Of a DNA stretch of 38,699 nucleotides, positions 1-38,699 are shown one piece after another. Origin of the DNA: a virus. Position 1 is the stretch's first letter, and each line of letters opens with the position of its first letter. The position numbers were made by a program, and so were the translations under genes. The notes below the pieces were generated by a model, which saw only the letters and a program-made list of their open reading frames with translations, was not told where the DNA came from and searched no databases. The DNA lies in IMG/VR virus record IMGVR_UViG_3300035698_002035, positions 1 to 38,699 of that record; one strand, 5' to 3'.

Positions 1-546
1 GCAGAGTTTGCAAACGAAGAAGTTTTCGGCGATCGATGTCTCCAGTTAATGGATGCTGGCGTTTACATTACTATTAATCAAGTTATGGTTCCTGCACAGT
101 TTGACGAGCTGTATGCTCGTCTTGAACGATTTGCTAGTAGAGGAATTAATGTAACGCTAAAGCCGCAGTCGGATGACACTGCTTCTTACATAGTTGGCGG
201 ATATACGCCTGAACAAAAGCAACAGATGCAAACAGGTTTTACTCAAGTATGGGGCGAAAAGCCAGTTGCACAGATAGCATTATACGACAGTAAAGGAACA
301 GAGTACGAAATAGACCAAGCAGAGCGATTTAACGCTTACGGATTTAATAAATTTAAGGGATGGACTTGCAATGCAGGTTACCAGGGGTGTGTTATACGCG
401 AGAACGAAGTTAAGCGCAGCTATAGTTGTCACGACGTTCCGTTGGGTACACTAGACGGCGGATTTGAGCTATTTAAAGCTCCGCAAGAGTGTATTACTAA
501 TAGCTGTGTTAGCAGTGCTGATAGCAAACTGCCAAAGGTTAAATGA
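1..546 (+). CDS. Radical SAM protein, C-terminal part (5' truncated by window)
   Basis: The frame is open from base 1, so the start and the CX3CX2C cluster motif lie outside the window. What remains is the end of a TIM-barrel-like region and a Cys-rich tail. The tail begins FKGWTC and has five cysteines ending in C-X4-C. The same layout (FKGW-x-C, about 20 residues, C, then C-X4-C) ends the rSAM proteins at 8311-9333 and 9311-10198, so I assign this fragment to that family by similarity. Such tails normally bind an auxiliary Fe-S cluster (SPASM/twitch-like). It overlaps the next gene by ATGA, which suggests co-translation with the methyltransferase and a second rSAM protein. Substrate unknown. 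Confidence 0.7.
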   Translation, partial: AEFANEEVFGDRCLQLMDAGVYITINQVMVPAQFDELYARLERFASRGINVTLKPQSDDTASYIVGGYTPEQKQQMQTGFTQVWGEKPVAQIALYDSKGTEYEIDQAERFNAYGFNKFKGWTCNAGYQGCVIRENEVKRSYSCHDVPLGTLDGGFELFKAPQECITNSCVSSADSKLPKVK

Positions 547-1151
547 TGAAAATAGAATTAGAAGATATTATGTTTTGGATGGACGCAATACGTAATAGCG
601 ATGATAGGTTTAGGACTTTAGAAAGTTTTTGGAAAGGCCAACTTCGTAGTAAAGTTTGGTTGGTTGAGCATCTCTGTCGTTACAACGAAGTTATGAGTCC
701 CGTTATTGTAATACACGGCGGATGGAACGGAGTTCTTGCTAGTTTATTATTTAACAGCGAATTAAATCCAAGCAAGATTATCTCAGTAGATATCGATCCA
801 GCTTGTGAGAATATAGCTAGTACTATTAATAAACGGCAAGAAATGAAGGGTAAGTTCAAGTCGGTTACGTGTAATATGATCGATTATACATATAAGAAAA
901 GTCCGTGTATTATAATTAATACCAGTGTTGAGCACATGGCTCACGAGGATTATAACCAGTGGCTAGGCAACACACCAAGTTCGTCGCTTAAAGTAGTACA
1001 ATCTAATAATTACTACGGCTTGGACGAACACGTTAATTGTTCTAGTAGTTTGCGCCAGTTCGAGGAAAGTGCAGGGGTGCAGCCAATTTATAGAGGCCAG
1101 CTAGAAACGCCGCTGTACACGAGATATATGTTAATAGGAAAGAAAAAATGA
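543..1151 (+). CDS. Class I SAM-dependent methyltransferase-like protein
   Basis: The 202-residue product has a Rossmann-type pattern: a hydrophobic strand then HGGWNG (residues 58-63, a Gly-rich SAM-loop equivalent), followed by SVDIDP (81-86), where the acidic residues would hold the SAM ribose. A later strand IIINTSVEHM fits the motif IV position. It sits between two rSAM genes with ATGA overlaps on both sides, so the three are probably translated as a unit. A second ATG directly follows the first; either could be used. The acceptor is unknown, and the fold call rests on motif spacing only. Confidence 0.6.
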   Translation: MMKIELEDIMFWMDAIRNSDDRFRTLESFWKGQLRSKVWLVEHLCRYNEVMSPVIVIHGGWNGVLASLLFNSELNPSKIISVDIDPACENIASTINKRQEMKGKFKSVTCNMIDYTYKKSPCIIINTSVEHMAHEDYNQWLGNTPSSSLKVVQSNNYYGLDEHVNCSSSLRQFEESAGVQPIYRGQLETPLYTRYMLIGKKK

Positions 1152-2008
1152 GCCCGCGATTAAAGTATTCAGAAATAAATATTACAAACGTATGCAACTA
1201 TAGCTGTACGCACTGCCAGAGTTTCAACAATTATGCTTTTAAAGGACACCAACGCTGGGATGACTATAAAGACGAGTACGAGAAATTAAGCAAACAACTT
1301 GACATAGACGTAATACAAATCATCGGCGGCGAACCCTCACTTAATCCTGATTTTAAAAAATGGGTTAAGGGCATCTCTAATTTGTGGCCGACTTCTAAAT
1401 TGCAAATATCTACTAATGGAACAAAACTTGACAAAATAACAAATGAGATATACGATGTATTAGCAAAAAATAACGGAACACTTTGGATAACATGCCACGA
1501 TATAAACTTATATGATAATTTTTTAAACTTTATTAACACGTTTCTTCATGTCATTGTATCAGATACTAAAGACCTTCCGGCTCGCAAGGTATCTAGGATA
1601 TTTGTTGATACGAACGGCGTAGAAGTAATACTCGACTGGACGCAGACATTTAGGTCTAGTGCAATAGATCTAGTTAGTGAGCAACTAACATTAACCTATG
1701 ATAGTGACGCGGACGAAGCACACGAAATATGTGGATTTAAAAGTTGTCATCAAATTAACAAGGGAAAGTTATATAAGTGCCCGCTAGTAAGCGTACTTCC
1801 GGACTTTCTGAGTCAATTTAGTGTCGCGTCATCTGATAAAGAGTTAGCACTGGCATACCAGCCGATGACGCACAGTGACGATGTTCAGAAATTTGTAAAT
1901 AGCTTAGATAAGCCTATACCACAGTGTAAGTTTTGTCCTAGCAATTATAATACAGCACACGATTTTACAGGCACTGACAAAAAAATTAAAGTTAAATTAT
2001 TGCCATGA
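1148..2008 (+). CDS. Radical SAM enzyme with Cys-rich C-terminus
   Basis: The 286-residue product has the rSAM cluster motif C16-X3-C20-X2-C23, the SAM-binding GGEP at 60-63 and the STNGT strand motif near 88-92. C-terminal cysteines at 195, 200, 211, 260 and 263 could hold one auxiliary Fe-S cluster. The start overlaps the methyltransferase stop (ATGA), and an AGGA element lies upstream. It is the last gene of this plus-strand block and converges on a 2OG-oxygenase gene three bases away. The motifs show a SAM-cleaving enzyme, probably SPASM-like; the substrate cannot be inferred. Confidence 0.85.
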   Translation: MSPRLKYSEINITNVCNYSCTHCQSFNNYAFKGHQRWDDYKDEYEKLSKQLDIDVIQIIGGEPSLNPDFKKWVKGISNLWPTSKLQISTNGTKLDKITNEIYDVLAKNNGTLWITCHDINLYDNFLNFINTFLHVIVSDTKDLPARKVSRIFVDTNGVEVILDWTQTFRSSAIDLVSEQLTLTYDSDADEAHEICGFKSCHQINKGKLYKCPLVSVLPDFLSQFSVASSDKELALAYQPMTHSDDVQKFVNSLDKPIPQCKFCPSNYNTAHDFTGTDKKIKVKLLP

Positions 2009-2011
2009 CTG

Positions 2012-2320
2012 TTAATAAAGACTAAATTCAATAGCAATACACATCCGAGGTTCGTTAGGTAAGTGAGCATCTACTGCATGTAATGTAGTATTGTCTATAA
2101 TGACTATATCTCCTTCTTCTACAATGAGTTCAACGGTATCAGTGTCGATGCAATCACTAGGCCAATCTCCAACAGTTCCGTTATGAATAAACACTAAATT
2201 TGATCCGCCTATGGGTGCTTTGGGATAAAAAAGTAATACCATTTTTTTGGCGGTGTTGTGTGGAGCTATGTCGACATGATTTTGAATTTCGCAACCTTGG
2301 TAAGTTAAATTAATCCACAT
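2012..2320 (-). CDS. 2OG-Fe(II) oxygenase, C-terminal part (frameshifted gene)
   Basis: This reading frame holds the catalytic half of a 2OG oxygenase: WIN-x4-G, then H15-V-D17 (the HxD iron motif), distal H81 and R92, the expected 2-oxoglutarate ligand. It starts inside the end of the frame at 2305-2619, one reading frame away. Reading backwards it continues without stop to an A6 run (plus-strand T6 at 2340-2345). One extra A there would join both halves into a 202-residue protein of normal size for small phage 2OG oxygenases. The gene is either broken, mis-sequenced at the homopolymer, or expressed by -1 slippage. Last gene of the 6835-2012 operon. Confidence 0.7.
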   Translation of the reverse strand: MWINLTYQGCEIQNHVDIAPHNTAKKMVLLFYPKAPIGGSNLVFIHNGTVGDWPSDCIDTDTVELIVEEGDIVIIDNTTLHAVDAHLPNEPRMCIAIEFSLY

Positions 2321-2619
2321 GCTGTTAAATTGTAAATTATTTTTTCCGAATACAAGTAAGTATATTTCTTGCCTGCTTCTTGTAATATGTTAATTAACTT
2401 TTCAAATTTTTTATTTTTATTTTTATCACCCCTTAATGTAAAATTAAAATCCGTAGTACAAATTTTGCCGCCTCTGCGTTCGGGGTGATCCACATCTTTA
2501 TTTTCAGGAAGCACAAGAGTAGTCATTATATCATTGTATAACAATGTTGGCAATAATTCACGTATATTATTACTTTTAAGTACAACAACTTTAGATCCAA
2601 AAATCGATAATATTGTCAT
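2305..2619 (-). CDS. 2OG-Fe(II) oxygenase, N-terminal part (frameshifted gene)
   Basis: The 104-residue frame is preceded by a very strong ribosome binding site (AAGGAGG, 9 bases before ATG), so translation clearly starts here. It lacks catalytic residues and ends in an unrelated-looking tail just after an A6 run. Joined by a single -1 shift at that run (after residue 93) it continues into the frame at 2012-2320, which has the HxD...H...R site. I read the two as one 2OG-oxygenase gene with a frameshift. The gene follows speD by 14 bases and shares its operon. Confidence 0.65.
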   Translation of the reverse strand: MTILSIFGSKVVVLKSNNIRELLPTLLYNDIMTTLVLPENKDVDHPERRGGKICTTDFNFTLRGDKNKNKKFEKLINILQEAGKKYTYLYSEKIIYNLTACGLI

Positions 2620-2633
2620 TCTGTTTCGCCTCC

Positions 2634-3011
2634 TTACTTAACTTCGTTTAAACCAAATTCTCGGTCTAGGAACTTCCATTCAAGCTTAACAGTGTTCCAC
2701 TCGTCTAATTCATTAAAGATAAGTTCTTTGTTAAGATGCCCGCAAGTGTATACGTCTAGTTGTACTAGCGACGGGTCAGGCTCGTCCCAGACATGTATAG
2801 CAATGTGGCTGGTTTCAATAATAACGACTCCGGTAACACCCTTGTTACCCGGAACATCTACATATGCTGTTATTGGGCCTGCGCAGACTTTCATGTTAAT
2901 TTTTTCTACCAGCTGTAGCAGCCAGCTGTGGACCCAAGATGCGTCCTTGGGAGGATTAGCTACTTCGGCGCGAATAATTAAGTGTTTGTGTTCTGCAACT
3001 ACTGGATTCAT
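2634..3011 (-). CDS. speD: S-adenosylmethionine decarboxylase (pyruvoyl type)
   Basis: The 125-residue product matches the short bacterial SpeD family. GVVIIETSHIAIH contains the self-cleavage site: Ser68 before His69 would become the pyruvoyl group. His73 and Cys90 (in DVYTCG) match the conserved processing/proton-donor His and Cys. TSH replaces the usual ESH, but the serine is kept. The enzyme makes decarboxylated SAM, the aminopropyl donor for polyamines. No spermidine synthase is seen in the window, so the dcSAM either feeds the host enzyme or another phage step. It follows the amidinotransferase gene in an operon with an aminotransferase and 2OG oxygenases. Confidence 0.9.
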   Translation of the reverse strand: MNPVVAEHKHLIIRAEVANPPKDASWVHSWLLQLVEKINMKVCAGPITAYVDVPGNKGVTGVVIIETSHIAIHVWDEPDPSLVQLDVYTCGHLNKELIFNELDEWNTVKLEWKFLDREFGLNEVK

Positions 3012-3039
3012 GTAATTTACCGTGTTAAATTGTGTACGA

Positions 3040-4116
3040 TTAGATAATAGATCTATGTTGTCCTTTGCGTTTAAGGTCTAAAGTAGAACAATGTATGCCG
3101 CCTTCCCAAAAAAGCATGTGACGCTGCTCGCATACGTGGCACTCTATGCCAAAAGTTTTTAGATATTTAAATAGTTCAGGAAGTGCTCTGCCAAATACTA
3201 TGTTATTTCGGTCGATAATTAATACATTAAGATCAAAGCATACGTCTTGATTATACCCGCGCCGCATGTCTAAGTATTTATTGATCCACGCTAAGTTATA
3301 TCTTCCGCCAGCACTGATATAGTCCTCCTTGAATTGCGCAGTGTTTGCTTTAGGTACGTATTTTTTGACATCAATTAGTCGTAAGTGCTGAAGCGCTAAC
3401 GGAACCCAATTTATGCCTGCGTGAATAACTGTTTCGTCGTCGATCATAACAAAGCCGTGATCTATGTGTCCGTAATTCTCAGCATATCCGTTGACGTTAT
3501 CTATGAACTTAAATTCTGAAAGATTCCTTTTCAGCCATTTAAGACCCATTGCATTACCAGGTCCTTCTGAGTTTATAATAATGCTATCGCCCACCGGAAA
3601 CATAGTAGCTGTGTGGAATAGCACTCGGTCTTTTAGCTTAGTATTGTATATAGAACCTTCGTCGTTCCATACATACCATAGATCGTTTGGCGTAACAGGA
3701 ACTAACGGCGGAGGAGGCTGGCTAATCCAGTTGTATCCCTTGTCGAACATTTCTGAAAATATGTTATAATAGCTTAGACTATCAAAGTAACGATCAGTTA
3801 AGCTAGTGTAAGTCTGAATAATAGTATTTCCGCGGACGGCATACTGGTCTCTAGGTACAGTAGGGCCCATAGGAAACTCGACATCAAACCCGCTCATAGC
3901 TATATGGTCAGAGTATTTTAATACTTGCGGTCTATTAACTTTAATGTTACCTTGTTCTAAAAAGTCTGCTAGGTTGTCAAAGTCTCTTTTAGTTTCATCT
4001 AATATTTGATTGAACGAGGACAGTGATTTATCTGGAAATAAATGATCCAAGTCTCCTGGTACGTATGAATCAGCTACGATGATTTGTTCTAAGGGGTCGT
4101 ATTCTGTGTAAACCAT
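3040..4116 (-). CDS. Glycine/inosamine amidinotransferase-like enzyme
   Basis: The 358-residue length is close to family members. The N-terminus EYDPLEQIIVAD matches the AGAT/StrB opening EYDPL-x2-V-I-V. GHIDHGF (H217, D219) and GGIHCSTLD with Cys343 match the catalytic His, Asp and Cys of L-arginine amidinotransferases. These move an amidino group from arginine through a Cys intermediate to an amine such as glycine or an inosamine. The start overlaps the aminotransferase gene by 28 bases. That neighbour could supply the amine acceptor, although the acceptor is unknown. The catalytic triad looks intact. Confidence 0.88.
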   Translation of the reverse strand: MVYTEYDPLEQIIVADSYVPGDLDHLFPDKSLSSFNQILDETKRDFDNLADFLEQGNIKVNRPQVLKYSDHIAMSGFDVEFPMGPTVPRDQYAVRGNTIIQTYTSLTDRYFDSLSYYNIFSEMFDKGYNWISQPPPPLVPVTPNDLWYVWNDEGSIYNTKLKDRVLFHTATMFPVGDSIIINSEGPGNAMGLKWLKRNLSEFKFIDNVNGYAENYGHIDHGFVMIDDETVIHAGINWVPLALQHLRLIDVKKYVPKANTAQFKEDYISAGGRYNLAWINKYLDMRRGYNQDVCFDLNVLIIDRNNIVFGRALPELFKYLKTFGIECHVCEQRHMLFWEGGIHCSTLDLKRKGQHRSII

Positions 4117-5219
4117 GTTAGATTCTCTTTTAATACGTGAAAGTATTCATCAGTGGCATTCACTGGAATTATATAAAACTGTTTTTCTTTATCGTTTGCA
4201 ATCTTAAAATTAAGTCCGAAGTTGCTCTTAATATTATACCCGCAGTCTTTAAATATAGTTTTGGCAGTGCTTACTAATCGGCTATGATCTGCCAATAGGT
4301 TGTCTCGTTCTAGAATGTCTAAATACTTTGTAGCACTAGCTATGCCCGCTAGGCTAAAGCTATAGGTGAAACCGTGTTCCCAATTAAAATTGCGCGGAAG
4401 GGTTTCTTCAATTTTTTTATTATACAGTGCCATGCTTAATGGAAAATATCCAGCAGTTATTGCCTTGCCCATAGTTGCAATATCAGGTTCGATGTTTAAA
4501 TGTTTCCATCCTAGGTAATTTCCAGTTTTACCACCGCCCATGAATATATCGTCTATAATTATTAATACATCATAATCTAACCGTATCTGATTTAATCTTG
4601 CCCAGAATTCCGACGACGGCGGAATCATGTCTTCACCGTACGCGCAAGTTTCTATCATTATAGCAGCAACTGGATCCCAGTCAATGCAGTCGTCTGCGAA
4701 ATCTCTAGGTATTCGCGTTACTGTTGGGTTAGGATCTAGTGTATAGAATGGCTTATCCATAAAATTATCATGGCCTATACTCATAGTAAGTGACGTACTG
4801 CCGTGATAGCTTTTTTCAAAGCCTACTATAGTTTTTTTATGATGGTTTCCTTTTTGAAAGTGATATGCACTAGCTAGCTTAACTGCTCCTTCGTTAGCGT
4901 CAGAGCCGCTTAGCGAAAAGAACGGCGACATTCCGGACATAGCATGAATTCTATCTGCAAAATCAAAACTAATGTGATTTAATCTAACTGTGTCAGTGTG
5001 CGGCATCATTCTTTCGCCTAGTTCAGGCCTATTGCTCTTAACAACATCAGCTACGAAATCCACGATTTCTTCATTTTCGTAGCCTAATACAAATGCGCTA
5101 TAGTGTAATAACGGATCAACAATCTTCATTCCGTCGCGTATTTCGCCGTATTGCCATCGAGGTAACGGGCGTTGAATGTCTTGTCGCTGTTCACTTGGAA
5201 TTAACCCTTTATACGTCAT
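4089..5219 (-). CDS. Class III PLP-dependent aminotransferase
   Basis: I chose the ATG at 5219, which has AAGGA 7-8 bases upstream, over an in-frame TTG at 5276. The 376-residue product shows SGSDANEGAVKLA (104-116, phosphate-binding region of class III enzymes), the IIDDIFMGGGKTG strand (usually DEVxTGFGRTG) with the PLP-binding Asp at about 223-224, and Lys252 in MGKAITAGYFP as the Schiff-base lysine. The family includes omega-aminotransferases and glutamate-1-semialdehyde aminomutase; specificity is not readable. A 53-base gap separates it from the preceding 2OG gene. The next gene is the amidinotransferase. Confidence 0.88.
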   Translation of the reverse strand: MTYKGLIPSEQRQDIQRPLPRWQYGEIRDGMKIVDPLLHYSAFVLGYENEEIVDFVADVVKSNRPELGERMMPHTDTVRLNHISFDFADRIHAMSGMSPFFSLSGSDANEGAVKLASAYHFQKGNHHKKTIVGFEKSYHGSTSLTMSIGHDNFMDKPFYTLDPNPTVTRIPRDFADDCIDWDPVAAIMIETCAYGEDMIPPSSEFWARLNQIRLDYDVLIIIDDIFMGGGKTGNYLGWKHLNIEPDIATMGKAITAGYFPLSMALYNKKIEETLPRNFNWEHGFTYSFSLAGIASATKYLDILERDNLLADHSRLVSTAKTIFKDCGYNIKSNFGLNFKIANDKEKQFYIIPVNATDEYFHVLKENLTWFTQNTTP

Positions 5220-5272
5220 GCTGTTTTCCTTAATATTAGTATATGCAAGTATATATGATAAACACACATCTG

Positions 5273-5908
5273 TCAATCACGTTGCTGATAATCTATATAG
5301 TCCTTAAATAGTTCGTTGGCTCTTTCAAAGGTTAGAGCGTTTCCGTCTTCTAGCAGAGTAAAACACAAAGACCAACGATGTTCGCTAGGCGATGGGTTCC
5401 ATGTAGAATGCAGTTGGCTAATGTTAAGTAGGCTAGGGCGATGTATAACAGCTTCGTACACTAAATCTACATCTTCCCATTCTGCAAGTAATACGTGAGA
5501 AATGTCTATATCAGGAACGATGCCTGCTTCGAAGAATTTTTCATTAATTCCTTCTTCGCCAAAGAAGTGTTTTATCAGCTTACTTTCGTCCCTAATTTTA
5601 TACCACTTAGTAGTGCTATCTAGCGACCCCCATGTAAAGTTTAATTTGCATATATCGTGTGTGCCCGGAGTCCAGCCGGTATCCGCGTGTAACGGAACTC
5701 TTCCTCCGTTTGGCTTTGTATAGAATGCTTCTAGTACATTAGAAATAGTTAGCCCAAAGCTTTCAATCCATGCTTTAAATGTTTCATCAATTAAGTCTTT
5801 GCTTACTAAAATAGCGTAATTTTCCTCTGGGTGCTCGAATCTTTCCGGCTTGGGATAATCGAAAGGAAGAGTTAGGTAGCGATGATATGGATTTAAGTTT
5901 GCAGTCAT
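5273..5908 (-). CDS. 2OG-Fe(II) oxygenase-like protein
   Basis: The ATG at 5908 overlaps the previous stop (ATGA); the longer frame would need a TTG start. The 211-residue product has H74-A-D76 in a VPLHADTG context, a likely distal His at 156 or 167, and R178 followed by an HRWSLCFTL strand. This is the double-stranded beta-helix order HxD...H...R. Oxidation with Fe(II), O2 and 2-oxoglutarate is expected. It belongs to the operon with the CPFAK protein, the aminotransferase, amidinotransferase and SpeD, so a small-molecule or peptide substrate made by that operon is possible. Confidence 0.72.
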   Translation of the reverse strand: MTANLNPYHRYLTLPFDYPKPERFEHPEENYAILVSKDLIDETFKAWIESFGLTISNVLEAFYTKPNGGRVPLHADTGWTPGTHDICKLNFTWGSLDSTTKWYKIRDESKLIKHFFGEEGINEKFFEAGIVPDIDISHVLLAEWEDVDLVYEAVIHRPSLLNISQLHSTWNPSPSEHRWSLCFTLLEDGNALTFERANELFKDYIDYQQRD

Positions 5909-6342
5909 AGTGTTAAAATTTCCTCTAAAAATTCCTTGCTCCAAAAAGAGTAATAAGGTGTAGTGGCTAATTTATCTCGAGCAATTTGCAATGATGCTCT
6001 GCTCTGACACATTAGTAAATTATATTTTCCGTTGTTGGTTTGAATTCCGTTAATTTCCGAGTAGGAGTTTTTGCTGTCGGGTAAAAAAACTAAGTAGGGA
6101 TATGTGATGTTGTTCTCTTTAGCAATTTCAACTAGCTCTGCGTTTGTGTATTTGTCGTCTAGTACAAAAATTACTAATTCGAACTCGTGCTGCGGAGGAT
6201 CAATTGTATTCTCTAAAACTTCTATTATTTCGTATTTTGCGCTTTTAGCAAACGGACACACTGGAAACTTGCCTAGTTCAGCATGCCTTACTGAAAGCTT
6301 CTCAACCCATGCTGTTATGTGTTTATTGATGTCACTCTGCAT
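5905..6342 (-). CDS. Unknown protein with CPFAK motif (DUF1415-like)
   Basis: The 145-residue product has Trp12 and a PVCPFAKSA motif (C29-P30-F31-A32-K33), then an alternating alpha/beta pattern (VIFVLDDKYT, YPYLVFLPD) ending in an LEEIL helix. The Trp plus CPFA layout recalls DUF1415-type proteins of unknown function; a thioredoxin-like fold is another possibility, but there is no second Cys at the usual spacing. It overlaps the upstream 2OG gene by 11 bases and the downstream one by ATGA, placing it firmly in the operon. No function is assigned. Confidence 0.6.
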   Translation of the reverse strand: MQSDINKHITAWVEKLSVRHAELGKFPVCPFAKSAKYEIIEVLENTIDPPQHEFELVIFVLDDKYTNAELVEIAKENNITYPYLVFLPDSKNSYSEINGIQTNNGKYNLLMCQSRASLQIARDKLATTPYYSFWSKEFLEEILTL

Positions 6343-6835
6343 AAGTGCTAACTTGTAAAATTAATCTCGGAACATGGCCGATATTTGCTGCACCGTGCAA
6401 TGCATTAGGGTCTTCGTATGTCCATATGTCCCCGGCTCGGTAATCAGTTATTACTTTGTCTTCGTACATAAAAACGTGTCCCGGCTGCCAGTCTTGCAGC
6501 GGTACCCAGTAGCGCTGGCTTTCGGGTTGGTATAAAGTATGAGGATCAGTGTGCATTGGCATGAAGTTGCCAGGCATCATCTTAGTAATCCACCAGTGGT
6601 AACTTCCGGAAACAAAAGGCGGGACAATCTTAAATGTAACATTAGAGCGGTCGAACATATAAAAGTACGTATCGGAACTTTTGTACCCAGCTGCTATGGC
6701 TATTTTATATTCTTCTTTCATTTGGCTACTGTCTGGCTTAGCTCCTTCTGCCGGCCGTTTAGTTCCAGCATTAGATAGTAATTCAGCAATCCACGCTGAT
6801 TCAATCCAGTTACTACAGTTTCCTTTGTAAATCAT
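6332..6835 (-). CDS. 2OG-Fe(II) oxygenase, Asp/Asn-hydroxylase-like
   Basis: The 167-residue product has H95-T-D97 in FMPMHTDPHT, distal H147 in NALHGAANIG and R157 in PRLILQVS, with the GHVFMYEDKV strand and Gly-Asp turn (AGDIW) between them as in aspartyl/asparaginyl hydroxylase-type oxygenases. It is the first gene of the seven-gene minus operon down to 2012. AGGGG lies 5 bases before the ATG. The promoter must lie in the divergent gap 6836-6925. Confidence 0.8.
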   Translation of the reverse strand: MIYKGNCSNWIESAWIAELLSNAGTKRPAEGAKPDSSQMKEEYKIAIAAGYKSSDTYFYMFDRSNVTFKIVPPFVSGSYHWWITKMMPGNFMPMHTDPHTLYQPESQRYWVPLQDWQPGHVFMYEDKVITDYRAGDIWTYEDPNALHGAANIGHVPRLILQVSTYAE

Positions 6836-6925
6836 TATATCCCCTAATTACGTCAGTAATACAGTACAACATAAGTACATGACGTAAATATATATATATG
6901 ATATATACCATGCAGGGAGTCATTT
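6836..6925. promoter_or_regulatory. Divergent promoter region with palindromic operator candidate
   Basis: This 90-base gap separates the minus 2OG operon from the plus N-twitch rSAM operon. TTACGTCA (6848-6855) and TGACGTAA (6880-6887) form a perfect 8-base inverted repeat with 24 bases between. CGTAAATA at 6883-6890 resembles a phage late -10 element and lies 35 bases before the plus start. An AT dinucleotide tract follows. AGGGAG at 6914-6919 is the ribosome site of the plus gene. The operator reading is inference. Confidence 0.4.
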
Positions 6926-8314
6926 ATGGATAAGATTAATTCGTACAAAGAGCAAATAAAAGATATCTCAGGAAGTAATACATTTTGTGTGTTGCCTTGG
7001 ATACATTTTGCTACACGACCAAATGGAGATATGCGACTTTGTTGTTCAGCTAATGCTAGCGGTGCAGGCACTGATCACACAGTAGGTCTTGTTAAGATGG
7101 ATAGCGGCAAACCGGCAAACTTCGGACGTGATACTCCGATGGAGGCATGGAACAATGACTATATGAAAAATGTACGTACTACTATGCTCAAGGGCGAAGT
7201 TCCTAACAGTTGTACTAAGTGCTTTGACGAAGAGTCACAGGGAATAGTAAGTAAGCGTATTTGGGAAACCGGTACCTGGCATCACGACGACGACGGAGTA
7301 GACATTCCGGAACTTATACGCCAGACCGAGGAAGACGGAACTGTGCCGGAAAAATTAGTTTATTTGGATCTACGCTTAGGACATACATGCAATCTCAAGT
7401 GTGTAATGTGTAGTCCGCACGATAGTTCGAGGTGGGTAAAGGATCATAAGAATTTAATTCCGTTACTGGAAGTTACCGAAGTTAAAGAACAAATGCACTG
7501 GGAGAAAAAAGAATTTAATAACTCCTGGCATGAAAAAGATACATTTTGGAAAGAGATGAATAGTCAGATTCCTAATCTAAAGCAAGTGTATTTTGCAGGC
7601 GGCGAGCCGTTGATGATCAAAGAGCATAAATTATTTATTAAGGAGATTATTAAACAAGGCTATCAAGATAAAATACTGTTACGTTACAATTCAAACGGCT
7701 TGCTAGTAGACGACGATCTTATTGAATTATGGAGTAAGTTTAAGAAAGTTAAGTTTGCAGTAAGTATGGATGCTACGCACGGGCGTGACGAGTACATACG
7801 ATTTCCTACTAACTGGAAAACAGTAGAATCAACGTTACAATTATTAGATAATACTCCTGACAATATACAAACTAGCTTAGCAACAGCAATACAGATTTTT
7901 AACATAAAGCACTTGCCAGATTTTATAAAGTGGAAAATTAGATCAGGATTTAAAAAACTAAATTCCGGAACTGTGCCGGGTGGCATACAGATGGGCGGCG
8001 GGCTAATAAATATGCACCTGTTGTACATACCTACTTTTCTAAGTATACAGATACTTCCTAAAGAAGATAAGAAAGAAGTAGAAGAAATATTCATGGCGTT
8101 TAAGGACTGGCTGTGGAACAATTATCGCCAGGACGACGACTTTTGGGAGCATAATCCTTATGGCTGGAAGCGTTGGGAAGCTGTATTGGCTCACATGAAT
8201 GCAGAGGACAATAGCCATTTACTACCTGCATTCAAAGACTACGTAAACAAACTTGACGGAATACGAGGATTAAATGCTGCTGACGTATTTCCGGAGCTAT
8301 CGCACTTACTATGA
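6926..8314 (+). CDS. N-twitch radical SAM protein
   Basis: The 462-residue product opens with a twitch-like auxiliary cluster domain: C21 in CVLPW, CC at 39-40 after a GDMRL turn, and C96-X2-C99. The rSAM motif follows at C155-X3-C159-X2-C162, then AGGEP at 224-228. An N-terminal rather than C-terminal auxiliary domain is typical of N-twitch rSAM proteins, which are common in marine phages and have no known substrate. AGGGAG 6 bases upstream sets the start. It overlaps the next rSAM gene by ATGA. The convergent gene at 10191-11462 has the same architecture. Confidence 0.88.
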   Translation: MDKINSYKEQIKDISGSNTFCVLPWIHFATRPNGDMRLCCSANASGAGTDHTVGLVKMDSGKPANFGRDTPMEAWNNDYMKNVRTTMLKGEVPNSCTKCFDEESQGIVSKRIWETGTWHHDDDGVDIPELIRQTEEDGTVPEKLVYLDLRLGHTCNLKCVMCSPHDSSRWVKDHKNLIPLLEVTEVKEQMHWEKKEFNNSWHEKDTFWKEMNSQIPNLKQVYFAGGEPLMIKEHKLFIKEIIKQGYQDKILLRYNSNGLLVDDDLIELWSKFKKVKFAVSMDATHGRDEYIRFPTNWKTVESTLQLLDNTPDNIQTSLATAIQIFNIKHLPDFIKWKIRSGFKKLNSGTVPGGIQMGGGLINMHLLYIPTFLSIQILPKEDKKEVEEIFMAFKDWLWNNYRQDDDFWEHNPYGWKRWEAVLAHMNAEDNSHLLPAFKDYVNKLDGIRGLNAADVFPELSHLL

Positions 8315-9333
8315 AGTTAAAAAGAATAATCTCAACACAAGCACCCGAGTTACTAGATATACGTTTTTGGCCAACAGACATATGCAATTTTAGTTGTAAT
8401 TACTGTTTCCCGGGCAGCGTAACAAACAAGCTACGGTATCCGAAAAACATAAACACAATAATCAGCAACTTCAGGGCATTGTTTGATTCGTATATTAACG
8501 AGCACGACAAGACAAAATTTAAGATTAATATTGTGGGCGGCGGCGAGCCTGCACTGTGGCCGCACCTTGCACAGTTTTGTTGTGAAATAAAGCAGCACCA
8601 CGACGTCCACATCCAGTTAACTACTAACGGCAGTAGAACACTACGCTGGTTTGAAAAAAATACGCAGTACATAGACGAGGTTGTGTTAAGCTACCATCAC
8701 AAGGATGCAAACTTAGCACATTATATTGCAGTGGCTGACTACTTGTTCGCAAGAGGAACTCACGTCACGGCTTTGATATTAATGGATGCCTCTTCGTGGA
8801 ATAAATGTCTTGATGCAATTAACACAATGAAGCAGACTAGCAATTATGATTGGATAATTCAAGCAAAGGAAGTTGTTGATGCCCCGACGTACGACATGCA
8901 TAGCTGTAGTATCGAGCAGCTTGCTTATCTAGAGCAGCCTATTAAGCGATTACCGCCAAGCGAATGGATTGTTGCTAATTTATCTAGATTTAGGATGTAT
9001 GAAAGTATAGCAATGTACGACAATGATGCCGCGATTCCTGCTACTGCAAATAAGTACATTATGGATACAGAAAATAATTTTAAAGGGTGGCAGTGTAACG
9101 TTGCTATTGAAAACTTAGTTATCACGCATGATGGTTCTGTAACAGGCAGTTGCCAAGAGCAAGTATTTAAGGAAGCAAATATTAACATGTTTGCTGAAGA
9201 TTTCATTGAGCGGTTTGATAAGGCATCCGCAGACTTGAAAACTATTACCTGTCCTCGAACTTCCTGTAGTTGTCAGCCCGATACCCATATTACTAAATGG
9301 CAAGGTAACATTATTCCTGCCGTGTCTTTGTAA
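8311..9333 (+). CDS. Radical SAM enzyme with Cys-rich C-terminus
   Basis: The 340-residue product has C25-X3-C29-X2-C32, GGGEP at 76-80 and a TTNGS strand motif. The tail has FKGW then C262, C281, C314, C319 and C321 (C-X4-C-X-C), a likely auxiliary cluster. The same tail pattern appears at 9311-10198 and in the truncated gene at 1-546. It is translationally coupled to the N-twitch rSAM gene before it. Its 3' end overlaps the convergent rSAM gene by 23 bases. Substrate unknown. Confidence 0.87.
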   Translation: MKLKRIISTQAPELLDIRFWPTDICNFSCNYCFPGSVTNKLRYPKNINTIISNFRALFDSYINEHDKTKFKINIVGGGEPALWPHLAQFCCEIKQHHDVHIQLTTNGSRTLRWFEKNTQYIDEVVLSYHHKDANLAHYIAVADYLFARGTHVTALILMDASSWNKCLDAINTMKQTSNYDWIIQAKEVVDAPTYDMHSCSIEQLAYLEQPIKRLPPSEWIVANLSRFRMYESIAMYDNDAAIPATANKYIMDTENNFKGWQCNVAIENLVITHDGSVTGSCQEQVFKEANINMFAEDFIERFDKASADLKTITCPRTSCSCQPDTHITKWQGNIIPAVSL

Positions 9334-10198
9334 GAGGCACATCAGCTGCACACGTACACCAACTACGTGTGCAAGTGATCCATTCTTCGGGTTGATAAAA
9401 ACTGCCAGTATAAATATTACCCAGACTTCCGCCTACTCTGCAAGTGGCGCGGTGTACGTCGCCGTTCCAGTTAATCATTAAGCTTTCAACGCCGGCAGCA
9501 CAACTCCATCCTTTAAACTGATTCTTGTGTTCTTTAATAATATCGTTGGCGTGCATCAAGGTAGTATCGTCAACTACGCAATTTGCTTTAGCGGTAGCTG
9601 TTTGATCTAGTATCCAATCTAAGTCTTGTATCTTGTATTTTAAGTCATCAAATGAGTCGTGACTTTCGGTCCACCTAATACGCCTTACTACGTACGGCAC
9701 ATCATTTTCCTTAAATAATGCAGCAGCATGTTTAACTCTATCCATGAGATCGTGATGCGCCATTAAGTTAACATGAAACGGGACACTTTTATACTCGGCA
9801 AAGTTTAGCACGTTTTCTATACTTCGTTTCCATTTATTGTCCTCTACGTGCAAGCTAAACACATAGTGATTAACTGGAATCGACTCGTATTTGTGAGCAG
9901 GCAGCGTTCCGTTAGTTGTTATATTGACCCATTCTACCCGCTGTGCTGCGTATTCTACTAACTCTGTTATATTGGGATGCACACACGGTTCTCCGCCTGT
10001 TAAACTAATGCGTACAGGCCTGTTTAACTTTGCTAGTGCATCAACTGCATTCATTAACGTGCCGAAGTTAGTGTGCTTACTAAAATTATCATGTATTTCT
10101 GCAGGACAATAAGAGCAGTCTAAATTGCATCGCTTGCCTAAGTTCCACTCAACGTGTATACTATTTTGGTGATCCCATCGAGAAGTAACCTTATACAT
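9311..10198 (-). CDS. Radical SAM enzyme with Cys-rich C-terminus
   Basis: I chose the ATG at 10198, which overlaps the upstream stop by 8 bases; the longer frame would start with TTG deep inside the previous gene. The 295-residue product has C24-X3-C28-X2-C31, TGGEP at 67-71, TTNGT, and tail cysteines C233, C253, C276, C281, C283 after FKGW. It looks like a paralogue of the 8311-9333 product. Its upstream partner is also an N-twitch rSAM gene, so the two convergent operons repeat the same gene pair. Confidence 0.87.
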   Translation of the reverse strand: MYKVTSRWDHQNSIHVEWNLGKRCNLDCSYCPAEIHDNFSKHTNFGTLMNAVDALAKLNRPVRISLTGGEPCVHPNITELVEYAAQRVEWVNITTNGTLPAHKYESIPVNHYVFSLHVEDNKWKRSIENVLNFAEYKSVPFHVNLMAHHDLMDRVKHAAALFKENDVPYVVRRIRWTESHDSFDDLKYKIQDLDWILDQTATAKANCVVDDTTLMHANDIIKEHKNQFKGWSCAAGVESLMINWNGDVHRATCRVGGSLGNIYTGSFYQPEEWITCTRSWCTCAADVPLTKTRQE

Positions 10199-11462
10199 AT
10201 GGCGTAAACTGGGGATTAGCGCTAAGGAAGTCTTGCTTGCGCGTGGCGTCGAGTTTTCTATTAAACGCAATACAGTCTTGCCAATGGCTGTCGTACATGC
10301 AGTTTGCCTCTAAGAAGTTTATATTATCTTGTATCTGTTGCAGAGTCACAGTCTTTAGTAACTTATTTTCCTTGATCCACGGATAGTCTAGTACTTCGTA
10401 CTTCATTTCCTCCAAGCGTGTTATTACTTTATTTTTTAATTCAGGCGGAAGTACTTGCGCACTTAGCGCCATAGGGTAACTTACACGATGCGAATAAAAA
10501 ACAATGCCCAGGGTATTAATGAAGTATTCAATAACTTCGCCGATTTGCATTATATTATTTGCTTGCACAGTAAATGCACCAACTACTCTAGATACGTTAG
10601 GGAATGACTTAAACACTTTAAGGTTGTCCTCTATTACACTAAACTTGCCGTTGCCTCTAATGTATTCGTACGTGTCATGCACTCCGTCTATACTTACATT
10701 TACTGCAATTGATTTAAACTTAGGCCAGTACTTGTGTATTGTTCGCCCGCCCTTAATGCCTAGCACGGTACCGTTAGTTGCGTACTTTAGTTCTATTTGA
10801 TGTCCGTACGGGGCAAGTTTATCTAAGATCTTATAATGATGAGGATCCATTAATGGCTCGCCACCTGCAAACTCAACACGTCTGAAGTGTGGCAGTAGCT
10901 TCTCGAAACTATCCCACCACTTGTCTGATTCATCAAACGGTCCAATGTATTGCCCGGGTTTGTCTACTAGTAAGTCAACAGTGGGAATAAGATAATTATT
11001 TTCTTTCTTATAAAACTCAGTGACTTCGTCCCAATCTTTCCAACTAGTGCTGTCGAGTGGATTACACATTCTGCACCGTAAGTTACATAGATTGTTAATC
11101 TTAATCTCAATCGTAGGAAACTCGAACGGCATAGTGTAATCTTCAGTCAACTCAGCTAACGCATCGGGATACAAATTAACTCGCGCTTCTGGTATAACGC
11201 CTGCTATGTGACGTTGACGTAAGCTCTCGACACCTTGGTCTTCTAAGTCAAAGCATGGCTTACATACTGTCGGGCGTTCGTTATTTAGTACTTGCCTGCG
11301 TACTTCTCGCATGGCGTCGTTGTTCCACGCCCCCTCGATTGATTCAGTTTGTATCCAACCAATCGGCTGACTGCGGCAGCATACTTTAATAGCACCGTCT
11401 TCTCGTGTTGCTAGTCCTGTAAAAGGATGCATGCAAAAGGTACAACTATCGGTTTTGCTCAA
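10191..11462 (-). CDS. N-twitch radical SAM protein
   Basis: The start is a TTG at 11462 with GGGAG 7 bases upstream; an earlier TTG at 11480 lacks such a site, and a later ATG would cut into the N-terminal Cys motif. The 423-residue product has C10, C28-C29, C67 and C70 (auxiliary twitch domain), then C126-X3-C130-X2-C133 and AGGEP at 199-203. A 17-base overlap joins it to the QueC-like gene. Same architecture as 6926-8314. Confidence 0.85.
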   Translation of the reverse strand: MSKTDSCTFCMHPFTGLATREDGAIKVCCRSQPIGWIQTESIEGAWNNDAMREVRRQVLNNERPTVCKPCFDLEDQGVESLRQRHIAGVIPEARVNLYPDALAELTEDYTMPFEFPTIEIKINNLCNLRCRMCNPLDSTSWKDWDEVTEFYKKENNYLIPTVDLLVDKPGQYIGPFDESDKWWDSFEKLLPHFRRVEFAGGEPLMDPHHYKILDKLAPYGHQIELKYATNGTVLGIKGGRTIHKYWPKFKSIAVNVSIDGVHDTYEYIRGNGKFSVIEDNLKVFKSFPNVSRVVGAFTVQANNIMQIGEVIEYFINTLGIVFYSHRVSYPMALSAQVLPPELKNKVITRLEEMKYEVLDYPWIKENKLLKTVTLQQIQDNINFLEANCMYDSHWQDCIAFNRKLDATRKQDFLSANPQFTPYV

Positions 11463-12123
11463 TTGCCCACTCCCTCTCAATGCACCAAAAGCATTCCTTA
11501 CAAGTAGGAACCTTTTGATGCGGTATGTATGTTGTGTAATCTAATCCGCTAAATTCTCCTTCGCAGCTGCGAGTGAGGTCCAGTAGGTCTCTGATATCGT
11601 TATGGTAGTATTGTTTTATAATAGCATCTTTAGTAGTATGTGTAAACGGATGACAAACGTCAATGCCCATGTGCTTCATATGTAATGGCAATGCGCCCTC
11701 TTTTCTTTCAGCAAGAGCTCCAGGGATATCTATTGGCGGATTTTTATTAACGCCGTTAAACCACGCATCTAGCTTATATTGGTGAACAACGAACTCATTG
11801 TGTGCTCTAAGTATAATACGATTGCCGGGTTTTAGCTTTCCGTATTCGTCTAATATTAACGGCGACACTGGCTCTTCTAGTTCGGGCGGAATAAAACCTT
11901 GTATGTGGGTTATCCTGCTAGGAAATCTTTTTCGTAGCCATTCTACTACTTCTATTGCTACATAACTTTGCCACGGTCTAGTTTTCCACATACGAACTTG
12001 CGTAGTTAGGTATATGTTAGCATTGGTCTGACTGCATATTAGATAAGCGAGTAATGCGCTATCGGCGCCTCCACTAACGCTGATTCCGATTCGTTTCCAG
12101 GTTTGATCTATTTCTATGTTCAT
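11446..12123 (-). CDS. QueC-like PP-loop ATPase
   Basis: The 225-residue length equals typical QueC. SGGADS at 17-22 is the PP-loop that adenylates a carboxylate or amide. HPFTHTTKDAII followed by LTRSCE resembles the QueC stretch before its first Zn ligand. Cysteines 187, 208, 211 and 214 (C-X20-C-X2-C-X2-C, followed by IERE) match the QueC zinc site. QueC converts 7-carboxy-7-deazaguanine to preQ0. FolE, QueE, QueD-like and DpdA are encoded 18-24 kb away, which would complete the pathway. However this gene sits in an rSAM/2OG operon, so another substrate is possible. Coupled by ATGA to the gene before it. Confidence 0.65.
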   Translation of the reverse strand: MNIEIDQTWKRIGISVSGGADSALLAYLICSQTNANIYLTTQVRMWKTRPWQSYVAIEVVEWLRKRFPSRITHIQGFIPPELEEPVSPLILDEYGKLKPGNRIILRAHNEFVVHQYKLDAWFNGVNKNPPIDIPGALAERKEGALPLHMKHMGIDVCHPFTHTTKDAIIKQYYHNDIRDLLDLTRSCEGEFSGLDYTTYIPHQKVPTCKECFWCIEREWAIEQNR

Positions 12124-13310
12124 AACTCGTTATATAGCCAGTTGTTGCTGTGCCAGCTAGGCTTAGTTAACTGCCTAATGCCTATTGGTTTATGACTGTT
12201 AGTGTTAGTAAAGCCAGTAGCGGCCTTGCCGGTGGTATGTATAGTTGCATAAGGAAACCGCGTATTGATTTCGTTAAGGTAAAAGTTTTCTCTAGATAAC
12301 CGGTGTTCTAAGCTATGCAGCGAAGCAGTGCCTTCGTAACAAAAAATATTAGATAAGTTAATTAGCGTAGAGTCAATGTCTTCTATATAGTCTATTAGTG
12401 TGTCCTCGGTTAGCAAGTTGCAATTAACAAACTCGATGTTGTATCCGCTAATTATATTTTTCCAGTATGCTAAGCTAGCGTCATTGTAATCGTACAGTAT
12501 TATCTTAGTGTCCGCAGTGGCATACTTCTTCCACCAATCGCTGCTTGCAGGAGTTACAATTTGCTTATAGCAGGCTTGCAGATTATAAAATTGGTCAGTA
12601 TGTGTTGTATGAATAAATTTATCCTTGCAATACATATACTTGTGATATATCTGATTTATGTTATTAACGAATAATCTTTGATTTTCAGGATAGTAATGAA
12701 TTTTATTATTTCTTACACTGTTAGGAAATGCGTTAATACTATATCCTGCATTTAATCCGGTTACTACTAAATTCCATCCATGTAGTTTATGGGCATATTG
12801 CTTAGTGTCGGTGCCCGGCGATACACAAGACGGAGTATAATCATCATGTATGTTGTCTACAGAGCGTATCGGCTCGTTGAACTCTGACGTACCTCCTAAT
12901 GCCTGTTGCCCAACGTGCGGAGCACCTAATGTTTTATACTTTTCAATGTTAATTAAATAGCATTGTTGATGCAATTCATAATATCCTTCTTTGCGGTCTA
13001 ATATATGGCCGTAAATATAGTAGTTGGTGTTTAGTAACTCGTTAATGCTATCAAAGAACTTGTCTCCATTAACGAATTCAGTTCCGGTAGTAAATACAAG
13101 AGCATGCTTGTACCCGCGTTCAACGGCGTAATGTAACATTGCGTCTTCGTTTTCAGATTGCACTAACGACGTTTGTTTGGCGAATAAATTCGAGACAGTG
13201 TAATCGCTGATATTCTTTATTATCTCTTTAGTCCACGAAGACTCGTATGTGTGCGTATTGTCAAGAAAACAGTATAGTATGCTGTCGCTTTGTTCAAAGA
13301 AAATATTCAT
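12120..13310 (-). CDS. Uncharacterised two-part protein, possibly glycosyltransferase/methyltransferase-like
   Basis: I do not recognise this 396-residue protein. The first half has an ALVFTTGTEF strand followed by a GHILDRK...CYLIN stretch that reads like a nucleotide-sugar transferase core. The second half has ILYDYNDASLAYWKNI, similar to the strand-helix element after motif I in some Rossmann methyltransferase-like proteins. Both readings are weak. It is placed between a 2OG oxygenase and the QueC-like protein with ATGA-type overlaps at both ends, so it probably works in the same pathway. Confidence 0.5.
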   Translation of the reverse strand: MNIFFEQSDSILYCFLDNTHTYESSWTKEIIKNISDYTVSNLFAKQTSLVQSENEDAMLHYAVERGYKHALVFTTGTEFVNGDKFFDSINELLNTNYYIYGHILDRKEGYYELHQQCYLINIEKYKTLGAPHVGQQALGGTSEFNEPIRSVDNIHDDYTPSCVSPGTDTKQYAHKLHGWNLVVTGLNAGYSINAFPNSVRNNKIHYYPENQRLFVNNINQIYHKYMYCKDKFIHTTHTDQFYNLQACYKQIVTPASSDWWKKYATADTKIILYDYNDASLAYWKNIISGYNIEFVNCNLLTEDTLIDYIEDIDSTLINLSNIFCYEGTASLHSLEHRLSRENFYLNEINTRFPYATIHTTGKAATGFTNTNSHKPIGIRQLTKPSWHSNNWLYNEL

Positions 13311-13957
13311 TTATTCTTATTGTAACTCCTAACAACTAATTCGGCGAATTCTTTTTTTTGGTTTCCTATTATGCAGTGTGCTATCATATGCATGCGAGGA
13401 AGACTGCTGTTGTTAACAACCCGATGCGTATCAGTTATGTTGACAATAAATGCTTTGCCTGCGCTCCATGGAACAGTTCCGTATGTGTCTAGGTGCATTT
13501 TGCAATCTACAGGATGGGTAATTGCTACGTTAATAGGAATTATATGATCCATCATGTTGAATTCTGTATTCTTCATGCCATTGGGCGAGTCGTTATGTGC
13601 TGCTACCCACCCTCCGGGGGCAACTTCCATAAAACGCAAGCGAGCAAACTTTTCAGTAGGAAAGGTCTTCCAAAAATTAGTTATGACTGGTACTTTATTT
13701 GTAAGCGATGTCCAGTCATACGAAATCTTATCCTCGGTGTCTGCATAGCAACTCCAGTGGCCTGTTTGCATTTCGCTTATTCCATGCACGCAGCAGCTAC
13801 GCCATCCTTTGTGATCTCCGCTTTCTCGATGCGCTACAAGGTGGTCAGTAACAGCAGCAGCTTCGGCACTCCAGCCTAGCGCATCGAATTTAATATCTAG
13901 TTCGATCCACCCTAACGGCTTTCTTAAAATTGCAGTTGCTTGTGCTATTATGTCCAT
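13307..13957 (-). CDS. 2OG-Fe(II) oxygenase, Asp/Asn beta-hydroxylase-like
   Basis: The 216-residue product has H121-N-D123 (AAHNDSPNG), distal H178 in DTHRVVNNS and R188 in LPRMHMI, the usual aspartyl/asparaginyl hydroxylase layout (HRVxN then R). FARLRFMEVAPGGWV precedes the iron motif as in that family. First gene of the minus block 13957-9311. GGTAAATA lies only five bases before the start codon and no clear ribosome binding site is present. Confidence 0.82.
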   Translation of the reverse strand: MDIIAQATAILRKPLGWIELDIKFDALGWSAEAAAVTDHLVAHRESGDHKGWRSCCVHGISEMQTGHWSCYADTEDKISYDWTSLTNKVPVITNFWKTFPTEKFARLRFMEVAPGGWVAAHNDSPNGMKNTEFNMMDHIIPINVAITHPVDCKMHLDTYGTVPWSAGKAFIVNITDTHRVVNNSSLPRMHMIAHCIIGNQKKEFAELVVRSYNKNK

Positions 13958-13996
13958 ACATGTATTTACCCATCAAAAGCACAGATAAATACACTT
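13958..13996. promoter_or_regulatory. Short divergent gap with late-motif-like elements at both starts
   Basis: The 39-base gap has GATAAATA (plus strand, 13984-13991) five bases before the ATG at 13997. It also has GGTAAATA (minus strand, 13963-13970) five bases before the ATG at 13957. Both resemble the T4 late element TATAAATA. If active they would give leaderless mRNAs, because initiation occurs a few bases after the motif. No Shine-Dalgarno sequence fits either start. Confidence 0.3.
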
Positions 13997-14671
13997 ATGA
14001 TTACACGTACATCCTACTCTACTTCAATACAGTCTATTGATCAAGCACTGCTAGCAATGCCTTCTAGGTCGCCGGGAAAGGAAACACTTAATCAGCCAAC
14101 TGGTAACTTTTTTTACGACTCGTGGGAACTTAAGCCCGAGTACAAGGATTCTGCCTGGGGAAACTTATTGAGTAGCATTAACGAAGCGCACGGCGAAGCG
14201 CGAATAATTACACTTCCTAGCAAGTCGAATTATGTAAGTCATTGCGATATTGATGATAGGTTTCATTTAAACCTTAGTGGTACATTTTCTTATCTCATTA
14301 ACTTAAGTGATGATAAAATGCACTTATGTGAAAAAGACGGCATATGGTATAGTATGAATGCAAGTAAGTTACACAGCGCAGCTAACTTCGGTAATAGATT
14401 TAGACATCAATTAGTAGTTAGAAAATTACTAAACCACGGCAATATCAAAAATCCGGTTAGTGTTAAGATTACATCCAATATAGCCGACCTCGAAGAAATA
14501 CGATTTATATTCGATCATAGAATAAGTGCATTGCTTAACCATGCAAACAAAAAAGGTATGATTGATAATTTTAAATTAATTAATAATTTTCCCGAATTCA
14601 CTTGCGATATATCATTTATAAGTACACTTCAAGATAACGCAGGAGCAGAATTAAAATTAACGGTAACATGA
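13997..14671 (+). CDS. 2OG-Fe(II) oxygenase-like protein
   Basis: The ATG at 13997 is preferred to an upstream in-frame ATG at 13940 that would overlap the divergent gene. The 224-residue product has H82-C-D84, a FSYLINLSD strand, distal H126 in KLHSAANFG and R134/R136, the HxD...H...R order with an Asn after the distal His as in Asp-hydroxylase-like proteins. The last 80 residues after the beta-helix carry no motif I know. Coupled by ATGA to another 2OG gene. Confidence 0.7.
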   Translation: MITRTSYSTSIQSIDQALLAMPSRSPGKETLNQPTGNFFYDSWELKPEYKDSAWGNLLSSINEAHGEARIITLPSKSNYVSHCDIDDRFHLNLSGTFSYLINLSDDKMHLCEKDGIWYSMNASKLHSAANFGNRFRHQLVVRKLLNHGNIKNPVSVKITSNIADLEEIRFIFDHRISALLNHANKKGMIDNFKLINNFPEFTCDISFISTLQDNAGAELKLTVT

Positions 14672-15216
14672 AGCAATACATAGGTACGCTATCACTTGCA
14701 GCGTGTAACAACGTTATAGCAGAATGCAAGCAGCACGTAGTTGAGCCGTATTACGGCAACATGGACTTAGATCCAGACGAAAGCTATTACGAAGCACATA
14801 ACGAATTAAAGCAGTTATCGGCAACTGCCGGATATACAAGCGGCGACAGTGTTGAATTCAGACACTATTATCCCGGAAAACACTTTAGTGAGGAAATTTT
14901 AGATAAGTTTGAAGAGATAGTTAATGCACGTAGTCTGCTAAGTTTTGTTAGTGAAATTCGACCCGGCAAGTGCGCGCCGTGGCACTGGGACATTAACCCT
15001 TGGTTAGACACATACCCTGCCGGCAGCATTGCTCGATACGTATGTTTTATAGATACGCCTAAGCACGGACAGGCATTTATGATCGAGGATGAATGTTTTT
15101 ATCTAGAAGCACAGGGCAACATTTATCAGTACCCTAGTTTAAGCAGCTGGCATGCTGGATTCAATGCCGGACTTGAAACTAAGTACCTTTTCACTTTTAC
15201 TGGCATTAAGAACTAG
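14668..15216 (+). CDS. 2OG-Fe(II) oxygenase-like protein
   Basis: The 182-residue product has H106-W-D108 (APWHWDIN) and a distal H162 (SSWHAGFN). The arginine that binds 2-oxoglutarate in most relatives appears to be replaced by K172 (ETKYLFTF). A Lys is used by some branches of this superfamily, so activity is not excluded. Start overlaps the previous 2OG gene (ATGA), and the 3' end overlaps the convergent gene by 4 bases. Substrate unknown. Confidence 0.68.
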   Translation: MKQYIGTLSLAACNNVIAECKQHVVEPYYGNMDLDPDESYYEAHNELKQLSATAGYTSGDSVEFRHYYPGKHFSEEILDKFEEIVNARSLLSFVSEIRPGKCAPWHWDINPWLDTYPAGSIARYVCFIDTPKHGQAFMIEDECFYLEAQGNIYQYPSLSSWHAGFNAGLETKYLFTFTGIKN

Positions 15217-16022
15217 TAGTTGCTTAAGTCAGCTATTCCTAGCGTTTTTCTAAACGCTGGTGTAAACGTACAGTCTATGCGCAATCCGTATTCAACTTCG
15301 TCTGACATTTCCCCGCCGTGCCAGTCTTCGTCGTTCCAGAATGCAGAACGTGAATTTATATAATGTTTATCTTGCGCTTCTGGATCCCAGATATAGAATC
15401 CTCGTTTTGTCCGATAACGTATGTGTATAAACTCGTTGCGATGCTTACTGTAACCTTGTTTGTTGCCGTTATTGCCATCCAAGTCTCTATGCTCAAATGC
15501 ACGCCCGTTGTGGTCGCAGTGAAAGAATATAACGCGTCCAATACGATCTATGATATTTTTTTCTACAAGTGATTCAACCCAACTAACTACTCCTGGAAAA
15601 TATTGCTGTTCTTCGGTAGGCTTCCGTTGAGAATTGCGTTCGCTCCACTCGCCTTCTTCCCACAAAAAGTAGTAGATATACGGATCGCTTGCTCCGAGTA
15701 CTGATTTTAAATATCGAGTAAATATGTTGCGCTGTTTGTAGTCTTTAAAGTCCGTTGGAAATATATCATTGCCTTGCACTTTAATAGGATGGCCCTCGGG
15801 CAATGATTGGTACTCACTAAATGCTTTATATATAGGTTTCCAGTTTACTATATAACTCATGTCTTCCATGTTAAATCCTGGCGTCATCCATGTTCCTTCT
15901 TTAGCATACTCACGGGCAAGTGCAAAGCCTTTGCATATCTGAGGATGCAAGTTTTCGAAACTAGCTATGTCTAGGTATGGATCTAAGTTAATATACGGCT
16001 GATTGTTAATTCCTTTAATCAT
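15213..16022 (-). CDS. 2OG-Fe(II) oxygenase-like protein
   Basis: I chose ATG 16022, overlapping the upstream stop by 8 bases; an in-frame ATG at 16055 would add 11 residues. The 269-residue product has H178-R-D180 (FEHRDLDG), a basic RYRTKRGFYIWD strand, distal H235 in EDWHGG and R248 in YGLRID. It is the largest 2OG protein here, with a roughly 170-residue N-terminal region before the iron motif that carries no motif I recognise. Last gene of the minus block from 19100. Confidence 0.72.
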   Translation of the reverse strand: MIKGINNQPYINLDPYLDIASFENLHPQICKGFALAREYAKEGTWMTPGFNMEDMSYIVNWKPIYKAFSEYQSLPEGHPIKVQGNDIFPTDFKDYKQRNIFTRYLKSVLGASDPYIYYFLWEEGEWSERNSQRKPTEEQQYFPGVVSWVESLVEKNIIDRIGRVIFFHCDHNGRAFEHRDLDGNNGNKQGYSKHRNEFIHIRYRTKRGFYIWDPEAQDKHYINSRSAFWNDEDWHGGEMSDEVEYGLRIDCTFTPAFRKTLGIADLSNY

Positions 16023-16701
16023 TATATATTGCCTTTGCTTTGTTGATAAAATCATCAGGATAGTTTGTTCTGAAACTTTCTAAACACAGCATCTGCAATA
16101 TGTTTAGTGGCTCGGGGTCGTTCCAACTTATGCCCATCTTTTCTACTTGTGTTTTCATGATATCCTGCCGCGTGCTGTATATGTGACTTGCATGATCTGC
16201 AATTCTAATAGGACCTTCACTAGAGTTATAGCAAAAAAAATGATTAAAACTCTTTAATTTATTGTTAACTATAAAGTAGCTACTAGGGTGCAGGCTATAT
16301 TTGTATATGCCTAATTGTTTATATGCAGATAATATTTCTAACATCTGTTCTTGCCAGTCTGGCAATGTGCTAGTGTAGTTGTCCACATTGCAATTAGCGC
16401 GATTCCAGAAATCCTTGCCGTCGATACTAAAATATAACTTTTGATTAGTGCGATCAATGTCTATGAGTTTCGGAACATGCTCGGGATAGTGCTTAGACAT
16501 TAATTGCGAGTAGTGAACTTCGCGATTCCACTTTTCTGTCATCAGTTTGGGATCAACAACTTCATTTTGTCCTCCGTGGTATCCTGCATCGTTGAAGAAC
16601 CACTGACAAAAGACTGTTTCGCTGTTATTAACTAAACTCGTGTAAATTAAGTTGTTACGGCACGTGCCTATTCCAGGTACATTATTCCAGTAATATTTCA
16701 T
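16015..16701 (-). CDS. Degenerate kinase-like (APH-fold) protein
   Basis: ATG 16701 overlaps the previous stop (ATGA). The 228-residue product has a layout like aminoglycoside-phosphotransferase or small protein-kinase folds: a W-x2-E helix element, PKLIDID, a short IDGKDFW hinge, and a catalytic-loop-like YSLHPSSYFIVNNKLKSFNHF. In true kinases that loop reads HxD...N and ends in D-F. Here the catalytic Asp is absent and the metal-binding Asp is Asn. It would be a pseudokinase or a distant relative. Two 2OG genes flank it. Confidence 0.45.
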   Translation of the reverse strand: MKYYWNNVPGIGTCRNNLIYTSLVNNSETVFCQWFFNDAGYHGGQNEVVDPKLMTEKWNREVHYSQLMSKHYPEHVPKLIDIDRTNQKLYFSIDGKDFWNRANCNVDNYTSTLPDWQEQMLEILSAYKQLGIYKYSLHPSSYFIVNNKLKSFNHFFCYNSSEGPIRIADHASHIYSTRQDIMKTQVEKMGISWNDPEPLNILQMLCLESFRTNYPDDFINKAKAIYND

Positions 16702-17345
16702 AACCACACTGCGTCGTTTTTGTATTTTTCTAAACTACGAGCTAGCAATGATTCGTGTTTGTCGTCATCTATAATTCCTGCCATAGTTAATATAATTTTT
16801 GGTCGTTGTGTCTTTATAGCACCGTGGTAACATGCTGTATTATTAAATGTAAAACACGGACTAACTAGCTTGGGGAAAATTTTATCGCCATTATCTTCTT
16901 TACTAATATAAAATGTGTTATATTCTGGATTAGTTAGGTATATTGTATATCTTCTAGGCTCGGCAGGAGTTGCAGGGTCAGCAGTGTCTTGGTGGTACGG
17001 TATTTCGCCTAACTGGTATAACATACCGCTTATTGTTAGCTGTTTAAATGGCAACTGTTTAATACCGTTTGCTATACTAGGGAACTCGTGCTCGAATCCC
17101 GGATGAAATAATATGCCATTGTTCGTTCCTTCTGTGCGGCGATTATCCCACTTATCAGAATCGTATTGCCTCCAGTCAACTGGTTCTTCGCATGCAGACA
17201 CCATAGCCCAGACATGTCTATTTTGCTCGTACTCCCAATAAGTAGTGCTTAGTAATTTATGATCTTCAAACCACGTAAGGATCTTTCCCTCATCCGGCCA
17301 TTCTATGTCAATATCAATTAGCAAGTGAGCTAATTCTGTTTTCAT
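16698..17345 (-). CDS. 2OG-Fe(II) oxygenase-like protein
   Basis: I start this gene at the ATG at 17345; the frame stays open upstream to 17444, but that part overlaps the previous gene by more than 100 bases. The 215-residue product has H118-Q-D120 (IPYHQDT), a RRYTIYLTNP strand with Asn, distal H174 (CYHGA) and R181 (QRPKIILTM). This matches small phage 2OG oxygenases that hydroxylate unknown targets. It overlaps the previous 2OG gene by 32 bases and the next gene by ATGA. Confidence 0.72.
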   Translation of the reverse strand: MKTELAHLLIDIDIEWPDEGKILTWFEDHKLLSTTYWEYEQNRHVWAMVSACEEPVDWRQYDSDKWDNRRTEGTNNGILFHPGFEHEFPSIANGIKQLPFKQLTISGMLYQLGEIPYHQDTADPATPAEPRRYTIYLTNPEYNTFYISKEDNGDKIFPKLVSPCFTFNNTACYHGAIKTQRPKIILTMAGIIDDDKHESLLARSLEKYKNDAVWL

Positions 17346-17919
17346 ATATTTTATTAATCCTAAATATAATAGCAACACGGGACCTATTGCTGGTGTTAAA
17401 GGTGTAGTGCGGAATAGTAGTGTCGAGCAAATATAATGAACCATTTGCTTCTAATTCTAAATGTTGCTCGGCTCCGTCCTTGACAAACACAATAGCAGGT
17501 CCTTCAGTGTATATAGGAATCCACACTGTTAGTTCGTCTTCTTGATCGGAGTGCATGCTTACTTTTCCGCCCGGCAACTGCAAACTTATAGCCCAGCGAT
17601 TGCCATACGGTATAATTTCCTGTAGCTTCTCCACTATGCCAAACGCTAGCTGGGTATTTCTATACGCTACTGTTTCGTATATACTTATATTCCACGGCGG
17701 ACACGGAATAGTTAAATCTTTTAAGTTACTTTGAATTGCCCATCCTTGAGTTAACAAGTTAGCGGAGTCTTTATAGGCCGCGTCTTTCCATTGTTCGACA
17801 ATAGTATGTGCATACAGGTCCCACGCCCATCTTAAATGATCAAACTCAGTTGATACAATCTCGTAGTACTGCCTAAGGGCAGCTATGTCCGTAGTGAAAT
17901 TAAGTTTTTGCACACTCAT
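17314..17919 (-). CDS. 2OG-Fe(II) oxygenase-like protein
   Basis: The 201-residue product has H123-S-D125 (VSMHSDQED), an ELTVWIPIY strand, LYLLDTTIPH with distal H171, then R181 in SRVAIIFRI. All catalytic positions are present. The start overlaps the stop of the rSAM gene (ATGA), so it is coupled to that enzyme. Two 2OG oxygenases in a row after a single rSAM enzyme suggests sequential oxidation steps on one substrate, which is inference. Confidence 0.75.
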   Translation of the reverse strand: MSVQKLNFTTDIAALRQYYEIVSTEFDHLRWAWDLYAHTIVEQWKDAAYKDSANLLTQGWAIQSNLKDLTIPCPPWNISIYETVAYRNTQLAFGIVEKLQEIIPYGNRWAISLQLPGGKVSMHSDQEDELTVWIPIYTEGPAIVFVKDGAEQHLELEANGSLYLLDTTIPHYTFNTSNRSRVAIIFRINKIYENRISSLAN

Positions 17920-19100
17920 AAATTTAATAAATCTAGCGGATCTTTTGAAGGATTTAAACTAAATTTATAACGCTCGGGCGGTGCATCGGGCAATTTTAAA
18001 TTTTGATTCTTCCAAACATCTCTGCGTATAATTTGATGTAAAAAGTTAGTAATTCCGTCTGGCACAAAATTACACCAGGGCCCCGAACGTAGTTCTTCCA
18101 TATCAATGTCAGTTTCGTCACACCATTGTATAATTCTAATATCGTTGCCTTCTACCTTAGCCATGACATGGTAAATATTGTTGTCTGCTTCTACTATTCG
18201 TTCAAAGGATTTATTGTTGCTTTTGCACCAGGACTCAATTGCTTTGTATACATCACTTACAAATATACGCAGTTGTCCTGGATTACGTCCGATGTCGGCG
18301 CCGTAGCGAATTCTAAAATTCTTAGCGCGCCAAAAGTTAGAACATACCTCTGACATAATATCATGTATTTCGTCTAGCCCTAACATAGTGTACGAAATAT
18401 AGCTAATGGGAATATTTTCAGAGTGCATATTTTCAATAGCAGATATTTGCTTGCGTCTTACCACTTTATGATTTATGTAGTTGCTATGATTAAGACCTAT
18501 GTTGACCCCAGCCAATCCTGCTGCTTTAACTTCCTGTACGAACTTTTGATTTCCGAATCGAATGCCGTTAGTCATAACTGTTACGTCAAGACCTAGGTGT
18601 AGTTCGCTTATTTCGATAACTAGCTGAGAAAAATCCGGTCTAAGAGTTGCCTCGGCTCCACACAAAACTATGCGGCTAACATCGCCTAAGGGCAATTTTT
18701 TAATATCGTCAAGTAAACTAGAGCGAGGGCTGTCTGCAATTTGATTGTCTGGCAAGTGATAGCAGTGCGGGCATTCTAAATTACAACGATCACTAGCTTC
18801 TACTAGCACGCCGCCGTTAAAGTTGTACAGCGGGTTGTCCTGAGTGTAGTGTAATCCTTGATAAAATTCATAATCGCTTTCGATCATGTTATGACTAATT
18901 CCATGTACTGCACAGTGCTTAGCCATGAACACTCTTCCGTCTTTGTGATACCGCCACGCAGGTATATGATAATGACATTGGTGACACAAACTAACCGTAG
19001 GTAGTAGCTCAGTACCGTCCTGGCTGTGTATTGCTGTGTGTAACGCATCTATTGCACGCTGAGTAAATTGCTTTAGTCCAACGAAAGTCACCGTATCCAT
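17916..19100 (-). CDS. Radical SAM protein, COG1964/Tes-like with N-terminal Zn-ribbon-like motif
   Basis: The 394-residue product begins with C39-X2-C42, VPA-like HIPAW, a DGRVFMAKHC (C63) AVHG element, then an aromatic FY. This is the N-terminal signature of COG1964-type rSAM proteins, a group including methyltransferases of dihydropterin and archaeal lipid cross-linking Tes. The rSAM motif is C106-X3-C110-X2-C113; GGEP is replaced by CGAEATLRP, and TNGIRFG follows. It has a ribosome site AAAGG and a late-type CATAAATA 50 bases upstream. It leads an operon with 2OG genes. A desaturase lies across the divergent promoter. Confidence 0.8.
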   Translation of the reverse strand: MDTVTFVGLKQFTQRAIDALHTAIHSQDGTELLPTVSLCHQCHYHIPAWRYHKDGRVFMAKHCAVHGISHNMIESDYEFYQGLHYTQDNPLYNFNGGVLVEASDRCNLECPHCYHLPDNQIADSPRSSLLDDIKKLPLGDVSRIVLCGAEATLRPDFSQLVIEISELHLGLDVTVMTNGIRFGNQKFVQEVKAAGLAGVNIGLNHSNYINHKVVRRKQISAIENMHSENIPISYISYTMLGLDEIHDIMSEVCSNFWRAKNFRIRYGADIGRNPGQLRIFVSDVYKAIESWCKSNNKSFERIVEADNNIYHVMAKVEGNDIRIIQWCDETDIDMEELRSGPWCNFVPDGITNFLHQIIRRDVWKNQNLKLPDAPPERYKFSLNPSKDPLDLLNL

Positions 19101-19170
19101 GTGTTTGCCTTTTTAGTTACGCATGCCATAACTGCATACTTATGCTAACTATTTATGTAAATAATAGACT
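19101..19170. promoter_or_regulatory. Divergent promoter region
   Basis: This 70-base gap lies between the minus rSAM operon and the plus desaturase operon. CATAAATA on the minus strand (19150-19157) fits the NATAAATA late promoter form and lies 50 bases before the rSAM start. On the plus strand TGTAAATA (19156-19163) is seven bases before the ATG at 19171, too close for a leader. No sigma-70 pair is clear. Confidence 0.4.
19150..19157 (-). promoter_or_regulatory. Late promoter motif CATAAATA
   Basis: Matches NATAAATA, the form of the T4 late -10 element TATAAATA that is recognised by gp55-type sigma in T4-like phages. It sits 50 bases upstream of the rSAM gene at 19100, leaving room for a leader with the AAAGG ribosome site. 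Confidence 0.45.
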
Positions 19171-19788
19171 ATGAATTACAAATACGACCTATTAGATACT
19201 CACTGCACGATATATTACGAAAGCAGTCCCGAGTTTGAAGAAGTACGAGAATTGTGCTTGCAGGAAGACAATTGGCTAAGAAATAACTATGTCCCTGCAA
19301 ATTTAAAAATAGAAGAACATTCTGGCTACGGTGTGCTGTATCAAACAAGTACTAGCAAGCCTATGGTGATGGCGGGAGTGTTTAACGACAACCGATACCC
19401 GGCTAACGTAGCTAAACAAATAAACAGGCTGTATACATTTCCGGATTTTAGAATGACTGCTACTAGCATGACTGATGGATTTAAGTGTACGTGTAAGCTA
19501 ATAGACGAATTAACTGCAATTAACAATTTTGAAATTTATTTAATTACAATGCAAAATCGCTCTGCTCGGCTAAACAAAGGATTCTGGAAAGTTTGGTGTA
19601 AGCATATGGGCATTGCAAGTAACGATGCATGGATATTAGGTGACGGATATATCCAAACATGCCCGTGGAATGTACAAAAATGCTGGCAGAATTACGTTTG
19701 GCAGGAAACTACTCAGGGGGCTTTTGCCCAATGGAACCCGCGCACTATTGATCACTTACGGTGGTCAACTTTAGAGATAGGAAAATGA
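19171..19788 (+). CDS. Conserved phage-type protein, possibly GNAT-like
   Basis: The 205-residue product has GYGVLYQTSTSKPMVMAGVF, a strand-turn-strand resembling the core of GNAT acetyltransferases, then an NRLYTFPDFR element and EIYLITMQNRS. The C-terminal third is Trp-rich (CWQNYVWQ, HLRWSTLE). A pyrophosphate loop of the GNAT type is not evident, so the family call is weak. It overlaps the desaturase gene by ATGA and leads the three-gene plus operon. I assign no function. Confidence 0.45.
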   Translation: MNYKYDLLDTHCTIYYESSPEFEEVRELCLQEDNWLRNNYVPANLKIEEHSGYGVLYQTSTSKPMVMAGVFNDNRYPANVAKQINRLYTFPDFRMTATSMTDGFKCTCKLIDELTAINNFEIYLITMQNRSARLNKGFWKVWCKHMGIASNDAWILGDGYIQTCPWNVQKCWQNYVWQETTQGAFAQWNPRTIDHLRWSTLEIGK

Positions 19789-20555
19789 ATTTAAACACCA
19801 AGGTACGTACACTGCAACTAATGAATCACGTAATAACTATCCCTGCTGTAGTGTACGCAGTGCACACAAACCAGCATTATTTGCTTGTTATAGCGCTTGT
19901 AGCGTGGTTTATTATTGGTCCTGTTAGTAGTGCAATAACAATGCATAGACTGCTAACACACCGCACGTTTAAGACGTATCCTTGGCTAGAAAGCACGCTA
20001 AGCTATATCAGTGTCATTAGCACAGTTGGTCCTACTATAAGCTGGGTAGCATTGCATAGACAGCATCATGCGCAGACAGACAAAGACGGCGATCCCCATA
20101 GTTCGTATGTTGATAATAAATTTAGTTGTAAGCAAGCTATTAAAGTTTGGCTGGGGTATGACTGGAAAGTTCCTAATATTCCTATAAAGTACGTAAAAGA
20201 TTTACTACGTAGTCCAACACACAAGTTTATTTTTAAAAATTACTTTAATATTATATTAGTATTTTCTTTAATTTTAATAGCAATTGATCCCATACTTTGG
20301 TTATTTGTTTACGTTGTGCCGGCTAGTATGACAGTGCACCTAATTGGAGTAGTTAACGTACTAGGCCACAAGCACGGGTATCGCAATCACATCACTGATG
20401 ATCACAGCACTAATAGCTGGATTGCAAACATAGTTAGCTTAGGCGAAGGGTGGCATAACAATCACCATGCGCGTCCTATGAATCATTATTGCGGAGAGAA
20501 ATGGTGGGAATGGGATCTTATGGGTTTGATCATCAAGGTTATTAAAACTAACTAA
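19785..20555 (+). CDS. Membrane fatty-acid desaturase (delta-9 acyl type)
   Basis: ATG 19785 overlaps the previous stop (ATGA); a GTG at 19761 is less likely. The 256-residue product has all three His boxes: HRLLTH (54-59), HRQHHA (91-96) and HNNHH (224-228), which bind the di-iron centre. Hydrophobic stretches near 17-50, 72-90 and 152-195 fit a membrane protein. It would introduce a double bond into acyl chains using O2 at the host membrane, with host electron donors. Next to it are a sulfotransferase-like gene and a COG1964-type rSAM gene. Confidence 0.9.
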   Translation: MNLNTKVRTLQLMNHVITIPAVVYAVHTNQHYLLVIALVAWFIIGPVSSAITMHRLLTHRTFKTYPWLESTLSYISVISTVGPTISWVALHRQHHAQTDKDGDPHSSYVDNKFSCKQAIKVWLGYDWKVPNIPIKYVKDLLRSPTHKFIFKNYFNIILVFSLILIAIDPILWLFVYVVPASMTVHLIGVVNVLGHKHGYRNHITDDHSTNSWIANIVSLGEGWHNNHHARPMNHYCGEKWWEWDLMGLIIKVIKTN

Positions 20556-21157
20556 TGGGTACATTTTATGTAAGTAGTCCACAGCTAGCCTACGTGCATG
20601 TTCCGCGCACTGGGTTAGCTATGAAAAAAATTATAGCTGAATGGCTTAAGCCTAATTTTACAGTAACTGATAGCGATCCGTGGATGATTGATCATCCGAA
20701 TCTACAAATGGTGCAGGAAAGATTTGATTGTCCTACAATGACAGTTGTGCGCAATCCATGGCAGCGTGTGTACAGTTTGTATCGTAAAGTTAGTACTGAA
20801 GGGTATTGGCTAGACTGGAATACAGAAACCGTGTTAGATGTAAAGCCTATAAATGAATGGGTATTAGATTACTGCGATCCGGAAGTTGCGTTTAACTTTC
20901 CTAGATGGTTTAATAAATCCACTAACCAGGTAGATTTTTTAAATTATAACGGAAAGTGGGTTGATTTTATATGCAGAGTAGAGGATTTAGAAACTGACTT
21001 TAGGCAAGTGCAACAGTACTTAAACTGCAATGTTGCACTGCCCGACGTCAGTGCATATGATCATTGGGAATTTAAAAAGTATTTTAATACTGCTAGCATA
21101 CGCGCTATATCAAAAGTTCACGAACGCGACATAGCATACTTCAATTACTTAGCCTAA
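20555..21157 (+). CDS. Sulfotransferase-like protein
   Basis: The 200-residue product has YVHVPRTG (13-20), which matches the 5'-phosphosulfate loop of carbohydrate/type 2 sulfotransferases (usually H-x-P-K-T; Lys replaced by Arg here). VVRNPWQRVYSLY (64-76) matches the 3'-phosphate-binding motif R-x-P-x2-R-x3-S/Y. WVDFICRVEDLETDF is the usual downstream element. It would move a sulfo group from PAPS to a glycan or other hydroxyl. TAATG overlap with the desaturase gene. Short compared with cellular enzymes. Confidence 0.78.
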   Translation: MGTFYVSSPQLAYVHVPRTGLAMKKIIAEWLKPNFTVTDSDPWMIDHPNLQMVQERFDCPTMTVVRNPWQRVYSLYRKVSTEGYWLDWNTETVLDVKPINEWVLDYCDPEVAFNFPRWFNKSTNQVDFLNYNGKWVDFICRVEDLETDFRQVQQYLNCNVALPDVSAYDHWEFKKYFNTASIRAISKVHERDIAYFNYLA

Positions 21158-22462
21158 TTCTACCCAGGCAGTGCCGTTATACCCCTGAAACTTAGCACCA
21201 GTTGTATTAAATACAATCATTCCAGCAGCTGGCGTAACAACTCCTGAATTTCTAGCAGTGTCGTCAGCGTACACTCCGACTTGAAAGTACGAGTCGGAAG
21301 CAACCGGCGAAGTAGATGTTAGTATATTGCTCCACCCTTCAGTTTCATGAAATGTAGTTAGTCTATTAAGCGTAGTGTCGTATACAATGGTGCCTTGTAA
21401 CAACACTTCCCCAGGCCCCGAGCCGCCGTGCTTAGCAATAAGTCCGTCCCTAAGCGTAGTGGTTAGCCCCGTAGACTGCACTGCAAACGCAGAAAGTACA
21501 CCGTTTGATTCCAGTCGTGCAAATGCTGTGTCAAAACTATCGTCGTCGCCTCTTACAAAAAATTCTATATTACCCGGCAAGTCATTAGTGCCGGTGGTAT
21601 TTGCGGAAACTGCAAAGCTTATTCCGCATATTGTTTTTTGTTGACTTCCGTCCCATCCAGATACTGTTAGTGTAGATAAGCTATCATTGAATAGAACTGC
21701 TGTAGGTGATTCGACAGTGCCTCTCGAAACTTTGTAATTCAGTCCGCCTGTGTTGCTAATATCCGAATCGGCATTAGCATTGGATATGACTATTCTTTTT
21801 CCGGTGAATATAGATTCAGTTGCAAAGTTAAAATTAATAGTATCTAGTGAGCTTGATATACTGTTATTGGCTAGCGTTAGCGAGCTAGTTGATAGCGTAG
21901 AGTTAATTCCGTCTACTAATAGAGTAGAATCATCGCCGAACACCGAACCAGTAACGTCGCCGTCTAGTGTACCTGTGACACCACCAGTTAGGTTACCAAG
22001 CACATCGCCAGTTAAGTCACCAGTAACATTGCCTGTTAAGTCACCAGTAACATTACCTGTCACATCACCTGTTAAGTCACCAGTAACATCGCCTGTCACA
22101 TCACCAGTGACGTCGCCGGCTAAGGTTCGAGTAGTGTGGTCCAGTAATATATTAGTATCGCTGCCGTTTATGCTAATCTGATAAGCATTATCTGTAACAA
22201 CCCCGGCATCATTTACACTAGGTATCCAATTAGCCCCGTCGTATTTTAAAATATCATCTGTAGTTGGTGCACTAGATACTGTATCGACGTCTGACAGGTC
22301 GTTAATATTAACAATACCACCGGATTGGACGGCAATACCGCCCGACGTAATGCCATCGCCGACAAATACTAGTTTAGTGTCAGTAGTGTAGACAAGCTCG
22401 CCTACTAGCGGAGTAACTGCTAATCTTTCGGCGTTTGAACCTCTTCGTAATCGTAAAGCCAT
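21149..22462 (-). CDS. Tail-fibre-like structural protein with GxVT repeats
   Basis: The 437-residue product begins LRLRRGSNAERLAVTPLVGE, then LVYTTDTK and a VGDG element, an N-terminal signature common in marine myovirus fibres and appendages. Residues 116-176 are a run of about fifteen tetrapeptides of the form G-[DN]-[VL]-T. A beta-rich stalk follows, and the end (GTIVYDTTLNRLTTF, then FNTTGAKFQGYNGTAWVEL) repeats motifs seen in fibre tips. AGGAGC precedes the ATG, and CATAAATA lies 38 bases upstream. It converges on the sulfotransferase gene with a 9-base overlap. Confidence 0.8.
   Translation of the reverse strand: MALRLRRGSNAERLAVTPLVGELVYTTDTKLVFVGDGITSGGIAVQSGGIVNINDLSDVDTVSSAPTTDDILKYDGANWIPSVNDAGVVTDNAYQISINGSDTNILLDHTTRTLAGDVTGDVTGDVTGDLTGDVTGNVTGDLTGNVTGDLTGDVLGNLTGGVTGTLDGDVTGSVFGDDSTLLVDGINSTLSTSSLTLANNSISSSLDTINFNFATESIFTGKRIVISNANADSDISNTGGLNYKVSRGTVESPTAVLFNDSLSTLTVSGWDGSQQKTICGISFAVSANTTGTNDLPGNIEFFVRGDDDSFDTAFARLESNGVLSAFAVQSTGLTTTLRDGLIAKHGGSGPGEVLLQGTIVYDTTLNRLTTFHETEGWSNILTSTSPVASDSYFQVGVYADDTARNSGVVTPAAGMIVFNTTGAKFQGYNGTAWVELG
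21935..22117 (-). repeat. Tandem 12-base repeats encoding GxVT tetrapeptides
   Basis: About fifteen in-frame 12-base units inside the tail-fibre gene encode G-D-V-T and variants (GNVT, GDLT). The units vary at the third codon positions, so the array has drifted rather than expanded very recently. Such arrays are prone to length change by slippage. Confidence 0.8.
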
Positions 22463-22499
22463 TAATATAATGCTCCTAAATAAATAGTCTTCTTGCTTA

Positions 22500-22507
22500 T
22501 ATTTATG
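22500..22507 (-). promoter_or_regulatory. Late promoter motif CATAAATA for tail-fibre gene
   Basis: A NATAAATA match 38 bases before the tail-fibre start, in a 57-base gap with no other gene. A structural gene is an expected late gene. ATAAATA can pair with TATTTAT just upstream of the AGGAG ribosome site. Confidence 0.55.
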
Positions 22508-22519
22508 CCTTTACATAGA

Positions 22520-22840
22520 TTACTTTCTTTTCTTCATAAAGATGTGCGTGCGCTTTGTTATATCGGTTTTGATTTTTTCGGTGTCTAACCGAAAATCAAT
22601 GTGATCGATAGTCTCTTCGTATTCGTCAAGTAAGTCTTCAATTTCGCCTTCTAGTTCCCTAGCAGCCTCGTCGTCGGGGAGGTCTCTATTATGTATTAAG
22701 ATCTCCCATACTTGACCATCTAGGAAAGTAACGTAAATTGACTTGAGATACTCGATTGGGACACTATTAACTTCGATGTCATTAAGGACTTCGGGCCATA
22801 GCTCGGTGATTTCAAGTGGTAATTTTTTACCTCCCGCCAT
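22520..22840 (-). CDS. Conserved myovirus-type protein of unknown function
   Basis: The 106-residue acidic product begins MAGGKKLPLEITELWPEVL, has a SIYVTFLDGQVWEI beta hairpin, and a Glu/Asp-rich helix (ELEGEIEDLLDEYEE) followed by a basic tail. The style fits small proteins conserved near structural genes in T4-like marine phages. No catalytic motif and no function recognised. It lies 5 bases after the stop of the 223-residue gene. Confidence 0.7.
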   Translation of the reverse strand: MAGGKKLPLEITELWPEVLNDIEVNSVPIEYLKSIYVTFLDGQVWEILIHNRDLPDDEAARELEGEIEDLLDEYEETIDHIDFRLDTEKIKTDITKRTHIFMKKRK

Positions 22841-22845
22841 AACAG

Positions 22846-23517
22846 TTACTCGGTGCCTGTAGCTTCGCTAAGCTCAGTTGCTCTTGTTCTTAATCGCTTT
22901 GCTTCTTTAAACATCGCATCGGCTTGTGAGCGATACTGACCGGCTAAGTCGGCATCAGTCAACGGCTTCAAATCAGAAGTATCGAAGTCTTCTACGACTT
23001 CTAATTGGCTTTCTGTAACTGGAGTTACACTCGGAGAAACCTGTGCCGCAGTATTGTTAGTATACATTTCGGCAGCATCGTTAAGATTAATTGTTTCAGC
23101 AACAATTTGTTCTGGCTTAACAACTTCGCCGTTCGGGCCACCGCCTAATGCAAGCTCTGCAATAGTAACGCCACGCTGTTCTGCTATCATCTTATTAAGT
23201 TCGTCTAAACCGATAGTTGTTTGCGTGTTTGGTACCATCTCAACTAGATTCGTCGGAACTGAATTTAGCTTTCCTTCTTTGTGAAATGCATGCAACATAA
23301 CGCGGCCGTCGTTTATTCGACCCCTTGCCATTGCCTCGGCTAATTCGTAAGCAGATTGTCCGGCATTAGACTCAACTAACTTCATTAAATCATCGTGGTA
23401 CGCAGCGCCTAGGTTGTCAGTAAACATTACTAAGCAGTTGTCCGGGTCTCCGGGGATTACTCGATACGCAACTACTAATCGACGCTGGTTATTTTTTAAT
23501 CTTCCGACGTGTTTCAT
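22846..23517 (-). CDS. Conserved myovirus-type protein, coiled C-terminus
   Basis: The 223-residue product begins KHVGRLKNNQRRLVVAYRVIPGDPDNC, a start I associate with a protein family shared by marine T4-like phages. After a helical middle (YELAEAMARGRIND) comes an acidic, Thr/Val-rich linker (about 140-190) and a charged helix at the end. Function unknown; virion or assembly roles are possible given the neighbours. AAGGAG 8 bases upstream. It directly follows the 82-residue gene. Confidence 0.72.
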   Translation of the reverse strand: MKHVGRLKNNQRRLVVAYRVIPGDPDNCLVMFTDNLGAAYHDDLMKLVESNAGQSAYELAEAMARGRINDGRVMLHAFHKEGKLNSVPTNLVEMVPNTQTTIGLDELNKMIAEQRGVTIAELALGGGPNGEVVKPEQIVAETINLNDAAEMYTNNTAAQVSPSVTPVTESQLEVVEDFDTSDLKPLTDADLAGQYRSQADAMFKEAKRLRTRATELSEATGTE

Positions 23518-23765
23518 TATGATTCTCCTTGTTGCTTAGCAACTTCGTTAAGAAATAGTTCGAGCTTGTTGTACAAGCGCCCAACTGATTCCATTTCGTT
23601 GGCTTTGAATGTACCACGACTGCTTGCTACGTCGATTATACCTTTCATTGTAGATAAGTCTTGGACACTGAGATCAGTTGCTCCGGACTCGGGTGCAGAC
23701 GCTTCTGGCTCAATGACATCTGCTGTTGTTGTTTGGTCTTTTGTTTTGGTTTCGGCTTGTGCCAT
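23517..23765 (-). CDS. Small conserved protein, translation start near a hairpin
   Basis: The ATG at 23765 has AGGAG 10 bases upstream. The 82-residue product has a low-complexity acidic N-terminus (TKTKDQTTT, EPEAS) and a helical C-terminus (MKGIIDVASSRG, ESVGRLYNKLELFLNEV). Function unknown. Its ribosome site lies in one arm of a 12-base inverted repeat, and a late-promoter motif lies between the arms, so it is probably a late gene shielded from early translation. Confidence 0.7.
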   Translation of the reverse strand: MAQAETKTKDQTTTADVIEPEASAPESGATDLSVQDLSTMKGIIDVASSRGTFKANEMESVGRLYNKLELFLNEVAKQQGES

Positions 23766-23770
23766 GAGAT

Positions 23771-23818
23771 AGTAACTCCTATGTTGATACAAATAATATT
23801 TATTGTATAGGAGTTACT
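23771..23818 (-). promoter_or_regulatory. 12-base hairpin covering a ribosome site
   Basis: AGTAACTCCTAT and ATAGGAGTTACT (plus-strand 23771-23782 and 23807-23818) are perfect inverted repeats with a 24-base loop. In a minus-strand read-through mRNA they would pair and hide the AGGAG of the 23765 start. There is no U-tract after it, so it is not a typical terminator. Confidence 0.7.
23797..23804 (-). promoter_or_regulatory. Late promoter motif AATAAATA inside the hairpin loop
   Basis: A NATAAATA match 32 bases before the ATG at 23765. A transcript started here would begin after the upstream arm of the hairpin and so leave the ribosome site free. Confidence 0.6.
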
Positions 23819-24095
23819 TATATTTTAAAAGTGGACAAGCTAGTACAAAATAGCTAGATTCTTTGCCGTCTTCGAATCCAATACGGCAAGACTTATGAAA
23901 AGTGTTAGTGCTGTCTAATGACATAGTGGTTCCTATGTAATAGCGACCTTTTAGATTATTATCGATCCACTTAACGGCAGCATTTTCGAGATTCCAGTTC
24001 CATTTAATAGTAAGATATTCAAAATGCGGCGGAGCATATTGCATCCGCCGTAGCTCAAAGTAATCTAATGCGTTAGGCTCTTTACCTCGTAGCAT
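23814..24095 (-). CDS. Small conserved protein of unknown function
   Basis: The 93-residue product begins MLRGKEPNALDYFELRRMQY, with FEYLTIKWNWNLENAAVKWIDNN and a beta-rich second half (GRYYIGT, YFVLACPLLKYK). No known motif. It overlaps the VWA-like gene by one base pair set (TAATG). Its stop lies at the edge of the inverted repeat 23771-23818. It may work with the MoxR/VWA pair before it, but only gene order supports this. Confidence 0.65.
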   Translation of the reverse strand: MLRGKEPNALDYFELRRMQYAPPHFEYLTIKWNWNLENAAVKWIDNNLKGRYYIGTTMSLDSTNTFHKSCRIGFEDGKESSYFVLACPLLKYK

Positions 24096-25330
24096 TAAGT
24101 TTCCTCGAAGTATGAAGTCCGGCCAAACGGTGCTTTGATGTTTTTGTTATAGTCATTCTTAATAACAAACACTGTGTCACACCAATTTTCGTCGCCCCAC
24201 GAACCGCCGGGCATGCCGTCTGTGAACATTATAAACTTCTTAGGCTGCAAATCACGCGATTTCATGTAGTCGTAATTAGCCATAAAGTCTGTACCGCCGC
24301 CGCCTACGATGTTATATGTAGTCATATCGTCGCCTGTTTGCGGAGTAAACTCTTTGTAGCCATAGCACGCAGTATCAAAACACCAAATATGTACTTGATA
24401 GTCTTGATACTGATCTAAGCAGCCTTGTACTTCAGAAGCAAATAGTGTAGCTTCTGCCTGGCCAATCGAGCCACTCATATCAAGTGCAATCGCAACTTCG
24501 ATGCGCTCGTCAAACTCCATGCCGGGTAGTATAGCGTTCATGTGCCAGCCTTTACGTCCCGGGCGACTATATGTATAGTTGCTGCGAATAGTGGACTGTA
24601 TAGTTTCAGCAATAAGATCTCTCCAAGAAATCTTAGGATGCTGTAGCTCTTTAATCATTCTTTCGATTTCTGCTGGAACATTACCTGCGCCGGCAGCTTC
24701 AGCAGATGCCATAACACCTTCTTTAATTTCTTCACGTATGCGTCTTAACTCTTCTCTAGAGTAGCTAGGGCGGTTGCCTTCTTCGTCTACTTCTTCCCAA
24801 TCGACGTGCTCGTCTAGTAATTCACCAAGCGCGTCTAACGCTTCGTCGTCCATCTTTTCAAAAATGTCGTCGTACACTTCTTCACTTGACCACCCGCGAT
24901 ATTTATTATCGTGATAGATCTGTAGTTGTGTTACTTTGGCACCAATATTCTGATCAAGCAATGTATTGTTAACAATGTAATCACAAGCAATATTGTGAAT
25001 ACGCGGATCACGATCGTTACGTCGTCCTATGTGATCAAATGCACAATGTAATATTTCGTGCGCAATAACAAACTCGATCTGTTGTGTCGACAATTCATTA
25101 AAAAATTGTGTGTTGTAGAAAAGATTCTTACCGTCAGTTGCTGCCGTAGGGCACCAGTCATCGCAGTGCTTAACCTTTAAGCGTGTTGCCATATTACCAA
25201 AGAACGAATGGTGTATAAGCAAACTAACACGAGCAACAATGATCTTATCTTTAACTTCAAAGCGCATTCTTTCAAGATCTGCATCGCTTATGTTAGGATC
25301 TGGCTTCCAGCTTTTGGTATCTAATCCCAT
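24095..25330 (-). CDS. VWA-like metallopeptidase-type protein (DUF2201-like)
   Basis: The 411-residue product has HEILH (91-95) after a VIAHE stretch, as in the putative metallopeptidase N-terminal region of DUF2201 proteins. An acidic linker with helices (150-235) follows, then a von Willebrand factor A domain with D284-x-S286-x-S288 (MIDAS, ALDMSGSIG). Such proteins partner MoxR AAA+ ATPases, and the gene directly follows one. Together they may remodel or insert a cofactor into a target, as RavA/ViaA-like or CbbQO-like pairs do. AAGGAG 6 bases upstream. A hairpin lies in the 42-base gap before it. Confidence 0.85.
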   Translation of the reverse strand: MGLDTKSWKPDPNISDADLERMRFEVKDKIIVARVSLLIHHSFFGNMATRLKVKHCDDWCPTAATDGKNLFYNTQFFNELSTQQIEFVIAHEILHCAFDHIGRRNDRDPRIHNIACDYIVNNTLLDQNIGAKVTQLQIYHDNKYRGWSSEEVYDDIFEKMDDEALDALGELLDEHVDWEEVDEEGNRPSYSREELRRIREEIKEGVMASAEAAGAGNVPAEIERMIKELQHPKISWRDLIAETIQSTIRSNYTYSRPGRKGWHMNAILPGMEFDERIEVAIALDMSGSIGQAEATLFASEVQGCLDQYQDYQVHIWCFDTACYGYKEFTPQTGDDMTTYNIVGGGGTDFMANYDYMKSRDLQPKKFIMFTDGMPGGSWGDENWCDTVFVIKNDYNKNIKAPFGRTSYFEET

Positions 25331-25347
25331 GTTTAACTCCTTAAATG

Positions 25348-25371
25348 AATAAGGGGAGTATTCCCCTTATT
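25348..25371 (-). terminator. 10-bp hairpin between MoxR and VWA genes
   Basis: AATAAGGGGA pairs with TCCCCTTATT around a 4-base loop. Read on the minus strand it is followed by CATTTAAGG, so only a short, broken T run is present. It could be a weak intrinsic terminator or an mRNA processing or stability element setting the ATPase-to-VWA ratio. Confidence 0.6.
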
Positions 25372-25372
25372 A

Positions 25373-26464
25373 TTAACCTGCTGCGGTAATGTACTTGCCG
25401 TACCGCTCGTGAAACTCGTCAAAGCTAGGAACTGCGTCGGGATCGATCGGCAGTGAGTATTCAGTTAACGCTAACTTGATACCCATCACAACTAACTCAG
25501 TCTCGAAGTTCTTCATTACAAACTTTAAGAAGTTATCAACCATCTTGTCGAAAGCAGGGTTGTTTTCGTCACAAGCTTCTTTTAGCTCGTAGCATAACGA
25601 TACTATTAGCGAGTACATAGCACTAATTTCTGTTACAGTAGTAGATTCAACTTTACCACTAAGAATGTCTTCTGGATTAGGCAAGTCCCCGGATATACGA
25701 CGGTGTATCATAAATTTCATAGCAAGGCCTTCGCCAATTGCGCCACTAACTAAGTTAGATGTAACTTCTTCGTCACCGTCGTCGTCTTCAAGCAAGTCGC
25801 TTACATAACACCAAGAACGCGGTGTAGCAAATGAGCGCGAAGGTGACGAAGGATCAAAGTCAAACAAGCTCTGCTTAGAGTGTGTAATAAATCCAACTAC
25901 GTCTTTATGCACTTTGTTATCAACAGCCCAACTAAACCAGTCAGTGTATGAATGCTGCATTTCGATGTGTACAAATCTGTTAGCAAGCGGAGCTGGCATG
26001 CGATATGTAACACCTCGATCGCCTTCACGGTTACCTGCTGCGATAATAATAACGTTTTCGGGAAGTGTGTATCGACCAATTTTACGGTCTAAGATAAGCT
26101 GATAAGCAGCAGCCTGTACCATAGGAGGAGCAGAGTTCATTTCGTCTAGAAACAAAATAACTTGTTTGTGTTTTGCTGCCATTTCTGCATCAGGTAAATC
26201 AACGGGCGGAGCCCAGTCCATCTTACCTATTTCTGAATTGTAAAAGGGAATACCCTTAATATCAGTAGGTTCCCATAACGAAAGTCGAATGTCGATGACA
26301 TGTGCGCCAAGCTCAACGCCGATCTCGCGGATGATATCAGACTTGCCAATGCCTGGTGGTCCCCATAAAAACAATGGACGTTTTTTACGGAACGCTCTAT
26401 GAACACTTTTCTTTGCATCCTTAGGCCCTAGTTTGCGCAAAGTAATATTGTCTTCACTACTCAT
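25373..26464 (-). CDS. MoxR-type AAA+ ATPase
   Basis: The 363-residue product has Walker A GPPGIGKS (35-42), Walker B ILFLDEMN (103-110) and the downstream AAGNREGDRG sensor-1 element and a PLANRF Arg-finger segment, as in MoxR/RavA-family chaperone ATPases. C-terminal helices follow. It leads the transcript with its own near-consensus sigma-70 promoter (26518-26547) and an AGAGGAA ribosome site. The VWA partner is encoded next. In the phage its target is unknown; host takeover or virion maturation are possible. Confidence 0.92.
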   Translation of the reverse strand: MSSEDNITLRKLGPKDAKKSVHRAFRKKRPLFLWGPPGIGKSDIIREIGVELGAHVIDIRLSLWEPTDIKGIPFYNSEIGKMDWAPPVDLPDAEMAAKHKQVILFLDEMNSAPPMVQAAAYQLILDRKIGRYTLPENVIIIAAGNREGDRGVTYRMPAPLANRFVHIEMQHSYTDWFSWAVDNKVHKDVVGFITHSKQSLFDFDPSSPSRSFATPRSWCYVSDLLEDDDGDEEVTSNLVSGAIGEGLAMKFMIHRRISGDLPNPEDILSGKVESTTVTEISAMYSLIVSLCYELKEACDENNPAFDKMVDNFLKFVMKNFETELVVMGIKLALTEYSLPIDPDAVPSFDEFHERYGKYITAAG

Positions 26465-26517
26465 CGTGTATTCCTCTTCAGTTAAAATTTAAGTTGTTAA
26501 TATTTAATTACAAATTA

Positions 26518-26547
26518 AGTATAACATACAATAACTACAGATGTCAA
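26518..26547 (-). promoter_or_regulatory. Sigma-70 promoter (TTGACA-18-TATACT)
   Basis: On the minus strand TTGACA lies at 26547-26542 and TATACT at 26523-26518, 18 bases apart. It is in the 90-base gap before the MoxR gene and should drive it early using host RNA polymerase. Confidence 0.75.
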
Positions 26548-26554
26548 ACGTTTT

Positions 26555-26944
26555 CTAGGAATTTTCTAGTTTTCTTTGTCGCGCTATTGCTTTGTTTAAT
26601 CCAAACTTTCGCACGTCGCCTGATAGTAACGTAAGTTCTATAGCCTTCCGTTCACCAGTGAGTGTTACAGAAGCCTTTCCTAGAAAATAAGGACAGTCAA
26701 TAAATTTATCTAGGAATATCAAAACTTCGGAGTTGCGAGGCATGTCTTTAGGAAAGGGTATATCGTATAACTTTAGGTCTAGCTTAAGAATAGCTTCTAG
26801 TCCGCGTTCAGTTAACCGCAATCCGCCAGTGTCTTTATTGCGTGTGTTCTGCCACCAAAGACGCATGCAATCTGCTACTGCATGTTCGTCGTGATCTTTG
26901 CCTAGTTCTTTAAGAAAAATTTCAGTGTATGTTTCTTTTTTCAT
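26555..26944 (-). CDS. Conserved myovirus-type protein of unknown function
   Basis: The 129-residue product has LWWQNTRN, a GGLRLTERGLEAI segment, YDIPFPKD, a LDKFIDCPYFLGK element and an ELTLLSGDVRKFG end. I know this arrangement as a recurrent unknown protein of marine T4-like phages. The LRLTxxG part resembles a small winged-helix or nucleic-acid-binding module, but this is a guess. It lies 2 bases after the 93-residue gene. Confidence 0.7.
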   Translation of the reverse strand: MKKETYTEIFLKELGKDHDEHAVADCMRLWWQNTRNKDTGGLRLTERGLEAILKLDLKLYDIPFPKDMPRNSEVLIFLDKFIDCPYFLGKASVTLTGERKAIELTLLSGDVRKFGLNKAIARQRKLENS

Positions 26945-26946
26945 TG

Positions 26947-27228
26947 CTACAGTTCTTCGCCAGATGATAATATAAACACTTGAAATTCAGTAGTATCAAA
27001 TAGATCGTTTAATTTCTTAGCTAAGTTGCGTGCGTGCCCTGGGTTAGAAAAACTTACTTTTTTGTATTTTGGTCCGGGGTATTGTGTTAGCATGTTTGCT
27101 GACTTTAAATTGAATGGCATGCCTTGGTAGAACACAGCCCAGATAGCTTCTGCGGCTAGCACTTGTTCTACCTTATAGGTCTTTTTATCTATGTTCTCTA
27201 GCAGCACGATCGGCTTCGGCCTTGACAT
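26947..27228 (-). CDS. Conserved small phage protein, start codon within a hairpin
   Basis: The 93-residue basic product has VLLENIDKKTYKVEQVL, an AEAIWAVFYQGMPFNLKS core and PGPKYKKVSFSNPGHARNLAKKLN, typical of a small protein family in marine T4-like phages with no known role. The ATG lies in one arm of a 9-base hairpin and its AAGGA site lies in the loop, with a late-type motif just upstream. Confidence 0.72.
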   Translation of the reverse strand: MSRPKPIVLLENIDKKTYKVEQVLAAEAIWAVFYQGMPFNLKSANMLTQYPGPKYKKVSFSNPGHARNLAKKLNDLFDTTEFQVFILSSGEEL

Positions 27229-27259
27229 ATGCGTAATCCTTTAAGTTAACTACGCATAT
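27227..27259 (-). promoter_or_regulatory. 9-base hairpin enclosing ribosome site and start codon
   Basis: ATATGCGTA (27227-27235) and TACGCATAT (27251-27259) form a perfect inverted repeat with a 15-base loop that contains AAGGA. The ATG of the 27228 gene lies in the 3' arm of the mRNA hairpin. Confidence 0.6.
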
Positions 27260-27266
27260 ATTTATC
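27259..27266 (-). promoter_or_regulatory. Late promoter motif GATAAATA
   Basis: NATAAATA match directly upstream of the 27227-27259 hairpin, 31 bases before the ATG. A transcript from it would lack all or part of the 5' arm. Confidence 0.55.
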
Positions 27267-27268
27267 AT

Positions 27269-27502
27269 CTACCAACTGTCCTTACTGTTTAAGTCGATTG
27301 TAATAATCTCTTCAGGTCCTTTTGCAAGTAACTCTTCCAAGTTACCTTCTAGCCGAGACATAACAATGCCAAGCGTGAATGCTAAGTTTTTGGCAGCCTG
27401 TATATCGAGTTTTACTTCTCTTGCTTGTCCGTTATCTGCCGCCTTAACTCTTGTTATAAACTGCTGTATGGGAACAGTATTAAGTGGTTCTTTTTTTGAC
27501 AT
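27269..27502 (-). CDS. Small conserved protein of unknown function
   Basis: The 77-residue product has PIQQFITRVKAADNGQAREVKLDIQ, an AKNLAFTLGIVMSRLEGNLEELL helix and an EEIITIDL end, which looks like a small helical adaptor. GAGGAG 7 bases before the ATG. It overlaps the preceding gene by 23 bases. No function known. Confidence 0.65.
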   Translation of the reverse strand: MSKKEPLNTVPIQQFITRVKAADNGQAREVKLDIQAAKNLAFTLGIVMSRLEGNLEELLAKGPEEIITIDLNSKDSW

Positions 27503-27956
27503 GCTTTAGCTCCTCTTTCATTTCGAGCTTTGTCTTAAACGGTCCGCGGTAGCCGTAAGACTCTAGTGTAAGTAGCTTAGGGCAGAATGCTTTGAGCCAT
27601 CCTTTTTCGAAAGCAATAATATAGTAACCTGCTGCATACAAACTTGCACTCTTGTCACTTTTCTTAAATAAGGGTAGATGCCGTTTAAGGTCAAGCATTT
27701 CGCAATACGGTGTGCAACTAGTGCTATATCCGTATATCTCTAATTCTTTATCTTCGGGCTCAGCAGCATCAGTCCATTGTATGTTACCTGAATCTAGCAA
27801 TTCTAATAAGTTGCGTCGACTTTTGACAACCTGAGTTCCGGCAGGTGTGCTGTACATAAAGCGGTCCTCGTCTCTAGCAAACGTACCTAACCGCTTTCCG
27901 TCTTTCTCAATGATCCAAAACTTATCTTTTAGTATTGATTTCGCTTTAATAGTCAT
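27480..27956 (-). CDS. Conserved myovirus-type protein (CPKLxTL family)
   Basis: The 158-residue product has LKDKFWIIEKDGKRLGT, IYGYSTSCTPYCEMLDLKRHLPLFKKSDKSAS, AGYYIIAF-x4-W and FCPKLLTLESYGYRGPFKT. This is the pattern of an abundant unknown family in marine T4-like phages. The Cys residues are few and show no metal-site spacing. ATGA overlap with the gene before it. Confidence 0.75.
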   Translation of the reverse strand: MTIKAKSILKDKFWIIEKDGKRLGTFARDEDRFMYSTPAGTQVVKSRRNLLELLDSGNIQWTDAAEPEDKELEIYGYSTSCTPYCEMLDLKRHLPLFKKSDKSASLYAAGYYIIAFEKGWLKAFCPKLLTLESYGYRGPFKTKLEMKEELKHVKKRTT

Positions 27957-28246
27957 TTCCAGTCATCCTTATCTTCTTCATCTATGTAAAATATGTCGCC
28001 GTGCAAGCCGCTTACTATCTTGTTGCCGGAACCTACAACTACATAGTGTCCAGGCATGTTTTTAATTTCAGAAAGTATAGTGCAGAACTTCCAATGTTCG
28101 CTGCCGTCAAAGCCAAGGCAGTTGTGATAGTGATCACGATGTGACTTCTCATATTGTTGATCGACCTTGAGTATAACTTGTACGGCTATTCCGTTTTTAA
28201 CAGCTTCGACTAAGTCTGGTTGTGACTCAAATGGTATTAGTTTCAT
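27953..28246 (-). CDS. Small hypothetical phage protein
   Basis: The 97-residue product has a KNGIAVQVILKVDQQYE strand-helix, an HRDHYHNCLGF His-rich turn and an acidic tail. No known motif. It is coupled to both neighbours by TGA/ATG overlaps, between the exonuclease and the 158-residue gene, and is probably a real accessory gene of the replication block. Confidence 0.6.
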   Translation of the reverse strand: MKLIPFESQPDLVEAVKNGIAVQVILKVDQQYEKSHRDHYHNCLGFDGSEHWKFCTILSEIKNMPGHYVVVGSGNKIVSGLHGDIFYIDEEDKDDWK

Positions 28247-29229
28247 TTCGGATATCCTGTGCTGAATGCATCGGTGAAGGTTTGTATTGAATCAAGCATG
28301 CGCCTAAGATCCCACTTTGCACAAAACTTCATTAATAATAAACCTACTTGTTTAACTTCTTTAGGTTTAGCGTTCTCTGCTACTTCTTGTTTGATTATTA
28401 CTTTGATATGCTCCGGCTGTGCAGTTAAGTCACACAACGTAACATTACGGTTGTAATCGTCAAGTACGCGATGTTCTTTCTGTTCATGGTCAACCCATCG
28501 CTGCAACATCATGTTATTCCAGTTATAGCCCTTAGTGCCCTTGTCGTCGAACGCTTCCAACAAGCCTACTTTGTTCTTGGTGCCTTTTTTACGAACACCC
28601 GGGTATGCACTAAACACGTTATCGCTTGTGTCTCCACGCATGCACTTTTCAAACAATAGCCATTCTGGGTCAGGAGCAGGCTTAACCTCTTTAGTTTTCT
28701 TGTCGACTATTGGCTTGCCGTCGTCGTCAAAGTAACCATTGATAGTTGTTAGTGTGTTAGCAATGCCGTTGTATTGACTTGTGTTCTCTGATACAAGTTG
28801 AGCAAAGTCACCGTCTGAAGAAACAATTACGTGTTTGTCATCTGGATGCGCTTGTACCCAACCGGCAATTAAATCGTCTGCTTCTAACACAGAGTTTTGC
28901 ATTACTGTTACGTTAGTTTTTTCTTTTAAGAACGTACCGAACTCGTCAAATACTTCCCAAAATATTGCATCTTCTTCTTGCTCAGTTGCTGATTTCTTGT
29001 CGCGCGTGTCTTTACGATTACGTTTATATGGCTCGTAAAAGTCTTTACGCCACGAACGGCCCTCTAAGCAGAACACAACATGATCAGCATTAGTGTCGCG
29101 CCAGCACTTGCGAACAGAGGCAAACATAATATGCATTGCCATACCGAGTTGTGTATTTAAGTCACCGCGTACTACGTGCCGTGATCGCATAAACATGTTC
29201 GCAGTATCTACTATTAAAAAAGTCTTCAT
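28243..29229 (-). CDS. 5'-3' exonuclease, T4 RNase H / FEN family
   Basis: The 328-residue product opens with the strand LIVDTANMF (first metal-binding Asp), has a YKRNRKD basic helix, LEADDLIAGWVQAH with the conserved acidic pair, IVSSDGDFAQLV and RGDTSDNV, the H2TH/metal region of flap endonucleases. In T4-like phages it removes RNA primers from lagging-strand fragments. Length is close to T4 Rnh (305). It is part of the minus replication block, with overlaps on both sides. Confidence 0.85.
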   Translation of the reverse strand: MKTFLIVDTANMFMRSRHVVRGDLNTQLGMAMHIMFASVRKCWRDTNADHVVFCLEGRSWRKDFYEPYKRNRKDTRDKKSATEQEEDAIFWEVFDEFGTFLKEKTNVTVMQNSVLEADDLIAGWVQAHPDDKHVIVSSDGDFAQLVSENTSQYNGIANTLTTINGYFDDDGKPIVDKKTKEVKPAPDPEWLLFEKCMRGDTSDNVFSAYPGVRKKGTKNKVGLLEAFDDKGTKGYNWNNMMLQRWVDHEQKEHRVLDDYNRNVTLCDLTAQPEHIKVIIKQEVAENAKPKEVKQVGLLLMKFCAKWDLRRMLDSIQTFTDAFSTGYPK

Positions 29230-29606
29230 GAAACCTCACTCTTGCCGTCGCCTTTAGGTACGATGTTTATATAACCAACTTCGCGTTCTTTATCTTGTCC
29301 GTCTTCTTCGAGTATCTGCTTTACAATAGTTGTAAACCATTTGTTTACAATAGCTTCGGCACTCTCTCCAGTGTAGCCGACGTCTATTAACTGCTCGATA
29401 AACTCATTGTTCCAGTCGAGCTCAAAAAAGCCGTTTTTAATGTCCTCAGGATTTATTTGAGTGTCAATTACTGCAATATATGGCTGCCCTGCTTTATCAG
29501 CCGCAAGCTTTGCTCTTTCGTAATAGCCACGGCGTTCGGCATCCGACGACAATTCTTTATATTCTTCTTCTTCTGCTATTCCAAATAATTTTTTAACCCA
29601 GCTCAT
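29226..29606 (-). CDS. Conserved myovirus-type protein of unknown function
   Basis: The 126-residue product has an ELSSDAERRGYYERAKLAADKAGQPY helix, then IAVIDTQINPEDIKNGFFELDWNNEFIEQLI, which I recognise as a recurrent marine T4-like phage family without known role. AAGGAG 9 bases before the ATG. It sits between the QueE and exonuclease genes, with a TGA/ATG overlap to the latter. Confidence 0.72.
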   Translation of the reverse strand: MSWVKKLFGIAEEEEYKELSSDAERRGYYERAKLAADKAGQPYIAVIDTQINPEDIKNGFFELDWNNEFIEQLIDVGYTGESAEAIVNKWFTTIVKQILEEDGQDKEREVGYINIVPKGDGKSEVS

Positions 29607-29651
29607 AGTCCTGCTCTCCTTAGTATGTTTAATAGTTCGTCGTTAATTTCT

Positions 29652-30518
29652 TTAGGTTCCCCAGTCGTTTCCAAACAAATCGATGTGAAGCCGTGGGCTA
29701 AAGCGCCATCCTTTTTGCATTGCGAGCTCGGCAACTCGTTTTGCATTGTACTCGTACTCTTCACTTCTACCTCCAAGCGGCATGAGGTAGACAGGGGCTT
29801 GAATGCCCACTGCTGCGTACTCCGCAACTGCTTTTTCAACTTCGTCCACGTCGTCTGCATCTGCGACCACAAATTTAAAGTACATGTTACTATTCGGTAT
29901 ATCATAGTAAGACCTAGCAATGTCAGGCTTAATTGCATCAGTCCAGCTTTCTCCGGAGACGCTGAGTTTAGGCGAGCAGGAGAATGTGATTTCGTAGTCT
30001 CGTGGAGCTTGTAAGAAGTCATGAAAATCTTCTCGTAGAGCTTGTGTGGTATTTGTTTCAAATGTAACATTTTTTAAACCTCGCATCTTATCATGAGCAA
30101 ATAGCTCGGCCCACAGACGCTGCCACCCTAATAATGGCTCCCCGCCTGTCATAATTAAGTGTATGTCTTGACCGTTGTCTAGGCTCCATTGATCAGTAGG
30201 AGTTAATTTTAACAGACTCTCGGCTACTTCGTCAATGGTCTCTGTCTTCATAAAACGCTTAAATTCAGGATAGATACTTGCGTAAGTATCACATCCTGTG
30301 TGTATAATAGGTAAGTCCTCAAACTTTTCGTACTGTGCAATAGTCGGAATCAACTCCGCTACTTCGGGATTATGCTTGCCAAATTTTTGTCCCTTAGGAA
30401 GCCCAAAGCCTTTGCAGCGAAAGTTGCAACCAAATGTGCGTAGAAATACGCTCGGTACTCCTACGAATCTACCTTCGCCTTGTACTGAATAAAATGCTTC
30501 TGAATATCTAAGTTTCAT
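29652..30518 (-). CDS. queE: 7-carboxy-7-deazaguanine synthase (QueE), radical SAM
   Basis: The 288-residue product has FYSVQGEGRFVGVPSVFLR, the QueE opening, then C31-X3-C35, an insertion of 40 residues, and C76 in GCDTYA, which supplies the third cluster Cys. MTGGEPLL (GGEP) and the end HIDLFGNDWGT complete the family pattern. QueE converts 6-carboxytetrahydropterin to 7-carboxy-7-deazaguanine. FolE is encoded just upstream, QueD-like and DpdA are further upstream in the same direction. The insertion between the second and third Cys makes this a long-spacing variant. Confidence 0.9.
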   Translation of the reverse strand: MKLRYSEAFYSVQGEGRFVGVPSVFLRTFGCNFRCKGFGLPKGQKFGKHNPEVAELIPTIAQYEKFEDLPIIHTGCDTYASIYPEFKRFMKTETIDEVAESLLKLTPTDQWSLDNGQDIHLIMTGGEPLLGWQRLWAELFAHDKMRGLKNVTFETNTTQALREDFHDFLQAPRDYEITFSCSPKLSVSGESWTDAIKPDIARSYYDIPNSNMYFKFVVADADDVDEVEKAVAEYAAVGIQAPVYLMPLGGRSEEYEYNAKRVAELAMQKGWRFSPRLHIDLFGNDWGT

Positions 30519-30521
30519 ATA

Positions 30522-31208
30522 TTATCTCGGTGCAAATGACTGCTGTAAATGTATATTATCAAAGAACTCTTTTTTAGTTCCTTGATCGCTATTAAATGCT
30601 CCATTTAGCACAGACGTTTGTGTTAGGCTGCTGTGTGCCATAAGACCGCGATTTTCACAGCACCCGTGTTGTGCTTGTATGTAAACTCCGACATTTTCAC
30701 TTCCTGTTGATTTCATGACCTCTTTTGCGATTTCATTAGCAAGTTCCTCTTGTAATGTACCTCTACGCGCACACCATTGAGCGATGCGTGTGTACTTGCT
30801 TAAGCCAATTAGCTTTTCTGCTGCTATAATGCCTATGTATGCAACGCCTGTTACAGGCTGGTGATGATGGGAACACATTGATTTTAGTTCGCTTCGTACT
30901 ACTAGCATGCCAGTGTATGCATCTTCGCCTGTGTTAGGAAATGCAGTTGCTTTTGGTGCAGGATAGTAACGGCCTTGCATTAGCTCAGTTACATACATTT
31001 TTGCAAGCCGTCGGCCTGTGTCCATGCTGTTAGGGTCAGTGCTAATGTCAATAACCAAGCTGTCTAACACTGTTTCGAACTTTGTGGCAAGTTCGTTGAT
31101 TAGTTCTTGATGCTCTCCTTCTTCGATATACGCGCTGATATTATCACCAGCCCAGTACCGGATGCCGTCTTTCTGTAAACGATCTTTTATTATATTTGAT
31201 ATTGTCAT
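30522..31208 (-). CDS. folE: GTP cyclohydrolase I
   Basis: The 228-residue product has SMCSHHHQPVTGVAYIG (C112, H114/H115 Zn and catalytic residues), KLIGLSKYTRI and GCCENRGL (C183), the defining motifs of FolE. It opens GTP to dihydroneopterin triphosphate, the first step to 7-deazaguanines. It leads the folE-queE unit with its own near-consensus sigma-70 promoter (31261-31289) and GGGAG 7 bases before ATG. An inverted repeat overlaps the promoter's start region. Confidence 0.95.
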   Translation of the reverse strand: MTISNIIKDRLQKDGIRYWAGDNISAYIEEGEHQELINELATKFETVLDSLVIDISTDPNSMDTGRRLAKMYVTELMQGRYYPAPKATAFPNTGEDAYTGMLVVRSELKSMCSHHHQPVTGVAYIGIIAAEKLIGLSKYTRIAQWCARRGTLQEELANEIAKEVMKSTGSENVGVYIQAQHGCCENRGLMAHSSLTQTSVLNGAFNSDQGTKKEFFDNIHLQQSFAPR

Positions 31209-31243
31209 TTAGGTCTCCCGAGTTTATGACGTGGGTGTCTAGC

Positions 31244-31266
31244 TATACTTGCTAAGTACAAGTATA
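31244..31266. promoter_or_regulatory. Palindrome over the folE promoter
   Basis: TATACTTG (31244-31251) and CAAGTATA (31259-31266) form a perfect 8-base inverted repeat with 7 bases between, covering the -10 element and likely start site of the folE promoter. It could be a repressor operator or a leader hairpin. Confidence 0.45.
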
Positions 31267-31289
31267 CTGTATATTTAGGTTTTTGTCAA
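31261..31289 (-). promoter_or_regulatory. Sigma-70 promoter (TTGACA-17-TATACT) for folE-queE
   Basis: On the minus strand TTGACA at 31289-31284 and TATACT at 31266-31261 have the ideal 17-base spacing. The 87-base gap before folE holds this and a palindrome. Host sigma-70 polymerase should use it early in infection. Confidence 0.8.
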
Positions 31290-31295
31290 TCATTT

Positions 31296-31487
31296 TTAAG
31301 TGTCGTTGATATCTGGTAAAACTTCCACAACACGAAAGTTTTTCCATACTTTATCTCCTTCCTCTTGAGCTTTTTCCGGAGTGTCGAATGTTACTACTGC
31401 CCGTGCGCCGTATTCACCGCTAGGGTGTTGAATAGTAACATACAACCAATCATGTGCAGAATGAGGAACTTCTATTGCGTAAAGCAT
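31296..31487 (-). CDS. Small hypothetical phage protein
   Basis: The ATG at 31487 overlaps the preceding stop (TAATG). The 63-residue product is MLYAIEVPHSAHDWLYVT with an ATTF-like VVTFDTPEKAQEEGDKVW helix and a VVEVLP end, a simple alpha/beta fold. Its 3' end touches the folE promoter region. No function recognised. Confidence 0.6.
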   Translation of the reverse strand: MLYAIEVPHSAHDWLYVTIQHPSGEYGARAVVTFDTPEKAQEEGDKVWKNFRVVEVLPDINDT

Positions 31488-32002
31488 TAATCGGTCCCTG
31501 CGACGTTTTCCCAAGGATAAACGATCCACTGGGTGTCTATTGATTTGTTTATTTCTTTTGCGTAATAGCTTACGTTGTTAAAGTCTGATGCAAAGTTTTC
31601 TGTAATAACAGCGAAGCGAACATTCTTGCCCCATACACAATCCCATTGATTAGCATGCGGCAAACAACTACGCTTCCAGTCGTCTATTATCCAATCAAAC
31701 GTTGCTCCGCTGTCGTTTATGTCATCGACAATAAGGATATTTGAAGCATTTTTCTCGTAACCATATGCATCTTCTGCCATCCATAAATTAGATTCATTTT
31801 CTGTTACACTGTCGCGTAAGCTAACTTTAAGAGCATGGCACGGAATATCAGTTAAGTTACTTATAATAGTAGCGGGAATGTTTCCGCCGCGTGTTATACC
31901 AACAATGTAGTCCGGACGCCAATCGTCTTTATACATCTGTGTAGTAATGTTAACGCACGCCTTTTCTATATCATTCCAGGTGTAAAATACTTTATCAATC
32001 AT
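31487..32002 (-). CDS. Phosphoribosyltransferase (PRTase type I fold)
   Basis: I start at ATG 32002, overlapping the previous stop by 8 bases. The 171-residue product has IVGITRGGNIPA (PPi loop region, about 34-44) and ILIVDDINDSGATF (89-102), the PRPP-binding signature. Most similar in style to hypoxanthine/xanthine-guanine PRTases. It could salvage purines for phage DNA synthesis. A role with 7-deazaguanine bases is only suggested by neighbouring folE, queE and dpdA-like genes. Confidence 0.82.
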   Translation of the reverse strand: MIDKVFYTWNDIEKACVNITTQMYKDDWRPDYIVGITRGGNIPATIISNLTDIPCHALKVSLRDSVTENESNLWMAEDAYGYEKNASNILIVDDINDSGATFDWIIDDWKRSCLPHANQWDCVWGKNVRFAVITENFASDFNNVSYYAKEINKSIDTQWIVYPWENVAGTD

Positions 32003-32342
32003 TCTGTTTTCTCGTCTTTTCTTCGTGATGTCCTTTGGACAGGGCGTAAATGCTTTTAAACCTTTCGTACGCAATATTAAGTGCAGGGTATTCATCTGCT
32101 AGCTCATCAACTATATTTGGTGATGGCATGTAGTCTTCGAATTCAGTGCCGCCGCTAGTGATATAAGTATTATTGAAATTATCAAAATGACTGTGGTCGG
32201 CGGTTACCCAACTGCCACCGGAGTTTATAGAAGTAACATGGTTATTTGCCCATACATTAACATCGCCGGTGATAGTATCATATGTGACTTCACCTAACTT
32301 GGGCGATGCAGGCGGCGTTGTTGTAATTGTAGTTTTATACAT
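31995..32342 (-). CDS. Small hypothetical protein, fibre-like N-terminus
   Basis: The 115-residue product begins with a Thr-rich strand and LGEVTYDTITGDVNVWANN, a pattern seen at the base or tip of phage fibre proteins, then a helical end (DELADEYPALNIAYERFKSIYAL). Function unknown; it could be a minor virion component. It overlaps the glycosyltransferase gene by 8 bases. Confidence 0.5.
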   Translation of the reverse strand: MYKTTITTTPPASPKLGEVTYDTITGDVNVWANNHVTSINSGGSWVTADHSHFDNFNNTYITSGGTEFEDYMPSPNIVDELADEYPALNIAYERFKSIYALSKGHHEEKTRKQND

Positions 32343-33405
32343 TTTTAATTATCTCGTACATTGCTTCTCCGCTAAAGAACTCTTTTCGTAGTCGTTCGTG
32401 TTGCATAGCAATTGCGTTAATAAAGGAAGAGTAGTTATCCATGTATTCGACTATCTGGCTTTTAACTTCTTCGCGGTGTGTCTCGTAGTTGTTATAGCTC
32501 GAAGTCCACTTTTCGGGATACTTAAATGCAGTATCGCCCATTTCGGAATAACTTAGACGGTCCGGCACCATAGGAATGCAATTTACTTGTAGTCCTTCGT
32601 ACCAGCTAATTCCTAGAGTTTCTTGCAAGTTAGCAGAAAACACTAGTTTAGCTTCGCCTAATAATGTATGATATTCATGCTTAGATAGCGTCGCTTCTTG
32701 ACATATAACAAATTCATACTGCGGTAGTTGCTCTTTGAGATCTCGAAAAATCTCAACTTGCTTCTCGGGTGCAATCCGATGAGGAAATAATATAAGGTCG
32801 CGCTTAGTCATTCCTTTATATTTTAATAGACCGGATTCTAAATATTCCATTGGCCAGCCAACTCTTTTGATTGAGTCGTTTTTATAGATAGCTACTCTGC
32901 CAGGCATATACAACAGTGTACTCGCAAATAAATCAATGTGGAAATCAGAAGCAAAAAAGTTATGATCAAAGCATCCAAACATTGACTGCTCTGCTGCTCG
33001 CACCCACGGTTCGTTGCCGATAAGTCTTCCTAAGAAATCCTGCGGATCATAACTGCCTGCATGCCACAAACCGCCAATTTTAATATTAACGCCAAGTAGC
33101 TTGCTCATATACTTAAGCTGTATTACTGTAGGGTTCCAAGCATCTGTGTAAAGAAAGTAATCACCGTCTTTAACTGTGCCGTTGCAGAACATCTCTCCAA
33201 TCTGTTGAAGCTGAGCACTCTTATATACATTAGTGCCGCCGAAGTTAAGAAATGCACCGGGAGTAGTAGCTTGTGGAGTTTCGCCACCGCTTATCACTTT
33301 AACTACTTCTCTAGTGTACTGTTCTAGTTGCAGTGGAAGAGACTCCTTCCACTGCGCTGTGTATCTAGTTTCAACAGCTTCGATATCAACTATATAGATT
33401 GTCAT
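32335..33405 (-). CDS. GT-B-type glycosyltransferase
   Basis: ATG 33405 forms a TAATG overlap with the preceding gene. The 356-residue product has an alternating alpha/beta layout. The C-terminal half has LILFPHRIAPEKQVEIF (strand then the basic helix of GT4-like enzymes), ICQEATLSKHEYHTLLGEAKLVFSANLQETLGISWYEGL, in which the ETLG-x3-YEGL part matches the E-x7-E donor-binding motif of retaining GT-B enzymes. It may glucosylate phage DNA or modify a glycan; the family alone does not decide. Confidence 0.75.
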   Translation of the reverse strand: MTIYIVDIEAVETRYTAQWKESLPLQLEQYTREVVKVISGGETPQATTPGAFLNFGGTNVYKSAQLQQIGEMFCNGTVKDGDYFLYTDAWNPTVIQLKYMSKLLGVNIKIGGLWHAGSYDPQDFLGRLIGNEPWVRAAEQSMFGCFDHNFFASDFHIDLFASTLLYMPGRVAIYKNDSIKRVGWPMEYLESGLLKYKGMTKRDLILFPHRIAPEKQVEIFRDLKEQLPQYEFVICQEATLSKHEYHTLLGEAKLVFSANLQETLGISWYEGLQVNCIPMVPDRLSYSEMGDTAFKYPEKWTSSYNNYETHREEVKSQIVEYMDNYSSFINAIAMQHERLRKEFFSGEAMYEIIKNV

Positions 33406-33575
33406 TATCGAGTGTTCCTGTGACGAGTGTGTGTTAAGAACTTTTGATAGTTCTGCCAAATCCTATCGTGCCTTTTGTATAAAGCTGCTTCGTTAAACGG
33501 GCGCCCTTCGTGGCGACAGTAGTCACGAAATGCATCAAGGTCTTCCCAAATCTTTGCAATTGGAGGAGCTCTCAT
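33405..33575 (-). CDS. Small basic phage protein
   Basis: The ATG at 33575 has AAGGA upstream and lies just after the QueD-like stop. The 56-residue product, APPIAKIWEDLDAFRDYCRHEG with a RHDRIWQNYQKF helix, is basic and probably helical. It may bind nucleic acid, but no motif supports that. TAATG overlap with the glycosyltransferase gene. Confidence 0.55.
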   Translation of the reverse strand: MRAPPIAKIWEDLDAFRDYCRHEGRPFNEAALYKRHDRIWQNYQKFLTHTRHRNTR

Positions 33576-33576
33576 T

Positions 33577-34029
33577 TTAATTTCCTTGTGATTGGTAAAA
33601 TATAACACAGCCGTTTTCGCCATCTTCGCTAACATCTAACTCGACAAAACGGCCGGGGTATCGAGTTGCAATTTGAACATAAAGATCATCGGCTATCATT
33701 TCGCACGACTTATGATTCAGTTTAATAATTGAGTTTGCATATAGTGACAACAACCAGCGCTTAAATTGAATAAATTCAATATCTCTATCGTTGTGAAATA
33801 CTTGAATGCGTACCCGAAAGTGAAAGATGTGTCGATGCGGGTAACCTAGAAACGAAACATCAAATTCGTCTCCCGTTGCAAGCTTTGGGTCTTCTAATGC
33901 CGCTGGGTAGTTATGTATGCCTTCTTTTGTAAAACTAACCCATATACTGCGTTGCGTGTCTAGTGTAGTCACCGCCGTTGCTTTTTTGCTAAAGACCTTG
34001 TCTATTAATGTGGTGTAGTTAGGTACCAT
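33577..34029 (-). CDS. QueD-like T-fold protein (6-carboxytetrahydropterin synthase-like)
   Basis: The 150-residue product is divergent, but shows H65-x-H67...H70 in PHRHIFHFRVRI (zinc site-like), an EFIQFKRWL element matching V-x-D-F-x2-LK, KLNHKSCEMIADDLY (LN-x-PTAE position) and VELDVSEDGENGCVIFY (the V-x-V-x-E-T strand). This is the layout of the PTPS/QueD family, which makes 6-carboxytetrahydropterin from dihydroneopterin triphosphate. It sits in the same operon direction as FolE, QueE and the DpdA-like gene. The standard C-x3-H-G-H is missing, so function needs testing. Confidence 0.6.
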   Translation of the reverse strand: MVPNYTTLIDKVFSKKATAVTTLDTQRSIWVSFTKEGIHNYPAALEDPKLATGDEFDVSFLGYPHRHIFHFRVRIQVFHNDRDIEFIQFKRWLLSLYANSIIKLNHKSCEMIADDLYVQIATRYPGRFVELDVSEDGENGCVIFYQSQGN

Positions 34030-34033
34030 GTTG

Positions 34034-34573
34034 TTAGTCCTGCGTTAGTTGTACATCGTTAGTGTATTTAGACCAATCGGTGTAGGCCTCTCTTGACTTT
34101 AGGTCGTGGACGGAATGCACCCATACGCCTTCGTTAGTGGCTCTAAAGCCAATATCATCAAGTTTAATGCATGCGTTGTAGTTTAGTAGCTGTATCATAG
34201 GAAGCTTAACGCTAATCATAGGAATAAAACGATCGCTCTCGCTCCAACAAGATTCTAACACAAATAAGTGATAAGCAGCATCAAAGTCTAGTGTTACCCA
34301 GTAATCCATATCTAATAAACCTTTTATAACAGGATGCCATTCCTCGTATTGCTCTGCAGGTGACAAATCAGGATTTGGGAAAAAACTTTGATTGGCTCCT
34401 AAGTAGATATGATTACACTTGCGTATCATGTTGGCTTGGCTTAGGATTTCTTTTAAGTCCGGCACTCCAACTACAAATAAAGTTTGCAGGCCTTTTGCAG
34501 CCGTGTTTTCAACTTCAACGCCAGTGAAATATACCTGATCATCTGACGTGCCATGTTTATATTCTCTTTTCAT
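34034..34573 (-). CDS. Conserved unknown protein next to 7-deazaguanine genes
   Basis: The 179-residue product has REYKHGTSDDQVYFTGVEVE, GLQTLFVVGVPDL and a CNHIYLGANQSFFP stretch, then an IPMISVKLPMI strand. In shape it reads as a compact alpha/beta protein. I associate it with phages that also carry QueD/TGT-type genes, but know no function. It lies 4 bases before the QueD-like gene and overlaps the DUF465-like gene by 17 bases. Confidence 0.6.
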   Translation of the reverse strand: MKREYKHGTSDDQVYFTGVEVENTAAKGLQTLFVVGVPDLKEILSQANMIRKCNHIYLGANQSFFPNPDLSPAEQYEEWHPVIKGLLDMDYWVTLDFDAAYHLFVLESCWSESDRFIPMISVKLPMIQLLNYNACIKLDDIGFRATNEGVWVHSVHDLKSREAYTDWSKYTNDVQLTQD

Positions 34574-34799
34574 CTAGTGCCTTCCTAATACGGTGGATTT
34601 CATCTTTAAGCCAGAGTTTTTGTGTTTTAAGTCGATAGATAGTACTACCTAGTATCCTGCTATTATAGCAGTGTTGTATGTAATTGTCAAGCTCGCGATG
34701 CCGAGATGTTAGCTCGTTTAGGTCGTCTTCAAGGCTCTGACCCACGTTCGAGATCCTCAAGTTGTTGAACTGCGGCATTGCTAAATTCGTCTTCGACAT
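34557..34799 (-). CDS. DUF465/YdcH-like small helical protein
   Basis: The ATG at 34799 has GAGGAG 8 bases upstream, all within the dpdA-like reading frame, so the gene starts inside its neighbour with a 71-base overlap. The 80-residue product has LTSRHRELDNYIQHC and YRLKTQKLWLKDEIHRIRKAL, matching the helix-hairpin DUF465 pattern (H-x2-LD ... LKK-x-KL-x-LKDEI). Function unknown, and such proteins are often found in proteobacteria and their phages. Confidence 0.68.
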   Translation of the reverse strand: MSKTNLAMPQFNNLRISNVGQSLEDDLNELTSRHRELDNYIQHCYNSRILGSTIYRLKTQKLWLKDEIHRIRKALDEKRI

Positions 34800-36297
34800 T
34801 TTCTGGCTCCTCTTCTTCAAATAAATTCTGGAAGTACGTTCCTGCGTTTACTGCTTTCTTGCCAATTGCTCCACGTGTGCCTGGAATTTCCATCCAGTAC
34901 GGACTATACTTGTCAATAAGCGCTTCTGCTTTATCGCGATCGTCTGTTGCAAATATATCTTCTATGATATCACGAAAGAAGTTTTTATCGTATTGTCTAA
35001 ACTTATTGCCTACTAGTTTGCTAGCAACAAGCATATTAGGATATATGCCATTGTCATACTGCCGATTTGCTTCTTGTACAGAATTAATATGATGCCACAC
35101 GTTATGTCCCATTTGGAGTGCATACGAAAAGCTATCCCACGACGTGCGTCCTTCCTTTCCGATTTTATTAAGATCGCCAGGCCTGTAATGACATATGTCG
35201 GAAATAAGCATTCCGTCTGATAACGGCGAGTTTTGAAACTGACGTCCTTTAAATATGTTGTCTTGATTAACAGCATCTCTAAAGGTACGAGGATCAGTTG
35301 CATACTTTTTATTATCGGCACTTGGAAGCATTCGATAAGTCCACTTACCTCGATCCTCTACTTCGGTTTGTATATACACTTGCCCGTTTGCAGTTGCTAA
35401 GATCGGAGATGCACAGTCGAATGTAATAGTAAAGTTTTCGTTATGGTGCTTGCGAACGGCTCTTTGAATATCAGTTAACAACACTGCCCACTCTAACTTA
35501 GATGTGCCTAAGAAGTGCATAAAGTCATGCACGCCTTTTTCTAAAAAGCCGTCAAACCGCAATGCAATAATTCTCTTAAGTACAAGATGAACATCACACA
35601 TATTTTGACCACCCATTGACCACCCATTAAAATGTGTATCGGGATAAACCTTTGGATCACTGTAGTGCTTTACTTGCTGATACCAATCTTCTGCTTGTGC
35701 AAAGTTTTCGCCCTGTAATACATTTAAGAACTTACAATTTCCGTTTCGGTTATTGATAAAGTAATCGTTGTTGATTATAGTACCATCAACTGCTTCTTGA
35801 TATGTATTAATGCCAGTGGCTTCTGGCCCACCCGGTGAACGTGCAACCCATGCAGGGATATCAAGACACATACCGTAGTCCATGTAAGTGTCCATCCACC
35901 GTAACACAGCTATGCGTTTCTTCATAGCCTTCGGACAGTTTGGATCTTTCCAGTCGCCTTCCCAGACGCCCTTGCCAATTTGGAATCCTCCCGAATCACC
36001 AAGTAACCAAGAGTTTTCCCTGTCGCGATTGCGTACCATGTCTTCTTTAGGTGAATGCTTATTTACGTCTAATTCTGCATGTCCTGCAGAATACAACGAC
36101 CAGTGATACTGAAACTGTCCTTCTTGACGGTTAAGCCAATTAAGACTTTCCATGCCATTGTTGAAGTTTTTAGGAAAACGTCCCGGCGGCACATATTCGC
36201 TGTATCGCTGCTTGCCTACATAAGTAGCATAGAAGCCACTTAGCGCAGGCAAGAATATTGCATAGTCTTTCTGTGCTTTTGTAAGATCTGTATTCAT
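34729..36297 (-). CDS. DpdA-like DNA 7-deazaguanine transglycosylase (TGT family)
   Basis: The 522-residue product has LLGDSGGFQIGKG (D101-S-G-G-F-Q, the TGT substrate-binding motif), LNVLQGEN (near 191-198), GWSMGGQ (225-231, equivalent of GGLAVGE) and TFDCASP with D294, the nucleophile position in TGTs. The zinc-binding CxCx2C...H domain of tRNA TGT is not seen, as in DpdA proteins that swap guanine in DNA for a 7-deazaguanine base. FolE, QueD-like, QueE and possibly QueC in this window supply the base. Which form is inserted cannot be told. Confidence 0.82.
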   Translation of the reverse strand: MNTDLTKAQKDYAIFLPALSGFYATYVGKQRYSEYVPPGRFPKNFNNGMESLNWLNRQEGQFQYHWSLYSAGHAELDVNKHSPKEDMVRNRDRENSWLLGDSGGFQIGKGVWEGDWKDPNCPKAMKKRIAVLRWMDTYMDYGMCLDIPAWVARSPGGPEATGINTYQEAVDGTIINNDYFINNRNGNCKFLNVLQGENFAQAEDWYQQVKHYSDPKVYPDTHFNGWSMGGQNMCDVHLVLKRIIALRFDGFLEKGVHDFMHFLGTSKLEWAVLLTDIQRAVRKHHNENFTITFDCASPILATANGQVYIQTEVEDRGKWTYRMLPSADNKKYATDPRTFRDAVNQDNIFKGRQFQNSPLSDGMLISDICHYRPGDLNKIGKEGRTSWDSFSYALQMGHNVWHHINSVQEANRQYDNGIYPNMLVASKLVGNKFRQYDKNFFRDIIEDIFATDDRDKAEALIDKYSPYWMEIPGTRGAIGKKAVNAGTYFQNLFEEEEPENVEDEFSNAAVQQLEDLERGSEP

Positions 36298-36298
36298 A

Positions 36299-37033
36299 TT
36301 ACTTCACTTGTGCTGGTAGAATGTATTCGTACTTAGCTAGTCCTGAATCAACTTCAATCATCATCGCACCCTGGTCGGAAATTTTAACAGTTAGTTTTCC
36401 GTCTAGACTTAATATTGATATAGTTTGCGCTACTGGCCATGACCATCTTTTCTTAAGCTTGTTGCCTACGTCAGTAGCAAAGGTAAACTTACCTGCGTGC
36501 GTTGACTCGTCGCCGAAGCTAAAAATTAAATCGTTATCTTCGTTGTTTACGTTAAACGTAACTTCTTCATTATGAGCTGCACTTTGTAGCTTCATTCGAC
36601 CAATTGACGCCATAGACGGTTCAAACTCAAGTGCCCACGTAGCGCCTTTAAACTTAACACTCTTTAATCGCTCGTCGATTATCTGCTGATTCATAAAACG
36701 GTAATCGTTTTCAAAGTCGCCGGCAGCATTTTCAAAGTGCATGTGAACAGGAAGTTCAACACCGTTACGTTCGGAGTTAATTACTGTAATCTTTGCATCT
36801 TTTTTATACTCTGGATTCTTCAGTAACAATGCTAACTTATCTAAGTTAGGCATGCCAAATACACCGTCGAAGTCGTCAATTGCGCTGTGTGTAGTTCCTT
36901 TAAGTATTACACTACGGTCATCTGTCATAGACTCGACTATAGTTCCGTCTTCTTCGTCCGCGGTGATTTTCACTAAGGTTAAAAACCCTAATGCGTGTGT
37001 GTGAGCTACGATATCTTTTAAAATGTCCTGCAT
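36299..37033 (-). CDS. Sliding clamp-like protein (gp45 type)
   Basis: The 244-residue product lies one base before the dpdA-like start. Length is close to T4 gp45 (228), and its pattern of paired strands and connecting helices, with VKFKGATWALEFEPSMASIGRMK and LDGKLTVKISDQGAMMIEVDSG, suits a two-domain DNA clamp. The identification leans on position beside gp43 and the polymerase's clamp-binding tail. AGGAG 9 bases before ATG and a near-consensus sigma-70 promoter. Confidence 0.68.
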   Translation of the reverse strand: MQDILKDIVAHTHALGFLTLVKITADEEDGTIVESMTDDRSVILKGTTHSAIDDFDGVFGMPNLDKLALLLKNPEYKKDAKITVINSERNGVELPVHMHFENAAGDFENDYRFMNQQIIDERLKSVKFKGATWALEFEPSMASIGRMKLQSAAHNEEVTFNVNNEDNDLIFSFGDESTHAGKFTFATDVGNKLKKRWSWPVAQTISILSLDGKLTVKISDQGAMMIEVDSGLAKYEYILPAQVK

Positions 37034-37065
37034 GTAGTTGTACTCCTAATTTTTATTATCCTTAT

Positions 37066-37094
37066 ATAATACAGCAACTTAGCCGTTTTGTCAA
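37066..37094 (-). promoter_or_regulatory. Sigma-70 promoter (TTGACA-17-TATTAT)
   Basis: On the minus strand TTGACA at 37094-37089 overlaps the end of the HAD gene (stop at 37091), and TATTAT lies at 37071-37066 with 17 bases between. It serves the clamp and likely the downstream dpdA-like gene, early in infection. Confidence 0.8.
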
Positions 37095-37834
37095 GGTTTA
37101 ATTTTTCGAAACGTAATAATAATTCCTAACCGTTTGAAGTATTCTAGATGCTGCGCAGTGTCATGAAAGTCTCTAACTTCAAAACAAAAGTCTTCACGCT
37201 CTAGAACTTTTTCAGCAAGCGAACAGTCGTTGCCGCCCTCTTGCATTTTATCTCCCAAAAAATATATAGTATCTTCTTCCGGGAAGTCTTTAACAATTTG
37301 CGATTTGTCAGTACCGGGCTTCATTATGTCAATGCTGATCATGCCGCCTATTGATGCCGTAATGCTCGGGAACGTCATATTTAGATCATCTACAATAAGC
37401 TTACGCTCGTTATTGGCATTATCCCATTCGTAGTATGCACTCCGGTCGCTCGGTGATGCATTCCGACCAACAACGCTAAAATTGCACATCCCTGTGCGGT
37501 GTTCTATGTGATTGCCGCTGCGTAACGGGTAGCTACTAGTTACTAACTTTTCTTGTAAGTACTGTTCTACGTCAGTTGGTAATTTCCAGTTAGACACATA
37601 TTCTAGTTTATGATCTCGCCAAACTTCATTGCCTAGACAAAAGTAGCAGGCTTCGAAGCTAGACACAATATCGTGTCCTAACTGTTGCGTAATCTTGTCT
37701 TTGTCGCTACCAGTAACTATATAAGTTTTGTTATACACTTGAACACGCTTAAGCCAGACAGCAAAGTCAGGGTCAATCCTTTCTCTGCTGGCAGTTAATG
37801 TTCCGTCGACGTCGAAGATTATGTGATTAATCAA
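37091..37834 (-). CDS. Phosphomannomutase-like HAD phosphatase (eukaryotic PMM type)
   Basis: The 247-residue length equals eukaryotic PMM. FDVDGTLT (8-15) is the HAD nucleophile motif. RTGMCNFSVVGRNAS matches the PMM cap element RNGMLNVSPIGR, SIGGMISIDI-x2-PGTDKS matches the SIGGQISFD...GWDK segment, and YFLGDKMQEGGNDCS matches FGDKTxxGGND. The enzyme would interconvert mannose-6- and -1-phosphate or act as a sugar phosphatase. It may supply GDP-mannose for a phage or host glycan. It is coupled by ATGA to the polymerase gene. Confidence 0.82.
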   Translation of the reverse strand: MINHIIFDVDGTLTASRERIDPDFAVWLKRVQVYNKTYIVTGSDKDKITQQLGHDIVSSFEACYFCLGNEVWRDHKLEYVSNWKLPTDVEQYLQEKLVTSSYPLRSGNHIEHRTGMCNFSVVGRNASPSDRSAYYEWDNANNERKLIVDDLNMTFPSITASIGGMISIDIMKPGTDKSQIVKDFPEEDTIYFLGDKMQEGGNDCSLAEKVLEREDFCFEVRDFHDTAQHLEYFKRLGIIITFRKIKP

Positions 37835-38699
37835 TCGTCGTCTCCGAAATCAAACAAACTCTTAAAGGTAGTATCGTTCTTAGTTGACTCAATGTCGTAA
37901 TCAAGTACACCGATTAAGTTACTAATCTTGTTATCGATAATAGTTTCCTCCATGGCATCATGATCAAACGGCAAATTCTTAAACCATTGCGGCAATCGCA
38001 ATTCGTCTGTCGGATAACCGATTGACGTAAATCCCATTGGGTTAGGCCGCAGCTTGCACACAATTGTTTTCATACCGTCTACTACTTCTTGCGAATACAT
38101 ATCGCTGTTCATGCGACGAAGTGTATTCCAATTAAGTGCTGCTCGTACGTGCCCGGGCATGTTAGCTTTACCTTGCTTCTCTTGCAACGACCGAAACTTA
38201 GTTAAGTTATTGACTCGCTTTGGAGTTCCTTTCTCCCAACCCGGGCGATCTTTAAACACCACACGAAACTCTTCAATCTGAGTTAGGATTACTTGCTCGG
38301 TTTCGGTTTTTAGTACGTTAAGTAATACTTCTTTTAAAAAGTCTTGCATGAACACAGGAGTATCCGATCGTCGCAAATCCAGTCCCATTGCTTTTACCTT
38401 TCCCGGTTCGCCGTCTACATCCTTGCGCTTGCCTTCGTCGTCGGTTACTAGTGCCGCGTATCTCTTTTTAGTAATAAACAATCCGCTTTCGGCAACAATT
38501 TCTCTACCTGCTGCAATTACATCAGACCGCGACTTCGGGCAGTGAAATGCTTGTTCCATGAAGTCTTGGAACGTTGTATTAACTTGTTCGGACACTTGGT
38601 CGTATAATTTTATTATAGTTTCGGGAGTCCAGGGTATATTACCAGCTTTGATGTCTGATTCTAATGTAGAATACGCGCTGAAATAGACTGAATTGTGTA
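37831..38699 (-). CDS. DNA polymerase family B (gp43-like), C-terminal part with probable intein end
   Basis: The frame is open to the window edge; a GTG at 38595 is internal, not the start. 286 residues follow Ser at 38689-38691: SVYFSA aligns with T4 DTDS-IYVSA after catalytic motif C, then KKRYAAL, IMGL-like KAMGLDLRRSDTP, HVRAALNWN and LRPNPMGF match T4 gp43. The end KSLFDFGDDD is a clamp-binding peptide. Directly before the Ser the codons are His, Asn, and one ending in TA (Val, Leu or Ile): V/L/I-H-N, the end of inteins. Normal polymerases have Asp-Thr-Asp there. The intein body is outside the window. Confidence 0.85.
   Translation of the reverse strand, partial: HNSVYFSAYSTLESDIKAGNIPWTPETIIKLYDQVSEQVNTTFQDFMEQAFHCPKSRSDVIAAGREIVAESGLFITKKRYAALVTDDEGKRKDVDGEPGKVKAMGLDLRRSDTPVFMQDFLKEVLLNVLKTETEQVILTQIEEFRVVFKDRPGWEKGTPKRVNNLTKFRSLQEKQGKANMPGHVRAALNWNTLRRMNSDMYSQEVVDGMKTIVCKLRPNPMGFTSIGYPTDELRLPQWFKNLPFDHDAMEETIIDNKISNLIGVLDYDIESTKNDTTFKSLFDFGDDD
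38692..38699 (-). other. Putative intein C-terminus (HN before Ser)
   Basis: Codons CAC AAT precede TCA of motif C. Intein C-termini end in His-Asn, followed by Ser, Thr or Cys as the first extein residue, and the codon before (xTA) permits Val, Leu or Ile as usual. Polymerase motif C is a known insertion site for inteins in viral and archaeal polymerases. Only the last residues are visible. Confidence 0.6.

Follow-up and report, generated by a model that had tools for sequence, protein, structure and literature searches.

A phage island rich in radical-SAM enzymes holds a linked core with a counterpart in Bdellovibrionota

Islands rich in radical-SAM (rSAM) genes are already known from marine phages of the T4 superfamily. 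The host-recognition clusters of pelagimyophages combine tail fibres, glycosyltransferases (GTs) and rSAM cassettes (PMC7029224), a T4-like TARA genome carries 12 rSAM genes (PMC5332604), and one survey records the prevalence of rSAM genes in viromes. The stretch analysed here, a viral window of 38,699 nucleotides, is a fragment without a capsid gene, and its lineage was read from gene order and the closest marker proteins. These suggest that the phage is related to PA5oct (Arenbergviridae) and is neither a marine cyanophage nor a pelagiphage of the typical kind: the order DNA polymerase-QueE-exonuclease/RNaseH-MoxR is the same in PA5oct, and the PA5oct-like markers include the DNA polymerase (48%), MoxR (48%) and the gp23 of one relative (71%). 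QueE and FolE lie near the island, QueE being a backbone gene that is syntenic in PA5oct, which has no island at that place. In relatives that reach far enough, g30/g31 adjoin the island, and as a variable region adjoining tail-fibre genes it fits the host-recognition cluster of T4-like phages. Used as queries, g1, g12, g15 and g25 turned up no close isolate among 50,697 phage records, and a scan for T4 late promoters gave matches no higher than chance.

Make-up of the island

The first 19,100 positions had been described in an earlier note as holding seven rSAM and nine 2-oxoglutarate (2OG)-oxygenase-like proteins, and both counts held (Table 1): the former are g1, g3, g12, g13, g14, g15 and g25, with g1 a fragment, and the latter g4 (with g5), g9, g11, g18, g19, g20, g21, g23 and g24. 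The desaturase and sulfotransferase-like genes placed in the same interval are present, but downstream of 19,100. HMM searches carried the two labels unequally far. A CxxxCxxC motif and PF04055 matches above cut-off assign g3, g12-g15 and g25 to the Radical SAM superfamily, while g1, partial because its catalytic half falls past the contig end, is assigned through relatives that have CNYxCSYC (81% identity to a full-length rSAM relative over the common part). Both g12 and g15 exceed the 170-bit cut-off of NF033640 (N_Twi_rSAM), and g15 is highly conserved, at 75-85% identity across the 80 viral contigs kept. For the 2OG families, only g18 passes the Pfam cut-off; g4, g11, g19 and g24 fall below it, and g9, g20, g21 and g23 gave no match in the Pfam search. 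The H-x-D ... H triad is preserved across relatives in all nine families, and profile comparison groups g18, g19, g24 and g11, the last of which also matches g20 (6e-25). The g5 and g4 frames are one gene broken by a frameshift near an A-run, with an intact 199-aa form in relatives.

Table 1. Features of the island and its boundary, with the matches on which each assignment rests
Gene	Coordinates	Strand	Assignment	Matches and motifs
g1	1..546	+	core rSAM, C-terminal part	5' end past contig end
g2	543..1151	+	core, SAM-methyltransferase-like	conserved GGW.G...S.D.D.....NTSCEH
g3	1148..2008	+	rSAM, cassette B	PF04055 2e-13
g4	2012..2320	-	C-terminal half of frameshift-split 2OG oxygenase	weak PF13640/PF13759
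g5	2305..2619	-	N-terminal half of split 2OG gene (with g4)	
g6	2634..3011	-	predicted SpeD-type pyruvoyl decarboxylase, cassette B	PF02675 5e-14
g7	3040..4116	-	amidinotransferase, HsvA/StrB1/AGAT fold, cassette B	
g8	4089..5276	-	class III aminotransferase, cassette B	PF00202 8e-43
g9	5273..5944	-	2OG-like, cassette B	conserved HxD...H
g10	5905..6342	-	DUF6875-like, cassette B	PF21780 7e-5, slightly under cut-off
g11	6332..6835	-	2OG-like, Asp/Asn hydroxylase type	PF05118 weak; HxD...H
g12	6926..8314	+	core N-twitch rSAM	NF033640 393 bits
g13	8311..9333	+	core rSAM	PF04055 1e-9; C-terminal Cys cluster (alignment)
g14	9311..10270	-	core rSAM	PF04055 1e-12
g15	10191..11480	-	core N-twitch rSAM	NF033640 319 bits
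g16	11446..12123	-	QueC-like PP-loop ATPase	invariant SGGADS and CxxCFWC; PHROG QueC-like 1e-4
g17	12120..13310	-		no family or PDB match
g18	13307..13957	-	Asp/Asn hydroxylase-type 2OG enzyme	PF05118 2e-8, above cut-off
g19	13940..14671	+	2OG-like	HxD...H; profile match g18/g24/g11
g20	14668..15216	+	2OG-like	HxD...H; profile match g11
g21	15213..16055	-	2OG-like, strongly conserved	invariant EHRD ... DWHGG
g22	16015..16707	-	pseudokinase-fold protein paired with g21	
g23	16698..17444	-	2OG-like, cassette C	HQD...H
g24	17314..17919	-	2OG-like, Asp/Asn hydroxylase type, cassette C	PF05118 5e-4; profile match g18 1e-8
g25	17916..19100	-	rSAM, HMPTM-type N-terminal zinc ribbon, cassette C	PF04055 6e-15; PF23545 1e-11
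g26	19171..19788	+	conserved g27 partner	GNAT-like by eye
g27	19761..20555	+	fatty-acid desaturase family, cassette C	PF00487 2e-20
g28	20555..21157	+	sulfotransferase-like, weak	PF03567 0.016; PHROG 0.003
g29	21149..22462	-	tail-fibre protein, Mtd_N domain, island boundary	PF18454 6e-9

Several of the remaining genes are assigned from motifs or models. With no Pfam or PDB profile match for g2, its methyltransferase identity comes from the motif. The AlphaFold model of g22 (pLDDT 92.9) matches kinases in Foldseek (4e-6; HMM 7e-5), and the protein lacks the kinase catalytic motifs. The g26 protein, conserved in relatives and on one bacterial contig, had no match in family searches.

Clustering of rSAM genes is also seen in relatives, which carry 9 to 15 per phage genome, most of them inside about 20-40 kb. 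All 13 rSAM genes of a 357-kb relative fall inside 22 kb, and nine of the ten in a 364-kb record fall inside 25 kb; none of 5000 uniform placements, scored over a 25-kb span, equalled either value. Enzymes of this kind are costly, oxygen-sensitive catalysts.

A linked core in phages and Bdellovibrionota

With g1 as the sole seed and loci of at least 15 kb (n=28), an rSAM family absent from Table 1 (F5), an N-twitch rSAM and g2 were each found in 27/28 loci, g13 in 25/28 and a glycosyltransferase family (F11) in 23/28. The linkage is also evident among relatives seeded with g15, and loci seeded with g21 contain the pseudokinase in 58/58 cases and an N-twitch rSAM in 54/58. The evidence therefore supports a core, present in hundreds of viral contigs with conserved gene order, that consists of F11, the rSAMs F5, g1, g12 and g13 and the methyltransferase-like g2, facing g14, g15 and g16. 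The window's left end truncates the island, and F11 is missing from it because the contig stops first. In relatives the DxD motif of F11 is invariant and its model shows weak similarity to GT-A enzymes, SunS and polypeptide GalNAc-transferases among them; with Foldseek E-values of 1e-4 to 1e-3 (fold match 1.4e-4) and a modest TM-score of about 0.4, F11 is a predicted GT-A enzyme.

What surrounds the core is variable: the SpeD/aminotransferase/amidinotransferase and desaturase/sulfotransferase cassettes, 2OG enzymes and, in relatives, a gene of the tryptophan-halogenase family, while NDP-sugar enzymes recur. The earlier note had proposed a multi-step system that independent gene distributions among relatives would undo, and the outcome divides it. 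The core genes are recurrently linked, and recur in a smaller form on bacterial chromosomes, whereas the SpeD, amidinotransferase, aminotransferase, desaturase, sulfotransferase and most 2OG genes vary independently, so that the pathway need not include them. This division bears on the view that a hyperplastic region beside the tail fibres simply gathers unrelated auxiliary genes that serve no common pathway. Plastic regions of this sort are known in T4-like phages (PMC7029224, PMC3037559), and the variability of cassettes B and C and of most 2OG genes agrees with it, but linkage in 27 of 28 loci, conserved order and a bacterial core are unexpected for random cargo. For the core the linkage refutes this view, which may still apply to cassettes B and C; as an account of the island it is improbable.

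The gene g1 occurs in 16 of 241 Bdellovibrionota genomes, and on the contigs inspected, which reach 1.6 Mb, an N-twitch rSAM and F5 each lie beside it in nine of ten cases. These cellular relatives were recovered with a mixed alignment and not with that of g15, with which a genome scan found none. Radical_SAM matches 21 of the 68 ORFs in the Bdellovibrionota loci, and among the remaining domains those of glycosyltransferase-2 and polysaccharide synthesis rank with the most frequent. Two matches (L100 and L105) were misbinned phage, with a capsid gene on the same contig. The same explanation is rejected for the Bdellovibrionota contigs tested, on the basis of their length and of one absent marker, the T4-type capsid gene. 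Since the core is kept in both phages and Bdellovibrionota chromosomes, its chemistry is likely to be under selection. A bolder proposal, which we regard as doubtful, is that PA5oct-like marine phages and Bdellovibrionota share a new class of biosynthetic system, its core made up of a methyltransferase, a GT-A enzyme and three to five rSAMs, that it makes a radical-edited envelope glycoconjugate in both of these bacterial killers, and that it was transferred between them at least once.

Possible products of the pathway

The best explanation at present, which we hold tentatively and with somewhat less than even confidence, is a multi-step tailoring pathway that most probably yields either a surface glycoconjugate or a glycosylated fibre protein. 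The fixed core would act on one common substrate, glycan or peptide, with the rSAM enzymes editing unactivated carbons by radical chemistry, the methyltransferase methylating and the 2OG oxygenases hydroxylating it, and glycosyltransferases attaching or extending sugars. The SpeD, aminotransferase and HsvA-type amidinotransferase could supply a guanidino or polyamine group, and the swappable cassettes, including the desaturase and sulfotransferase-like genes and the halogenase and NDP-sugar enzymes of relatives, may give each phage its own final product, which, carried by virions or by infected cells, might serve host recognition or the exclusion of competitors. Core linkage recovered from separate seeds (g15, g1 and g21), the polysaccharide-related domains of capsid-free Bdellovibrionota loci, the F11 matches, an rSAM-GT block in Vibrio phage K566, the adjoining tail-fibre genes and the pelagimyophage parallel (PMC7029224) all favour surface decoration. 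Against it, the F11 matches are modest, many islands lack NDP-sugar genes, the tail-fibre adjacency may reflect a mere recombination hotspot, and two g21-seeded loci are nearly devoid of core rSAM genes, so parts of the system may work separately. Peptides, moreover, are the best-known substrates of SPASM/twitch rSAM enzymes, although several use small molecules.

This last point raises the alternative that the rSAM, 2OG and methyltransferase enzymes alter side chains of phage structural proteins in a proteusin-like manner, without a glycan. The absence of a RiPP precursor, as reported in the earlier note, was borne out: gaps and conserved small ORFs yielded none in the core, and with 135 non-coding bases in 19.1 kb there is no space for one. 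F43, an 84-aa family beside g3 in 10 relatives, was rejected as a precursor, being conserved throughout. Protein-only modification would need no separate precursor if the target were the neighbouring fibre protein g29 with its Asp/Asn-rich GDVTGN repeats; Asp/Asn-hydroxylase families, like SPASM/twitch enzymes, act mostly on polypeptides, and the modelled pseudokinase g22 could provide a binding scaffold. It is nevertheless unlikely, given a glycosyltransferase in the core, recurring NDP-sugar enzymes, a Bdellovibrionota core without tail fibres and, among Pfam matches in the island, no PqqD-like recognition domain.

Cassette B suggests instead a diffusible metabolite, such as a guanidino-polyamine, nucleoside or aminoglycoside-like compound, that alters the host or competitors. 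By eye, g6 keeps TSH...H...C, corresponding to the processing Ser, catalytic His and Cys (residues per PMC10407285), and is predicted to be a SpeD-type AdoMet decarboxylase; no speE was recognised in the window, and neofunctionalised phage SpeDs are documented (PMC9992855, PMC10407285). The g7 profile matches HsvA (2e-42) and inosamine-phosphate amidinotransferase (4e-35), and the C-terminal GGIHC (Gly-Gly-x-His-Cys) is present. Together with the class III aminotransferase, the halogenase-family gene of relatives and a weak PDB match to cytosylglucuronate decarboxylase, a sugar-acting rSAM enzyme, these genes would suit such a pathway, but the SpeD cassette is missing from most core-bearing islands and neither an exporter nor a carrier protein was seen, which makes a small-molecule product quite unlikely.

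Two further readings have much less to recommend them. Modification of phage DNA or tRNA might be suspected from the QueC-like g16 and the nearby QueE and FolE, and known cases of thymidine hypermodification involve rSAM and PLP enzymes. Yet QueE belongs to the backbone, g16 is distant from true QueC, and neither a hydroxymethylase nor an hmdU kinase was seen in the window; we consider this reading very improbable. The abundance of 2OG enzymes also recalls the proposal for cyanophages that 2OG draw-down steers host nitrogen regulation (PMC3037559), but this would leave the rSAM core unexplained, and the 2OG families are diverse and partner-linked (g21-g22 in 58 of 58 loci), making it the least probable of all.

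Comparison with described systems

Should the surface-decoration pathway that we favour act on fibres or envelopes, it would represent a new phage route to altered host recognition and a new source of enzymes. Its elements have partial precedents. HsvA/StrB1/AGAT amidinotransferases match g7 over most of its length, although g7 is phage-encoded and sits in a cassette with SpeD and an aminotransferase; NF033640 is a library entry without an assigned function, represented here by two differently conserved paralogues in a larger cassette. Proteusin-type RiPP maturation brings rSAM, 2OG and methyltransferase enzymes to bear on one peptide, the same enzyme mix as in the island, which however lacks a precursor peptide and, by Pfam, a recognition domain, protease or exporter. 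A search of the openly available literature, which covered neither subscription papers nor preprints, turned up no account of the linked core or of its counterpart in bacteria. The systems of PMC7029224 and PMC5332604 likewise belong to T4-superfamily marine phages with many rSAM genes, but their descriptions contain no linked core, convergent order, 2OG/pseudokinase partners or Bdellovibrionota counterpart, and the lineage here appears PA5oct-like. At five to eight genes the core is small enough for direct testing, and a related block is available in a cultured isolate, the large Vibrio phage K566, in which four N-twitch rSAMs are interleaved with a GT8 and other GT-like genes, although at only 21-25% identity and without g1.

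Enzyme content and phage backbone

The earlier note had counted seven radical-SAM proteins (rSAMs) and nine 2-oxoglutarate oxygenase-like (2OG) proteins at the left end of the window, and both counts hold. Six of the rSAMs (reading frames g3, g12, g13, g14, g15 and g25) each have a PF04055 match above cut-off together with CxxxCxxC, and the seventh, g1, is truncated at the contig end and is assigned through its relatives, which are complete rSAMs. Both g12 and g15 are N-twitch rSAMs, scoring 393 and 319 bits, respectively, against NF033640 (cut-off, 170 bits). HxD...H is kept across relatives in all nine 2OG-like families, with the Pfam cut-off passed by g18 only. The 2OG gene that spans g5 and g4 has an apparent frameshift near an A-run, either a true break or an assembly error; relatives carry the gene unbroken (family F40, 11 loci).

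Among the other enzymes, g7 is an amidinotransferase with profile matches to HsvA (2e-42), streptomycin-type inosamine-phosphate amidinotransferase, SxtG and AGAT; g8 is a class III aminotransferase (8e-43), g16 a QueC-like PP-loop ATPase and g6 SpeD-like (5e-14). Since SpeD relatives encoded by phages can decarboxylate ornithine or arginine (PMC9992855, PMC10407285), this likeness does not fix the substrate of g6. The g22 product folds like a protein kinase (pLDDT of the model 92.9; Foldseek 4e-6; HMM 7e-5) but lacks the kinase catalytic motifs, which makes it a pseudokinase.

The window DNA polymerase and MoxR ATPase (48% each) are nearest to PA5oct-group phages; Sinorhizobium phage Phosso is likewise among the nearest to the polymerase. 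A relative's capsid protein is 71-72% identical to that group. PA5oct, of the family Arenbergviridae, shares the window's gene order (DNA polymerase, QueE, exonuclease, MoxR) and has no rSAM island in the stretch beyond these genes. Given this synteny, QueE is a backbone gene outside the island.

Coordinates of features in the window (the 38,699-base IMG/VR source record) and in related records
Feature	Record	Position	Observation
Enzyme island	Window	1-19100	25 reading frames; 135 non-coding bases in total
g5 + g4	Window	2012-2619	One 2OG gene
g22	Window	16015-16707	Kinase fold
CATAAATA	Window, - strand	19150-19157; 22500-22507	Upstream of g25 and of tail-fibre gene g29; possible phage promoter, motif overall not above chance
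QueE and FolE homologues	Window	29652-31208	7-deazaguanine pathway
Radical_SAM matches	357-kb relative	167.6-189.4 kb	13 of 13 in this interval
Tryptophan-halogenase-family flavoprotein	L025	14995-16554	Pfam 5e-93; same island in 13 relatives
g15 homologue	G263 (contig of L082)	7433-8740	One internal TAG
rSAM/glycosyltransferase block	Vibrio phage K566 (L175)	6729-16190

Linkage in viruses and Bdellovibrionota

Clustering of rSAM genes extends to long relatives: besides the 357-kb relative, a 364-kb one has 9 of 10 Radical_SAM matches inside 25 kb, three more records show the same pattern, and random placement, repeated 5000 times for each record, never reached the observed clustering. The contigs of L067 (357,559 bases) and L349 (363,943 bases) are very large T4-superfamily relatives with a full rSAM island.

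The recurring viral order is g16, g15 and g14 convergent with g13, g12, g2 and g1, with the glycosyltransferase family F11 overlapping g1 and the rSAM family F5 near it; in the window, cassette B (g3-g11) sits as an insert between g2 and g12. A g15 scan of viral contigs found 169 relatives (the best 80 at 75-85% identity), and an independent g1 scan found at least 580. Across 28 g1-seeded loci that are 15 kb or longer, F5, an N-twitch rSAM and the methyltransferase-like g2 each occur in 27, g13 in 25 and F11 in 23, and a third scan, seeded with g21, found the g22 family in 58 of 58 loci and an N-twitch rSAM in 54; many of these contigs are mutually related, and the counts are not independent events. 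Cassette B (SpeD, amidinotransferase, aminotransferase, 2OG, DUF6875) and cassette C (g23-g28) occur in some islands only. The multi-enzyme system proposed earlier is supported for the core, whose linkage shows from all three seeds; the cassettes need not be part of it, and an assortment of unrelated cargo is refuted for the core only and otherwise remains a rival.

Since so many viral contigs are kin, Bdellovibrionota offer a better test of linkage. A species-genome scan with a mixed N-twitch alignment gave 60 loci. Two, L100 and L105, were rejected because their contigs also carry gp23 (the T4-type capsid gene); they are T4-like phages binned into GTDB MAGs labelled Gammaproteobacteria and Chloroflexi. 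No gp23 was found in the genomes of the tested Bdellovibrionota loci, on contigs up to 1.6 Mb. The g1 gene is present in 16 of 241 Bdellovibrionota genomes, and near it in 10 inspected loci are an N-twitch rSAM (9), F5 (9), F11 (7) and g2 (6). One minimal locus consists of two F11-type genes, g12, F5 and g1 amid ordinary chromosomal genes, another adjoins polysaccharide genes, and one region packs about 13 rSAMs into about 27 kb. In the g1 tree, viral contigs and Bdellovibrionota are split with full support, and the rows of the phage L100 and of L104, which is probably also a phage, fall within the bacterial clade; g1 has therefore probably passed between the phage and bacterial worlds more than once.

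Proposed function and known systems

F11 is GT-A-like: it has an invariant DxD and a confident structure model, with Foldseek matches to polypeptide GalNAc-transferases, WrtF, RmlT and SunS (1e-4 to 1e-3, TM near 0.4). From this likeness, the established enzyme families, their linkage, their position beside the tail fibre and the bacterial version, together with the phage clusters described below, we infer that the core may edit and glycosylate one common substrate, the product of which would be displayed at fibres or the cell envelope. Protein-only modification and a small-molecule pathway both remain rivals to this shared-substrate, surface-display reading.

In the open-access journal literature, we found no account of the linked core, its presence in PA5oct-like phages or its Bdellovibrionota counterpart. 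A T4-like marine genome with twelve rSAM genes has been noted (PMC5332604), as have pelagimyophage host-recognition clusters that bring together fibres, glycosyltransferases and rSAM cassettes (PMC7029224). In the large, cultured Vibrio phage K566, four N-twitch rSAMs lie interspersed with a GT8 gene and further glycosyltransferase-like genes, in a block that adjoins a structural-looking protein.
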